Below, piece after piece: positions 1 to 64,000 of a stretch of 64,000 nt of DNA (position 1 is its first letter; every line of letters starts with the position of its first letter). This DNA is from Chondrosia reniformis (Eukaryota; Porifera; Demospongiae; Chondrillida; Chondrillidae): contig OX359198.1 of assembly GCA_947172415.1 (NCBI GenBank), forward strand, positions 6,962,401 through 7,026,400, given 5' to 3'. The position numbers were made by a program, and so were the translations under genes. The notes below the pieces were generated by a model. That model did no database searches, was not told where the DNA came from, and saw only the letters and a list, made by a program, of their open reading frames with translations.

Positions 1-1069
1 TATTCGATCCTTCATGCAATCGTAATTTTATACCGAAAAACCCGGTCATTCACTGGTATTCAAGCGATCTGCTTGGCAAAAGCCTACACCTCTTCACGGA
101 AATTCACATTCCGTGAAATCTCGAATGTGACTTCGATGCACCACAAGCCGTAGCTACAGAAGGCTATCACATCTGAATCTCAATGGGAAACAACTCGAAA
201 GCATGCTCTCTCGTTCAGTCCCGAGACAAACCATAACAACCGCCTAATTTCCAGGGGTTTTGAGATTCTATCGTGTATTGACCGAGTCCCTTCGATCGAG
301 GAGATTCTGCATGAAATCTGCAATTACTCTCAAATTGGTCTCGATCCAATGTACAATCGTAACATCGGCATTTCCAATTGCGAAAAACTCGAGGAACTTT
401 CATCTAACTTTCGGTCACTCGAAGCTCATGGCAGACAAGCTTGCCAAACGTCCGGGATTCAACTCTAGCTTGGTCAAAGCCTCTACCACAAGCTGTGAAT
501 TTGCGTGGAATCTGCAATTGCATTCCTTTGGTCAAGGTGCCACACTAGTCACTTCGGTATTACTACTCGGCAATTCTCGGATTACACTCATAAGGCTTAG
601 GAGCATTCATACGAGGCCAACTGCCCTTCACCGGACTTTCTCGAATCGTAAATTTGGCCCGTAGGATTTCGCTCACCATGCTCCCCCTTATAGTAGGCAA
701 GAACACAGTGGCGCGCAAGGGGATGACAAGAAGACGGAAAAAGTCTCAACTGCATCTCGATATATTTTGACCAACTAAGTCTTTACCAGCTACTATTACC
801 ATTCAAAATGAAGCCAATTTCATAACTAACAAGATTCAATTTTCAATTTCTTTAGGTATGTTGTGATAATTGAGTAATTAACACATTTATTAACACGTCG
901 AAAAAAAATCGGAAATTTGGGGGTCACTTTCAAATTTTTGTATCCGACATTTCTCGAATGACTGAAAACAAAAGAGTTCCCCTTCTGTAGTCAACATAAA
1001 ATTTTAGTCATTCGGCATTCTCCGGATGAGCTTGTCGACTAAAATTTAGTGGTCACCTATATCCGGCAA
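1..1069. other. non-coding stretch at left edge
   Basis: No gene is recognised on either strand. Open frames here (for example about 260-664 on +) show no familiar protein pattern, no convincing splice context and no domain. The sequence is less AT-rich than the rest of the window, with many TCGA-type words and phrases such as tgtgaattt that echo the array to its right. It may therefore be decayed satellite or transposon DNA. That last point is inference. Confidence 0.4.
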
Positions 1070-3265
1070 AAGTCGACATGGAAATTTGGAGCGACTCAGT
1101 GATGGATCGAAGCATTTTCGATCACATCCGGTAAAGGTGGGATTACAAATTTGGAGTGCCTCACGGTCGATCGAAGCTACTCGACTTCATTGGGTCAAAC
1201 TCGGGTTGTGAATTTGGAGTGACTAAATGTCAATCGAGACTTCTCGACTTCATTTGGTGAAACCCGGGTTGTGAATTTGGAGTGACTAAATGTCAGTCGA
1301 GGCTTCTCGATTTCATTGGGTCAAACTCGGGTTGTGAATTTGTTTCGACTAAATGTCAGTCGAGGCTTCTCGACTTCTTTGGGTCAAACCCGGGTTGTGA
1401 ATTTGGAGTGACTAAATGTCAGTCGAGGCTTCTCGATTTCATCGGATCAAACTCGGGTTCTGATTTTGTTTCGACTAAATGTCAGTCGAGGCTTCTCGAT
1501 TTCATTGGGTCAAACTCGGGTTGTGAATTTGTTTCGACTAAATGTCAGTCGAGGCTTCTCGACTTCTTTGGGTCAAACCCGGGTTGTGAATTTGGAGTGA
1601 CTAAATGTCAGTCGAGGCTTCTCGATTTCATCGGATCAAACTCGGGTTCTGATTTTGTTTCGACTAAATGTCAGTCGAGGCTTCTCGACTTCATCGGGTT
1701 AAACCGGGTTGTGAATTTGGAGTGACTAAATGTCAGTCGAGGCTTCTCGATTTCATCGGGTCAAACTCGGGTTGTGATTTTGTTTCGACTAAATGTCAGT
1801 CGAGGCTTCTCGACTTCATCGGGTCAAACTCGGGTTGTGAATTTGTTTTGACTAAATGTCAGTAGAGGCTTCTCGACTTCATTGGGTAAAATCCGGGTTG
1901 TGAATTTGGAGTGGCTAAATGTCAGTCGAGGCTTCTCGACTTCATTGGGTCAAATCGGGTTGTGAATTTGGAGTGACTAAATGTCAATAGAGACTTCTCG
2001 ATTTCATTTGGTGAAACCTGGGTTGTAAATTTGGAGTGACTAAATGTCAATCGAGGCTTCTCGACTTGATTGGGTCAAACCCGGGTTGTGAATTTGTTCT
2101 CACTAAATGTCAGTCGAGGCTTCTCGACTTGATTGCGTCAAACTCGGGTTGTGAATTTCGAGTGACTAAATGTCAGTCGGGACTTCTCGACTTCATTGGA
2201 TCAAACCCGGGTTACAATTTTGGAGTGCCTCACGATCGATCGAAGCTACTCGACTTCATTGGGTCAAACTAGGGTTGTGAATTTGGAGTGACTAAATGTC
2301 AGTCGAGGCTTCTCGACTTCATTGGGTCAAATCCGGGTTGTGAATTTGGAGTGACTAAATGTCAATCGAGACTTCTCGACTTCATTTGGTGAAACCCGGG
2401 TTGTGAATTTGGAGTGACTAAATGTCAATCGAGACTTCTCGATTTCATTTGGTGAAATCCGGGTTGTGAATTTGGAGTGACTAAATGTCAATCGAGACTT
2501 CTCGACTTCATTTGGTGAAACCCGGGTTGTGAATTTGGAGTGACTAAATGTCAATCGAGACTTCTTGACTTCATTTGGTGAAACCCGGGTTGTGAATTTG
2601 GAGTGACTAAATGTCAATCGAGACTTCTCGACTTCATTTGGTGAAACCGGGGTTGTGAATTTGGAGTGACTAAATGTCAATCGAGGCTTCTCGACTTCAT
2701 TGGGTCAAACCCGGGTTGTGAATTTGGAGTGACTAAATGTCAGTCGAGACTTTTTCACCTCATTCGGTCAAACTCAAGTTGTGAATTTGGAGTGACTAAA
2801 TGTCAGTCGAGGCTTCTCGACTTCATTGGGTCAAACCCGGGTTGTGAATTTATTCTCACTAAATGTCAGTCGAGGCTTCTCGACTTCATTGGGTCAAACT
2901 CGGGTTGTGAATTTGGAGTGACTAAATGTCAGTCGAGACTTCTTCACCTCATTCGGTCAAACTCGGGTTGTGTATTTGGAGTGACTAAATGTCAGTCGAG
3001 GCTTCTTGACGTCATTTGGTCAAACCCGGGTTGTGAATTTGGAGTGACTAAATGTCAATCGAGACTTCTCGACTTGATTGGGTCAAACCCGGGTTGTGAA
3101 GTTTGAGTGACTATATGTCAATTGAGGCTTCTCCACTTCATTGGGGCAAACCCGGGTTGTGAATTTGGAGCGTCTAAATGTCAATCGAAACTTTTCAACT
3201 TCATTAGGTCAAACTCGGGTTGTGAATTTCTAGTGACTAAATTTCAGTCGAAGCCTCTTTACTTT
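1070..3265. repeat. 63-bp tandem array (about 33 units)
   Basis: Tandem units of 63 bp run across this stretch, degenerate at both edges. Each unit contains AGTCGAG-gctt-CTCGACT, a 7-bp inverted repeat around a 4-nt loop, and most contain the 10-bp palindrome AACCCGGGTT. From about 1282 to 1680 a three-unit (189-bp) higher-order pattern occurs twice. Because 63 is a multiple of three, frames stay open on both strands (peptides of the type TKCQSRLLDFIGSN on +, SPNEVEKSRLTFSHSKF on -). These are best read as by-products of the period and not as genes. The array is rich in CpG compared with its surroundings. Confidence 0.93.
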
Positions 3266-3702
3266 ATGAACAAATATACACATTATATTAAATGTATTCA
3301 TTCAATGTATGCATGGGCACTCTAATAATAATAATATGCAAGTTCATCTTATACATAGCACACTAGGGCATTTTCCCCATATAGTACAGAAAAAATATCA
3401 AACATTAAAAATGACAACAATGTTCACACAATCAAACATTTAGTCACAGCACTCGGTTCATAAAATCTCTGACACCACATTTTCTCTAGTGTTCTTCCCA
3501 CTCTTCTTCCCTTGCAGGCTCTATCTAGCATATTTCTTCTTTTCCCTCATCTCCTGGAATCCTCCCACTATGTCCCCCCATGGCTTGCATCAACTCCTTC
3601 CTCTTCACCAGCGACCTACAACAGAATAGAGTAAGATCCAATGTATGCAAAGTAAGTCACGTGACAGTCATTCCAAAATGGCAGAAGCGTAGCTTAAGTT
3701 CT
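3266..3702. other. spacer and XPO4 upstream region
   Basis: Unique AT-rich sequence between the satellite-like array and the XPO4 start codon. It holds a pyrimidine-rich stretch (about 3477-3570) and, next to the gene, a perfect palindromic E-box, listed separately. No other gene is seen. Confidence 0.5.
3656..3665. promoter_or_regulatory. palindromic E-box GTCACGTGAC upstream of XPO4
   Basis: The ten bases GTCACGTGAC form a perfect palindrome 38 bp upstream of the proposed XPO4 start. This word equals the consensus known for bHLH-zip factors of the MITF/TFE and USF type (the CLEAR element in vertebrates). It overlaps TGACAGTCA at 3662-3670, which recurs upstream of the VRK gene. Function is inferred from position and motif only. 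Confidence 0.5.
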
Positions 3703-6700
3703 ATGGAGGATCTCGACAAAGCTGTCGACATTTCCCAAATAGAAAATGCTGCTAGGATTGTACTGGTAAGCCTCTGTGTATAATACTACTTGCAAGTGTC
3801 GCCAAGCAGTCGAGTCCAACATATCGCCATCTGCAGTCTCCTCCCAACGCGGCCTCCAAGGAGGAAAGGAAAGAGGCAGAACTTCTCTTTCTTCAGCTGC
3901 GGCAGCGCAGGAACCCGTATCACCTCTGTAGACTAATGCTGGGTACGTAAGTGTGGGCAGTTGGTGCGTTACAATATTGCCATGTACCAGATGTGCGTAT
4001 GACTGCAAACAGATATAAAGTGACAACAATTCATTTGCTGGGCCTGAATTGATATAAATAATTCACTAGTGTATATGTGTGTGGTGGCATGTAGAACTGT
4101 ATAAGGATACCCCCCTACCCCTACAGACTGTCCAACCTGAGAGTTACCCCCCAAGTAGGGACACATACAACGACGATAAATTGTACCATCTAGACATGCA
4201 TTCTCCAGTGTATCTGATTGGCTATGACACAGACTTGATAAAATATTTGACTGAAAATATTACGTACTTACCGCAATACAGCTATTTACTAATTGAGATA
4301 CAACTACTGCTAACATATGAAAGTTCAGTAGCGGTGTTTGTTGTATTCAAACAAACTATCCTATAAACGATCATGCAACAGGTAAAAATTATAGCTTTAC
4401 ATTTTTGAAAGAAAGTCCGAGTAAAAATATCTTTAACCCGTATACTTTTAAACAGTTAAATCCTTTAAAAAGAACTACCCAAGTCAAATATTCCTGGATC
4501 CGCCTCTGGAAAGATTAGTTGGGCGGTTTTTAGGGACAAATAGCGTCCCAACCACAGGACTCGTGACTCAGGCTTATAAATCGGGGCTGTCCCGCTCAAA
4601 TCGGGATGGTTGGACAATCTACCCTCCTATATTATGTGTTCCTAGTCTGATGAAATCAGACCCAATTCTTATGCAATCATTCCAAGAGATTAATGTGTAC
4701 GTGACCTCATCAAACTTTCTACACTAGAGGGATCATCAGTTGAGTACGTTCAGTACGAGGCAGTGACTATCATGAGGGAAGCAGTTATCACAGAATGGAA
4801 CGCCCTCCCAAAAGTCCTACCAGAAGAGCTAAAAGAGTACCTCATTCAGCACCTAAAGGACCACTATGACAGGTATACACATTTGACTCTTTAAGAAGAT
4901 GACACCATTCATTCTCCTGGTTATTCTTCAGCATGGCAAGCTATGTTGGGAGAGAGATGATACATTTGGTTGCCATTATCATCAAGCGTCTTCTACTGGT
5001 AGATAGAAAGGCTTTAAGCCATGCCCTCCTGATGATCCAGAAACTAATAAAAGATGGCTTCCAGGTAGGAATTTATTTAAAGCAGTGGTAATGGTATGGA
5101 CCTGCTGCAGCGGTGTGTTTCCCTACCTGTAGGCCCTGGGGATTGCTATGATGACAGCTGTGGTAAAGGAGTTTGGGTGCACCACTGGACGGAGTGAGAA
5201 GGGACTTTCCCTTGAGTTTCTCGTGGACTGCAAGAAGACTATAGAGGTAAGACCTACAAGTTTGATGTTAAAACCTTCCTGAAACCATAAGGTAGCCATG
5301 AGATGTCACAAAAAATAGCCATTTCCTCAAAAAATCTGTACATACATAGTACGTAGTAGTTTTCTTGTTGCCATAGTAACCATTCCCTCCTTTGATACAA
5401 GGCTTCTGAAATGATAAGTGCATTCACCTTGGCTTTGGAGCTCTTGGAGGAATTTATACTCTACAGTCCAAACCAGTTAGCTCAAAATTCCAAGCTCTTC
5501 AAGCTACTGGTGGAATTTGCTGTTCAAATATTGACCTGGGACTTCACACACAGACTTTGTAAGCACTTTGTTATTGGTCTGTTCAACCCTCTCATAGATC
5601 AATGCCCTCCTCTCCTCCCACCTTACGCACTCTAGCTGCAATGAAAGGGTTTCAACACTACGAACTGTACGTAACTCCCTTGAGACCTCCTGCAACGTGG
5701 AAGTTTGTATTGCTGGATTCCAAAGTTATTGCAATTATGTTTAAGGTACTATATTTATAGACATTTTATCAAATCACTACTGTTTAATAAGTATATGTAC
5801 GCCATTGAAAGGAAAGACAAAATATGTACTAGTGTGTCTCTGTAATTTACCAGACTGTATGATCAGTACACATGTTGTGTATAGTGTTATAGTTTAGGAG
5901 ATTGTTCTACGTCTACCTAGACTAGTGCAGTGGAATCTTAGTTACCTTAATAAGGTAATCTCCAGTGTTTATAACTTTACCAATTATCAGACCTTAGGGC
6001 AGCCATTTTACCCAAGCCACACCCACTTACCACACTGTGTGTTGTAGTGATCTTTTTATAATTTAGCATGACACTCCATTCCATTGCAGCTGACAGTGCT
6101 TGTCAGAGGAGATGCGCCCCTTCTGCACAGCTGCTTGCAGTGCCTCTCTCAGTTGGCCTCACTTATTGGGCCCGTGTTGTCCAGCCCTGAGGCAAAGCAG
6201 AAGTACCTTCACTCATTTGGCCATGAACTAGCTGCCTATTTGGAGCTGTGAGTGACATGTATATGATTGCTATGGTTGCAGAGATGGCCAACCACTGAAC
6301 ATGTTACTCCAACCAATCAATTTACACTGCATTGATTTCTTGTGTCACACATGCATCTGTAGGCCCAATCTGACCAACACTGAGTTGTGTGGGATTGCAG
6401 CAGTGACAAGGCGACTTCTAGACACATTTCCTCTGAGCCATATTATACAAATAGAAGTTAATCTCTTATCCAAATTATTAGGATTACTCAGTCAGCTGAC
6501 TGTGTCAGCCTGCAAGAAGTCTACACAGGACAGTGTAAGTACCAATAGACGAGGGAGAAACACCATTTTCCTAGATATGTAACTACTTGTGACATGATCA
6601 AAAAGGTTAATCAAGACATCTTCTCCTCTGGGTAGCTGTTTTTTTGAGACCATGCACTCTCCTTTAGTGATCTTCTATTGACCTTCTGAATGTGCAGTAC

Positions 6701-9700
6701 AAAAGTGTTTGGTCACTTTTGAGTTGATGTGTTTCTACTGATTGTCGTATCAAATATACATCTGTTAGTCCTCCATTTACAAGATGTGTTTCTGTAGGAT
6801 GAGGAGGTGCAGGCTGAGATACAGGAAACACTTGACAGTGTCTTGGGAGTCTGGATACGTCTAGTGTCAGACCCATCTTTCTTAGCGTCACCATGGATAC
6901 CCTCCCTGGTGACTGAGATAGTAGAAGCATACATTAAGAGCAAACTGGGAGTGCCAGAGGGTTGGAGGACACACTGCAACGAGCAGGAGGTCCACCTCAG
7001 CATTGCAGACGGTAGCGATCTGGATGTGTACAGCGACCAACTCCTAGCTGTGGCCAGCATGGTACACTGCGATCCTCAGCCAGCGTTGTTCTTTTTAGTG
7101 ACAATGTTCAATCCGAAGGTACTCCACCTTGCCCAGTACTGTTCAATGGTTCAATCAGGCGCCAGCTGTAGAGAGGTAGCTATCAGTGAATTATATGAGG
7201 ACATACACTGGTTGGTGCTCTTTTCAGGACATGTACTGGCTAGTGTTTGTGAAGGGGAATCCCCATTAATTCCCCAACCTCTGATGAAACTGTCTATTTC
7301 CACAAAAAGTCAAAACTATTCATCGGAAGATATTCTTAAGTTCATTAAATTTGAAGTTCCAGGATTTTTAGATGATGCAACTTCTTATTGTCATCTCATG
7401 TCAACTCTGGATCCAGTTGTGACTCTGGTTGTCAGGGTACTGCAAGTGTCCCATCTGTTTGCCATGATGTCTGCCGCTGGACTGGCTGAATTATGCAGTC
7501 CACAGGTTGCTGAGATTTTAGCGTGGTTCCACATTCATTGGACAAGAACTTATCTCAACATGAAAGAAGACGACTATGAACAGGTGCGTATGTATCTGGC
7601 AATACCAGCATTTATTTTATTTTTGTAAGAGTAAAGAAAAACTCCAAATATGACAGTATACTGGAATTATTTGGGGATTCCCCTCCTTCAGGGGTGAAAC
7701 CCTGGGGAAATTAATCCTCTAATCCTTACCTTTCATTTAATGATGATGTAGTTCATGTTGTTATAGTATGTAGTGTCACACTGCTTCTCTACACACATCT
7801 TCTCAGGTCTCCATCACCCTCTGTGGTGCTTTTGGGGCTCAGTCCCCCGGAGCAGACGCTCTCACTCTGTATCTCCTTGAGAGAGCCTCGTCTGATCTCT
7901 GCAACTGGGCCTCAGAGGAGAAGGTGTTTATCAACACTTGTAAGTTCCTGTCCCAACTGCTGAAGTCCAACAGTAGGTCAGTTGTAGCCACAAAGAGGCC
8001 TTGGGAATTGTCAATACTAGCGCTCGTATGCTATAAATGGCATAGTCAATTTTATCTGTACATATACGAATTTATTTGTTTTTGTTTTAAGCTTACAAAT
8101 ACATATACAGTACTATTCACAATGCACTTCTTTGATTATACTGTTTATAGACAAAATGTTGAATAATATAACACTTGAGACAAATGCATGCGTGTATCAA
8201 TGATCTATGTTCAAATGACATGCAATTTACATACACACATGTATAAGTAAAGGATTGCCATTAGATATTCATTCTTAATAAAGTAAAGGTTTGGACAGAG
8301 CGAACTTTATGTATCTTTAGATGTTTTGGTTGTGTTTCTACGTAGGTCCACTACCATTCAGCAGTCTCAGCCATTTTGGCAACTGCTCCATTACTATATC
8401 AACTGTACTGGATTTGTGTCCTCCATGTCCTCTGAATGTCAGCGACACTTTATAGAGATGCTGGTCCTGGGAGCAGGTGCTAGCGATGCAAATGCCTTTT
8501 GTGACACTGTAAGGAAAAGTATACTATCTACATAGCTATAGCTGTCACTTATCTTCTAGTTTTACATGCCCCTTACTGTACATAACTGCCTTGGGATTTG
8601 CCCTCTAAATAGTACCTTTTGTCTGGCCCAGTGGAGAAGACGGAGGAGAAACCTCTTGTATCCTCATTCAAAGCTCTCACTAAATTTAGATTCCTATAGG
8701 CCTTTACTCTAAAGTAGATGTATCATGTTGAAAATGGTATGCTAGATTATTAATGTCCAATTTCTAAACTAACATTCCAATTTTATAAAATTGATCACTT
8801 TTTATTAATTTCAACTGTATTTTTAAAATGCAAGTTGAAATAGGATATATTGGTGCACATTATTTAGCTTGTTCAAGGTGTTGTTGGTCAACTTGCCTCA
8901 CTTTTGAAAACTGACTCAAACCCCCAAGAAGCTGGAGTACAGAGAATGTTAGTATTTCATTTGGAATCTCTCTGCGGTTTGGCCAAGTACATAAAACCTT
9001 CACAAGCAACAAGCCTATTTGTGCAACTGTCTCCGCTCTTGGAATCCCTGGTCTCCCTCTTTAAAGTGTATGTTGGGCATGGCAATGTCATCATCTTGCT
9101 CCTGGAACTGTTCAACCTTGTAGCAAAGTGCATTCTGCCTCATGTGTCAAAGGTCAGCTTCCTCTCTTCACACCAGCTCACAACTGCTTATGTAGACGTA
9201 CGTACCATCTTAGAACCTCCCCTTAGAACAGAAGTTCCAGCAATGATTCAATATTGGTGCTCTACGTTTATTCTTTAGGAGCATACTTCTGTGATATTTG
9301 AGCTGTGTCTAGCTGTGCTCAGGAACTACTCAAACTACAATGTCAACAAGTACAAAGAGGGTGTCTTAGCTGAAGAGGAGCAGTGTGACGATCTCATTGT
9401 CTGCTTTGAGCTACTTGAAAATCTAACAACTAAAGACTTCTTTGACTTTTCTTCTCCACCAGGTATACAGTATATACAGTATGGTAGCTTACCTACAGTG
9501 TATACAAGTTGCAGTTGTACGTAGCTCAGTAGCAAATCAATCTGGTCTGTATTATAGATTTGGTTCCTACTGCTTTTCACTTTGTGGAATGTTTATTACT
9601 GCAATAGTTGTGGTGTGATTATCACTGTATATTTATATCAGAGTACGATAATACTCTCTAAGTAGGGATGGCCAGAAAACATGGCCGCCCTATTCAATAT

Positions 9701-11743
9701 ATACTATATTATACATAAAGAAAGATCACAGAATTAGATTAGGTCACTAAGTCTCTTCCATTGTTTCAGATGCTGTCTACAGGTTAACAGGAGAAGTAGT
9801 ATTCTGCGGGTTAGGAGTGATACTTAATGTAATGACAGATCATCTTCTAGAGGTAAGAGTATTGTCTCTGTTTACCAGAGGACCTCCCTGTAAGCAGTGC
9901 TGTTACATATCTGTAGTATCCAGTTGTGAATTCAAAATTCTACAACCTTCTCAGTTTCCTGTGTGAGAGTTATGTTGATATTGTAGTGCAGTTAGAACAG
10001 ACTTATTTCATAACACTCTGTAATCTTCTTGAGTCTGGAATAACGAGGTGAGACTATGGTCAACGTGTTGTAATAGGAACGTGTATACTGATATATGTAA
10101 GTACGTTTGCCATACTAATTGTGTGTCTGTATATCTCACATGTGTCAGTGTGAGATTAAATAGTTCTAGGATGTGCAGTGCAACAAATTGAATTGTCATT
10201 TTTTACGATTAAAATATTAATTCAGCTATGTGATTATTAATGTATCTTTAATCTTTATTTAATCATCTTGGATTTTTAGGCAGAACACCGATATTGCCAT
10301 GCAGTGTTTGGATTGCTTGGGAACACTGTCAAGATACTCTCTCAGAGAAGAGGAACAGAAAAGGAAACCACACGTCATACGTGCACTCCAGCACTTCCTT
10401 AGGGTACACTAACATGTCATACGTGCACTCCAGCACTTCCTTAGGGTACACTAACATGTCATACGTGCACTCCAGCACTTCCTTAGGGTACACTAACACG
10501 TCATACGTGCACTCCAGCACTTCCTTAGGGTACACTAACATGTCATACGTGCACTCCAGCACTTCCTTAGGGTACACTAACACGTCATACGTGCACTCCA
10601 GCACTTCCTTAGGGTACACTAACATGTCATACATGCACTCCAGCACTTCCTTAGGGTACACTAACACGTCATACATGCACTCCAGCACTTCCTTAGGGTA
10701 CACTAACACGTCATACGTGCACTCCAGCACTTCCTTAGGGTACACTAACATGTCATACATGCACTCCAGCACTTCCTTAGGGTACACTAACACGTCATAC
10801 ATGCACTCCAGCACTTCCTTAGGGTACACTAACACGTCATACATGCACTCCAGCACTTCCTTAGGGTACACTAACACGTCATACGTGCACTCCAGCACTT
10901 CCTTAGGGTACACTAACACGTGCATACGTGCATGTATGCAATCACTACACAAGGCCCTATCTATTTATATGGGCAGTAGAAATATAGTAAAATGGGAGTC
11001 TTTCTTAACTACTTTAAACTTCCATTTTAGATAGTTTGTCTTGCAACTTTTCAAGTGTCTAAAGACACAGTCGGTATAATGTTTGTCATACATTTTGCCC
11101 CAAATGTCAAAAGATGTGCAGACTTTAGTGATAATGTGTGTATTTTCAAGTATATCGCTTACCATAAATGATATGTACGTATAGTATACCTGGACTTAGG
11201 TATACAATCTGTAATCTATAATTGTGTGTGATGTTTGATTTTGTAGGTTATATTTCAGACCATGTTTAGAAGCACATTTCATGTGGACCTTATCCCCCCA
11301 TTGTCAGCAGCCATTTTGCCATTAATGCATCTCTGCAAGGTATAATTAATGCAATGTTTCCCCCACTCTTCATTACTATAACTGGACAAAATTCCTAACA
11401 TTTGTGTTCCATACATATGTACATACAAGTCAACCCTTTACAATGATAATAAATAGCTCGACAACTGAGAGCTATTTAGCAAAGCATGTTTAGTTGAGTT
11501 GATGGTGGAAAACAAGTTTACTTATTGTCCCTTTTCTCTCAGGATGTGTACAATGAGATGGTACTTTCGCTAATCGGCAATCAGCAATCTCATGAACACC
11601 AGGAGAAGCTTCTGGAGGCCTTTAAAGAGTTAACTCCGAATTCGGACCTCACAATGCAGAACCACAGACAAAGCAATATACGATTTACCAAGAAACTTGA
11701 GACTTTTTTGTATTTTACCAGGAGCTTTCTTCAACTAAGTTAA
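3703..11743 (+). CDS. XPO4: Exportin-4
   Basis: Importin-beta superfamily nuclear transport receptor; in other animals it exports eIF5A and Smad3 and imports Sox-type cargo with Ran. Exons: 3703-3765, 3810-3942, 4728-4872, 4932-5064, 5133-5246, 5402-5558, 5636-5745, 6090-6247, 6363-6534, 6798-7583, 7807-7976, 8346-8508, 8868-9152, 9279-9462, 9770-9852, 9917-10047, 10280-10403, 11247-11339, 11543-11743. All phases agree and give 1,134 aa (human about 1,150). Family matches include QIENAAR near the N-terminus, LYEDIHWL, FDFS and a helical-repeat composition throughout. An acceptor at 6282 instead of 6363 also keeps the frame, so exon 9 is uncertain at its left end. The exon ending at 10403 lies inside a 42-bp tandem array. 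Convergent with BECN1, 143 bp between stops. Confidence 0.95.
10372..10917. repeat. 42-bp tandem array (13 units) containing an exon end
   Basis: Thirteen near-identical 42-bp units. Unit 1 contains the last 32 bases of an XPO4 coding exon (encoding VIRALQHFLR) plus the first ten bases of the intron (gtacactaac), so every unit repeats an exon tail and a GT donor. Read in the XPO4 frame, each unit carries a TAA directly after its donor (AGG GTA CAC TAA). Units differ mainly at two sites (tacGtgc/tacAtgc and aacaT/aacaC). In one frame of each strand the array is open, with no sign of coding. Confidence 0.95.
11048..11115. mobile_element. degenerate copy of a dispersed foldback element
   Basis: Contains agtgtctaaagacacagt followed about 35 bp later by cattttgccccaaatg. 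These match the ends and core of the elements near 30154, 31671 and 51863. It lies in an XPO4 intron. It is degenerate, with no coding capacity. Confidence 0.45.
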
Positions 11744-11886
11744 TATCTTCATATATACCATGAAGTTCATTTATATTTTTTTATCAAAAGAAAATTGCAT
11801 AGTTAACATAAAATGTCAACATTAAAATTTAAAAGAGGGATACATATTAATCCATGCTTGTATTTCAGGTAACACATGCAATACAG

Positions 11887-13414
11887 TTATGTAATATTTT
11901 GAACCTGTTGCCAGCCTATAGCCCACTGCAAGTTAGTTAACATGAACTTTGAAGCCTTGGTCCAGTGTTCTGGGGAATTCCCCTGCATTTTAATAGAGTA
12001 CATCTTCCCCATATCATCCACCAGTAGGTCCTTCTCAATCCTGTATGGCAGCTTGTAGGTGCCACTTGTCCTCTCAATGTGTCTCTTCAGCTGGTTGAGG
12101 CACTCCAAGTAGGCCACCATTCCTTTATCAAACTTGCTATCAAGCATGAAGCGGATTCCACCAGAGGTGTACAGAGGGAGAGTCTGAGGGGACTTCCCCT
12201 CCTTCTGCTCGAGGAGAATGTGAGAGTGGTTGCCATAAGGCACAACAGTGTAGGATTTGAACTGAATGTCAGCATTCCGCTGAAGACATCGCAGGAGCAG
12301 AGCACACTGCCCCCAAGCTACATTTATCTCACTCCAATCAACCTGTACAGTTGTCAGACGGCCCAGTCTAAAACCGTTGATTGTTCCAAACAGTCCTTGA
12401 TGAGAAATATTGAATGTCATGGAGAACACATTCGTCTTCTTTAGTTTCTTCAGTTGACTGTTAGCATGCTGTGTTTGATACTCAATACTCCTCACTTGAT
12501 CCTGCAAATCCAGCATCTCTCCTTGATATATATTAAACTGACTGTGAAGCAGCAGATCCTCCGCTTCCAACTCTTGTATTTTATCTTTGGCAGTTTTGAT
12601 ATCAGACTTGACAACTTTTCTCTCTTCTTCAATATCCTGTAGCTCTTTTATCAATTTTTCTTCTTCCTCTTGTAATTTAACCACTTGCTCCTCTAATTGC
12701 CTCTCTAAATCTTCTCCTCCGTCTGCTTCAAATTCACTCTCCAATTTTCGTAATAATGATTCATACCTTCAAAAGTAAAATGGATATACACCATCATAAC
12801 ATGCTCATTCATTGCAGTAATATATCATAATGATAATGAAAAAGTGAACAATCACTTTTTCATCTTAGCCTTTTTCATAGACTTAGTGCAATCAACTCCC
12901 TCACTTCCTTAACATGTACGTACACTAGAAGACAACATACTCCACCGCACCTTATTTTAGATTCCTCCGAAAAGAGAATCTGATTTTCAAGAGCATCCAA
13001 CACGTCTTTAGCGCACTCTTTACAAAGCGGATGGTCCACTGGAGAAGCCGAGGAAATGGCACTAAAGTACTCCTCAGCCAAAACCAACTGTGCTTTCATC
13101 CGTCTGCTAGAACTATCGTCATAATCTAACAAACTAGCTTCTACGCTCTCCTCTACAATTTTAGCTTTATTTTTACTAGCCCATTCTTTCCTATGCTGGT
13201 CTTGTTCCGTTTGATCGCCTTCCGCACCAACTGGCAAGGGAAAATGGCTTAATGATTTGTCCATGACCAGTGGCTGAAGACACTTTCTATTCTGACACAC
13301 AAAACTGACTTCCGTGTACTGTTTTTCATTTCCTCTTTGTCCTTCTTCATTCTTAGCATCAGCCGCTTGTTGCTGCTTCGAACGCTTGCCCTTCTTTTCA
13401 ATCTGGGTAGCCAT
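11887..13414 (-). CDS. BECN1: Beclin-1
   Basis: Autophagy scaffold of the class III PI3-kinase (VPS34) complexes. Two exons: 12951-13414 and 11887-12766, phase 2 junction, 447 aa (human 450). Visible in order: N-terminal CxxxC-type cysteines (CQNRKC), a second pair in DHPLCKEC, a long Glu/Lys/Leu coiled coil (about residues 160-265), then the evolutionarily conserved domain starting at LKKTNVFSMTF with WSEINVAWGQ, VPYGNHSH and KFMLTNLQW. The region corresponding to the human BH3 helix is present, but its Gly-Asp pair is replaced by Glu-Glu (AEEYFSAIS). The coding end lies 143 bp from the XPO4 stop on the opposite strand. Identity is very secure from the ECD. Confidence 0.97.
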
Positions 13415-13828
13415 TTTGAGAGCCTGTGAACTTTGACCCTTAACTGGCTTTTACACCTGTACAGCAATTTCTATGACAAGTTCTAATATGTGCAGTTCAT
13501 TTTATGTTTAAATAATAGTCCAAGAAGTCTAGCAATAGTTAAAAGAATTGATTATAGTAAAGAATATGTTACTGTACAATATCAACTGAATACATTAGAA
13601 GTATGACAGCATACTCCAGTCCTGCAGCTAAGGAAGGTACGTTTTAACTTGGCTAGCCCTATTAAAAGGACTGCAATACAATTTCACTTAAAAATCAACA
13701 AGTATGCCATTCAGCAGTGGTAGAATATTGTCTTCAGCACATTGTACAATCTGGCCAGTGAGGTAGTTCTTTTCATTACACTCGCTGTCATGACATGAAT
13801 ATTGTATCATAACTATTGGTACTTTTCT
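13415..13828. other. spacer between ADAT2 stop and BECN1 start
   Basis: AT-rich, with no recognised gene, RNA or repeat. It must hold the BECN1 promoter and the ADAT2 3' end, but I see no clear TATA box or E-box. Confidence 0.4.
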
Positions 13829-14464
<636 letters not shown>

Positions 14465-14515
14465 TTAAACATTATGAGATTTGCATGGACAAGTATATTT
14501 ACAAGGAACATTGCA

Positions 14516-16125
14516 TTATGTGTCAGTGGAGAAGAGAGTTAACATTTCATCTTCAACAGAGTGGGTGGGTCCAACAACAACCAGCGAGTGAAGGGGAGGT
14601 CCCAGGTCCACTTTAGCCATTTCCTTTAAAGACCTTGCAAGGATGCACTCACTGTCTGTTCCAATCCTTGCTAGTCCAACACAGAGAGTGTCAGAACACA
14701 ACTCTATTACACAAAACAGATCTATTTTACCATCCATGCAGCAATACATTTGATAAACATTAAAACTATTAGCATATCCACACAGCAATACATTAGATGT
14801 CTAACAATTTCAGAAGTGAACAAGTACGTAACGTACCACAGTGTACCACTAATCACTCCCAATAGTCAATACATACAACATACAATGGTCCCCCAACACA
14901 AGTCAGAAGTTTGTACAATAGTCATTGTGTTACATACATCCCTGCAACTCACTGACAAGAGGGTCTGATGCAGTTCTCCTCCGCTCTATTACTGCTAGCA
15001 GCTGCTGAGCTGCCTCAGCAACAGTCATGTAGCGCGGTGGCTCATAGATCTTGTTGCCTTTCATCATATTCTCAATAGTTTGCTCTTTAACTTTAATATC
15101 TAACCAAACAGAGAATATACAACATCTCCATGACAACATATTTCCATGGCAACGATAAGGTACAATTCCTCAAATTCTCCACTTCTCCTATAGAAGGTTA
15201 AAGCATATACAGACACACAGATGGTTTCGGGTGGGTCCTTCATCATGCAGGGCCCTCCCCCAAAAGGTTTCCATGGTAACACTAATTGGGCCTACAACAT
15301 ACCAAGCAGACACAGAGTATGGAGACCGTGTAAAAGATTTTTCTCAATTTTGTCCACAAAACTCTCTGGTTGCCACGTTCCAGACCACAACACAATAGAG
15401 ACAGTCTCACCAAAGCTGTATAGCTGGCAGAACAAGAAGAAAATGTAGACATTCTAGTATCGGGTACAAAACACAGAAAAATTGATGTTGAAATCTGATC
15501 TGTAACTTAACCAAAGCAGATCAGCATGCATAGATATAAAGAGTTAAATATGAATACAATTATCTAGTTACCCTTTGTTCAGAATAGATATAAACACACT
15601 GCTGACTTACTACATGTATTTGAACCACATACCTGAAGACCACATGAACCAACTGCATTCATGATGGACGCATTGTGGATCACTTTGTACTTAACCCTCT
15701 CCCTGTGAGCTTGCAATAAAATAGAGCTGTGGGTTGTGGCTCTGAAGAAATTGAACGAAACTGAAGATAAAATGACGATAATACCTCAAAGAAACACTAG
15801 CTAACCCAAGGGGATCCCCCACTACTAGCAAGACCACATCGTTGCATTTCGCTTCGTCGAGTATGACAGACTCTTCCGCTTCTACATTCTCCCTGTATGC
15901 TAGAATCACCTCGCGACCATAAAACTCCTCCTGAAAGAAATCCAGAATACTGTAACTTCGCGTATCTCTAGAAGCTTATAGCCATCTTACAAGGGCTCCT
16001 TTGTCCACAGAAAGAATTGAGGTATACGCTTCCAAATAGACCTTGAACGCTCCTTTCACAACCTCTAGTCCCTTCATTGTGATATCTCGAGCATCGCCCA
16101 ACCCTAGTCCAACCAGATACAACAT
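14516..16125 (-). CDS. DPH5: Diphthine methyl ester synthase
   Basis: S-adenosylmethionine-dependent methyltransferase of diphthamide biosynthesis on eEF2. Exons from 5': 15991-16125, 15806-15930, 15633-15741, 15303-15423, 14953-15099, 14516-14703; all phases close, 274 aa (human 285). Diagnostic stretches: start [72 protein letters not shown]. The start was set at MLYLVG, the exact family N-terminus. An upstream in-frame ATG at 16158 is unlikely. It is divergent from HECTD3 with only 43 bp between start codons. Confidence 0.96.
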
Positions 16126-16168
16126 TTTTGCTGACGCTAAAACGCTTAGATATGTCACGTGCTTAAAA
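16126..16168. promoter_or_regulatory. 43-bp bidirectional promoter gap DPH5/HECTD3 with E-box
   Basis: The whole space between two divergent start codons is 43 bp. It contains GTCACGTG (16154-16161), an E-box like the one upstream of XPO4. Transcription starts must lie within or beyond this gap, so the 5' UTRs are extremely short or overlap the opposite gene. Shared regulation is inferred. Confidence 0.55.
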
Positions 16169-18592
16169 ATGGACGATCGCAGTACTAGAGCTATTTCTAG
16201 GTTAAGCAGACTTAGGTGTCTGTTAACGTCCTTAAAGGCTTTGAAAAGAGAAGAAAAGTTGCATCCTTCCTTGTGTTTTGTGCCAAAGACCCAACGGATA
16301 GTCTATTCGGGTCCCAAAGCCTTAAATGTGTACAGTGTTCCGGTTCAAGAATCGGGCAAGAAGAAGAGGGAATTTGGCGGCCATTCGAAGGAGGTCATCT
16401 TAACATTCGTTGGTGTACCGAATTTCTCCAAATCCTCAGTTTGGTTGCAGCTGGTCGATCCGGTAGAAGGTTGGGTTCTCATTGGTGATGGAGACTCTGT
16501 TGGTAATCTGAGAAATCCAAGCACTTCAGAAAATGGCTGCAGTGATTCTTGGATGAAGGCCATTGACCAATCATTTGGCCTGGATACACTTTTGAAATCA
16601 GCTAAACTTGAAGGTAATGAGGTTGATATGAAACGCATCCAAGCTGTGCCTGAAGGATGGACATACGAGTCGGACAAGGAGCTAACCAAGTTTCTATGTA
16701 CATGTGATGCCATTCATAATATTGGGGGAACTTCAAAATTGGGAGAGCATTTTGAAAAGGTTGAAGCATCTTCCTCGCAGGATTCTTGTAAAAATCTGAT
16801 AGACAATGACGAAACAACGTACTGGGAGTCTAATGGAAGCACAGGACAGCATTACATACGATTGCACATAAAATCAGGGATTATGCTGGAACAGCTCATT
16901 TTATTAGTGGATTTGGAGGATGACAGTTACTTACCTCGTTCTGTAGTTGTGAAAGGTATTGACCGCACTGATAAAAAGCATGAAGTCTCTCGCAAAATGT
17001 TTAGTGAGGAAGATTACCTTACTGGAGAGCTGAAACTTTTGACAACTCCTCTGACCATCCAGTACCCAAAAATTGAAATTTACATCAAATCTTGCCATTC
17101 AGGAGGTATTGACACCAGAATTCATGGTTTGGTTTCTGTGGCAACCAGTCAAGGATCAATCATTGATGGTCTTCATGAAGACATCTTCACAGAAGAGAGC
17201 CTAGTGCATTATCCAACACTCCAATCAGTGAAGACACAAGATCTGGCCATCAGGAGCTTTGTGTTACATCGCTTGGTTACTCTGCTGAACGACAACTTGC
17301 TCTTTCTTCTCCCACAATGGGAGCACTCCACCTTTGTCAGGGAAAGCATTTCAGCCATCAAGTTGCTGTTACCACTCTGTCCGAACAGGCAGCAGATCAT
17401 CTCAAATGCACTGTTCAGTACTTCTTGCAAATTATCTGGGTCAGCTCCCACTCTGTCCATCAACCGATTCTCTGCTGCTGAGCACAAGGAAGATCCTTCA
17501 AAAGACCCTACAGGTAGGAGCACTGTATTTGGTCAGATATACAAAGGCTTACAAAGCAAGATCCAAAATGGAAAGTTTCACCTGAGGTGGGCGGGGCGGG
17601 AGAGCCAGTGGTGGGAGTGCAAATTTAGTAAAGAGCATATCATTGATCAGGGAGGAGGATTTCGAGATTCCTTGACTGATGTTGCTGAAGAGCTGTGTCC
17701 TCCATCACCCGATGTCAAAATGCCACTTCCTTTTTTCATTCACAGTCCCAATCAGGATCAGGATTCTTCAAATGTCTACCGAGATGCTTATATACCAAAT
17801 CCCAGTTGCACAGAGTTCCAAATGTACGAGTTTATAGGCATGCTTATGGGTGGAGCTTATCGCAGCAATGAAGTGCTAGTGCTTGCACTTTCAAAGTACT
17901 TTTGGAAGCAGCTTGTGGGAGAGCCTGTCACCTGGGATGATTTTTCATCTGTTGATAGTGCTGAAGTGAAATTTATCAATTCATTGGAATCGATGACAAA
18001 AGATGCATTTGAAGCTGCTTTTGCAAATATTCTTACCTACACCACGCTTTTGAGCAGTGGAGACGTAGTTCCACTTATATCCGGTGGAGATAAGCAGTTT
18101 GTTCAGTATGAAGATCGGCTGAGGTACTGTCAGCTTGTGAGGGCCAAACGAATGTCCGAGAGCAGCAAGCAGTTGGAGGCCATCATGACCGGCTTTGCAA
18201 AGTGTGTTCCCAAAGAGATTCTGGTGCTTCACTCTTGGAGAGAGATTGAGAGAAAGATCTGTGGAAACCCAGAGGTCACAGTTGAGGCATTAAAGTTGCA
18301 TGCAATCTATGAGAGCGATTTATCGGCTACTGATGCTCGCGTCACAACCATGTGGAGGGCTTTAGAGAAGTTTACCAATGATGAAAGAGGCCAGTTTCTC
18401 CGTTTTATCACAGGTCGAAGACGTCTGCCATGCAGCATCTTCATTCAAGTGCAGAGACAGACAAACAGCTTGCCTCGCGCTGCAACTTGTTCTAATTCTC
18501 TCTACCTTCCCGAATATACCTCTGTAGACATGGCTTATAACAAGCTCCTCTATGCCGCCTATAGCTGCATTGCTATTGACACTGATGGTTAG
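16169..18592 (+). CDS. HECTD3: E3 ubiquitin ligase HECTD3-like
   Basis: HECT-type ubiquitin ligase. One exon, 807 aa from MDDRSTR (human HECTD3 861). Order: N-terminal region; DOC/APC10-like beta sandwich around residues 190-345, with the family motifs [14 protein letters not shown] and [16 protein letters not shown]; then a HECT domain with [25 protein letters not shown]-like [13 protein letters not shown] and the C-terminal AIDTDG. The catalytic cysteine is in [11 protein letters not shown], about residue 774 (TGT at 18488-18490). An in-frame ATG exists at 16043 but lies inside DPH5 exon 1 on the other strand; 16169 is the sensible start. The gene is intronless while most neighbours have many introns. 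Confidence 0.95.
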
Positions 18593-19091
18593 ATTGGACT
18601 TTAGGTATATAATAATGATATTTTGGTTTGAAAGTGAATTTAATACATAGATATAGAATAGTTTGACTTTTTTGTAGATGTAAATATAATGAAATTGTTT
18701 TGATTATTGAAAATGTATTTTAGTGATTATATGTACTAGGAAGTTCATGTTATATAATGCCACACACACAATTCCAAATAATATAGCAGCATGTTTTTAC
18801 ATGCCATTCCTATATACTTATATATAGTATATATGGCCACACTCAGATACAGTATATACATATATATGTATATAGAATATATATTCATTGCACGGCAATG
18901 TGAATGTGCAAGTATGCATATATGCTTGCTCAGGAGACACAAAACAAACATGTACACATATATATTATATATATGCAAATGACTTTTAATTTCAGTATTT
19001 CCAAACAAACTAAACATTCCATCCTTCCATACATGCAATAAATGGAGACAGCAGTAAATGTGTTATATAGAGTCTACAAACACAGTTATAA
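18593..19091. other. convergent spacer, TA-rich
   Basis: 3' ends of HECTD3 (+) and membrane protein A (-). About 18810-18975 is a TA/TATA-rich low-complexity stretch with several short palindromes of the type tatatgtata. No gene is seen. Confidence 0.55.
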
Positions 19092-20945
19092 TTACTCATC
19101 AAAGTTGTGTAGTTCAGCTGAGGACTGATTGTTAGATAAGGAAGTCAAACTTTGGGCATTGTTATTAATAGTGCTTGCGATGCTGTCTATGTTGTTAGTC
19201 TCATTATCCAGACCTTCCCTGATTCTTTGCAACATGAGTCTGGTCAACCACCCAAGGCTTGCAAGGAGAAGTGGGGCAATCAGAAATGTAAGCATGTTAG
19301 TAACTCCAGGTTTTGTTTGCACTTTATCAAGAGTGGTCATTGAACAGAGTACCAGCATGAGTATTCCGGCCACAACTGCTATGCAGAAGCAGGCAACATA
19401 GTAGATGGCCAAGTAGAATGTCTCCTTGCTTGTCGTCCTAGTCTTCCTGTCCCAGTGAAACATTCTGTCAATTGTCACAAGCAGAGCTGTGAGACAACAC
19501 ACTGCCAAAAAACTAAAGGCTATAAAGCTAATAAATGAGAGGTTTCCTGGAGGAGAGGCAGCAATGGCCAGTACAACAAAGGGCAGTGACATGGCAATGA
19601 GATGTAGGAATGTACCAATCATCCAAATAGACAGGAATTGAATCAAGATTCCCTTCGTTTCATAACTGAAACAGCAAAGAAGACATTCAATGGTTCTTGG
19701 ATACGGGACATTTTCCTCTTTATCAATGCTACAAGCAATTGCATATTGTATAGAGAGCGGAAGTACCAGTAACATTATGTTGTATGTTATTATCCATCCA
19801 TTGCCTCCCCAATAGTCCATGATGTGAGGATTTTGAAGGATAAAAATGAGGGAACTGATAGCTCGTGGTATGAAAAAAACAAAATTAGCAAAGAAACAAG
19901 CTATGACCAGTCCCCAGAATATGTTATAGGGAATACTCAGTTTTTTCTTGATCTTCTGAACAACATAATCATACACAGTCTGCTTGTACCTGATGGCAAT
20001 TGGAATGTAAGCTAGACTCAGTATTATTAGAGAGCTGTACAGGAACTGAGCAGTGATACTGGAGAAGCTTTCTTGATGGTCACTTGCGATGGCAAAACTT
20101 TTTGCATTTACATTTTCCTTGATTGATACAAATCGAATTGAATAAAGAGAGAGCTATAGGTGAAAATTAGGAAAGATTTCATAAAATACACCTACTGTAT
20201 ACGTACTGTGTATCTTTACTTAATGCACACGTTATTATATGTATATATGTATAAACAGTTAATACATACACATTTACACAAAATACATACTATATAATAC
20301 TTTATACGTGTTGTTTCATTTAACCACATGTACAGTAGCATTCATATACCAATTTAAGTGTATATACTCCTACCAAATATGTATTGTATATATCGCTACT
20401 GATGTACTGTAAGGACACACAATTATTCAACCCATAGTTGGTTGTATGTATATAATCACCTGGGCAGTAAGTTCCTTAAAATCCTCTACCTTACAGTCTG
20501 TCAGGTTAGGATCATTGCCCAGAAACACACACGTGGAGGACAGAGTGACAAATGGTGAAAAGTAGTCAAACCAGAGCAGCTGCTGTGTTCCAAAGAAGAG
20601 TATCACGAAAGGTGCCACAAGAGCATAGACAGGTGTGCGTGTCCACACTGTCATGGTTACAGCTCGGTCAGTCCTGAAATGCTTCTGTGGTAACAACTTA
20701 TCCTCCAACTTGTAACATTCAGATTCTGGGGCTGTAGTGGCATTTCTAATGAAATATACAATGATAAAGTCCGGTGAAGCAAAATTTGGTGGATTAAAAC
20801 TCTTCTTCAGAAAATCTTTATTAGTCGAATTCTTTAGCAAACTATCCTCCAAACTTCTCCAGCTACAATTTAATATGTTGCGAACCTCTTCACCCAAGAT
20901 AAGGTTCAGAAATGAGAGAAGAAATATAGTGTACAGGACTCTCAT
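19092..20945 (-). CDS. membrane protein A: signal peptide, ectodomain, ~7 TM
   Basis: Not recognised. Two exons: 20460-20945 (signal peptide MRVLYTIFLLSFLNLILGEE, Cys-containing ectodomain) and 19092-20153; phase 0 junction, 515 aa. Exon 2 shows seven hydrophobic segments in order (near LIILSLAYIPIAI, WGLVIACFFANFVFFI, IMLLVLPLSIQYAIA, LHLIAMSLPFVVLAIA, FIAFSFLAVCCLTALL, YYVACFCIAVVAGIL, FLIAPLLLASLGW) and a polar Asn/Ser-rich tail of about 45 residues. The ectodomain has one more hydrophobic stretch (PVYALVAPFVILFF), so eight membrane passes are possible. It is a paralogue of the gene at 46817-48616: same intron position and phase, same segment order, and a shared I(A/S)PLLL-x3-GW in the last helix. 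Topology resembles a 7TM receptor, but I see no class-defining GPCR motif (no DRY, no NPxxY). Confidence 0.75.
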
Positions 20946-21207
20946 TTCTTCTTGGAAACCTATTAAACTGACTCAGTCTTCATTCACTGTATTGAAAATG
21001 AATTTGATTCACTGCTTAAAGTGTGTATATGAAAACAAGAAAATAATGGTTTTTCATTTTCATTTTTCCATTTCACATTGACCAGCTTTATACATTGTAT
21101 GTAATAACAATTTATGTATATTGAACAAATTGGGAAAAAAAAACTGTTCAGACATTTTGTGAAAGCAGTTGTCCGTGTAATGAATCTGATTGGATAGAAA
21201 TATGTGA

Positions 21208-22828
21208 TCACTTTTTACCCTTAGCAAAGGCCAAACCAACAACAGCTGCAGCTAACGACACAACGAGCGCTGTACCTCCAACAAGAGCAATTCCTAATAG
21301 ACCATCTAATGAAAGAAACGGTAAGCAATACACATATGAAAGGTTAGTAAAGGCGTACGTACCCCTTCTAAGCAGGTCTTGTTTATACTTATGGGGAGTG
21401 TATGAACAATCTAAAACACCATTTCAAAAAATTATGGTTAACATGTCTGTGAAGCTAAGGCCAGTACCAATGTACTAATACAGTACATTAGACACACGTA
21501 TGCAGTGTCCAGTTACTTGCCTTGCTTTTGCTTATTTATAATTAACTGTTGCAGTTGTTTAGCTTGTCTATTGTTTGGTTCAAACTGAAGTATTTGCTGG
21601 ACATAGTACTTGGAGGCTTCATAATCCTGAGAGTCATGTGTATACAATACATGATACATGTACATACACAGATATACAAAGATTCATGTACGTAAAGGCA
21701 TTACGTACCTCTAGTCGATATAATCCTTGAGCTATAAAAAAGAGGTAATCCCTATGATCCTGTCCCTGTTTACATAATTCTACAAATTAATGGAGCAAAA
21801 CATGGCATAAGCGACTACCAACTACAGGTATAGTTGGTATAAATGACTGGTCCTATATATATATATATACATATGTACACAGATATAGTTGGTATAAATG
21901 ACTGGTCCTATATATATATATATACATATGTACACAGATATAGTTGGTATAAATGACTGGTCCTATATATATATACATAGTACACAGATATAGTTGGTAT
22001 AAATGACTGGTCCTATATATACATATGTACACAGATAGAGTTGGTATACGTACGTAGATGACGGCCTTATATACATACGTATGTCATCTTTCCTAACCCT
22101 TGTAGGGATATTGGATCACACACAGAAGCCACAATAAGGGAATATAGAACATAGTTTAAAGCTTAAGGAGGATTAAGGAGGGAGAAGATTAGACAAGGAG
22201 ATAGTATTAGGTGATAAGTAAAGCAAATCAACTTCCAAGATTACAAGTGCACTCTGAGGATATGAGTGGTTCACCTTTGAGTATTGCGACACCTTTGGTA
22301 ACATCCTGTGCATAAGGGCTTTTCACCAGATGCCAAGCATACTGAAACTTGTCATCATCCGTCACTTGATTGACAGCATTTTTTGCTTTGTAATCCTTTT
22401 CTGCAGCCTGTGGATGTTGTCATGGAAACAGTATCAACATAGCAAAGAAAGAAGTTTTAACAAACACCATTCAGTATCATGTATGTTACAGTGGAATTCC
22501 ATTCCAAAAGCTATACAGTTTAATGTAAAGTACAGCTGAAATTTAACAAACTATAAAGTCTTCGATACAAACTTTGAGGTCACTTTTTATATCGCTGGTT
22601 CTATTTTTAAATATGTCTTAGAGACTTAAAAATAGGTCGCCTGCCGATTCGTAAAGATTAGTAAATAAATAAATAAATTTAAAACAGTATTATCAATTAA
22701 TTTATTGACGTACAAATAACCATAATTCTGTTACTTACTTCTATCGCATCTACGGCCACAGTGTCACCAATCACAGCCTTTTCTGCTTCTCCTAAATCTT
22801 CACTGTTCCTTCCAAACCACGACGCCAT
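21208..22828 (-). CDS. FIS1: Mitochondrial fission 1 protein
   Basis: Tail-anchored outer mitochondrial (and peroxisomal) membrane adaptor with a TPR-like helical bundle, working with the dynamin DRP1 machinery. Exons: 22739-22828, 22275-22407, 21709-21779, 21521-21626, 21208-21305; 165 aa (human 152). Family signals: KFQYAWHLVKS, VTKGVAILK, DYLFFIAQGLYRLE, YYVQQILQFEPNNRQAK, then a C-terminal membrane anchor (GLLGIALVGGTALVVSLAAA) followed by basic KGKK. The fourth intron needs a GC donor (positions 21519-21520) to keep the frame of the conserved DGLLGIALVGG. The start codon is only 42 bp downstream of the EEF1AKMT1 stop on the same strand. Confidence 0.95.
21838..22035. repeat. ~55-bp tandem repeat in FIS1 intron
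   Basis: About four tandem units beginning with agatatagttggtataaat and ending in tacatatgtacac. Lengths differ by the number of TA dinucleotides. It lies wholly in the second FIS1 intron. Confidence 0.85.
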
Positions 22829-22849
22829 ATTTTATTTACTTCATCAATA

Positions 22850-22857
22850 TTGCGCAA
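22850..22857. promoter_or_regulatory. palindrome TTGCGCAA in the FIS1 upstream gap
   Basis: TTGCGCAA within atattgcgcaact, 21 bp upstream of the FIS1 ATG and inside the 42-bp gap to EEF1AKMT1. The same 13 bases occur directly upstream of the NPHP3-like start at 29267. It matches the palindromic bZIP (C/EBP type) site word; function is inferred. Confidence 0.4.
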
Positions 22858-22870
22858 CTATGTACATTTT

Positions 22871-24220
<1,350 letters not shown>

Positions 24221-24368
24221 TTTATTCCACATAGGCGTGGTCGAGGGTGCTGAATACAATCAAGATATATACATATTCTTCGTAAGCGCAGCGAGAAATA
24301 TTCTCACATATATGTATACATTTACATCTTTGATTCCATACATTCACACAACATACACAACTAAAGTT

Positions 24369-26401
24369 TTAAAAAACAGATTTTGCTTGTGGTGTTATTG
24401 GTAATCTTCTCAACTTTCTTGCGGGCATGAGAGCAGGCTGCAGTATGAGGAAGGAGTGAATAGAGCTAGCAGCAGCTGTAGGCAGCATGATAAAGTAATG
24501 GAGCTGCCTGTACTTGGCTGCATATTACTGAATGTACACTTACTTTATATCTCCTCTCAGTAACACATAGTATGTCATGTCCTTTGATGAATATCCCATG
24601 TTTTGGAAGACTACTGAAATACCTTTGTCCTCTATAGGATCCATCATTTTCACCAACTGTAAAGAAAATCAGATGTACTAGTATTTCCAACACACTAATG
24701 TCCTTCATTATAAAACAACCTCCACATATATGTTGATCATATTAAACTTACATGACATATAATATAAATGTGGATTATCAATAAGATTAGTGTAAATTTA
24801 TCATTATATCACCTGTAGACATAAATTATTAATATTATCTCACTTGGTGCATCTAATTCAATCCCAAAATAGGTATTATGATGGGAAATTCCCCCCAATT
24901 TTCCTATATATCTTACAGTGCCTTTGAGAAGGATAACAAATAAAAACACACTTGATTGATAATAGCAAGAAAAACAAAGGTATGTAATGTAATCCTACCA
25001 GCTTGGTTACCAGACACAACAACCCTGTCACCAACTAGTACCATCTGACCACTCCTTATGAGGAAGAGACAGATAAAACTGTTCATATGACTTCAAAAAA
25101 GGTTTTGTCTGTGCCCTATGGATTACTTTGCTAATATATGACTGTTGTCCAAGTTAGCTGCACCAAGAGTCTGAACTCCCGAACAGGATGAGCAGGAACA
25201 GCCTGCCAGTGGTGGTGGGAGGATATTGTCAGTACTGCTCTTCTTGGCAGGCACCAGCATGGGATAGGTTTGATGACGCCTGCGTGATGAGTCCTTGGAC
25301 TCACTGGAACTAAAAAATTATAATCAGAGGTTAGAAACTTATTAATATAAAACTTCAAATTTTGTTTAGAATCTGCTAGCAAATTTACTTACTATTTAAG
25401 ATATTCTCCTTTGGAATTTACTGTCTGTGCCCTCTCTCTTTGGGTGATTAGTGGAAATTGTAAATATTGTTCCTATTAATAGTAATTTGACTTGTCTACT
25501 ACCAGTCTGAGAATTATTTTTATAGAAAACTAACTTTATTCCTTTTTTCTTGCAAATCAAATTCACTAATACAAATAAGTGTAAAAACCTATTCATACAG
25601 TACTGTACTAATTCTTATGAAGGGAGCACATAAAAAGAGGAATATTCACGATTGCAAGAAGATTGAGACTTTGACGGACATACTATTCAGATTGCTTCTC
25701 TCTTGAGTATCTTGTCCTTGCTTTTTCCTCTCTAATTTCTGTCTTGGTCATCTAAGAACAATCAAGTGTTTCCATTTTCAGTACATTGCACTTCAAGTAT
25801 CCTACTCAGCGTAGGTATATGATGCACCTTACCTCTAACACAGAAAGTCTTCCCTTTAGATGCTAAAAAGATTTTTACAAGTTATTAGAAGTAAAGACCT
25901 TTCAAGAGATTTCTTACTCTAATTTCTCTCCTTGCTTTATCAAGACGTTCCTCTAGTTTGGAATTTTCTTCCACAGCTGTGATATTAAATTGATGATTAA
26001 CATCAGAGGGAGTCTAGACTTGACTTACTTTCTTTATATTGTTTTTCCAGATTATCATCATGTGTTGTGATGGTAGTTAGCTCGTCCAAGGCCGTCTTCA
26101 CTTCATTTCTATATACACGTCAACTTAGGATGGTAACATTGCTTGTAGATATCCATAGAAGAACAACACACTAGCTCTGGCAAGCTTAGCTAACCTGACT
26201 TGCCCCAAGAGGACAGGAAGAGGAGGATTTTGTCCTGCTCGGCCATTTAACTAAGAAGAAACAAATTCCACTTTTATATTCAATATATTTTGTTATGACT
26301 TCTAAGCTTACCGATTCAAGGAAAATTTCTAAAGAAGTCCGACCTGTTTCCTTAGATGGAGATGTTGCACTCTCGATTCCTTCTCTTTCTCTTCTTTCCA
26401 T
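24369..26401 (-). CDS. CAP-Gly domain protein with N-terminal coiled coil
   Basis: Exons from 5': 26312-26401, 26195-26250, 26029-26108, 25918-25976, 25833-25862, 25684-25751, 25127-25309, 24999-25054, 24844-24921, 24544-24656; these give 271 codons in phase. The last exon is uncertain (one frame-compatible choice ends at a TAA at 24369-24371). The N-terminus (MERREREG, then LEIFLES) leads to a charged coiled coil of about 75 residues, a Ser/Lys linker with CSCSSCSG, and a C-terminal CAP-Gly domain: VGDRVVVSGNQAGTVRYIG, FGIELDAP, GENDGSYRGQRYF, KHGIF. CAP-Gly domains bind the C-terminal EExY tail of tubulin and EB proteins. In the usual GKNDG motif the Lys is Glu here (GENDG), which may alter tail binding. 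I do not recognise the orthologue. It is divergent from GORASP, 188 bp apart. Confidence 0.8.
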
Positions 26402-26589
26402 ATTCTCGTCTGCTTATATATTACACTAACCAAAAGAGTCACTCTATCGCATTATAATGGCAAGGACAACGATGAGCAAAGTTCCTATTCCTAAGCGACA
26501 AGCCCACAGACACGCCCAGCCTTGAATTACCCGACTCCCTGCGGTACGGATAACCCCGCCCCCTGCGGCTAATTAGCCTTGAAATCAAA
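26402..26589. promoter_or_regulatory. divergent promoter CAP-Gly gene / GORASP
   Basis: 188 bp between two divergent start codons. It is locally GC-rich, with a GC box CCCCGCCCC (26554-26562) and the word CCCTGCGG twice (about 26537 and 26561). No TATA box is obvious on the GORASP side. The role is inferred from position. Confidence 0.5.
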
Positions 26590-29212
26590 ATGGGCACCTC
26601 ACAATCGACAGTGCCTGGTGGTGGCAGCGAAGGTTATCATGTCCTGAAGGTAGTCTAGAACTTTTATGTACTATACGGAATGTTTTATCATTGATTTATG
26701 AAGTAAGATGTACTTTTTGTGATTTCTAGGTTCAAGAGAATTCGCCTGGGGAGAAGGCTGGACTAGAAGCCTACTTTGATTACATTGTCTCTATTGCTGA
26801 CGTTAGACTTGTAAGTATATGCGATTGAGATGAGTCACCATTTAAATGCACTAATACTATATTTAAGGGACATTGGAAAGTGTTATTGGTTTCAGGTATT
26901 CCATAGACATAGTCTTTGTTGGCCTGAGAGGTAAAAGCCAGTTTATGTGTTTGTTAGCCTAAATATGTTCCTTTGCATGACCTTTAGAATCAAGATGACA
27001 ATCAGTTGAAGGATTTTCTCAAGTCAAGCATTGACAAACCTCTGAAGTTGGGAGTGTACAGCTCCAAGACAAGGACCTACAGAGGTTAGTCATCTGCCAC
27101 AGCAGCCATCTTGTGTTGCATGCCACACCTCCCTAAGTGCTGCCAGTAGTGTGTTCCAACCTTCAGGGAACTTTAAAAATGGCTTCCTTGTATTTATGAT
27201 TGATTAAATTTTAAGCAATTAACTATACATGTTTGATAAATGGACATGTTATTCTCCATCTCGGATGACGCTGTTTAGGAATTCAGTCCCCAGTCAATAT
27301 AAGGCTTCGCTCACTTTGTTTGTTTGGTATAACATTAGAGTGACATGTACAATGTTTGCATAGCGAGTTCAAGTCCTGGTTTTGTATACCTCAATGTAGA
27401 TGTGATGTTGACGCCCTCCAATACTTGGGGAGGACAAGGGTTACTAGGTAAGTGACTCATTGAACTAGCTGATAGGTTATGTCATTAGTCCAGTGTTATA
27501 TTGTTTATCTTACTGTTGTCTTTAGGAGTAAGCATCCGGTTCTGTTCCTTTGAAGGAGCTGCAGAGAATATTTGGCACATACTCGTGAGTTACCATAATT
27601 GTACATTTAAATGGCCGACGTACCACATTTATACTTTGTAGGATGTTCAACCTGACTCGCCGGCCCTAAAAGCAGGTCTGCAATCCTTTGACGACTATGT
27701 CATAGGGACTGACTCAACACTGACTGAAGTAAGTCTCTTTAGATGCAACCCTATCTAGTGTTGCAGCCATGTGGCATCACCATGGCAACCATAAAGCGGT
27801 TGATGTGTACAGCTACCTGCCCCCTTTGCTCTAATTAAGAAATATGTAACTATTCTGTTGCATTGTTAACTTACAGTACTTGCATTATGCCATTGAGTTT
27901 TATTCTTTAGCTTTCTATGTGTTGATTGTCGCTTGTCCAACTCTACAGGACGACTTTACAGCAATAGTGGAAGCTTATGATGGTAAAGAGCTTAAACTCT
28001 TTGTGTACAACTCCAAGGCTGATAATGTCCGAGAAGTAAGTTTGTGAATGTTTATTTGAAATGAGAAATACAATGGTGCCATATCTCTCACCATACATTA
28101 ACTTTTGTGCGCAAGAGTGTTGTGTTAGTGCTGAAACTCTATCAAATTGACAGCTAAAACTTGGTGTCAGCATTCACAGACATCCATAAAGCATGTCCAA
28201 TCAGTTTTAGAAATTTTGTATACTTAAATGTGCCCTATCTCTCACTAAACATTAGGTTTGTATACCAGAATTGTACATTTAGTGCTGAAATGGACAGCTA
28301 TATATACGTTTAGCAGAATGTCATTTATATACGTATTCTGATCATTTCATTTGGTGTCACATCTTCAGGTGTCCATCAAGCCCAACAGTCAGTGGGGAGG
28401 TGAGGGGATGCTCGGGTGTGGCATCGGGTTCGGATACCTCCACCGGATACCCATTAAGTCCCAGAGCCCTCCATCTGACAAGCCTCCAGAAGTGGGAACA
28501 GTTGTTACCATGGAAACATCGACATTTTCAGAGGTACAAACAACCCACCTCTTTTGTTATATTGTTATGAACCCTTTTAGTGGGTGTGGCATACATCCCA
28601 TCTAATGGGCGGGGCCTGTCTCTTCAGTAAGTTAAGGATTGCCATAACCTCTTAGTTGCTACATGAACGTTTTATCTTGAATGCATGAATGTAATGTTTT
28701 GTATACATATGTAGGTGCCTCTTTCAGTTCCATCTGGCCCAACAGCACCAGTTCACCAAGACAATGTTGACCTTACGTCTGTTACTGCTCCCACATCCAT
28801 CACAGCTCCAGTCTCCATCACAGCTCCGGTCTCCATCACAGCTACGGCCTCCATCACAGCTCCGGCCTCCATCACAGCCCCAGTCTCCATCACAGCCCCA
28901 GCCTCCATGACCGCTCCCATCATAGGAACCTCGTCTGTCGTTGATTCACAAAGTCCTGTAATTCTGCCACAACAAACTGGTCTAGTTAGTACACCATCTT
29001 CTTTGATGTCCCAGGAGTCCAACCTGACCACGCCCACTCCACAGGTGATTATGCAACCCAAACTAATTAGTCCCGCCCCCGCACAGGCAGTGAACATTGC
29101 TTCTCTTCAGTCATCAGTAATTACATCCACGGGAGCTGGGAACCTGCTGAACCCTTCTGTATTACCTCAGCCAACAGCAACTCAAAGTGACACTATTTTA
29201 GTTACTCAATAA
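26590..29212 (+). CDS. GORASP2: Golgi reassembly-stacking protein (GRASP55/65)
   Basis: Peripheral Golgi membrane tether. Exons: 26590-26649, 26730-26810, 26988-27084, 27400-27447, 27526-27584, 27642-27728, 27949-28035, 28369-28533, 28715-29212; 393 aa (human GRASP55 452). Starts MGTSQST, so Gly2 is a likely N-myristoylation site. Two tandem PDZ-like GRASP domains fill residues about 15-200 ([59 protein letters not shown]). The C-terminal Ser/Pro-rich domain contains seven or eight short repeats of SITAP type, encoded by 18-bp tandem units (about 28790-28915). One orthologue seems to stand for both vertebrate GRASPs; the symbol is by similarity. The stop codon overlaps an AATAAA. Confidence 0.96.
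28197..28285. repeat. dispersed repeat copy (GORASP intron)
   Basis: Contains tttagaaattttgtatactt, tgccctatctctcac and tttgtataccagaattgtac, matching 53735-53810 in order. A shorter piece (atctctcaccatacattaac) lies at about 28080. It looks like a non-coding transposon remnant. Confidence 0.6.
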
Positions 29213-29213
29213 A
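29208..29213 (+). terminator. AATAAA overlapping the GORASP stop codon
   Basis: AATAAA contains the TAA stop at 29210-29212. The next gene starts at 29267, so this is the only well placed poly(A) signal in the 54-bp gap. If used, the 3' UTR would reach into or past the start of the next gene. Confidence 0.5.
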
Positions 29214-29247
29214 ATGTCTTTAATCATACCTTATATATTATTATATA

Positions 29248-29255
29248 TTGCGCAA
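29248..29255. promoter_or_regulatory. palindrome TTGCGCAA upstream of NPHP3-like gene
   Basis: Second copy of atattgcgcaact, ending within a few bases of the start codon at 29267, in a 54-bp intergenic gap. See the FIS1 copy at 22850. Confidence 0.4.
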
Positions 29256-29266
29256 CTGAACTTAAA

Positions 29267-32200
29267 ATGGCGGCCGATACCAACGTACATGTTAAGTTGC
29301 ATCGTTTAAGTGAAGAGCTAAAGACTATGAAAGTTCGCTGTGGAAGGTTGGTAAAGGAGAACGATGCCCTAAAAGGACTTTTGGAGACAAGTAAATTGCG
29401 CAATGTGGAACTTGAGGCTGAGTTAAGGGATATGAGAACTGTATTTCAGCAGGTGAGCATGTTGAGAGTATACTTGTTGAAGTTTTGTATATCAAGCAGT
29501 GATAGCTTTGTCATTTTAGACCTCTTTCTTACTGAATTTTAGTAGCAATAGTATGTATGTATATGTGTGTGCGGGTGTATGTAGTGTACTGGTCTGTCAT
29601 CACATGTACGTATGATGTATACGAAAAGGATATTGCACATTTAGCAATGTCATCATTGGCTTCACTATTTATTAATTAATGAATTATGTATATGGTGTTG
29701 GTATATGTACGTGGTTCATACGAGCTTGTCTGTTGTAGGTGAAGGACAGTAAGGAGAAAGATATAAAAGTGCTGAAGGATTCAAACAGAGAGTTGGAACT
29801 GCGTCTGAACCAACTGATTGCAGAGGACCTTCAGGAGGAGGTACCCCTACTGGCCCAACTGGCCACTACCTCAGAGGTGCCTAGCAGCCAAGGGGGGAAT
29901 CCCCTCAACATACAAAGACCTGAAGAGAATGTCTGGAGTCTCAATCACATACGCCAGCAGCTATGTCACTGGAATGGAGTAGACTCACTTATAGAGAGAG
30001 TCATCAAGGTGGAGAAGGAGACGGAAGGTTTGTAGTGTTGGTAGAGTATCTTACATCTTGAGGTCTATGGACCTTCATGAACATTGACATGAGAAGGGTC
30101 CTTCTAACTACGTCTAACTTACTGTCTTTGAAAGGGTTCACTTTCAATCTCTTTGAATATCTAAAGACATAGTTTTGGTTGGATCCTCTTGGCAGACATT
30201 TTGACCCCAAGCTTCTTCTTCAGCGTTGTCTTTAGATGTTCAGTAGAGGTTGGAATATGAGTCTTTTACAAAGTGATGAATCTTGACTGGAACTGGAACT
30301 ACCCCCGCCCACTCACATGTCTTGAGAATTAATTGAGTGGGCGAGGGCATTCCAGAGTTGTTTGATGATTTGCTGTGAAATGGATTTCATACCTCACAGC
30401 TCTATCGCATTCCTTCTCTTTAGAGGATGTGGTTGTGTTGTGGAAGCCAGGTACACCGTGGAATGGCCACCCTTGGAAGTTCAGCCTGAATCTCTACACT
30501 GGATCCACTCCTGACTTTACTGACACAATGAAGAGCTTTATTGAGGTTGGTCATAAAGTATTCAGTCAATACTCCTACCTACCTGCTTCCTATCCTAATG
30601 TATTGAGTTGGAGCATAAAGGAAGCATAGAGGAAACATTTATATTAATCTCATAGCTGCCAAGCATATTATACCTGACTAGTATTCATTAGTTACTGAAA
30701 TTATTGCAAGGGAGAGTGGTGGCAAAATGTAGTAAAATTTTAACAGGGAACGTTTTGTACTAATTAAAAGACTTCCTTCAAGAAATGCTATTTTTAAGAG
30801 GGGGCAAATACGTACCTCTTAAAGAAACTTTGAGTTATGAGGTTGATTTTCTGTAGTTGTGATCTCTCTCTGTTTTAGCGAGAATATCCGGCTTTGGGGA
30901 GTGTCTGTCAGGATGGAGGCTCTCACTTGATCCAGGCTGTCATGGAATACCAGCACCTGGAAGATGTACTTGATGTATGTGTTTGTATATGCTGTATATC
31001 TTTGTTGTAGTGTGAACATTTAACTGCATCATTTTGCTGGTGTAGGAGAAGACGTACCTTGAGAGATGTAGGGAGGAAGTGAGGGAAGCAGATATTATCT
31101 TGTTATTTGTTGGTGAAGGAGAGTCACATCAGATAGAAGTGGAATTGGACAGCCTTCTTGTCCCTAATAAGCTCCAAAGTGTTCTCTTTCTGAAGAAGGG
31201 ATCAAAGTGAGGCTGTTAATGTGTTCATTTTAGCCGTCCTACAGATGTCAATATTGACCATACATATACGTAGTTTGGCATCCATTTATTACTCCTAGAT
31301 CTTCCCCATGATGTACGTATATACAGTCTGTATATGTTCACATTCTGTACTCTATATAGCGTGTGCAGTGATTATCTAAAGAAGCTTGAAAAGGTAAAAG
31401 ACAGCTACAGGAGGAAGTCAAATGTTCAGGTAATAAGATCACTTTGTAAAACTGCTGGTTTTGCTGGATAACTGTACACTGGATCTGTATTAGGTTGTAG
31501 ATTATCCGGTGGATAGCATTAATCGGAATATCTTTGAAGAGTTAACCGCACACATAAAGGATTTCCTCAAAAACGTGAGTAGTACTGTTATAATTACAAG
31601 TACTTGTTGGACTGCAAGGTACCTTTAGAGTAACGTTTGGATTATCCTTTGTGTGAGTCATCTTTTGAAAGTTTGAGCATCTAGAGACGCAGTTGGTAAC
31701 TGGTAACAATATTCTCGTAGTCAGATGTTTTGACCCTGAGGGTCTTCTTCAGTGATGGATGTTAAACCTGTATTAGTATTGAAGGGAATTTTGTGTATAC
31801 GTATATAGAGTCATGATTTACTAAACTACTTACTACAAATATCCTAACCTAATATATAAACAATTGTAGGACCATATTTGTAATTGATTTTTAAATTTTC
31901 AGATCTTTTGTGTGCCAACGGCTGCAAAAGTGTCCGAAGACATGGCACTCAGCCGGCTAGGAATCCTTCAGGACATGAGGATCGAGAAGGAACAGGTTGA
32001 TCTAATCCACAGCTACTCCTGGAATGGAGACCTGTTTGGAGTGTTAAATGTATGTTGTCGTGATTCCTCACATAGTGTAGCAGTATTAGTGTATACTATA
32101 GTAGCGCTGATTACCATCCTATAATTAGTGTACATATTATGTAACTCTGGCAGGTATTTAAGCATTAGTGGCAATTATGTAATGTCAAGCCAATTGGACT

Positions 32201-35200
32201 TTTTAATTCTGTAGTTATTTGGTGAGATCACTAACTATCTGAATCTTAGGAATGATGTTTCAGTCCGTCCATTCCTGCTGAGAGCTTACACAGGAGAAGG
32301 AAAGTCCACGTTCCTTGTCCGATGGTATGCAGCAGCAGACACTGCAGACGGAGCTGTAGATAGTCTAGACTGACTCGTGCCTCGTTCACCTTGTAACACC
32401 CGAGAGTGACTTAGATAATATTATGTGCTAGAAAGATAGTAAATCTATTGTATACTAGGTATACGTATATGTATGCACATGTGTGTAGGTTATCTGAGGT
32501 GGAGGAGGTGGAGAATGTGATTATATTGAGTCACTTTGTGTCCTTAGAGGGGTCCTTGGCCAGTAGTGCAGAAGTATTGTATCGAAGATTTATTCAAAAG
32601 GTAATCGCACAAGTTATTCTCTAGTGTGTGTAGTACTGTTTAGTTAAGTGAAATGTTCAAATAATAATGATTTGTTGAATATTTATTTTATATCTATGTG
32701 ATTAGTGTTTTAATATACATATGTACGTATTGGTAGCTCCAGCAGTTATTTGATGATCTATCAAGCGTGAATCTGCAGTGTCAGAGCCTGAGTGCCCTCC
32801 AGCAGTCCTTTCAGAAGTGTCTCAGTATAGCAGCTTCACAGTGCATCAGCTCTGATCAGGACAAGTGTATTCTGATTGTCATTGACAATGCTGATAAAAT
32901 CAAGGTCTATCTAATCTATTTCTAAACATATCTAATGTTCTGTGGTATCTCCTTCAACTTGCTTGTGTGACAGTCTGTTTGGCTGTGTAGGATTGCAAGG
33001 AGACACTTGATTGGCTGGTTAACCCACTTCCTCTTGCGGTGAGAGTCGTTGTATCTGCTGATCGTACCGGCTATCCTAAGGAGTGGAGGTTTGTGTGCAC
33101 TCACATTTATATTTTTCAACACCCATCAATACATATAAATCATACATAATGTTGGTTTGCACTGTAAACTGTGACCACATTTGTCTCTTGTTGCTATAGC
33201 AACTTTGAGGGTGCTGATATTCCTACCTTGACCCACAAGGATGTAGAGGATACCATTAAAGACCATTTTGGAGAGGAACTCGTGTTGGAAGAGTATCAAG
33301 TAAATATGTAGTCCAGACCTAGGCTCCCACAAGTACACTGTCTGCTTGTGGATGGCCTACACATATATACTATGGTACCAGTCTCACGTAGCCAGATCTG
33401 ACAGTCAAATGGCAGAAAATGGAATGGCTACTCGTGACCTCCATGGCACTGGAATGTGTACATACAAAGAAACACTGGAGTATAGTGGAATGTTGGGAGA
33501 TTTTAATGTGATCTTTACTGTGAAAGCAATAATGATTTAAGTATAATGATGTTTTCTAGAGAAATACTCTTGTTTAAGTAATGATTTTAACATGAGATGG
33601 AAGGTTATGCGTTTTGATAGAACGTGGTCTACTGAAGTGACATGTGTATAATGCTCCTTTCCTGTGTTGTGTTGTGATTGACTGCAGTGTGAGGAGCTGG
33701 AACATATTTGGTGATTGTATACTGTTCTCTCTGCATAGCTTCCTTTCTTGATTGAGAAAGGTCCTGATAACCCATACTCAAAGGTTTGGAATCTGATTGC
33801 AGCCAGATTTGTATCAGACCTCGCTAAAAGGTGCCTCATTAAAACATCAGGTGTATTGTTATCTTCACTAGGTATTTCCCTCCAGTATATAGGATATAGG
33901 ATATAGTGTATGGAAGGGTGTATAGGAGGGTATTCCCCTGTAGTGTATGGATGGGTGTATAGGGGGGTATTCCCCTGTAGTGTATGGAGGGATATATATA
34001 GAGGGTATTCCTCTATAGTGTTTGAGAGGGTATTTGACTTTAGTATACGGATTTTTCTCTTTATCTCTAAATAGTTTAGATTCTTTCAATGAAGAAGATA
34101 AGGATGAAGTAGTAGATGCTGTTGTTGAAAGCTTTCCTGAGTGTCAGGTTTGTTACATAATCTTGTATGTATGAAGTGACAGGTGACATCATGTATGTGT
34201 GTATGCAATATTAGGATATGGGACAGCTGTTATGTTTTGTCTTTGAGAAGCTAGAAGAGAAGATGTGTTGCAAATCGGAATACCTATTTGTGGTTAGTGT
34301 ATTTGTGGACTACATTTTTGTTCAAGTACACGTGTAAGGTAAACAAAGGTTTCATGAATTACAAGTGTTACATACAATGTATTTGAATTATTAATGGCTG
34401 ACTGTTAGGTCCTGCAAAATTTGTGTCAGAGTAAATACGGACTTACACATCAGGAGCTGCTGGAGGTGAGTGAGTATACATGAACATACGTATGTGTATA
34501 TACGTACGTAATTAGGCACACTGTACCACACATACTTATTTCACTATTGCATAACCCTCCAATACATATTGCATAACACCCATATATATGTGGTAATGCA
34601 TAACCCTCCAATACATATCATATGGTATTGCATAACCCTCCAATATATATGATATTGCATAACATCTCACTAATCTTCCTTAAAGCTGTCAGAGATCCAT
34701 TATTCCCTCTGGAGTTGGATGCTTAATCAGTTGATGAAACTGTTCATCTTGAGGACAGTGGGCGGAGTGGTTCAGTTCTCCCACTCAGTCATCAAAAAGG
34801 GAGTCATGGAAGCAATTCTCTTCAGAAGTGCCGATAAAGGGTTGGCAAGAGCATTTGTCAGCTATTACCAGAAACCCAGTGGGTACGTGACTGTACGTAT
34901 GTGTGTGCATCCAAGTATTCCTCCATATCCTCTCTTGGTCTGGTCTCTCTCCTCTTTAGACCCACCGTCCACATATCTCGAATGCTGGAGGAACTACCAC
35001 ATCAGTTACTATGTCTTGGACTGCGGCCTGACCTTCGAACTCTCCTTTCAAATGTGGATGTCTTGGTATTCATGTTTTACAGGTAATGTGTGCATGAGCA
35101 GGATATATAGGAGCAAAGAAAATGGCAGCCATTTTTAATTAAGGTTTACAGAAGCTGAATTATTCATGACTATAAAATGCTTCCTCCTATGATTTGCATT

Positions 35201-38200
35201 ATGTGTAGAGTAACTTGCTAAAAGGAATTGTTCTTTCTTTTTCTTCTTGGTCTGTATCTAGTGGGTCCCTCTGTCGCTTGCTATCTCTTTGGAGAGCTGT
35301 AGATTGCGACATCCAGTCCATGATCAGTTTGTATGTGAGCTGGTTGAATGGGGCTGAGGAAAAGGGAGAAATAGAGACCTCTCATTGTATACATCTGTGG
35401 CAGCAGTTGGGTATTATTCTCTCTCACTTAATGGCCTATCAAGAAGTAAGCATACTCCAATTTCAACTTAAATTAAATGGGAGCAATGTTTTTAAATCCC
35501 TGACAAGTAAGAGATGTATGACTTTCTCTTCTCTAGAGCAAGCAATGTTTAGAACACAGTTTGGAGCTCTATGAGGCATTCTTTGACCCTGACTCGCTTC
35601 AAGTGGCAAAGAGTATCTTTCAGCTGGGTCAATTATACTTGGCATGGAAGAAGCCTCGGTCTGTACTTTATACTTGTGTAACTCTGTATACGTATCTAGG
35701 AGTCTATAATTTAGACTTGTATCTAGGGAGCTACAATAGAATGTGTACTTGTATCTAGGGAGCTACAATAGAATGTGTACTTGTATCTAGGGAGCTACAA
35801 TAGAATGTGGACTTGTATCTAGGGAGCTACAATAGAATGTGTACTTGTATCTAGGGAGCTACAATAGAATGTGTACTTGTATCTAGGGAGCTACAATAGA
35901 ATGCGGACTTGTATCTAGGGAGCTACAATAGAATGTGTACTTGTATCTAGGGAGCTACAATAGAATGTGGACTTGTATCTAGGGAGCTACAATAGAATGC
36001 GGACTTGTATCTAGGGAGCTACAATAGAATGTGTACTTGTATCTAGGGAGCTACAATAGAATGTGTACTTGTATCTAGGGAGCTACAATAGAATGTGTAC
36101 TTGTATCTAGGGAGCTACAATAGAATGTGTACTTGTATCTAGGGAGCTACAATAGAATGTGTACTTGTATCTAGGGAGCTACAATAGAATGCGGACTTGT
36201 ATCTAGGGAGCTACAATAGAATGTGTACTTGTATCTAGGGAGCTACAATAGGGATATGTACATACTTACACAGTATATTGTGTAAGTATGTATATATTGG
36301 TAGATGTAAACTCTCTACTCTTCATTTGTTAGCAGTTATGACTATTTCTTTGATGCTTCCCAAAATTTCTTGTTCACAGAACAGCAGAAGGTCTTTATCA
36401 GCAGGCTCTGGCAGGGTTTGAAGAGAACTACGGACCAGATTCTTGGGAGTGTCTTCAGGTGTGCATACATCATGGGTAGATACATCCTGTAAAAAGGTCT
36501 ATATACAGATAATTGAGCCAGTTTTTATTTTTATGTAGACCTTAAAAGTTTTAAAGTCAGCAAAGGAAGAGTTAAATGAGTACGTACGTAATGTAAATAC
36601 GTACATCAGTTTGTACATATGCCTGTGAAGAATTTGATGTATTTTGGAATTTGATCATACATTCATATGTATTTATATGTGGTTCTTTCCTTTATTTACA
36701 TAACTGTCAGAAATTGTCTGTTGCATAAATAGAAAAGAAATTGCTCTTGCCTTGGAATCTGAAATCATTCAAGTACAAAACAGGCTACAAACGCAAGTCC
36801 AAAACACTACTGTGAGTTTATTGCTCGCACTCTTGCATAATGTACTCTTCTGCTACTGACTTTACATTTCTTATTAGACTTTAAAAAGTGTCCAAAATCT
36901 GATAAAGACTATGGAATCCAAAGCTAATGAGACTGATTCACTGGAGGCTGCGACAGCACTCCATGAGCTGGGCACTCTCCATGCTGTCCTGGGAGACCTG
37001 GAGTGAGGGAATCTCACAACCCACTCCTAAGCGTAGTACAGTGTCCTCTACTGGACTCATTTTATGTAGTGTCCTATACTGGACTCATTTTATGTAGTGT
37101 CCTATACTGGACTCATTTTATGTAGTGTCCTATACTGGACTCATTTTATGTAGTGTCCTATACTGGACTCATTTTATGTAGTGTCCTATACTGGACTCAT
37201 TTTATGTAGTGTCCTATACTGGACTCATTTTATGTATTGCTGCCTTAGTTGAAGTGATGTCACCTCATTATTCTCATATTACTCATAATAGTTGGAGTAG
37301 CCACACCCTGCTAATAAGACTTTAGTCACCCAGCTAAGATTGACCTTGGTCACTTGGCTGGGTGGGTGCTATATTTTCAGTGATGATTCACAATTTATTT
37401 CACTCCAAAGATCTGCCATTGAGTACTTTGGTCGATCTCTTAAGATGAGAGAAGTGTTGCTAGGGCAATCGCACTTGGATACCATGTACACCATCAATAG
37501 TGTTGGAAAAGTGGCCTTTTGGATGGAAAAGTGAGTCTTGGCTAACCAGCCTACTCTATCTCCGAGTTACATGCATACATAAACATTATAGACACACAAG
37601 AAATTCAAGATGGTCTAGAGAAGTACTTCTTTAATTAGGAGAACTTCATGTATGTGTATGTATATGTATATAATTTCCATATTACCGCAATGTAACAGAC
37701 TTGATGCTGCAAAGTTGTTAGGAGAAAAATGTATTACAGCGTTGTTAAAGGTATGATCATGAGTATGTCCGTAAATATACAGGAGATATGATTTTAGGAG
37801 TATGTTATGCAATAATACATGTCTCCTTTGGAGAGTTATATTTGCTATGATATGGGAAAACGTCCTTAAATTGAATCAATTGAATCAATTCCTGCATTCA
37901 CATAATTATATAAACATTAGAGAGATCTACTGCATTAATTACTTGTGTATCAATATACGTGTATGTAATGTGTTTTGTATAGCTATGTATGTCTATTCTA
38001 CCACTTGAACAGAGTCCTGACGAGAAAAGTGGTCTCTTTATAGAAGTATCTGGTTGGTTACTCCAAGTGTACATCAGTCAGGTAGGATTAGAATCTTCTC
38101 ATCTGCATATAGACATAAAAGCACATATGTACGTATGTAGGGATATAAATATGTAGAGTACAGAGATAGGATATAACAGGAATATATATAATAGGATATA

Positions 38201-39031
38201 TACAAAGAAAGGATATAAGTACAGAGATATGGGTATAAATACATGAATATTTCTCAATTTAGGGCAGACTGGATGATGCTGAGGCATTGCAGAGGTAAGA
38301 TGACTCTATGCTGGTAGAACCTGTTCTATATTAGGTATACTGAAGTACACAATACCTCCTTTCTGTAGAAAATGCTTTTAAAATCCATTAATTGTTGTTG
38401 TAGCAACTGTGTATTGTTGTATATTGTTATATCCTTAGCTTGTATAAACACCATTAGGCATGTTTACATAATTACTGTACACACAATGTTTTCTCCTGCT
38501 GAGTGTTGTTATACTGTGAGTGACCATGCAGTATTTAGATTATGTATGCATGTTCAAATGCATAGTATGGCAGTGAAGTATACAGAGAGGGTCTTTGGAG
38601 GGAATAACTCAAAACTGATTGGCTTATTACTGGAGCAATCCAAGCTGTTGATTATGCTAGTAAGAGTAATACTATGTTTTTACTAATTGACCACATAGAT
38701 TTTATATAAAAATTACACACAGTTACCCTTATTAATATACCAGTGGTTGTCATAGTTCTTGAAAACTGTTGTTTTGGAGTACATCAAGAGAGTTAGATAA
38801 TGGAAGTATGGCTTAATTACCCTTGACGCCTATGAAAGCTTTAGCTGGTCTGATAGATATATGCTGTGGCTTATGTAGGGTAAGGACCAAGATGCAGTAG
38901 ATGTGTGTAAGAGATCACTAGAAATTGTAAGACAGACTTATGGAGACAGACATGAAGCTGTAGATGAAGTCCAAGAGATTTTAAGAGCTATGCTTCAGAA
39001 GGTTCACAGAGAGGGCACTGCAAAACAGTAG
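29267..39031 (+). CDS. NPHP3: Nephrocystin-3-like P-loop/TPR protein
   Basis: Ciliary inversin-compartment protein family. Exons: 29267-29452, 29739-30027, 30424-30545, 30879-30974, 31046-31206, 31360-31429, 31494-31574, 31903-32049, 32215-32324, 32489-32600, 32737-32904, 32991-33088, 33200-33299, 33739-33830, 34075-34147, 34215-34292, 34409-34465, 34686-34882, 34960-35082, 35262-35445, 35537-35658, 36380-36458, 36539-36579, 36733-36811, 36878-37002, 37381-37530, 37699-37750, 38013-38081, 38263-38294, 38566-38659, 38879-39031; 1,179 aa (human 1,330). Order: N-terminal coiled coil (about 1-90); a region like the human pre-NTPase part; Walker A TGEGKST (about 410); ILSHFVSLEG, Walker-B-like ILIVIDNADKI and LVNPLPLAVRVVVSADR, all closely like NPHP3; C-terminal TPR-type repeats. 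It lacks the N-terminal Gly2 myristoylation context of human NPHP3. Introns hold several minisatellites. Confidence 0.88.
30154..30242. mobile_element. foldback (MITE-like) element copy
   Basis: Ends tgaatatctaaagaca and, inverted, tgaacatctaaagaca; between them gacattttgacccc and cttcttcagc. It lies in an NPHP3-like intron and is related to the copies at 31671 and 51863. There is no coding capacity, so it would be non-autonomous. Confidence 0.65.
31671..31765. mobile_element. foldback (MITE-like) element, decayed copy
   Basis: Shows gagcatctagagacgcagtt and then ttttgaccctgagggtcttc and ttcagtga, the same arrangement as at 30154 and 51863. The right inverted end is degenerate. It is intronic in the NPHP3-like gene. 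Confidence 0.55.
33880..34035. repeat. short tandem repeat in NPHP3-like intron
   Basis: About four imperfect units of roughly 38 bp built on gtgtatggagggtgtatag and gggtattcccctgtagt. Confidence 0.75.
34548..34665. repeat. imperfect tandem repeat in NPHP3-like intron
   Basis: Three to four copies of gcataaccctccaatacata, separated by variable TA-rich spacers, between exons 34409-34465 and 34686-34882. Confidence 0.7.
35715..36252. repeat. 32-bp minisatellite (~17 units) in NPHP3-like intron
   Basis: Tandem 32-bp units (acttgtatctagggagctac then aatagaatgtgt) fill most of the intron 35659-36379. Variants are tgtgt, tgtgg and tgcgg at the unit end. Edges degrade on both sides. Confidence 0.96.
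37039..37238. repeat. 28-bp minisatellite (7 units) in NPHP3-like intron
   Basis: Seven tandem copies of a 28-bp unit (agtgtcctatactggactca then ttttatgt), almost identical, in the intron 37003-37380. Confidence 0.95.
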
Positions 39032-40046
39032 TATCAAGTGTGTATGAGTACCTGCTTCATCAGTCTGATTGCACTCTACACATTGCAAACTTTCAAATAA
39101 TAATTTAATGATACACACTTATTAGTATTTCACCACTTTTTATGTTTGCATGTATTATTTATCTTCAATGGCGTATAATATTACTGATTTGTGTATATAA
39201 ATGTACCACTGTTAAATACAATGGTTATATATTGAAATAGCTAGCTATAGGTGTCTCGAAGGTATATCTACTCGCCAGTGCCCGTATAAGATGACATCAT
39301 TCGTCGTCTCTTATTTCATCGTCTATAGACACGTGAAATACGATTTGTTATATTAATGAAAGTGATTTATATCCATTTCTTAGCCGCAGTACACTCCCTC
39401 GCCCCGTGCGCATACAAAGTGGATGGACCTGCTTTATATAGGTCGAATGGAGTGGTATTGTTTGTCCTATAAATATAGCTACTGATACGCGCTCACACTA
39501 ATATTCAAGCTATCAGCACGCACTACAAAGAGGAGAAGATAGGCGAATAGGTGTCAACGTTGCTATTCGGAAAATAAAGTGAGTTTGGACCATACTAATA
39601 TAGTATGCACGTTTCCTTCGAATGCACTAAAGGAAGTTTTTCCAAATTGAAGTACTGTAGCCTTCTCTATAGAGCAATAGATTGTATAATTATAGTCGCA
39701 ATCTATGCTGTTTGGATACACCATAGATTGTATATAGTCGCACACCAATGAATATTTCTATACTGTACATGTGCGCTGGAAAATTTAATAAACTGTAGCT
39801 GACCCTTAAACAGAACAATATCCAGCTAAATCAATAATACAAATTTTCTATATTTTTTTAAATACATTGATTATATATACAAACATCAAATTTGTTTACT
39901 AGTATGAATAATTTTTAGTAATTTAAAATATATATATATAATAGTTTGATTTTGATATCAATGGTGTGTTGCTCTGAATGCTTGAATGAAATGAAATTTG
40001 AGAACAGACTATAATTATCATCAACCTCTTCCTTTCATTCAAGGCA
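39032..40046. other. intergenic region and collagen promoter / 5' UTR intron
   Basis: Left part: 3' flank of the NPHP3-like gene, nothing else seen. About 39400-39580 looks like a promoter and non-coding first exon of the collagen gene: TATA box at 39468, then a likely 5' UTR ending at a GTGAGT donor (39579), with an acceptor (ending 40043) just before the ATG at 40047. The 5' UTR intron is inferred. Confidence 0.5.
39468..39475 (+). promoter_or_regulatory. TATA box of collagen gene
   Basis: TATAAATA in a locally GC-richer stretch (cctcgccccgtgcgcat upstream). It sits about 30 bp before a plausible start region and about 110 bp before a GTGAGT that could end a non-coding first exon. Confidence 0.5.
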
Positions 40047-43000
40047 ATGTGGAGGCTTCACCCTTATCATTTTTGTTGGCTAGCATTCTTGTCACTGAAT
40101 GTCCACAGCGTACCAACACAAAGTAAGTACCACTCAAATGACTGTAGACCTACGTATATAATAGTACTTGTACCAATTAAAGAATCCTCTTAGAAGAACA
40201 TTGCTGATATATATAGGTGGGCCCGCGGTAAGATTTACAAGCAAGTGGAATGACTTATGGAATGTTCACTATCTTGTAAATTGAGTAGTGTCATGCAAGT
40301 GATCGTGTAAAGTGGCATGCTAATGTACCTAATTATAAGATTGCTAGGTAGTATGAGTTGTGCTTTACTGGCCATATAGTAGTCCTAATATAAAGGCACT
40401 ATAGAAAACCATCTCATTTTATGCTATAGGCCTATTCTACGTATAGTGACATTAATAATTCACTCTTGTCCCACTAATTTGTGGTGAATAGCTTTCTCTA
40501 TTACATACATCATTTGGATATATAATATGCTGTGATAAAGTGATACATTTGAGGGAGAGGCTTAGCCCTAGAACTCCCTTGTTTACACACTCTTGTCCAA
40601 AACTTTCTTTTGTACATAGTTACAAATACTTTAGCACATGACTTGTTGATCAGTAGTTTATAAAGATCAAAGTCATAAACTTCAATAAAAGCTAACAGAC
40701 AAAAATGCTATCTATGTATATACATTTCACATGTTTGTCATATTTGATGATGTATGTAAACATATACGTATAGCACATGAAAATCCCCATGTAGTTGCAA
40801 ATACAGTACTTGCAACTGGTAGTCACGAGTAATTAACAACATTACCTGTTGATTCAAGATGTTTTATTTACCAATATATAGTTGATATTCTAGAAGAGAT
40901 TGGCTTGAGGACTGGGGAATTGAAGAGTTCCTCCAGGCTCACCCGTGGACCAGATGGGAAGGCCTCAGCATTTGAGATTACCAAAAACATTAATGTAGAA
41001 TTTTCCTCTGACATGTGGCCTAAAGTAGCCTCTAGCTTTCCAGATGAGTTTGCCCTTCACCTAGAGGTTTTTCTGGAGTTTGATCAGAATGGAATTTTAT
41101 TGTCAATTAATCACAACCAAGCTGAAGAGTTTACTGTAGTTGTAATTCCATCTAATGAGTTTAGACAACAGATAATGGCTATAAAACTACCAGGATTAAG
41201 GGTAGAGCAGCTACCAATCATGGAGGTCAATGAAGGATGGTATCAATTCATCATCCATTACTCCAAAAGGGACGGAAGTAGAAAGCTATCTTTATTTTCT
41301 CATTGTGATTTGATCTCTGAAGTTAACTTAGCACAAGATCCAGGTGTGCCATATAATAGCAGCCAATCATCCAGGGTGTTGTTACCCCAAGGGCTACGAG
41401 TAAGTGCTCCTAGCTCTTAATTGATGATTAGTAAATCTATCTAAGGTTTTAAAGTTGTCTTTTCTATTAGGTGTTCAACTATACAGTTTTTGATACGCCA
41501 GGTCTAGCCTTGTTGGACTGTGCATTTTCAGTGAGTATTCTTCTATGCAGATATAACCCTATCTACGTACGTATCTAATTATAATGATTATAATGTTAGT
41601 TATTAATTTTTTTCTAGACACTTGAGGATTTTGGATCTGGCTCTGGTTTTGTGAGTCGTTGAATAGCTAGAAATTTGTGAATCTACTACTATAGCTTATT
41701 CATTGTGTACGTCCATTTCAGTTAACAGTAATGCCAGAACCTCTTGAGAAGGGGGAGAAAGGCCAAAAAGGAGAGATGGTACATATTTATAACTGCAGCC
41801 TGCAGTGTAATGTATTATGTTGTATGTACATGTTAGCTAACACTTATTAGGCCAGCACTTTTTGATTGTTTCAAGCGAAGATTGCTAACAAGCGCAGAAC
41901 AGACTTGACTGTAACCCAAAAGCGAGAAATTTGTGCGTATAAAATAACTGTGTACTGTATAATTAGTACGGAATTTGATATTAGGCCAAAAGTTTCCAAA
42001 ATGAATTGTGGCCCATTAAGTGGGTGGCACTGTATGTATTGTATGCATACATATGTATACTGATATACATACGTATGTACAGTATATAATAAACTGATAT
42101 ACTGATATGTATGTATGCTTAGTGACCATTTGGATCAGAGAATATGTATATAATATACAATGTTGTGTATAAACTTCTTAGATTATATTACTCATGTGCA
42201 CTGATAGATTGCAATGTACGTATGTGTAGTAATGTTTATATATGTACGTATGTGTAGGGAGAGCTAGGTATTCAGGGACCACCTGGTGAAAAGGGCAGTC
42301 TTGGAGAGAAGGGACTGAAGGTATACTTATATACAAACTGAAAAGAGCATTTGACCATGACATGTGTGTAATAGAGTGTGAATCAGCTAAACTATACTAC
42401 TTAGGGGGATCAAGGTGAACAAGGTCAAGATGGAGCAGATGGAACAGATGGAGAAAAGGTCTCTTAATCGGAGGCTTTCAGAAGAATAAACTGCACTGCA
42501 ATTAATGTATTTGGTCTATCTCTGCAGGGAGAAGGGGGTGAAATGGGAGAGAAAGGAGAAAGAGGAACGCAAGGACCAAAGGTGCATATACACCGAAATC
42601 CCTTGAGACCACTTATCCTAATTATGAGTGCATTCAGATTGCTGTGTTTGGGCAATCATGTTTATATACTATTTCTGCATATAGTACTTTTCAAGCTGTG
42701 TACATACGTAGCTAGGTCAACACACAGCAACTGGTAAATATATGTATCTATGTTTCCGTGCTAGGGAGACGCTGGCTACTTCTGTACACCACCTGGTGGA
42801 TTACCAGTAAGTTTGACCTATACAGTGCTCTATTGTAAGATTAGCTCTTTCTCACTAAAGCAACTGGATATAGGAGACTAGGATACAGTGGTTAAGTGAA
42901 GGTAACTACTATAATTATGGGACATTGTAGATGATGAATTTACATATTTGTCACTCTATTAATCATAACCCAAGGAATGTACAATCATTGTTTGAGAGAA

Positions 43001-46000
43001 AATGTTTTGATGGCAGACTTTGATTAATTGGACTGTTACCAAGTGTATTCTAATTTCATTAAATAATTACCTGTATTTCTGGAGTATGTATCATGTACAG
43101 ACATGTCCTCCAAAGGAATTCAGTGGGGATGTAATAACAGAACAGTACCCTAGTCCTGAACCCATGACATCACTCTGTCACTATGTCTTATCTATTATGC
43201 TTTTGTATGGCATTGCCTTTGTTTTAAAATACAGGATGGAATTGAAGAAGAGCTTCCTCTATGCTCTGATTTACTGAAGGTATTTATATATATTATTTAC
43301 TCCTTCATTGCAAAGAATGCATAAAGAGCATCATACTGTATATGTATTTGTATACTTTTAGGGTTCCCCAGGGGTACAGGGTGATGTAGGTGTGGCTGGT
43401 CCAAAAGGAGAAAAAGTAAATTTTAGATGTTTTAGAGGAATATATAATACAAGTGTTTGATATAATATAGGGAGACATGGGCGTGAAGGGAAGTGATGGA
43501 GAAAAGGGAAGCAGAGGAAAGGATGGAAAGACTTTATCAGCACAAGAACTCCTTACAGTTTGTGTTATAACTCTAAGACTTGATACTTTAATATACTGTA
43601 TGCTTTGTGCTAAATGGTAGTTGCATATGTATATATTGAGATTAATACACATATCATTTCACTCTACCTTTATTGAATTTCCTTTGTTATGTATAATTAG
43701 GTTATTTGTGAACAAGCTGACATAAGTGGAAACCAAACTTTGATTGTACGTATGTCTGTTCATTTCTGGACACGGATGTGACAAATTACTTCTTATTTGT
43801 TATATACATATTTGCAGCTTCTTTGTGGTGCTGATGTGAGGGATATTCCAGGTCTGAAGGGAGAGCCAGGGACAAAGGGTGAAATTGGCATGAAAGGGAC
43901 TACAGGACCTCCTGGTCCCCAAGGAGAGAAGGGAATGGAAGGAGAAACTGGTCCAAAGGTATGGGCCAGCTCTCCCCAAGCTTTGTGTGTACTTGATAGC
44001 ACTAGCCATGTCTTCACTTTAGGGCGATGCAGGTATGGGCTTACAAGGAAGCACTGGAGAACCTGGAGAGAAGGTGAACCTGTAGCCACTAACACAAAAA
44101 ATAAAAAGCACAATATTCCTGTATATAGTCTAAAGAGCATTGGATGAGGAGGTTTCATATCCATTTTATTTTCATTTTTCCACGCTGCCATGTTGTCTTC
44201 ATTTCATCTTTCCAGATGTATACGTATATGTCTCTATGGTAACACTACTATAACGTTGATATTGTATATGCTTGTAGGGTGACAGAGGTGATGATGGTCA
44301 GGTGGGACCAAAGGTTGGGATAGATAGTATACATATACACTACATTTTATGGTCCTTATGAGTTGCATGATTAACTGTAGGGTGAACCGGGAATTGATGG
44401 TCATCCTGGACTGAATGGTACCAATGGAGTGGATGGCATAAGTGTTAAGGTGTGTTGGTGTATATAACTTCAAGTTTAAGGCAAACACTGTATATACGTA
44501 GTGATTTATCTCATTGTAGGGGGAGAGAGGCCAAATGGGACGCCCTGGCTCAAAGGTACTGCATTAATATATTGCATAGTATACTTTATGTGTACATAAG
44601 TGTATATACGTATCAACATTTAAATCTGTCCAGCCCACTCCTACCTGGAGGAGTAACTGTGGATTGAGCTTTGAGACTCATAAGTATTTATTTATTATAG
44701 AAAGGAAAATCTTCCATCTTTAGCAAGATGTTACTGTTTTTACAAGCGTCTTCACTCATTTAAATAATTTGTTAAATGACACTGTGTCTGTTGATTCATA
44801 TAATGATCTCTCTGTAACATATACATTAGTATGTATGTAGTTATAACAACAATATGATACTATATTATAATACATAGTACATATTATACTGTATATAATG
44901 TTTTGTGATGAGACATCCATTCCAATTAGGGAGACATTGGGGTTATGGGCTCCCCAGGACCACAGGGTCCTCCTGGAGACAGCATCAAGGGAGAGAAGGG
45001 TGAACGGGGAACTGATGGAGAGCGTGGACCCCCAGGAAGTGTGGAATGTATGTTAAATCATAGAACATCATGTTTCCATGGTAAAATGAAAGTTTATGTA
45101 AACTACTTACAGTTTCCCAGAGAGTATAAATTACAAGTCTAAGATCATTGATAATTTAAATTAGTTTCTGATTGGCTAGTCATAGCTGATTGCCAAACAC
45201 TTTTTCTGAGATGAGTAAGTTTATCTCATTTTACCTTATCTCTAGTTGTCACAGTTGCTGGTGCACAAGGCCAGAAAGGTGAGTATGGAGAGAGAGGTGA
45301 CAGGGGTCCGCAGGGCCTACCAGGGCCGCGAGGACCCAGAGGCAGTAGAGGGAGACATGGACTACCTGGTAGAGATGGGCAGAGTGGATCACTTGGACCT
45401 AGAGGACCTGTTGGTCCACCAGGACCTCCAGGGTTCGGAGCCAAAGGTGAAAAGGGACGTCCAGTAAGTGTACATACTGTATATATATGTAGGACAAACC
45501 TAGATATCTAATATAGATATAAGTACGTATGTATATAAAGTGTATATACCCTGATAATGGGAGGGGTATTATATCCTGTATACAGCATGAATCACTGATT
45601 AAGGATGATATACAGTATATAACATTTATATTTATACAGAAAATGAACCAGTCACTGAAGCAAATCTTACTCATTTCTTTGCTTTATTAGCCATATCGAA
45701 CCTATGCTGCCAAATGTATAAAACAGTTATATTCCTTTGTCTCGGATTTCCATTGAAATATAATTGTTTGGCTTTAGTCCTCGCCTCTGGGCTATAACTA
45801 TTACATATATACTAGTGTACGTATGTGGCACTGATCATATATATAGTATAGTGTATACCTTGCATAATGCACATATAAAATTGTAAGTTCACATGTTCAC
45901 TTTTCTCACATTGCTATGTAGGGAACTCCTGGACAGCAGCAGTTTCTGGTGTGTAAATATCTTTCATCACAATAACAAGATTTTCCTACATTAAATATGT

Positions 46001-46474
46001 CTTCTGTTTATTTCCAAGGCTTACTTTCTTTATTGTACATACGTGTGTAGGTGATACCAAAGTATTCAAACCTGTCCAGTATACCAGCTAGACCAGGAAT
46101 GCTAGCAATTGTTCAAAAAGCTGATGGAGATAGTTCTTTGTATCTTTATATATCTAACCAGTGGAGAAAAATCATAGTAAGTAGACACACTATATGTATC
46201 TTTGTATGTATATATTCCAAATGAATATCTCAGAACCTCATAAGGACTATAGCAATGGTCATTCTCTTATAAAGAAAGTAAGATAGGACATTAATTCTTA
46301 ATTGACAAGTGATTATTTGCCTATCATTGTAGATTTTGAATAGGCTTTAGTTCATACTTCTTAGTTATGTTTTGTCACTTGTCACATATATGATTTCTCC
46401 TTAACTTTCTTGACTACAAAATTTATTAAATGATACAATTCTTTCTCTTTTGTATACAGTTTGAAACTAATTAG
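40047..46474 (+). CDS. Short multiplexin-like collagen (TSPN-like + interrupted triple helix)
   Basis: Secreted extracellular-matrix collagen. Exons: 40047-40122, 40894-41399, 41471-41530, 41618-41650, 41722-41778, 42258-42320, 42405-42458, 42528-42581, 42765-42806, 43101-43130, 43235-43279, 43362-43415, 43471-43557, 43701-43745, 43818-43958, 44023-44073, 44278-44313, 44381-44449, 44520-44555, 44930-45047, 45246-45463, 45922-45948, 46051-46176, 46460-46474; 680 aa. Signal peptide ([19 protein letters not shown]); thrombospondin-N/LamG-like domain (about 30-195: [35 protein letters not shown]); three Gly-X-Y blocks split by Cys-containing interruptions ([26 protein letters not shown]); then [20 protein letters not shown], like the trimerisation domain of collagens XV/XVIII; stop soon after (RKIIFETN). 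No endostatin domain is seen. Many triple-helix exons are 36, 54 or 63 bp and start with a whole Gly codon. Confidence 0.85.
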
Positions 46475-46816
46475 TGATTTGGGCTATCAATTAAGATTTT
46501 CTCTAACATATTATAGTATTTTTATCACATAATTTTTCACCCATCATGCAGTTTATACGTATGTATACCTTTTTCTATTTATTTGAAATGAGATTACATT
46601 GAATTAGTATAATTTACCACACCACCATACACTGGTGTATCCTTTGGGAAGAGCTAGAAATGATGGTCTGAGATGGCCTGGTCTTAACCCCATGCACTAA
46701 CAGGTAGACATTTTTATGTTATTGTAATGTACTGATATTGAAAATGATGTTAAGCATAGATCCATAATGAAGTTTGTAATGTAAAGTCCACACAAATGAA
46801 TACAGTATATAATGAG
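46475..46816. other. convergent spacer collagen / membrane protein B
   Basis: AT-rich 3' flanks; no gene or clear repeat is seen, and nothing resembling an endostatin exon. Confidence 0.5.
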
Positions 46817-48616
46817 TTAATAATTATCTTCTCTGATACATTTCTCTGGATCCTTCAGCAAACTCTGTTTCAATTCCAATTTGCTCTGGAAAATTTTACT
46901 TGGCTTCCATTTTATCGTTTTGGTATTCTTTTCAACACTGTTTTCCTCTTCAACCTCAGTAAGCCATTTTATGGTGATTATTTTAACACCCCAACCAGCT
47001 CCACTTAACAAAAGAGGAGAAATGAAACGAGTAAAGCTTGGTAGAGTTGAATCTTCATTGGTTCCAAATGCATCAAGCTCTCCAGATGTTGTGATAAAAA
47101 ATCCAAAGCAAAGAAGACCTACAAACAGTAAAGAAAACAACATTCCAACTCCAATGCTCTTAAGAGTGCGTAGAGAGGACTTCTTGTCTGTTCTTTGGAT
47201 CTTGCCAGCCGTGAAGAGGACAGCAAGCAGATGGACCGTGCAAAATAAAGAAAAAACAATTAAAAGTGTTTTACAGATGACTTCTTCAGGGGCAGCAAGC
47301 AAGGCCAGAAAGATGAACACGCTGTGTGCCATAATCAACTGCAAGGAGAGAAGGTTGGTCCACAGACAGCATATGGTCAGTAAGGAAGCTATATACTTAG
47401 TATACCCGCAACATACAACCTTGGTTAACATTTGGAGAATCTTTGGAGTTGTTATGTGATGTTTCCTCCCCAGAACAACAGCTAAAATGAAGTTGCCAGA
47501 AATGATCCAAATTATGAAAAACAATTCTGCTACAGTTAAAAGTATTGGAAAGGCTTCCATTCTTGCTGCCATATCTGCTATACTATGAATATCACTATAT
47601 ACCACCAATATATTGAACGAAACACTAGTCATTGTAATTCCCCAAATAAGGCCATATGTGCGATAAGATGACTTCTTTGATCTCATTGCTACATGAGGAA
47701 GGTTCCTTTTAGCAAAAGAGGCTTGTATAATGAACTGCAGAATGCTGAACACATATATGCTAATAGCCAGTAGGCTAATAAGAACAAGAGAAAGGGTCTG
47801 CATATCCTGTCCATTGTTAAACATTGTTGCTATTTGGCTATTATTGCACCTACGAAGAACAAAGCCTAACTTGATTCTTCTGTTATTTGGAGTCTTATAA
47901 GCATAGTTCTTCAGCTAAAGATGAAAATAAAGTCTAAGTTTACGTACATCTCATATACGTATGCTGTACATAGAATATATATAAGTATAGTATGGTTGTC
48001 AAAGAAAAAGTAACTCATTTTTTCTGGTAGCTATATTACTCATACAGTAATGGTGTTGTTCTTATCAACTTTTATACTAAATAAAATTTATGTGTATGTA
48101 CGTACTGCGACTGACCCCCATTGTGAACTGTTGTACAAGGTTGAAGGCGCACTCTTCTTGAAGTGGAGGAAGAGTTATATTAACTTCTCTCTGTAGAGAT
48201 TTGTAAAATGCTGGCATGAGTCCAATGATATAAAGGGCATGTGTATTAAGTACTGTTGGGTCAATTATAAAATATACAGCAGAACTCATCCAAAACCAAG
48301 TTTCTTGCTCTTCTCTACAGTTGCCTTCTTTCAATTTCAAAGCCTCCCCAGAGTTTGTAATATATTGCACCATTACTGACTCAGGTTCAGGAAGGTTGGG
48401 AGAGTAGAAAGTGTAATAAAGTTCTGCCAGGTTCTGTGTTATTTTTCCAATGGCAACTGCCTCCAATTCTAAAATGTTACATGTTTTATTTTGTTCGGAA
48501 AGTTTGTCTGCTGAACCTCCATTGAGTTCCTCAGTTTGAACCAAGCTCTCACTAACAACTAGCACTATAATGATATACAGATAAGCCTGCCACCCTGTCA
48601 TTACTGAGCTGTACAA
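46817..48616 (-). CDS. membrane protein B: paralogue of protein A
   Basis: Not recognised as a named family. Exons 48116-48616 and 46817-47914, phase 0 junction at a GTCAGT donor; 532 aa. Likely signal peptide (WQAYLYIIIVLVVSESLVQT), N-glycosylation-type sites (NKTC, NITL) and cysteines in the ectodomain, then seven hydrophobic segments (LVLISLLAISIYVFSILQF; GLIWGITMTSVSFNILVVY; LFFIIWIISGNFILAVV; YIASLLTICCLWTNLLSLQ; LLIVFSLFCTVHLLAVLF; MLFSLLFVGLLCFGFFI; FISPLLLSGAGWGVKIITI) and a Lys/Glu-rich cytoplasmic tail of about 60 residues. Compared with A, the intron position and phase, hydrophobic pattern and terminal ISPLLL-GW motif agree, while overall identity looks low. This suggests an old, fast-evolving family. 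It is divergent from the VRK gene (446 bp). Confidence 0.75.
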
Positions 48617-49062
48617 GAGATCTCCCTTTCACCAGAGACCTTAAAATATCTCACTAAATATCACATATGCATTATAGCAGTAAATGTATATGTGAAGGTC
48701 TGAATTGAACTATTCATGCCATTCTAAAGATACAGGAAGACTGAAAGGAGTTTCTCCTTCAAATATATATACGTATAATTCATTCATCAGCCATTAAAAG
48801 TAAATTAGCTTTCTGTTGGAGGCTAACATAGTTGAGTTGAGTACACCATGTGCTATATAAGTGGTTTGAAGCTGTTTGCAACATATGTATATAGTGCAAC
48901 CTACAAATTCAGTACATATATATGAGCTTAAAACATTTGTATCTAATATTGATACAGACCTAATGGCAAACGCGTGACAGTCATGAATATGATTTAATCA
49001 CGCGGGATTGAAAAAAAAATTGGAACCAAGATTTTTGCTCGAATCGCTTTAAAATCGTCCAG
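48617..49062. other. divergent spacer, membrane protein B / VRK promoters
   Basis: AT-rich. Contains CGTGACAGTCAT at 48973-48984, the same 12-mer as upstream of XPO4, and tcacgcggg at about 48998. No gene is seen. Confidence 0.5.
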
Positions 49063-52000
49063 ATGCCGGCAAAGAGAAAAAGAAACGATCAAGCGAGCCT
49101 TCCTAAGGGGAAGAAAGCAAAAGTGAAGCCCTATAAGATGCCTCCTCCAATTCCAAACGGACAAACATTTGTGGCATTGGACAAAACGAAATGGAAAGTT
49201 GGATTGCCAATAGGAAAAGGAGGATTTGGCGAGATTTATGCAGCTGGTACGTAAACTAGATTCTTAATAGCTCTGCTGTAGTAAACTCGTATGTTGCATA
49301 TATCCAACAACCTTTGGTCGTCTTGTCAAATGTAGACTATATATAAAAAATATATTGCTTAACAAGAATGGTTACTTGTGGTTAGATATGTAAGTCATGA
49401 AACTGATGATGATGTCTTATTAAATACATTAGTACAGCTCTACAGTTACAGTTCACACAATATAACTAGTTAAACCAGATTATAGTATCCTTAAAGTGCC
49501 TACTTAAGAATTGCCTCCGTACATATTTGGCATATGACAACATTAATGCTTTTGCATGTAGTGATGTGTGTAGGCCTAAGCTTGTATATATAATATGTGT
49601 ACGTATGTAAAAAAGCTTGTACATGTGTGTATGTTAGCTTATATGAAAGATAAGTTTATTGGAGCGATCAGCAACAAAATTGAGCTAGATTGAACGTTTC
49701 GACCCGTAGGTCTTCATCAGCAGTAATGAGGAATAGGATTACAGAGTTGGTTTAAATAGAGGAAAGGTGACAAGAGTTGAAAAATTGAATAAGATAAAAT
49801 AATTAAAGTAGAATAAAAATCTTGTCAAATGAAAAATCAATTGTTAGTGTTAATTGAAGGTATAATGTCATTCCAGATGGGGTCAAGTGACATGCCTTGG
49901 TCCAGGTTCATGTATCTGCTGGTTTGTATGTACATTGCTTCTTTGATCTTTCTTCTTGTCTTGTGTTGTTCTCTCTGGAGTACCTCAGCATTTTCCCACT
50001 TGATGATATGGTCTGTTGTTTGTCTGTTGTTAGCTTATATATATGTGTAGATGTAAGCTGTAGATTTGCTTCGTTTTACCACTTCCATACATTATATACA
50101 CTTCTATATAATTTTGCATATAGAATCCATTGGAAATCCCTTGAAAGGAGATTTTGTGCTCAAAGTGGTGAGTGATTCTTAAGTTACTTCACCTAAATAA
50201 CCTTCATCATCTCATAAAATTGAATTGTGCAGGAACCGCAGGAGAATGGGCCGCTCTTCTCTGAACTGGCATTCTACCAGCGGATTGCCAAAGAAGACAA
50301 ATGTATGTGAGAAGTGAATCTTCCCACATTTGTAGCCAAACACTTCTGGTGTTGATAGTTCTTTCAAGTTTCCTTAGCGTTGCCTAAACAGAGAATATTT
50401 GGGCTGCTGTTACTATGGCAACATTCAAATTTATTTCTTTAGTAAAAGAATGGGAGAAGAGTACCAAATTGAAGTATTTAGGTATTCCACGATACATTGC
50501 CTCGGGAATGCATGAAGAAGGATCCTCTAAGTTAAGATTCATGATAATGGACAGATTTGGAGACAATATTGAACATTTCTTTTTTTCAAATGGAAAAAAA
50601 TTTGGTATCAAAAGTGTTTGTGTGTTAGCGCTCAGAATGGTAAGACTTCGTCTATCACAACCTTAAAGATGTCTTCTAGCTAAATCCTAATGACTAAATT
50701 ACCATATGTTCTTTCTGTCATTCTCCCTCACCCTCTCTCCCCCATCCTCATCCTCCCTTCCTCCCTCTCCCTCTCTTCCTTTACTCTCCCTCATCCTCTT
50801 CTTCGCTCTGTCCCTTAGCTGGAATGCCTAGAGTATATTCATTCTGAGGAATACGTACATGCAGATATCAAGGGCTCCAACATATTGACAGGATATAGCA
50901 AGCCTGAACAGGTCAATCTTAATATGCACTCAAAGTACATGTGTACATCTCGTAGCCTACACCCACATGAGGGGTGGAACTTCCTTTAATCCAAGGCCTG
51001 CCTCTATTAGCAGGGATATGAAGGGTGTGTCCCTATTTATCTCTGTCATATTACCATCAGTGACCTGCCTCTATTAGCAGGGATATGAAGGGGTGTGTCC
51101 CTATTTATCTCTGTCATATTACCATCAGTGACCTGCCTCTATTAGCAGGGATATGAAGGGGTGTGTCTCTATTTATCTCTGTCATATTACCATCAGCGAC
51201 CTGCCTCTATTAGCAGGGATATGAAGGGGTGTGTCCCTATTTATCTCTGTCATATTACCATCAGTGACCTGCCTCTATTAGCAGGGATATGAAGGGGTGT
51301 GTCTCTATTTATCTCTGTCATATTACCATCAGTCTAACTGCATACGCCTTCATAATACTCAAGTGTGTATATAAGTAATTGTACATATGTATTATATATA
51401 CTGTACAATGTAAATGTAATTTTTATAACATCTACTGAATATATAGCAAGTGATTTAATTATTATTCTTATTGAATTGATTGCATATTATACACTGTACA
51501 CTCTAACACTGTACAATTGAGAATAAAAATGAAATTTAAAGAGAATCTTCCATTTGAATTACTTCTATTTAAAGATAGAAGTTTCCACTGTTATTCAAAT
51601 ATAAGATTCATTCCTTTAATAGCTCATAAATGTTCCTGTTTCTGTATACTTGCATTGATCTTTCCTCTTAAATGGCTACCATTAGGTTTACTTGGTTGAC
51701 TATGGTCTGGCTTACAGATACTGCCCAGATGGCAAGCACAAGCCATATGAAGTGGATCAGCGGAGGGCACACAATGGAACCATCGAGTACACCAGCCGAG
51801 ATGCCCACCAAGGAGCAAGTACGTAGGACATTCCATATTAAGGCATCCTCTAGTAACATCTTATCTTTGAGATGGTTCATCTTTAGTCTTTTGAGTGTCT
51901 AGTGATACAGTTTGTTTCTTGAGAATTGGACATTTCAACCCTTGGGGGTCTTCTTCAGCAACTCTAGACACTCAAAAGATTGAAGATGAACCATCTCAAA

Positions 52001-53506
52001 GATTCAACACATTTTGTTTGCTATTAAAATTGGGTCTCACCGCAGCATGGTTGACTCGTGTGTATGGTTGTCTGGTAGGACCCTCTAGAAGAGGAGACCT
52101 GGAGATCCTAGGCTACTGCCTCCTACACTGGTCGTCTGGTAGCCTCCCGTGGATGGACAGGCTTCAAGATGATGATTATGTTGGACAACAGAAAGAGAAG
52201 TACGTACTTGTACTATACTTATATATAAAATTCTCATTTGGTCAAACATGCAAACATGAAGACAGAATAATATGTCCTTTTTGTAAATTTCTAAATCAGA
52301 AATTATTGTAAACTTCTCAAATCTCTCTTCTCTTCAACATATTGTTGAGATATTAGGAAAATTTAATTTTCATCATGTACTATATTTTCAAGAAATTTTA
52401 CTTTGTCCTCTTTTAAGGTACATGAACAAGATACCAGATTTAATAAAAAGGTGCTTCCATTCAGATTCAGCTCCGGGCTGTCTACAGTTGTACCTGGAAA
52501 ACATTACTCGTATGAAATATGAAGAAAAGCCAGATTACAAAAAGTTAAGGAAGATGTTCCAAGATGAGTTAGCCTCGCGTAGTCTGAAGGATAATGGTAC
52601 AGGTTTGGACTGGTTACCGCAGAGTACAGGAGTGAAGAAAGTTAGTTTTTCAGAGCACTATGACTTTGTATGGTGAAACTATCTTTAGAATGCCAGTGAC
52701 GGATGATGGTCTTGTAATTTTGTCTACCTTTAGAAATTTGAATTATTTACATTATATCCTATTTATTAGTATGTATTAATGTCAACTTCCAGAACTAGTG
52801 ATAGTAATGATCATTTGTAGAAAGTTGGAACTAGTGCAAAACAGAAAACACCAAAGAAATCTCCAAAGGTGAAAAGCAGTTCTCCTGCAAAGGTGAAGAG
52901 TACTAAAGCAAAGGTAGTCAAAGTAGCTGTAAAGAAAGACAAATCTAAAAGTAAAGTACCAGCCAAAGTTATAGCAATTGAAGAAGATTGTGCTGTGATC
53001 AGTCTTGGGGAAGATTCCAAGGAAAAAGGAAAAAGACAGCCAAAGAAAGTTGTTAGTAAGCAAACAGCAAAGATGCAGCTGGCACAAGATGACCAGATAC
53101 AAGATGTTGACACTGGTATCACATCCCTTGGAAATAGAGTGAGTTCTTCAAAATTCATATCATAATATTTCTGAAGTGGTATTTGTATGAGTAATCTAAA
53201 GCACCATTTTCCTACATACTACATCTATTCTACAGTAAAAAGTCTATGGGAAACTAAACCTACTGAGAGCTTTGGATACCATATTCTTGTCTTTATTCTT
53301 TGTTCCATGAGCCAAACAGCTATTTCTGGGAATATTTTTTTAACTAGTTAAAATATCCTTCTAGTGTATGTATCTGTCTATTATACTGTTTTAACTGACT
53401 TGTACAGAAAAGAACTAGGAGGCCTGTTGTCAACTTACAAAAGATATTCCAAGATGAGGAGGAAATTGACAGTCCACCTAAACGTTCAAGAAGGAAGAAG
53501 ACATAA
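49063..53506 (+). CDS. VRK1: VRK-family Ser/Thr kinase
   Basis: Nuclear casein-kinase-1-related kinase (VRK1/2 group; chromatin, BAF and histone H3 substrates in other animals). Exons: 49063-49246, 50124-50167, 50233-50302, 50443-50639, 50819-50911, 51686-51818, 52079-52199, 52418-52640, 52821-53138, 53408-53506; 493 aa (human VRK1 396). Basic N-terminus (MPAKRKRND), glycine loop [15 protein letters not shown] lysine in [21 protein letters not shown], catalytic [13 protein letters not shown] in place of DFG as usual in this group, [26 protein letters not shown]. The C-terminal 140 residues are Lys/Ser-rich and include PPKRSRRKK, probably a nuclear signal. The tail is longer than in VRK1. AATAAA words near 53910 may end the transcript. 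Confidence 0.95.
49660..49735. mobile_element. fragment related to the foldback element family
   Basis: Contains acgtttcgacccgtaggtct and tcatcagc, resembling the ttttgaccc-ggtcttcttcagc core of the elements at 31671 and 51863. No inverted ends were found, so it is a fragment or a relative. It lies in VRK intron 1. Confidence 0.4.
50700..50818 (+). other. ~100-nt pyrimidine-rich tract before VRK exon 5
   Basis: An almost pure C/T stretch (ccctcaccctctctccccca and similar) leads directly to the acceptor cccttag at 50818. It is an extreme polypyrimidine tract; mirror-like CT runs of this sort can form triplex DNA. Confidence 0.7.
51000..51336. repeat. 68-bp minisatellite (5 units) in VRK intron
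   Basis: Five nearly identical tandem units (ctgcctctattagcaggga, then gggtgtgtccctatttatct, then gtcatattaccatcag). Each contains the imperfect inverted pair cctctattagcaggg. Confidence 0.95.
51863..52003. mobile_element. intact foldback MITE (141 bp, ~40-bp inverted ends)
   Basis: The left end begins atctttgagatggttcatct and continues to cttttgagtgtctag. The right end is its reverse complement over about 40 bp with two or three differences. The core carries tttcaacccttgggggtctt and cttcagc. It has no coding capacity and sits in a VRK intron. It is the best preserved member of the family seen at 11048, 30154 and 31671. Confidence 0.85.
53225..53275. repeat. dispersed repeat copy (pair with 62211-62260)
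   Basis: Phrases gtctatgggaaactaaacct and actgagagctttgga correspond to gcctatagggaactaatcct and aatgagagctttcga at 62211-62260 in the same order. It is intronic, so probably a small transposon-derived repeat. Confidence 0.55.
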
Positions 53507-54051
53507 AATATTTAACTTCTGCTTTTTTTCAAACCTGTGCATGCAGTTGTTGATTTTAGATACACACTACATGCTGTGTTATATCTTCTAATGTTGATTA
53601 TAATTGTTTCTTTGATTCCAGCAAATGATATACATACATATCTCATGGATGCTGTACTATATACGTACGTATATAAGGAATCACAAACTAATCAGAGCCA
53701 CATATATGTACTGTATGTAACATTTCCAACGAATTTTAGAAATTTTGATGTTTACTTAAATTTGCCCTATCTCTCACCATACATTAACTTTGTATACCAG
53801 GATTATAATGTACAGAAATATGATACAATGATTTGTTTGTTATTAATAACAGTCTACTAAAGTATTCTTGTTTCTTTTTACATGCATTATATAATTATTT
53901 AATATTAAAAATAAAAATAAATTGAATATTGAAGTCCCAAATGAGTGATGGCCTATAAGATGTACGTATTATATTGAGCATTTACTAAAATGTATACAAG
54001 TACTTAAAATCCTACATATTGTGAAAAATGACCCTGTTATGTGCAAATCAT
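53507..54051. other. convergent spacer VRK / helicase-RBR
   Basis: 3' flanks of two convergent genes. It holds a copy of a dispersed repeat at about 53735-53810 (cctatctctcaccatacatt, ttgtatacca), related to sequences at 28085 and 28197, and AATAAA words near 53910. No gene is seen. Confidence 0.5.
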
Positions 54052-57000
54052 TCAAAAAAGGTTGCCATGACTATTGCTTAGATGTGCATAGCATTCCTGA
54101 GAGGTTGGAAAGTACGTGAGACAATTCCAGCAAATATGAGCACCACAGCGACATAACAGGTGCTGACAGCCTGCAGCTTTCTCAATGGGAGTGCTACAGT
54201 TAGGACACTTCTTCCTATTAGCAGGATTAGCTCTCAGCCACTCCTCCAACTTCTTGTCACTGTCCTTATTAGCTTGGTACATGGCACAGGTTTGCCCATC
54301 GTGATACTGCACATGACATTTGGTGCATGTGCTGACACCACAGTGACTACAGAAGAACCGCCTTCCCTCCTCCAAATCAATAACATAGACCATCTTACAA
54401 TTGGGAGTTGGACAATTCCTCACCTTGTTAGGATTTCTCTCAAGATATGAGCACAGAGAGGAAGCCATGATATGTTCCTTCTTAATGTTTGCCTTTTGCT
54501 CTAGATTGAGAAAATCCTGCCAAACTAGTTCCTTCTCACAATCCTCGGTTGCACAGGTAAGAGGGAAGGTTGCCGTGTTGGGGGAGATCTGCAGCTTGAT
54601 GCACTCCATGCAGTACACATGCCCACAGTACACTAACATGTATATCTCCATTGCATCCTCCACAGGAGTGAAACAGACACAGCAATCAGGATTTTCATCT
54701 CTTGTATGAGGTGGATTTGTTGATAATTCCTCACACCAGTAGTCTATCTGACGACCAAGATTAGTGAATGCTTCCTTGGTGCAGAGAAGTGTAACTTCCT
54801 GCCTTTTAGGGTTTAGTGAAGCCTCTCTCATTCCTTTCATTTGAAGGAGGTTAAGGAGATCAACGCCAAAAGTGTGAACAAATTTCTTCATTAATCCTGG
54901 AGGCTTGTTAGGACCTTTCAACTGAAGAATTCTCACATCAGCTCCTTCACTGTAGCGTTCCAATTTGCCATTCAAAGCTATCTTAGCTCTGGTACAGTTT
55001 GATTCATCTCCATACATGTTAATGCTATTAGATCTGTAATCAACAGTAATAAATGTGCCAGTTTCCGTGGCAATTGCACTCAATTCAGATTTGGCTGTGC
55101 GACCTTGTATATACTGTCTCAGCACCCTATTGGAGCACTCAATCACATCAGGTTTAAGAACGTCCATGAGGATATTCCTTGCATTCACAAATGTCTCCTC
55201 ATCATTTGACTTCAACTCCACAATGTGGTTCTTATAAGAGTCCTCCTTGATTATTAGGGTCAGCTGGCCCTGGTAGATGCTTCTGAGGTTATGAACAGTT
55301 CTGTCAACCTTTTCTCTGATAACCTGAAATATGCTTGGGATGTACCTTAAGGACACTGATAACAGGGGTTTTACCCTCAGAATTTCCACCCCAATCGATT
55401 CACTTCCAAGATGTCTCAGCACACTAGAACCTTCTTCAGGGTTGTCAAAGGATACATATGCCATGTAGGTTACAAATTGTGGTTTGGGCATTTTAAGATC
55501 CAGTTTGTACTTTTTACTTTGAGCATAGTCACTGATCAAAAGGTCTAATTGTCTTCTTTTGATGTCAAGTTCTTCCTTGGTAGTAGAAAAGCTCTTCTCA
55601 AATCCTCTGGAGACCTTAATGTCCCCAATTCCAATAACATTATTTAGAATGGCTTGCTTCACAGATTCCTCAGAAATGTGGATAGGTAGATTGGGAATGA
55701 AGAGCTGGGGTTGCCCATCCTTGGAGGGTCGCATCTTGACTAGACTGCCATTTACATATAATGTAACTATAGACAAGCTTCCCAATGTGATAAGATAATC
55801 CTCTTCACAGGAAAAAGAAACAAATCCATAGGGCTTTCTCTTTCTTCTGTCCCACTCTACAAGCAGTGTGTACTTGGAACACACACCCTGATCTCTCCCA
55901 AGCAAAACTGGTTTAATACTCAATTCTTCTTCTGGATGTATGAACAGCCTGACAGCCTGGCTGGCACTCGCAGGATCTTCAAAGTGAACAAACATGTGAC
56001 ACAAACCATCTTTAAATACTTTGGTGTGATGTTTCTCAATGGATCCAAAGGTCCTTAGAGTTGTGAGAGCAGATTCCTTCCAAGTGTCACTGCCGGCTGT
56101 GGGACCCTTCACTTCCACCACTCGGTAGTCTTGTGGCATCAAAACACGTTTAATAGCACCACCTGCCCCAAGCACGACTCTCACATCATCATCTGGTTTG
56201 GTAACACCCGTCTCATATGTTTGACACTTCATCTCATCCCTTACTCCCTGGAGCATTCCATCGATCAGTATATGAACAGAATCAACAAAGCACTTTTGAA
56301 CAAAAACAATAAAAATGCCCCTTTGCAACTGAGACAAGTCATCAGGACAGGGCGTACCTTCACAAATATCAGCCAAGCAAGAACGAATAGTAGAGAGCTT
56401 GTAAAGAATTGCCTTTTTGTAGACGGTCTCATTCAAGTTACTGAAAGTAACAGACTGCAGAAAGTATTTTCTGTATTTTATTGCTGGATCAGCCTGCAGC
56501 CTGCCATCCTGTAATGCTTGCTGCACCCACTCCTCCTGGACGGGGAGAACCTGCAGCAGGAAGTGCTGAGATGTCTTTAGAGTCTTCTCATAAATAAGAT
56601 ATTTTGGAGCAATGCTGAGTTGTCGAAGGGAACCTCCAGGAAAGATTAAAAGGTTCTCCTCTGGTGCTCTTTCACTGATATACCCAGCCCTTTCGTGTCC
56701 CAGGAAGACACTAAGATTTCGAATAAAGGTGTTAAACAAGAGAAGAGGTAGTGTCTTTTCTGCATTTTGGAGGTTGGGAGGTTTAACTGATAAAATAATA
56801 GAAAACTGAATCTTGAGTATATCCCTTAACTCCTTCAGTGTTTCTTCAACAATTCTCATGCTCTTGGCATTAATGAAATTCTCCACACACCATTTGTTGC
56901 GCTTCTCCCTCTGCAAGGCAACCCATTGGCAAAAGACATTCAGGTGTGTCATACTGTCTCCTAAACTGTGACAAAATGTCACCTTCTTCTTGTCACTCTT

Positions 57001-59448
57001 CTCCTTCTCCTCATCTGTGCCTCCTCTAAAGAAAATGTTACCAGATATGCTGGACATAGCTGCCATAATGGCTGCCTCAAGTCCAACCCCTTCACCAATG
57101 GCATCAAGTAATACTTTGGAGAGCTGCGGATCAAGTGGCAAAGCAGAAATTCTCTGTCCCAAATCTGTCAGTTTGTTATCCCTTACTGCACCTAAGAACA
57201 CTAATGTCTCCACGGCAACTCTTAATGCTTGGGAGTTAGGATGTTCAACAAAATTAAAGTCTAGGATATTTCCAATTCCAAACTGGTACAGTTTCAATGC
57301 TGCATGTGTCAAATGGACTCTCAGTATCTCTGGAGCTGTTTTATTGGGCATGGATTGAAAATCATCTTCGCTGTAAAGACGGTAACACTTTCCTGGAGCT
57401 GTCCTACCTGCCCTTCCTTTGCGCTGTTCTGCAGAGCTCTTGCTTATCAGTTGCACTTCTAGGGTGTTCATATTCCTGTGTGGATCAAACATCATCACCT
57501 TAGCAAGGCCTGTATCCACAATATACTTCACCCCAGGAATAGTTACGGATGTTTCCGCAACATTTGTTGCTAGGACAATTTTTCTTTTGCCTTCATAATC
57601 ATGGAAAACCTTACGTTGGTCTTCTGGTTGCAGCTTTCCATGCAGTGGAAGAATTTCACAATCCTCAATTGCTTTTCCTGAGTTCAGCAATAAATCTGAA
57701 GCTGTCTCAATATCCTTTTGTGAGGTAAGAAAAACAAGAAGATCTCCTGGCTGCTCCTCTTTGTGAATTTTTAATGCTTGATCTACTGCATCCTTCACGT
57801 GGTCCCTCTGGAGAGGTGTCGATTTGTCAGGATCCATCCCTGGCCTCCAGTACACCTCAACTGGATACATGCGCCCAGAAACACTCACAACTGGATAGTC
57901 ACCAAAGTATTTTGTAAAAAGGGAAGCATCAATTGTTGCTGAAGTAATGACTACTCTAAGATCTTTTCTTTGAGGAAGGCACTGCTTTAGAAATGCAAGA
58001 AGGATGTCAGTCTGCAGACTTCTCTCGTGAGCCTCATCAATAATGACACAAGAGTATTTGGAAAACAACCTATCCTCAATGCACTCGTTAAGCAATGCAT
58101 GATCTGTAGTATAATACACTTTAGTGTTAGTATTGAATTTACCATGCATCCCCACCCTGTACCCCACAGTCGTGCCCACCTTAACACCCATTTCTCTGCT
58201 CACATGGTCTGCTAGGGTCACTGCCGCAACCTTCCTTGGCTGAGTACAGACTAGAGCTCCCTTCTTGCTTAAGTCAGTATGGTCATAGAGATACTGTGTT
58301 ATTTGTGTACTCTTCCCTGATCCAGTCTCTCCAATGAGAATGGTAACCTGGTTATTGGCAATAATATCTATGATGTCAGATTTTCTAGCATAAATTGGTA
58401 AGGCATTGAGAAAACGATTACATTCAATACCAAATCTTTTTCTTTGTTCACTTAAATATTCTTTGCATGTACGACGTGAAAAATGTGCAGATCTGTTATA
58501 GTTATCCAAAGCACTTTTGAGCGCTTCACAAAAAGTGAGAAACTCTCTCTCCTGTGCCTCATACTCATGTATGCGATCTTGCACTATACGTCTTTCTTCT
58601 TCAATTATCTGAAATTTCATAGGAGAACACCTCTTTGGAATTATTAATTTTTTTTCTTTTCTCTGCAGTTCTACAATTTTCCCCCTATGCTTAGTAGTAT
58701 AAGTGTCCAATTTTGACTGTATGCTCTCCTTAAAACTCTTAATTTCATCTTGAAGTGACCAACTTTGAAATTTGGTCAAGGAAATTTCCATATTGCTACT
58801 TGTTTTAAGTAAAATTTTCAATGCCTGTTTGGCAATTTTTTTCCCTGGAAATGTTACAATTGTAGAGATACTGTCATGTTCAATCTTCCATTGTGTGATT
58901 TCAAATTCACTTTTCTTTGGAAGTTGATGCTTTAGGAACCTTTTAAAATCTCCCTTATTTGGTAGCTCTCTTATGAGGAAGTAAAGAGGGGTAGGTTTTG
59001 AAAAGGAGTTTTGATTATGTCCTAGAGGTTTTTGCCAAGGAGGGTGTGACGGTGGATGTCCCTGCTGAGGAGGGTGTGACGGTGGATGTCCCTGTTGAAG
59101 AGGGTGTGACGGTGGATGTCCCTGTTGACGAGGGTATGACGGTGGATGTCCCTGTTGACGAGGGTGTGATGGTGGATGTCCCTGTTGAAGAGGGTGTGAT
59201 GGTGGATGTCCCTGTTGACGAGGGTGTGATGGTGGATGTCCCTGTTGAGGAGGGTGTGACGGTGGATGTCCCTGTTGAGGAGGGTGTGACGATGGATGTC
59301 CCTGTTGACGAGGGTGTGATGGTGGATGTCCCTGTTGAAGAGGGTGTGACAGTGAATGTCCGTACTGTACAGGAACGCCCTGATTTACAGATCGTTTTTC
59401 TGTGGCCTTTTCTGAAGGGTAGTGCTCCCGACTTCCTCCCGAAGCCAT
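54052..59448 (-). CDS. DEAH-box RNA helicase fused to RBR ubiquitin ligase (DEAH11/12-like)
   Basis: Single exon, 1,798 aa. Order: low-complexity N-terminus with ten 10-residue repeats QQGHPPSHPx (38-137); a linker with a coiled coil (about 220-330); DEAH helicase core with Walker A GETGSGKS (about 372), DEAHERS (about 470), SATIDASLF, and motif VI QRKGRAGRT (about 678); HA2 and OB-fold regions (about 720-1010); a long middle part with probable RNA-binding modules (about 1100-1560); C-terminal RING1-IBR-RING2 (about 1584-1798): CCVCFTPVEDA, CGHVYCMECI, then RING2 CPNCSTPIEKAAGCQHLLC with the GCxH cysteine that forms the thioester in RBR ligases. The same order is known from plant DEAH11/DEAH12 proteins, and similar predicted proteins exist in some invertebrates. 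Function is unknown. The absence of introns over 5.4 kb contrasts with the neighbours. Confidence 0.93.
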   Translation of the reverse strand: MASGGSREHYPSEKATEKRSVNQGVPVQYGHSLSHPLQQGHPPSHPRQQGHPSSHPPQQGHPPSHPPQQGHPPSHPRQQGHPPSHPLQQGHPPSHPRQQGHPPSYPRQQGHPPSHPLQQGHPPSHPPQQGHPPSHPPWQKPLGHNQNSFSKPTPLYFLIRELPNKGDFKRFLKHQLPKKSEFEITQWKIEHDSISTIVTFPGKKIAKQALKILLKTSSNMEISLTKFQSWSLQDEIKSFKESIQSKLDTYTTKHRGKIVELQRKEKKLIIPKRCSPMKFQIIEEERRIVQDRIHEYEAQEREFLTFCEALKSALDNYNRSAHFSRRTCKEYLSEQRKRFGIECNRFLNALPIYARKSDIIDIIANNQVTILIGETGSGKSTQITQYLYDHTDLSKKGALVCTQPRKVAAVTLADHVSREMGVKVGTTVGYRVGMHGKFNTNTKVYYTTDHALLNECIEDRLFSKYSCVIIDEAHERSLQTDILLAFLKQCLPQRKDLRVVITSATIDASLFTKYFGDYPVVSVSGRMYPVEVYWRPGMDPDKSTPLQRDHVKDAVDQALKIHKEEQPGDLLVFLTSQKDIETASDLLLNSGKAIEDCEILPLHGKLQPEDQRKVFHDYEGKRKIVLATNVAETSVTIPGVKYIVDTGLAKVMMFDPHRNMNTLEVQLISKSSAEQRKGRAGRTAPGKCYRLYSEDDFQSMPNKTAPEILRVHLTHAALKLYQFGIGNILDFNFVEHPNSQALRVAVETLVFLGAVRDNKLTDLGQRISALPLDPQLSKVLLDAIGEGVGLEAAIMAAMSSISGNIFFRGGTDEEKEKSDKKKVTFCHSLGDSMTHLNVFCQWVALQREKRNKWCVENFINAKSMRIVEETLKELRDILKIQFSIILSVKPPNLQNAEKTLPLLLFNTFIRNLSVFLGHERAGYISERAPEENLLIFPGGSLRQLSIAPKYLIYEKTLKTSQHFLLQVLPVQEEWVQQALQDGRLQADPAIKYRKYFLQSVTFSNLNETVYKKAILYKLSTIRSCLADICEGTPCPDDLSQLQRGIFIVFVQKCFVDSVHILIDGMLQGVRDEMKCQTYETGVTKPDDDVRVVLGAGGAIKRVLMPQDYRVVEVKGPTAGSDTWKESALTTLRTFGSIEKHHTKVFKDGLCHMFVHFEDPASASQAVRLFIHPEEELSIKPVLLGRDQGVCSKYTLLVEWDRRKRKPYGFVSFSCEEDYLITLGSLSIVTLYVNGSLVKMRPSKDGQPQLFIPNLPIHISEESVKQAILNNVIGIGDIKVSRGFEKSFSTTKEELDIKRRQLDLLISDYAQSKKYKLDLKMPKPQFVTYMAYVSFDNPEEGSSVLRHLGSESIGVEILRVKPLLSVSLRYIPSIFQVIREKVDRTVHNLRSIYQGQLTLIIKEDSYKNHIVELKSNDEETFVNARNILMDVLKPDVIECSNRVLRQYIQGRTAKSELSAIATETGTFITVDYRSNSINMYGDESNCTRAKIALNGKLERYSEGADVRILQLKGPNKPPGLMKKFVHTFGVDLLNLLQMKGMREASLNPKRQEVTLLCTKEAFTNLGRQIDYWCEELSTNPPHTRDENPDCCVCFTPVEDAMEIYMLVYCGHVYCMECIKLQISPNTATFPLTCATEDCEKELVWQDFLNLEQKANIKKEHIMASSLCSYLERNPNKVRNCPTPNCKMVYVIDLEEGRRFFCSHCGVSTCTKCHVQYHDGQTCAMYQANKDSDKKLEEWLRANPANRKKCPNCSTPIEKAAGCQHLLCRCGAHICWNCLTYFPTSQECYAHLSNSHGNLF
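59037..59350. repeat. 30-bp coding minisatellite in helicase-RBR N-terminus
   Basis: Ten or eleven tandem 30-bp units encode QQGHPPSHPx on the minus strand. The complementary frame on + is also open (EEGVTVDVPV), a by-product of the 30-bp period. Copy number is likely to vary between individuals. Confidence 0.95.
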
Positions 59449-60802
59449 TCCTGCAAGCTACCCTGTTTGATATGATAGGATAGGAATATAGTTAGTTGGC
59501 AACTAAAGTTTAAATACTATACTCACCGTTTAAAAACGATTCTCTTACTAAAACCTTAAGTGCGCGATAACGAGTTCCTAGAATGTTTCCGTATTCAGAG
59601 AAGTCCTTAGTCATGGTGTATTACCCCAGGGAATTACCCCTCAGTTACAGTGAGTAGGCGTATGTACTTTCCGAACTGTTGTTATTGCAAATGTATGTCT
59701 TTATGGTTAAAAATACACAAAGATAATTATTAGATTTTTAAGAAGCAAGTTCACATTTTATAGCCATTTTTGTTACCCAAAAAGAAGGTATTATTTAGAC
59801 CAGTAAGTCTGATGACCATTGGCTTCCAAAAACTATTCCCGCTCCTTGCAGAAATTGATCCTAGGGTATGTGGTTTCACAGCATTATAATATACAGTTAG
59901 TCTAGGTCTTTATAGTGGTCTTAAAAGGGGGTGCATGAGTACAGGTTAGGAGGAAATAATTAAAATGCCTGAAATTAATAAAATTAATGATAGTGAATTG
60001 ACAATCTAGAGTCAGTTTAATTATAACTCTTGAACTGGCACTGTTACTGCATAAGCTGTAATTACTTGTTGAGTTATCTTACAGCAACCATTCTCTGAGT
60101 CAAAATGCAATTGTATGTGTAAGGTTGCTGGTGAGTCAGAAGTACTATAACTGAGTCACTAATTAGATCAACTAAATGAAGTAACTCATGATCATTAAAT
60201 TATCACAGGGAACTTGTTTGTGTAAGTGAAAATTCATAATTTCTGCACTGTTTATGTAAACATTCTTAGTCTCTGGTCTTAGGAGAGCAAGGCAGTACCA
60301 GACACTGAGCATCTGGTACCTGGTACCAAATATATTGTTTCTCAGTCTGGAGCCACTTGTGGTGTCATAAAACAACCAGATCTGCACACCTGTTAGTATC
60401 TGTATGTGTGTTAGTGCTGACTCTTCATAAGGTGCTTAAATATGTCAAAAGCTTTGTACTAACCCCACACATGTAAATCAGTAGATCCTCATTGGTTTAT
60501 GTGTAGGAAATGTTTTATATAATCTATCCTGTATATCTTAGCCTCATAGGAATATGTTTCTTATGGATGGCTGATGTAAAATTTAATGTGAGACTAAGGG
60601 AAATAATATAAGATTAGACTGTTTTCCTATTACAGGAAAACCCATAATGCTTCAGATGAGGATACAGTTTTATATATATACTGACCTTTTCTTCTATTTT
60701 CCACTGGGCCATGTATGTTACCTTCTAGGAAAAAAGTGTTTTAAATTAGTCATGCAGTATTCCTGTACAACCAAAACATTTGATGATATAGATAGATAGC
60801 TA

Positions 60803-60946
60803 ACTCTAGCGGCAGCAGTAGCCTGCATGTATTCCCTGTATTCCCCAAGGATATACAGTAGTATATTTAGGTAATCCTGGACATTTATGAAGATATGTAT
60901 GCTAGAGTGGTGTTCAGAGAATGCAGGCTACTGCTGCTGCTATAAT
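60803..60946. mobile_element. small foldback element
   Basis: tagcggcagcagtagcctgc at the left and its reverse complement gcaggctactgctgctgcta at the right (one mismatch) enclose about 100 bp. It could be a MITE or a structured element; there is no coding capacity. Confidence 0.55.
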
Positions 60947-61863
60947 ATTTGCAGTTGATGTAGTGGTTAGTATATGATTTAAGAAGGCACAATGGAAGTT
61001 AGTTGACCTCATATCTCCCAACATAAACTGTGTATATAGACAAGGCTTGTAATTGGAACTAACACAAATTTCCTATGTGTGGGTTTATATAGGCATTGCT
61101 GTATAGCAACCAATAACTATGAATATCATTAAAGTACTAGACTTCCTCTCACCCAACTCTTTCCTTTGTATTCATTATCACAACTATGAATATATTTATA
61201 TCTTTTATGACAATATAGGCATTGTCCCCTAGAGTATAAAGTAATCAACAGATTTGTCCTACTTATGTCATGTGTGTACATGTATAGATTGCAGTAGTTG
61301 AGTGCAACACTTAATTAGTTACTCAAATAAAAGGTAAATTAGCCAAGTGAAATGCTTCAGTAGTCCTTTCATTGTGTATTATATATATAGCCATTTAATT
61401 TCAAACTTTACAGGAAATCTATGTATACCAACTTATACGAACGTATATTGAAAACTTTATTGATGGTAATTAAGAGATGAGGAAATATATATGACTCTGA
61501 AAGGAAAAGGCCTACATGTCCTTTTGCAATAAAATAGGTAAAGATAATACATGGAAATTTTACAAGAAATGTGACTGAGATAATACCTCAAGATATAATA
61601 ATAATAAATAAGCTTTTGTAGCAAGCTTGCTGGCAGCATAGATGGTATATGTATATAACTTGGTATTTGAAATCTCGGAAAAGATAAATTATATGGCAAT
61701 CAGTCAATGAATTTCATGATTGCTTCACGTATATATGTGCCATATGTGATAACTTGGGCTAACCAACCTAACACTTATATGGTGTATAGGTATAGCTATA
61801 TTACATCAATCAAATAAGGTGTCAGTTACAAAGTGCCAAAATGTAAGAGGTTGCTAACCTCTC

Positions 61864-61872
61864 TATATATAT
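61864..61872 (+). promoter_or_regulatory. TATA-like element upstream of the VWFD gene
   Basis: tatatatat lies 48 bp upstream of the ATG at 61921, followed by a short non-repetitive leader. The spacing suits a core promoter with a leader of about 20-25 nt. Confidence 0.4.
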
Positions 61873-61920
61873 GAGGGACCTGTGCAACAGGTACTCAGTA
61901 GCAGCTAGCTGCTTGTAGAG

Positions 61921-64000
61921 ATGAGAGGAAATTTTATCACTGCTGTGCTCTGTGAGTGTTCTGGTGAATATTTGTAGCGCCACAGCTACAAGTTGTGTAC
62001 ATGCCAGTTCTATTTATTTGTGTGCCTTCATTCCTCTGCAGTTCTTTGTTGTTGTTTGTGTGCAGTAACAGCTCAGAAGGGTTAGAACAGCTATTAATAT
62101 TACTCTATCAATTACACTTCCTTTAATAATTTAATTTTCTGATAAAGTTTAATGTAATGTATATGACTAATCTAACAGACCAATTTTCTTACATGCTATA
62201 TCTACTTTAGTAAAGGCCTATAGGGAACTAATCCTAATGAGAGCTTTCGATGAGGATCTTTTATCAGTGATCCTGGGTATATTTATTATTATAATTTGAC
62301 TTTTCTGTATAGTGAATCTAAGGATAGCACCAAACGATATCAAAGTAAATGAGAAGGATGGTAAAATTACCCTAACAGTGTCTGCCACAAGGAGAAAGAG
62401 AAATCCAGATGCATTTGATACCATGCTTGTTTGCCAGATTGGAGGCAGTACCAGATGCCCCGCAGTTGCAGGAGGTATATATATGGAATGTATACAATAT
62501 AACTATATACACTCCGGCCATTGCTGGGGCAACCAAGGCAAATTATACTCCACAACTGTTGTATAACTATAAGAAGAGGGACTTTGGCCTTTTATTATAG
62601 TTAGACAATGTGATATCCCACCAGTAACTCAGTAAACGCTGAAAAGCCTCTAGGGGCGGAGTGTATAACTATTTATGCTACATACTATAAAAGATGAAGT
62701 TTGCAGGTAAACAAACAAACAACCAATTGGGACCAGTCCTATATATGTTTGGCTGGGGACAGATATTATACCATATCCTGCCTAGTACAATGACTTACTT
62801 TGAAGAGGTATCTTATCATATCTAGTATATGTGCTAAATATAAATGTGCTATATAAGTAAATGTGCTGTTCACATGCTTTATTTAGCTTCAGCCGCTGAT
62901 TTGAATGGTGTGCTCCAGTACCCCATCCATTTTGATCAAGATGAAACCTCAACTACAATCACTATTGACATCACTGATGATACTTTGAAAGAGGTTACTG
63001 AGAACTTCTTTTGCACAATACCAACTGGTAGCCTGCCGGTGAAACCCAGTATTAGTGTTGGTGTTGATGCCACAACATGTATTCGAATTGAAGATGATGA
63101 TAGTAAGTGTAGACATATACATACATCTATAGCCAATAGGCATGATTGTTTTTTGATAATTCAAGTTTGACTATTCCTCTATATACTACAGACACGGCAA
63201 CTGGTTCAGCTTCAGGAGATCCTCATTTTCGTACTTTTGACAACCGCTATTATGACTTGTTCAATCACTGCTATCACATCTACTCCAAAGACTGCGTGGA
63301 TAACACCTTTGCAGTTTACACACACACCACTAGTCGCTGTTCAGGGGGCAGGGCTCCAACATGTATCGACCAGGCTATAGTGGAAGTCCCCAAATACGAT
63401 GCCATCATATATCTCAATAGAGACCTCACTGTTGGTTACCATGGTGATCCCCCACCAGCTGGGAGAGTCAGTGTAACTGTTAATGCTATATCCATCATAG
63501 TGCATATCTATGAACTAAAAGTAACTGTCACTTATTATCCAAGCAGTTACAACCTGGCTGTCACTGTTCTGTACACGTATGCAAACAAGCTGTGTGGTCT
63601 CCTTGGAAACTTTGATGGAAACGCAAATAATGATTTTATGCTTCAAGACGGCACTGTTTCCACTCTGGGTGCATTTGAAATGGACTACAGAATCTTGCCC
63701 AGCACAATAGGTCTTACTGATGAGATCTGTGAGCCAAGGCCACCATCCCCAGTACCAGAATGCACTGGAGACGATAAGGTAACATCTGAAGCCTTTTGTG
63801 AAGTTTTGAGAGATAGACGTGGAGCATTTGCTGCTTGTCATAGCACCATAAACCCAGAACAGCCCTTCAAAGACTGTGTGTTGGACCAGTGCTTTGGCAC
63901 TGATGACAACTTGGGCTGTGCTCCCATCCAGGATTATGCTGACAAATGTCAAGGAAATGGCATAATGACAGGAAATCCACCAGATGTTTGTAGTGAGTTT
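61921..64000 (+). CDS. secreted Calx-beta / VWFD / C8 protein (3' truncated by window)
   Basis: Exons: 61921-61951, 62042-62080, 62313-62474, 62887-63102, 63192 to beyond the window end. Exons 1-2 encode a clean signal peptide (MRGNFITAVLFLCCCLCAV, then TAQ). Next is one Calx-beta-like domain (VNEKDGKITLTVSATRR to EVTENFFCTIPTG and CIRIEDDD). Then comes a von Willebrand factor D domain: GDPHFRTFDN, CYHIYSKDC, CGLLGNFDGNANNDFML; after it a C8-type cysteine domain (AFCEVLRD, AACHS, FKDCVLDQCF, GCAPIQDYADKC). VWFD/C8 modules occur in mucins, zonadhesin, SCO-spondin and otogelin, where they mediate disulfide-linked polymerisation. The gene continues to the right, so total architecture is unknown. 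Confidence 0.85.
62211..62260. repeat. dispersed repeat copy (pair with 53225-53275)
   Basis: See the entry at 53225; the order of conserved words is the same. It lies in intron 2 of the VWFD gene. Confidence 0.55.

Follow-up and report, generated by a model that had tools for sequence, protein, structure and literature searches.

Sponges lack neurons, and how they sense chemicals and many microbes is an open question. Two genes, A and B, on the minus strand of a 64,000-nucleotide stretch of Chondrosia reniformis DNA (here the window, positions 6962401-7026400 of contig C10) give this question a concrete form, as a preliminary description had set them down as paralogues of an unrecognised family with the outline of a seven-helix receptor. 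What kind of protein do they encode, and what might such proteins be for? The reading favoured here, with a probability of roughly 0.6, is that the A/B family constitutes a diversified repertoire of seven-helix surface receptors, probably for external ligands.

The two genes and their predicted proteins

Gene A occupies positions 19092-20945 of the window, as first described, and encodes 515 residues. Its exon 1 (20460-20945, minus strand; 162 codons) contains the signal peptide and an ectodomain recognised by profile match, and ends at the phase 0 donor CAG/GTGATT. The signal peptide, MRVLYTIFLLSFLNLILG, lies at approximately 20892-20945 (minus strand), as judged by hydropathy with the cleavage site placed by eye. 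A phase 0 GT...AG intron (20154-20459, minus strand) leads to exon 2 (19092-20153, minus strand), which encodes the end of the ectodomain, seven helices, the tail and the stop codon. From hydropathy and the family alignment, the membrane domain extends from helix 1 to helix 7 over approximately 19230-20048 (minus strand).

Gene B, likewise on the minus strand, encodes 527 residues and spans 46817-48601; its start had been placed at 48616, but that position is a TTG, and the first in-frame ATG is found at 48601. Exon 1 (48116-48601, minus strand; 162 codons; AlphaFold model from 15 rows) again comprises the signal peptide and ectodomain, the former at approximately 48536-48601 (minus strand) according to hydropathy and a model helix at residues 3-21. 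The phase 0 GT...AG intron (47915-48115, minus strand) is followed by exon 2 (46817-47914, minus strand; AlphaFold model from 25 rows), which encodes the ectodomain end, the seven helices, the tail and the stop codon, with the membrane domain from helix 1 to helix 7 at approximately 46973-47785 (minus strand) by family hydropathy and model helices.

The two-exon plan proposed earlier, with its phase 0 intron at the same place in both genes, therefore stands, except that the ectodomain is not confined to exon 1. It runs on into exon 2, where about 35 residues in A and about 43 in B precede helix 1 and are still ectodomain; in several family members this end carries one additional Cys. The shared helix 7 motif is also present as described, as IAPLLLASLGW in A (19248-19280, minus strand) and ISPLLLSGAGW in B (46991-47023, minus strand). 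In a two-sequence blastp comparison, A and B are 20% identical across 478 aligned columns (E 7e-10). Against profiles of B and its closer relatives built without A, the membrane exon of A scores 70.0 bits (20 shuffles, at most 1.2) and its ectodomain exon 12.8 bits (shuffles at most 3.9). With scores this far above those of the shuffles, the claim that A and B are paralogues of low identity is upheld.

The receptor-like topology claimed for the two proteins is likewise supported, in every part by prediction. Family-average hydropathy displays seven hydrophobic peaks, and the AlphaFold model of B exon 2 (pLDDT 73.7, pTM 0.69), of moderate confidence and built from an alignment of 25 rows from one species in which A is itself a row, contains, besides seven long helices, one short helix within inner loop 2. 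By the positive-inside rule, basic residues are favoured on cytoplasmic loops. Across 25 sequences, inner loops 1-3 have K+R fractions of 0.113, 0.148 and 0.187 and outer loops 1-3 fractions of 0.077, 0.048 and 0.079, and the N-terminus is therefore predicted to lie outside; the fraction in the exon-2 end of the ectodomain, 0.125, is uninformative on topology. The predicted arrangement thus comprises an outer N-terminus with an ectodomain of some 160-190 residues, seven helices joined on the inner side by three loops that are short and basic, and an inner tail, and the signal peptide, ectodomain, seven helices and outer N-terminus of a seven-helix cell-surface receptor are all found by prediction.

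The exon-1 ectodomain of B was modelled with moderate confidence (pLDDT 75.8, pTM 0.63; 15 rows from one species). After the signal peptide, its main helices comprise residues 43-52, 54-65, 115-128, 130-135 and 149-161, and its strands residues 75-81, 101-105 and 139-143. Several Cys residues of the ectodomain probably form disulphides. A count of Cys for even pairing, with the signal peptide cut fixed at 22 residues, found an even number in 8 of 14 proteins and was dropped as evidence.

A large family in one sponge genome

The genome searched comprises 117,379,552 bases on 15 contigs. The queries were the membrane exons of A, B and four relatives (six in all), two members of a distant branch and one ectodomain exon. 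Their merged rows yielded at least 51 loci, some clustered and others single, distributed over 12 contigs; all locus counts are lower bounds, and no locus was gained from a second ectodomain query. At 38 of the 51, exon 2 has a single stop-free open frame with a length of at least 300 aa, and the other 13 are broken, partial or unclear. Sequence comparison hence places A and B in a large multigene family of Chondrosia reniformis, known here from one genome. The expectation that more copies would sit nearby is borne out for the genome, which holds many, but not for the window, in which none further was found.

Several matches were left out of the 51: the weak matches C10:7552312 (E 0.18) and C2:2348932 (E 1.35); the ectodomain-only match C6:5007196 (E 0.17); an ectodomain fragment containing stops, C1:6712263; the exons C10:5939306 and C10:5942280, examined at the ectodomain exon; and extra pieces of loci already counted (C3:2143616, C3:5193883, C4:4902961, C9:1122787 and C6:2690469).

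The B group comprises 10 loci (contigs C1, C4, C5, C9 and C10), A and its C14 relatives 4, and a branch carrying the DPYR motif 35 (C1-C8 and C12); two outliers, C10x and C5x, were detected via their ectodomains. In the tree, B joins the C5/C1 sequences (93/91), and those of C4 and C9 join the B group (92/97). The DPYR branch is firm (100/100), but A is only weakly placed (62/37), and long branches lead to the outliers.

These groups are connected. Comparison of their membrane-exon alignments by hhalign gave probabilities of 97.7% (E 1.9e-12, 299 columns), 97.4% (E 1.3e-11) and 93.5% (E 2.4e-7), as against 0.4, 0.1 and 1.2% in the control with three rhodopsin-type GPCRs from the same sponge. 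For each exon separately, an HMM profile of one group mostly ranks the members of other groups above all 20 shuffles. Weak pairs also occur. Against the B-group membrane profile these are C8 (-0.3 bits), C4y (-3.2) and C1y (4.9); against that of A/C14, C9d (-0.7), C9c (-4.0) and C10x (-0.8); against that of the DPYR branch, C5a (3.9), C9c (6.1) and C10x (-7.8); against the two-sequence C3/C8 ectodomain profile, C14a (4.2) and C14b (4.7); and against the A/C14 ectodomain profile, C4 (9.6, with shuffles up to 6.2). Two rhodopsins reach at most 4.5 bits with all three membrane profiles.

The ectodomains share conserved N, F and P residues in the pattern N-x(7)-F-x(3)-N-x(3)-P, followed by a conserved W and a P near the ectodomain end. 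Among 16 genes, the intron acceptor lies exactly at the phase 0 place in 12 and within 6 bases of it, in the same phase, in 3 from C9; it is uncertain in one (C10x), as is the donor of the C3 copy. The three groups and two outliers, as their sequences indicate, are one family, with a common ectodomain, a common membrane domain and a common intron in 15 of the 16 genes.

Gene conversion and the predicted outer face

In all 29 within-group exon comparisons dN/dS is below 1 (0.23-0.84), so the exons are mostly constrained. Between the C14 loci L003 and L004, the flanks differ by 0.62 and 0.56 and the intron by 0.48, which is beyond alignment, while most bins of exons 1 and 2 differ by just 0.00-0.04. 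Greater differences are seen in exon 1 over its first 30 codons (0.39), in the tail (0.09) and in islands of exon 2 at codons 1-60, 91-150 and 181-210 (0.10-0.38). L005 and L004 differ by 0.00-0.05 throughout the exons, 0.17 in the intron and 0.43-0.44 in the flanks. Two of the three C14 copies thereby have all but identical exons, and homogenisation extends over most of the C14 ectodomain. In one pair of the C9 cluster, L015 and L016 differ by 0.50-0.61 in the flanks, 0.39-0.60 in the intron, 0.10-0.38 in exon 1 and a patchy 0.00-0.32 in exon 2. The alike inner regions have a pS of 0.012 (C14) and 0.070 (C9). Because the alike parts are low in synonymous difference and the flanks and introns are beyond alignment, these sequences demonstrate gene conversion in at least two clusters, C14 and C9.

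The islands lie mainly on the predicted outer side. They take in the loop preceding helix 1, together with the top of this helix, outer loop 1 and the adjoining tops of helices 2 and 3, and outer loop 2 and the adjoining top of helix 4. In a rotation test, in which outer and inner labels were slid along the sequence with region limits fixed before the counts were seen, p was 0.016 for C14, 0.020 for C9 and 0.005 for four groups combined at the level of nucleotide differences, and 0.025, 0.024 and 0.008, respectively, for residues. The contrast was insignificant in two of the four groups (rotation p 0.29 for C3 and 0.18 for C1C5), and the surroundings of outer loop 3 hardly vary in any group (pN 0.000-0.041).

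Positive selection as the cause of the outer islands is weakened by the elevation of synonymous differences in the same islands of C14 and C9, from which it follows that conversion tracts account for part of the pattern. In C14, the pN/pS ratio outside (0.50) does not exceed that inside (1.31, from few changes); the ratio is slightly higher outside in C9 (0.61/0.45), C3 (0.44/0.33) and C1C5 (0.70/0.46). Together with the synonymous rise, these ratios imply that the islands mark conversion boundaries more clearly than selection on the protein. Differences on the outer face would be expected if they are useful, but conversion boundaries alone could yield part of the pattern; selection that maintains them between copies is only suggested.

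Possible function and relation to known systems

Should the family indeed be a repertoire of surface receptors, the ectodomain and the outer openings of helices 1-4 would bind an external ligand, the candidates being metabolites, whether microbial or dissolved, and signals from conspecifics. The resulting change would then be relayed by helices 5-7, together with the basic inner loops, to a partner in the cytoplasm, for which G proteins are one possibility; ligand binding, signalling and the partner itself are deduced. The repertoire expands by tandem duplication and loses copies as they break down; in at least two clusters, conversion has evened out the inner parts, with differences persisting on the outer face between some copies. 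A bolder version, which can be put forward only tentatively, is that this is a separate animal receptor superfamily without descent from GPCRs, that it forms a main sensory or recognition repertoire of the sponge, outnumbering the rhodopsin-type GPCRs in these searches (51 loci and 16 matches, both lower bounds), and that its outer face has diversified amid gene conversion.

The family might instead be a highly divergent branch of the known GPCR superfamily, of the GOST/Hi-GOLD type or of class A/B, which has passed beyond the reach of sequence profiles. At E 1, however, none of 25 exon-2 members and none of 15 exon-1 ectodomains matched a Pfam GPCR or GOLD model. In particular, 7tm_1 (PF00001) matched 0 of the 25, and 7tm_2, 7tm_3, Frizzled, Dicty_CAR, GPR143 and Lung_7-TM_R or GPR180-type models are absent among the 12 Pfam families listed for these members at this threshold. 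The hhalign values of 0.1-1.2% with the three same-sponge rhodopsin-type GPCRs also speak against this origin. The PDB sequence search gave no match, and the Foldseek search of the PDB (best E 1.1; TM by query length no higher than 0.26 among the best 50 of 55) gave no convincing GPCR or other fold. Furthermore, the GOLD fold is all-beta, and the ectodomain model, of moderate confidence, appears to mix helices and strands. A divergent GPCR branch is therefore rather unlikely. The checks for a described family that the preliminary description had called for thus returned none from Pfam or the PDB, and its reading of the family as unrecognised, without a GPCR class signature, holds for the libraries searched here. 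The titles and abstract openings listed by searches of published articles, preprints being outside this scope, likewise contained no description of it. The family, though unnamed in these libraries, is real; its receptor role is what the predicted topology suggests.

Recognition gene families show tandem clusters, broken copies, conversion mosaics and variation, all of which recur here, the variation on the outer face. The copies might accordingly serve allorecognition or microbe recognition, self/non-self or immune, with the helices as an anchor or signal unit, and the host is, in the portion of the source available, a sponge of high microbial abundance (PMC12181767). Yet among the 15 ectodomains no recognition domain of the Ig, SRCR, NLR or any other kind was detected, and the homogenisation of most of the C14 ectodomain also counts against such a role, which is improbable. 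Slightly less credible still is a non-receptor membrane protein with an N-terminal ectodomain, such as a transporter, channel or lipid-modifying enzyme: no Pfam family of transporters, channels or enzymes fits, most fold-search rows cover about 90 residues, within the range of common arrangements, and charged residues inside the helices are few (the average in a helix is no more than 1.8 for K+R and 0.8 for D+E). Finally, a chance or artefactual likeness of unrelated hydrophobic proteins, for which the A-B identity of just 20% and the group-profile pairs at noise level might be cited, is contradicted by the shuffle-controlled links through ectodomain and membrane exon independently, by the sponge's own rhodopsins as a further control for the latter, by the common intron and by dN/dS below 1, and is scarcely tenable.

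A surface-receptor repertoire thus remains the preferred reading, and it bears on how sponge receptors are counted. As described in the accessible part of its report, the Amphimedon GPCR census gathered proteins through Pfam GPCR models (PMC4302439); a family without a model would therefore be missed, and censuses with this starting point are blind to such families. With the profiles A5, A6 and A7 (membrane exons) and A4 (ectodomains), any sponge proteome or single-cell atlas can be used to test the question.

Among known systems, the sponge's own rhodopsin-type (class A) GPCRs resemble the family in having seven helices and an outer N-terminus, but have no sequence relation to it; a single profile, 7tm_1, matched the genome at least 16 times, in 14 cases above the cut-off, whereas several queries gave at least 51 loci for the present family. 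The GOST proteins (GPR107/108, TMEM87, TMEM145 and GPR180) and Hi-GOLD, the latter reported from sponges in the text available (PMC12716839), share an extracellular N-terminal domain directly preceding seven helices. Unlike them, the present family does not match their Pfam models at E 1, and its ectodomain is predicted to be mixed helix and strand, Hi-GOLD having been compared by description only. GPCR-TK, GPCR-PIPK and other GPCRs are reported from sponges in the accessible parts of two sources (PMC12716839, PMC4302439). All of these are likewise seven-helix sponge proteins, whereas Pfam finds no kinase or PIPK domain in the present family. The insect-type gustatory-receptor-like (7TMIC) proteins form large divergent families with seven helices, used in insects for chemosensing, and have an inner N-terminus without a signal peptide. 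The likeness lies in the seven helices and in family size and divergence; the 25 exon-2 members do not match the 7TMIC Pfam model, and the orientation is opposite, the present family being predicted to have an outer N-terminus, a signal-peptide-like start and its basic residues on the opposite loops.

Genomic clusters of the receptor-like family

Five copies of the B group, the branch of the family that contains the paralogue B, are clustered at C9:1122021-1139070 of the C. reniformis assembly (G000), and two of these five are broken or partial. In the one pair of the five that was compared, conversion mosaics are present, in which nearly identical exon patches lie beside diverged introns and flanks.

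A larger array of family loci is found on C3 (2131514-2332970), where eleven loci are spread across 200 kb. In six of the eleven, the 333-codon exons are almost identical, matching the query at 93-100%, and one further locus is a broken copy of this same type. The remaining four belong to a second type of the DPYR branch, named for its motif, and only one of these is intact.

Other genes in the window

The neighbours of the paralogue A, at window positions 11887-18592 and 22871-23368, are ordinary animal genes. Among them are beclin-type APG6 domains, a HECT ligase, an N6-adenine-methyltransferase-type protein and a deaminase zinc domain, which we would guess to be that of a tRNA deaminase.

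On the minus strand, at 54052-59457, lies a single open frame of 1801 codons, the N-terminal part of which contains a 30-base tandem repeat. Its matches are to DEAD/DEAH helicase, helicase C, DEAH11-like KH and IBR, and the frame combines a helicase with a putative ubiquitin-ligase module.

Tandem repeats

Two tandem arrays have open frames on both strands: a 63-base unit in 33.5 copies that are 87% alike (window 1148-3258), and a 42-base unit in 13.4 copies that are 97% alike (10370-10932). Additionally, a run of about 100 copies of (TAT)n at 23354-23761 falls within an open frame that, when translated on the plus strand, is largely poly-Leu.
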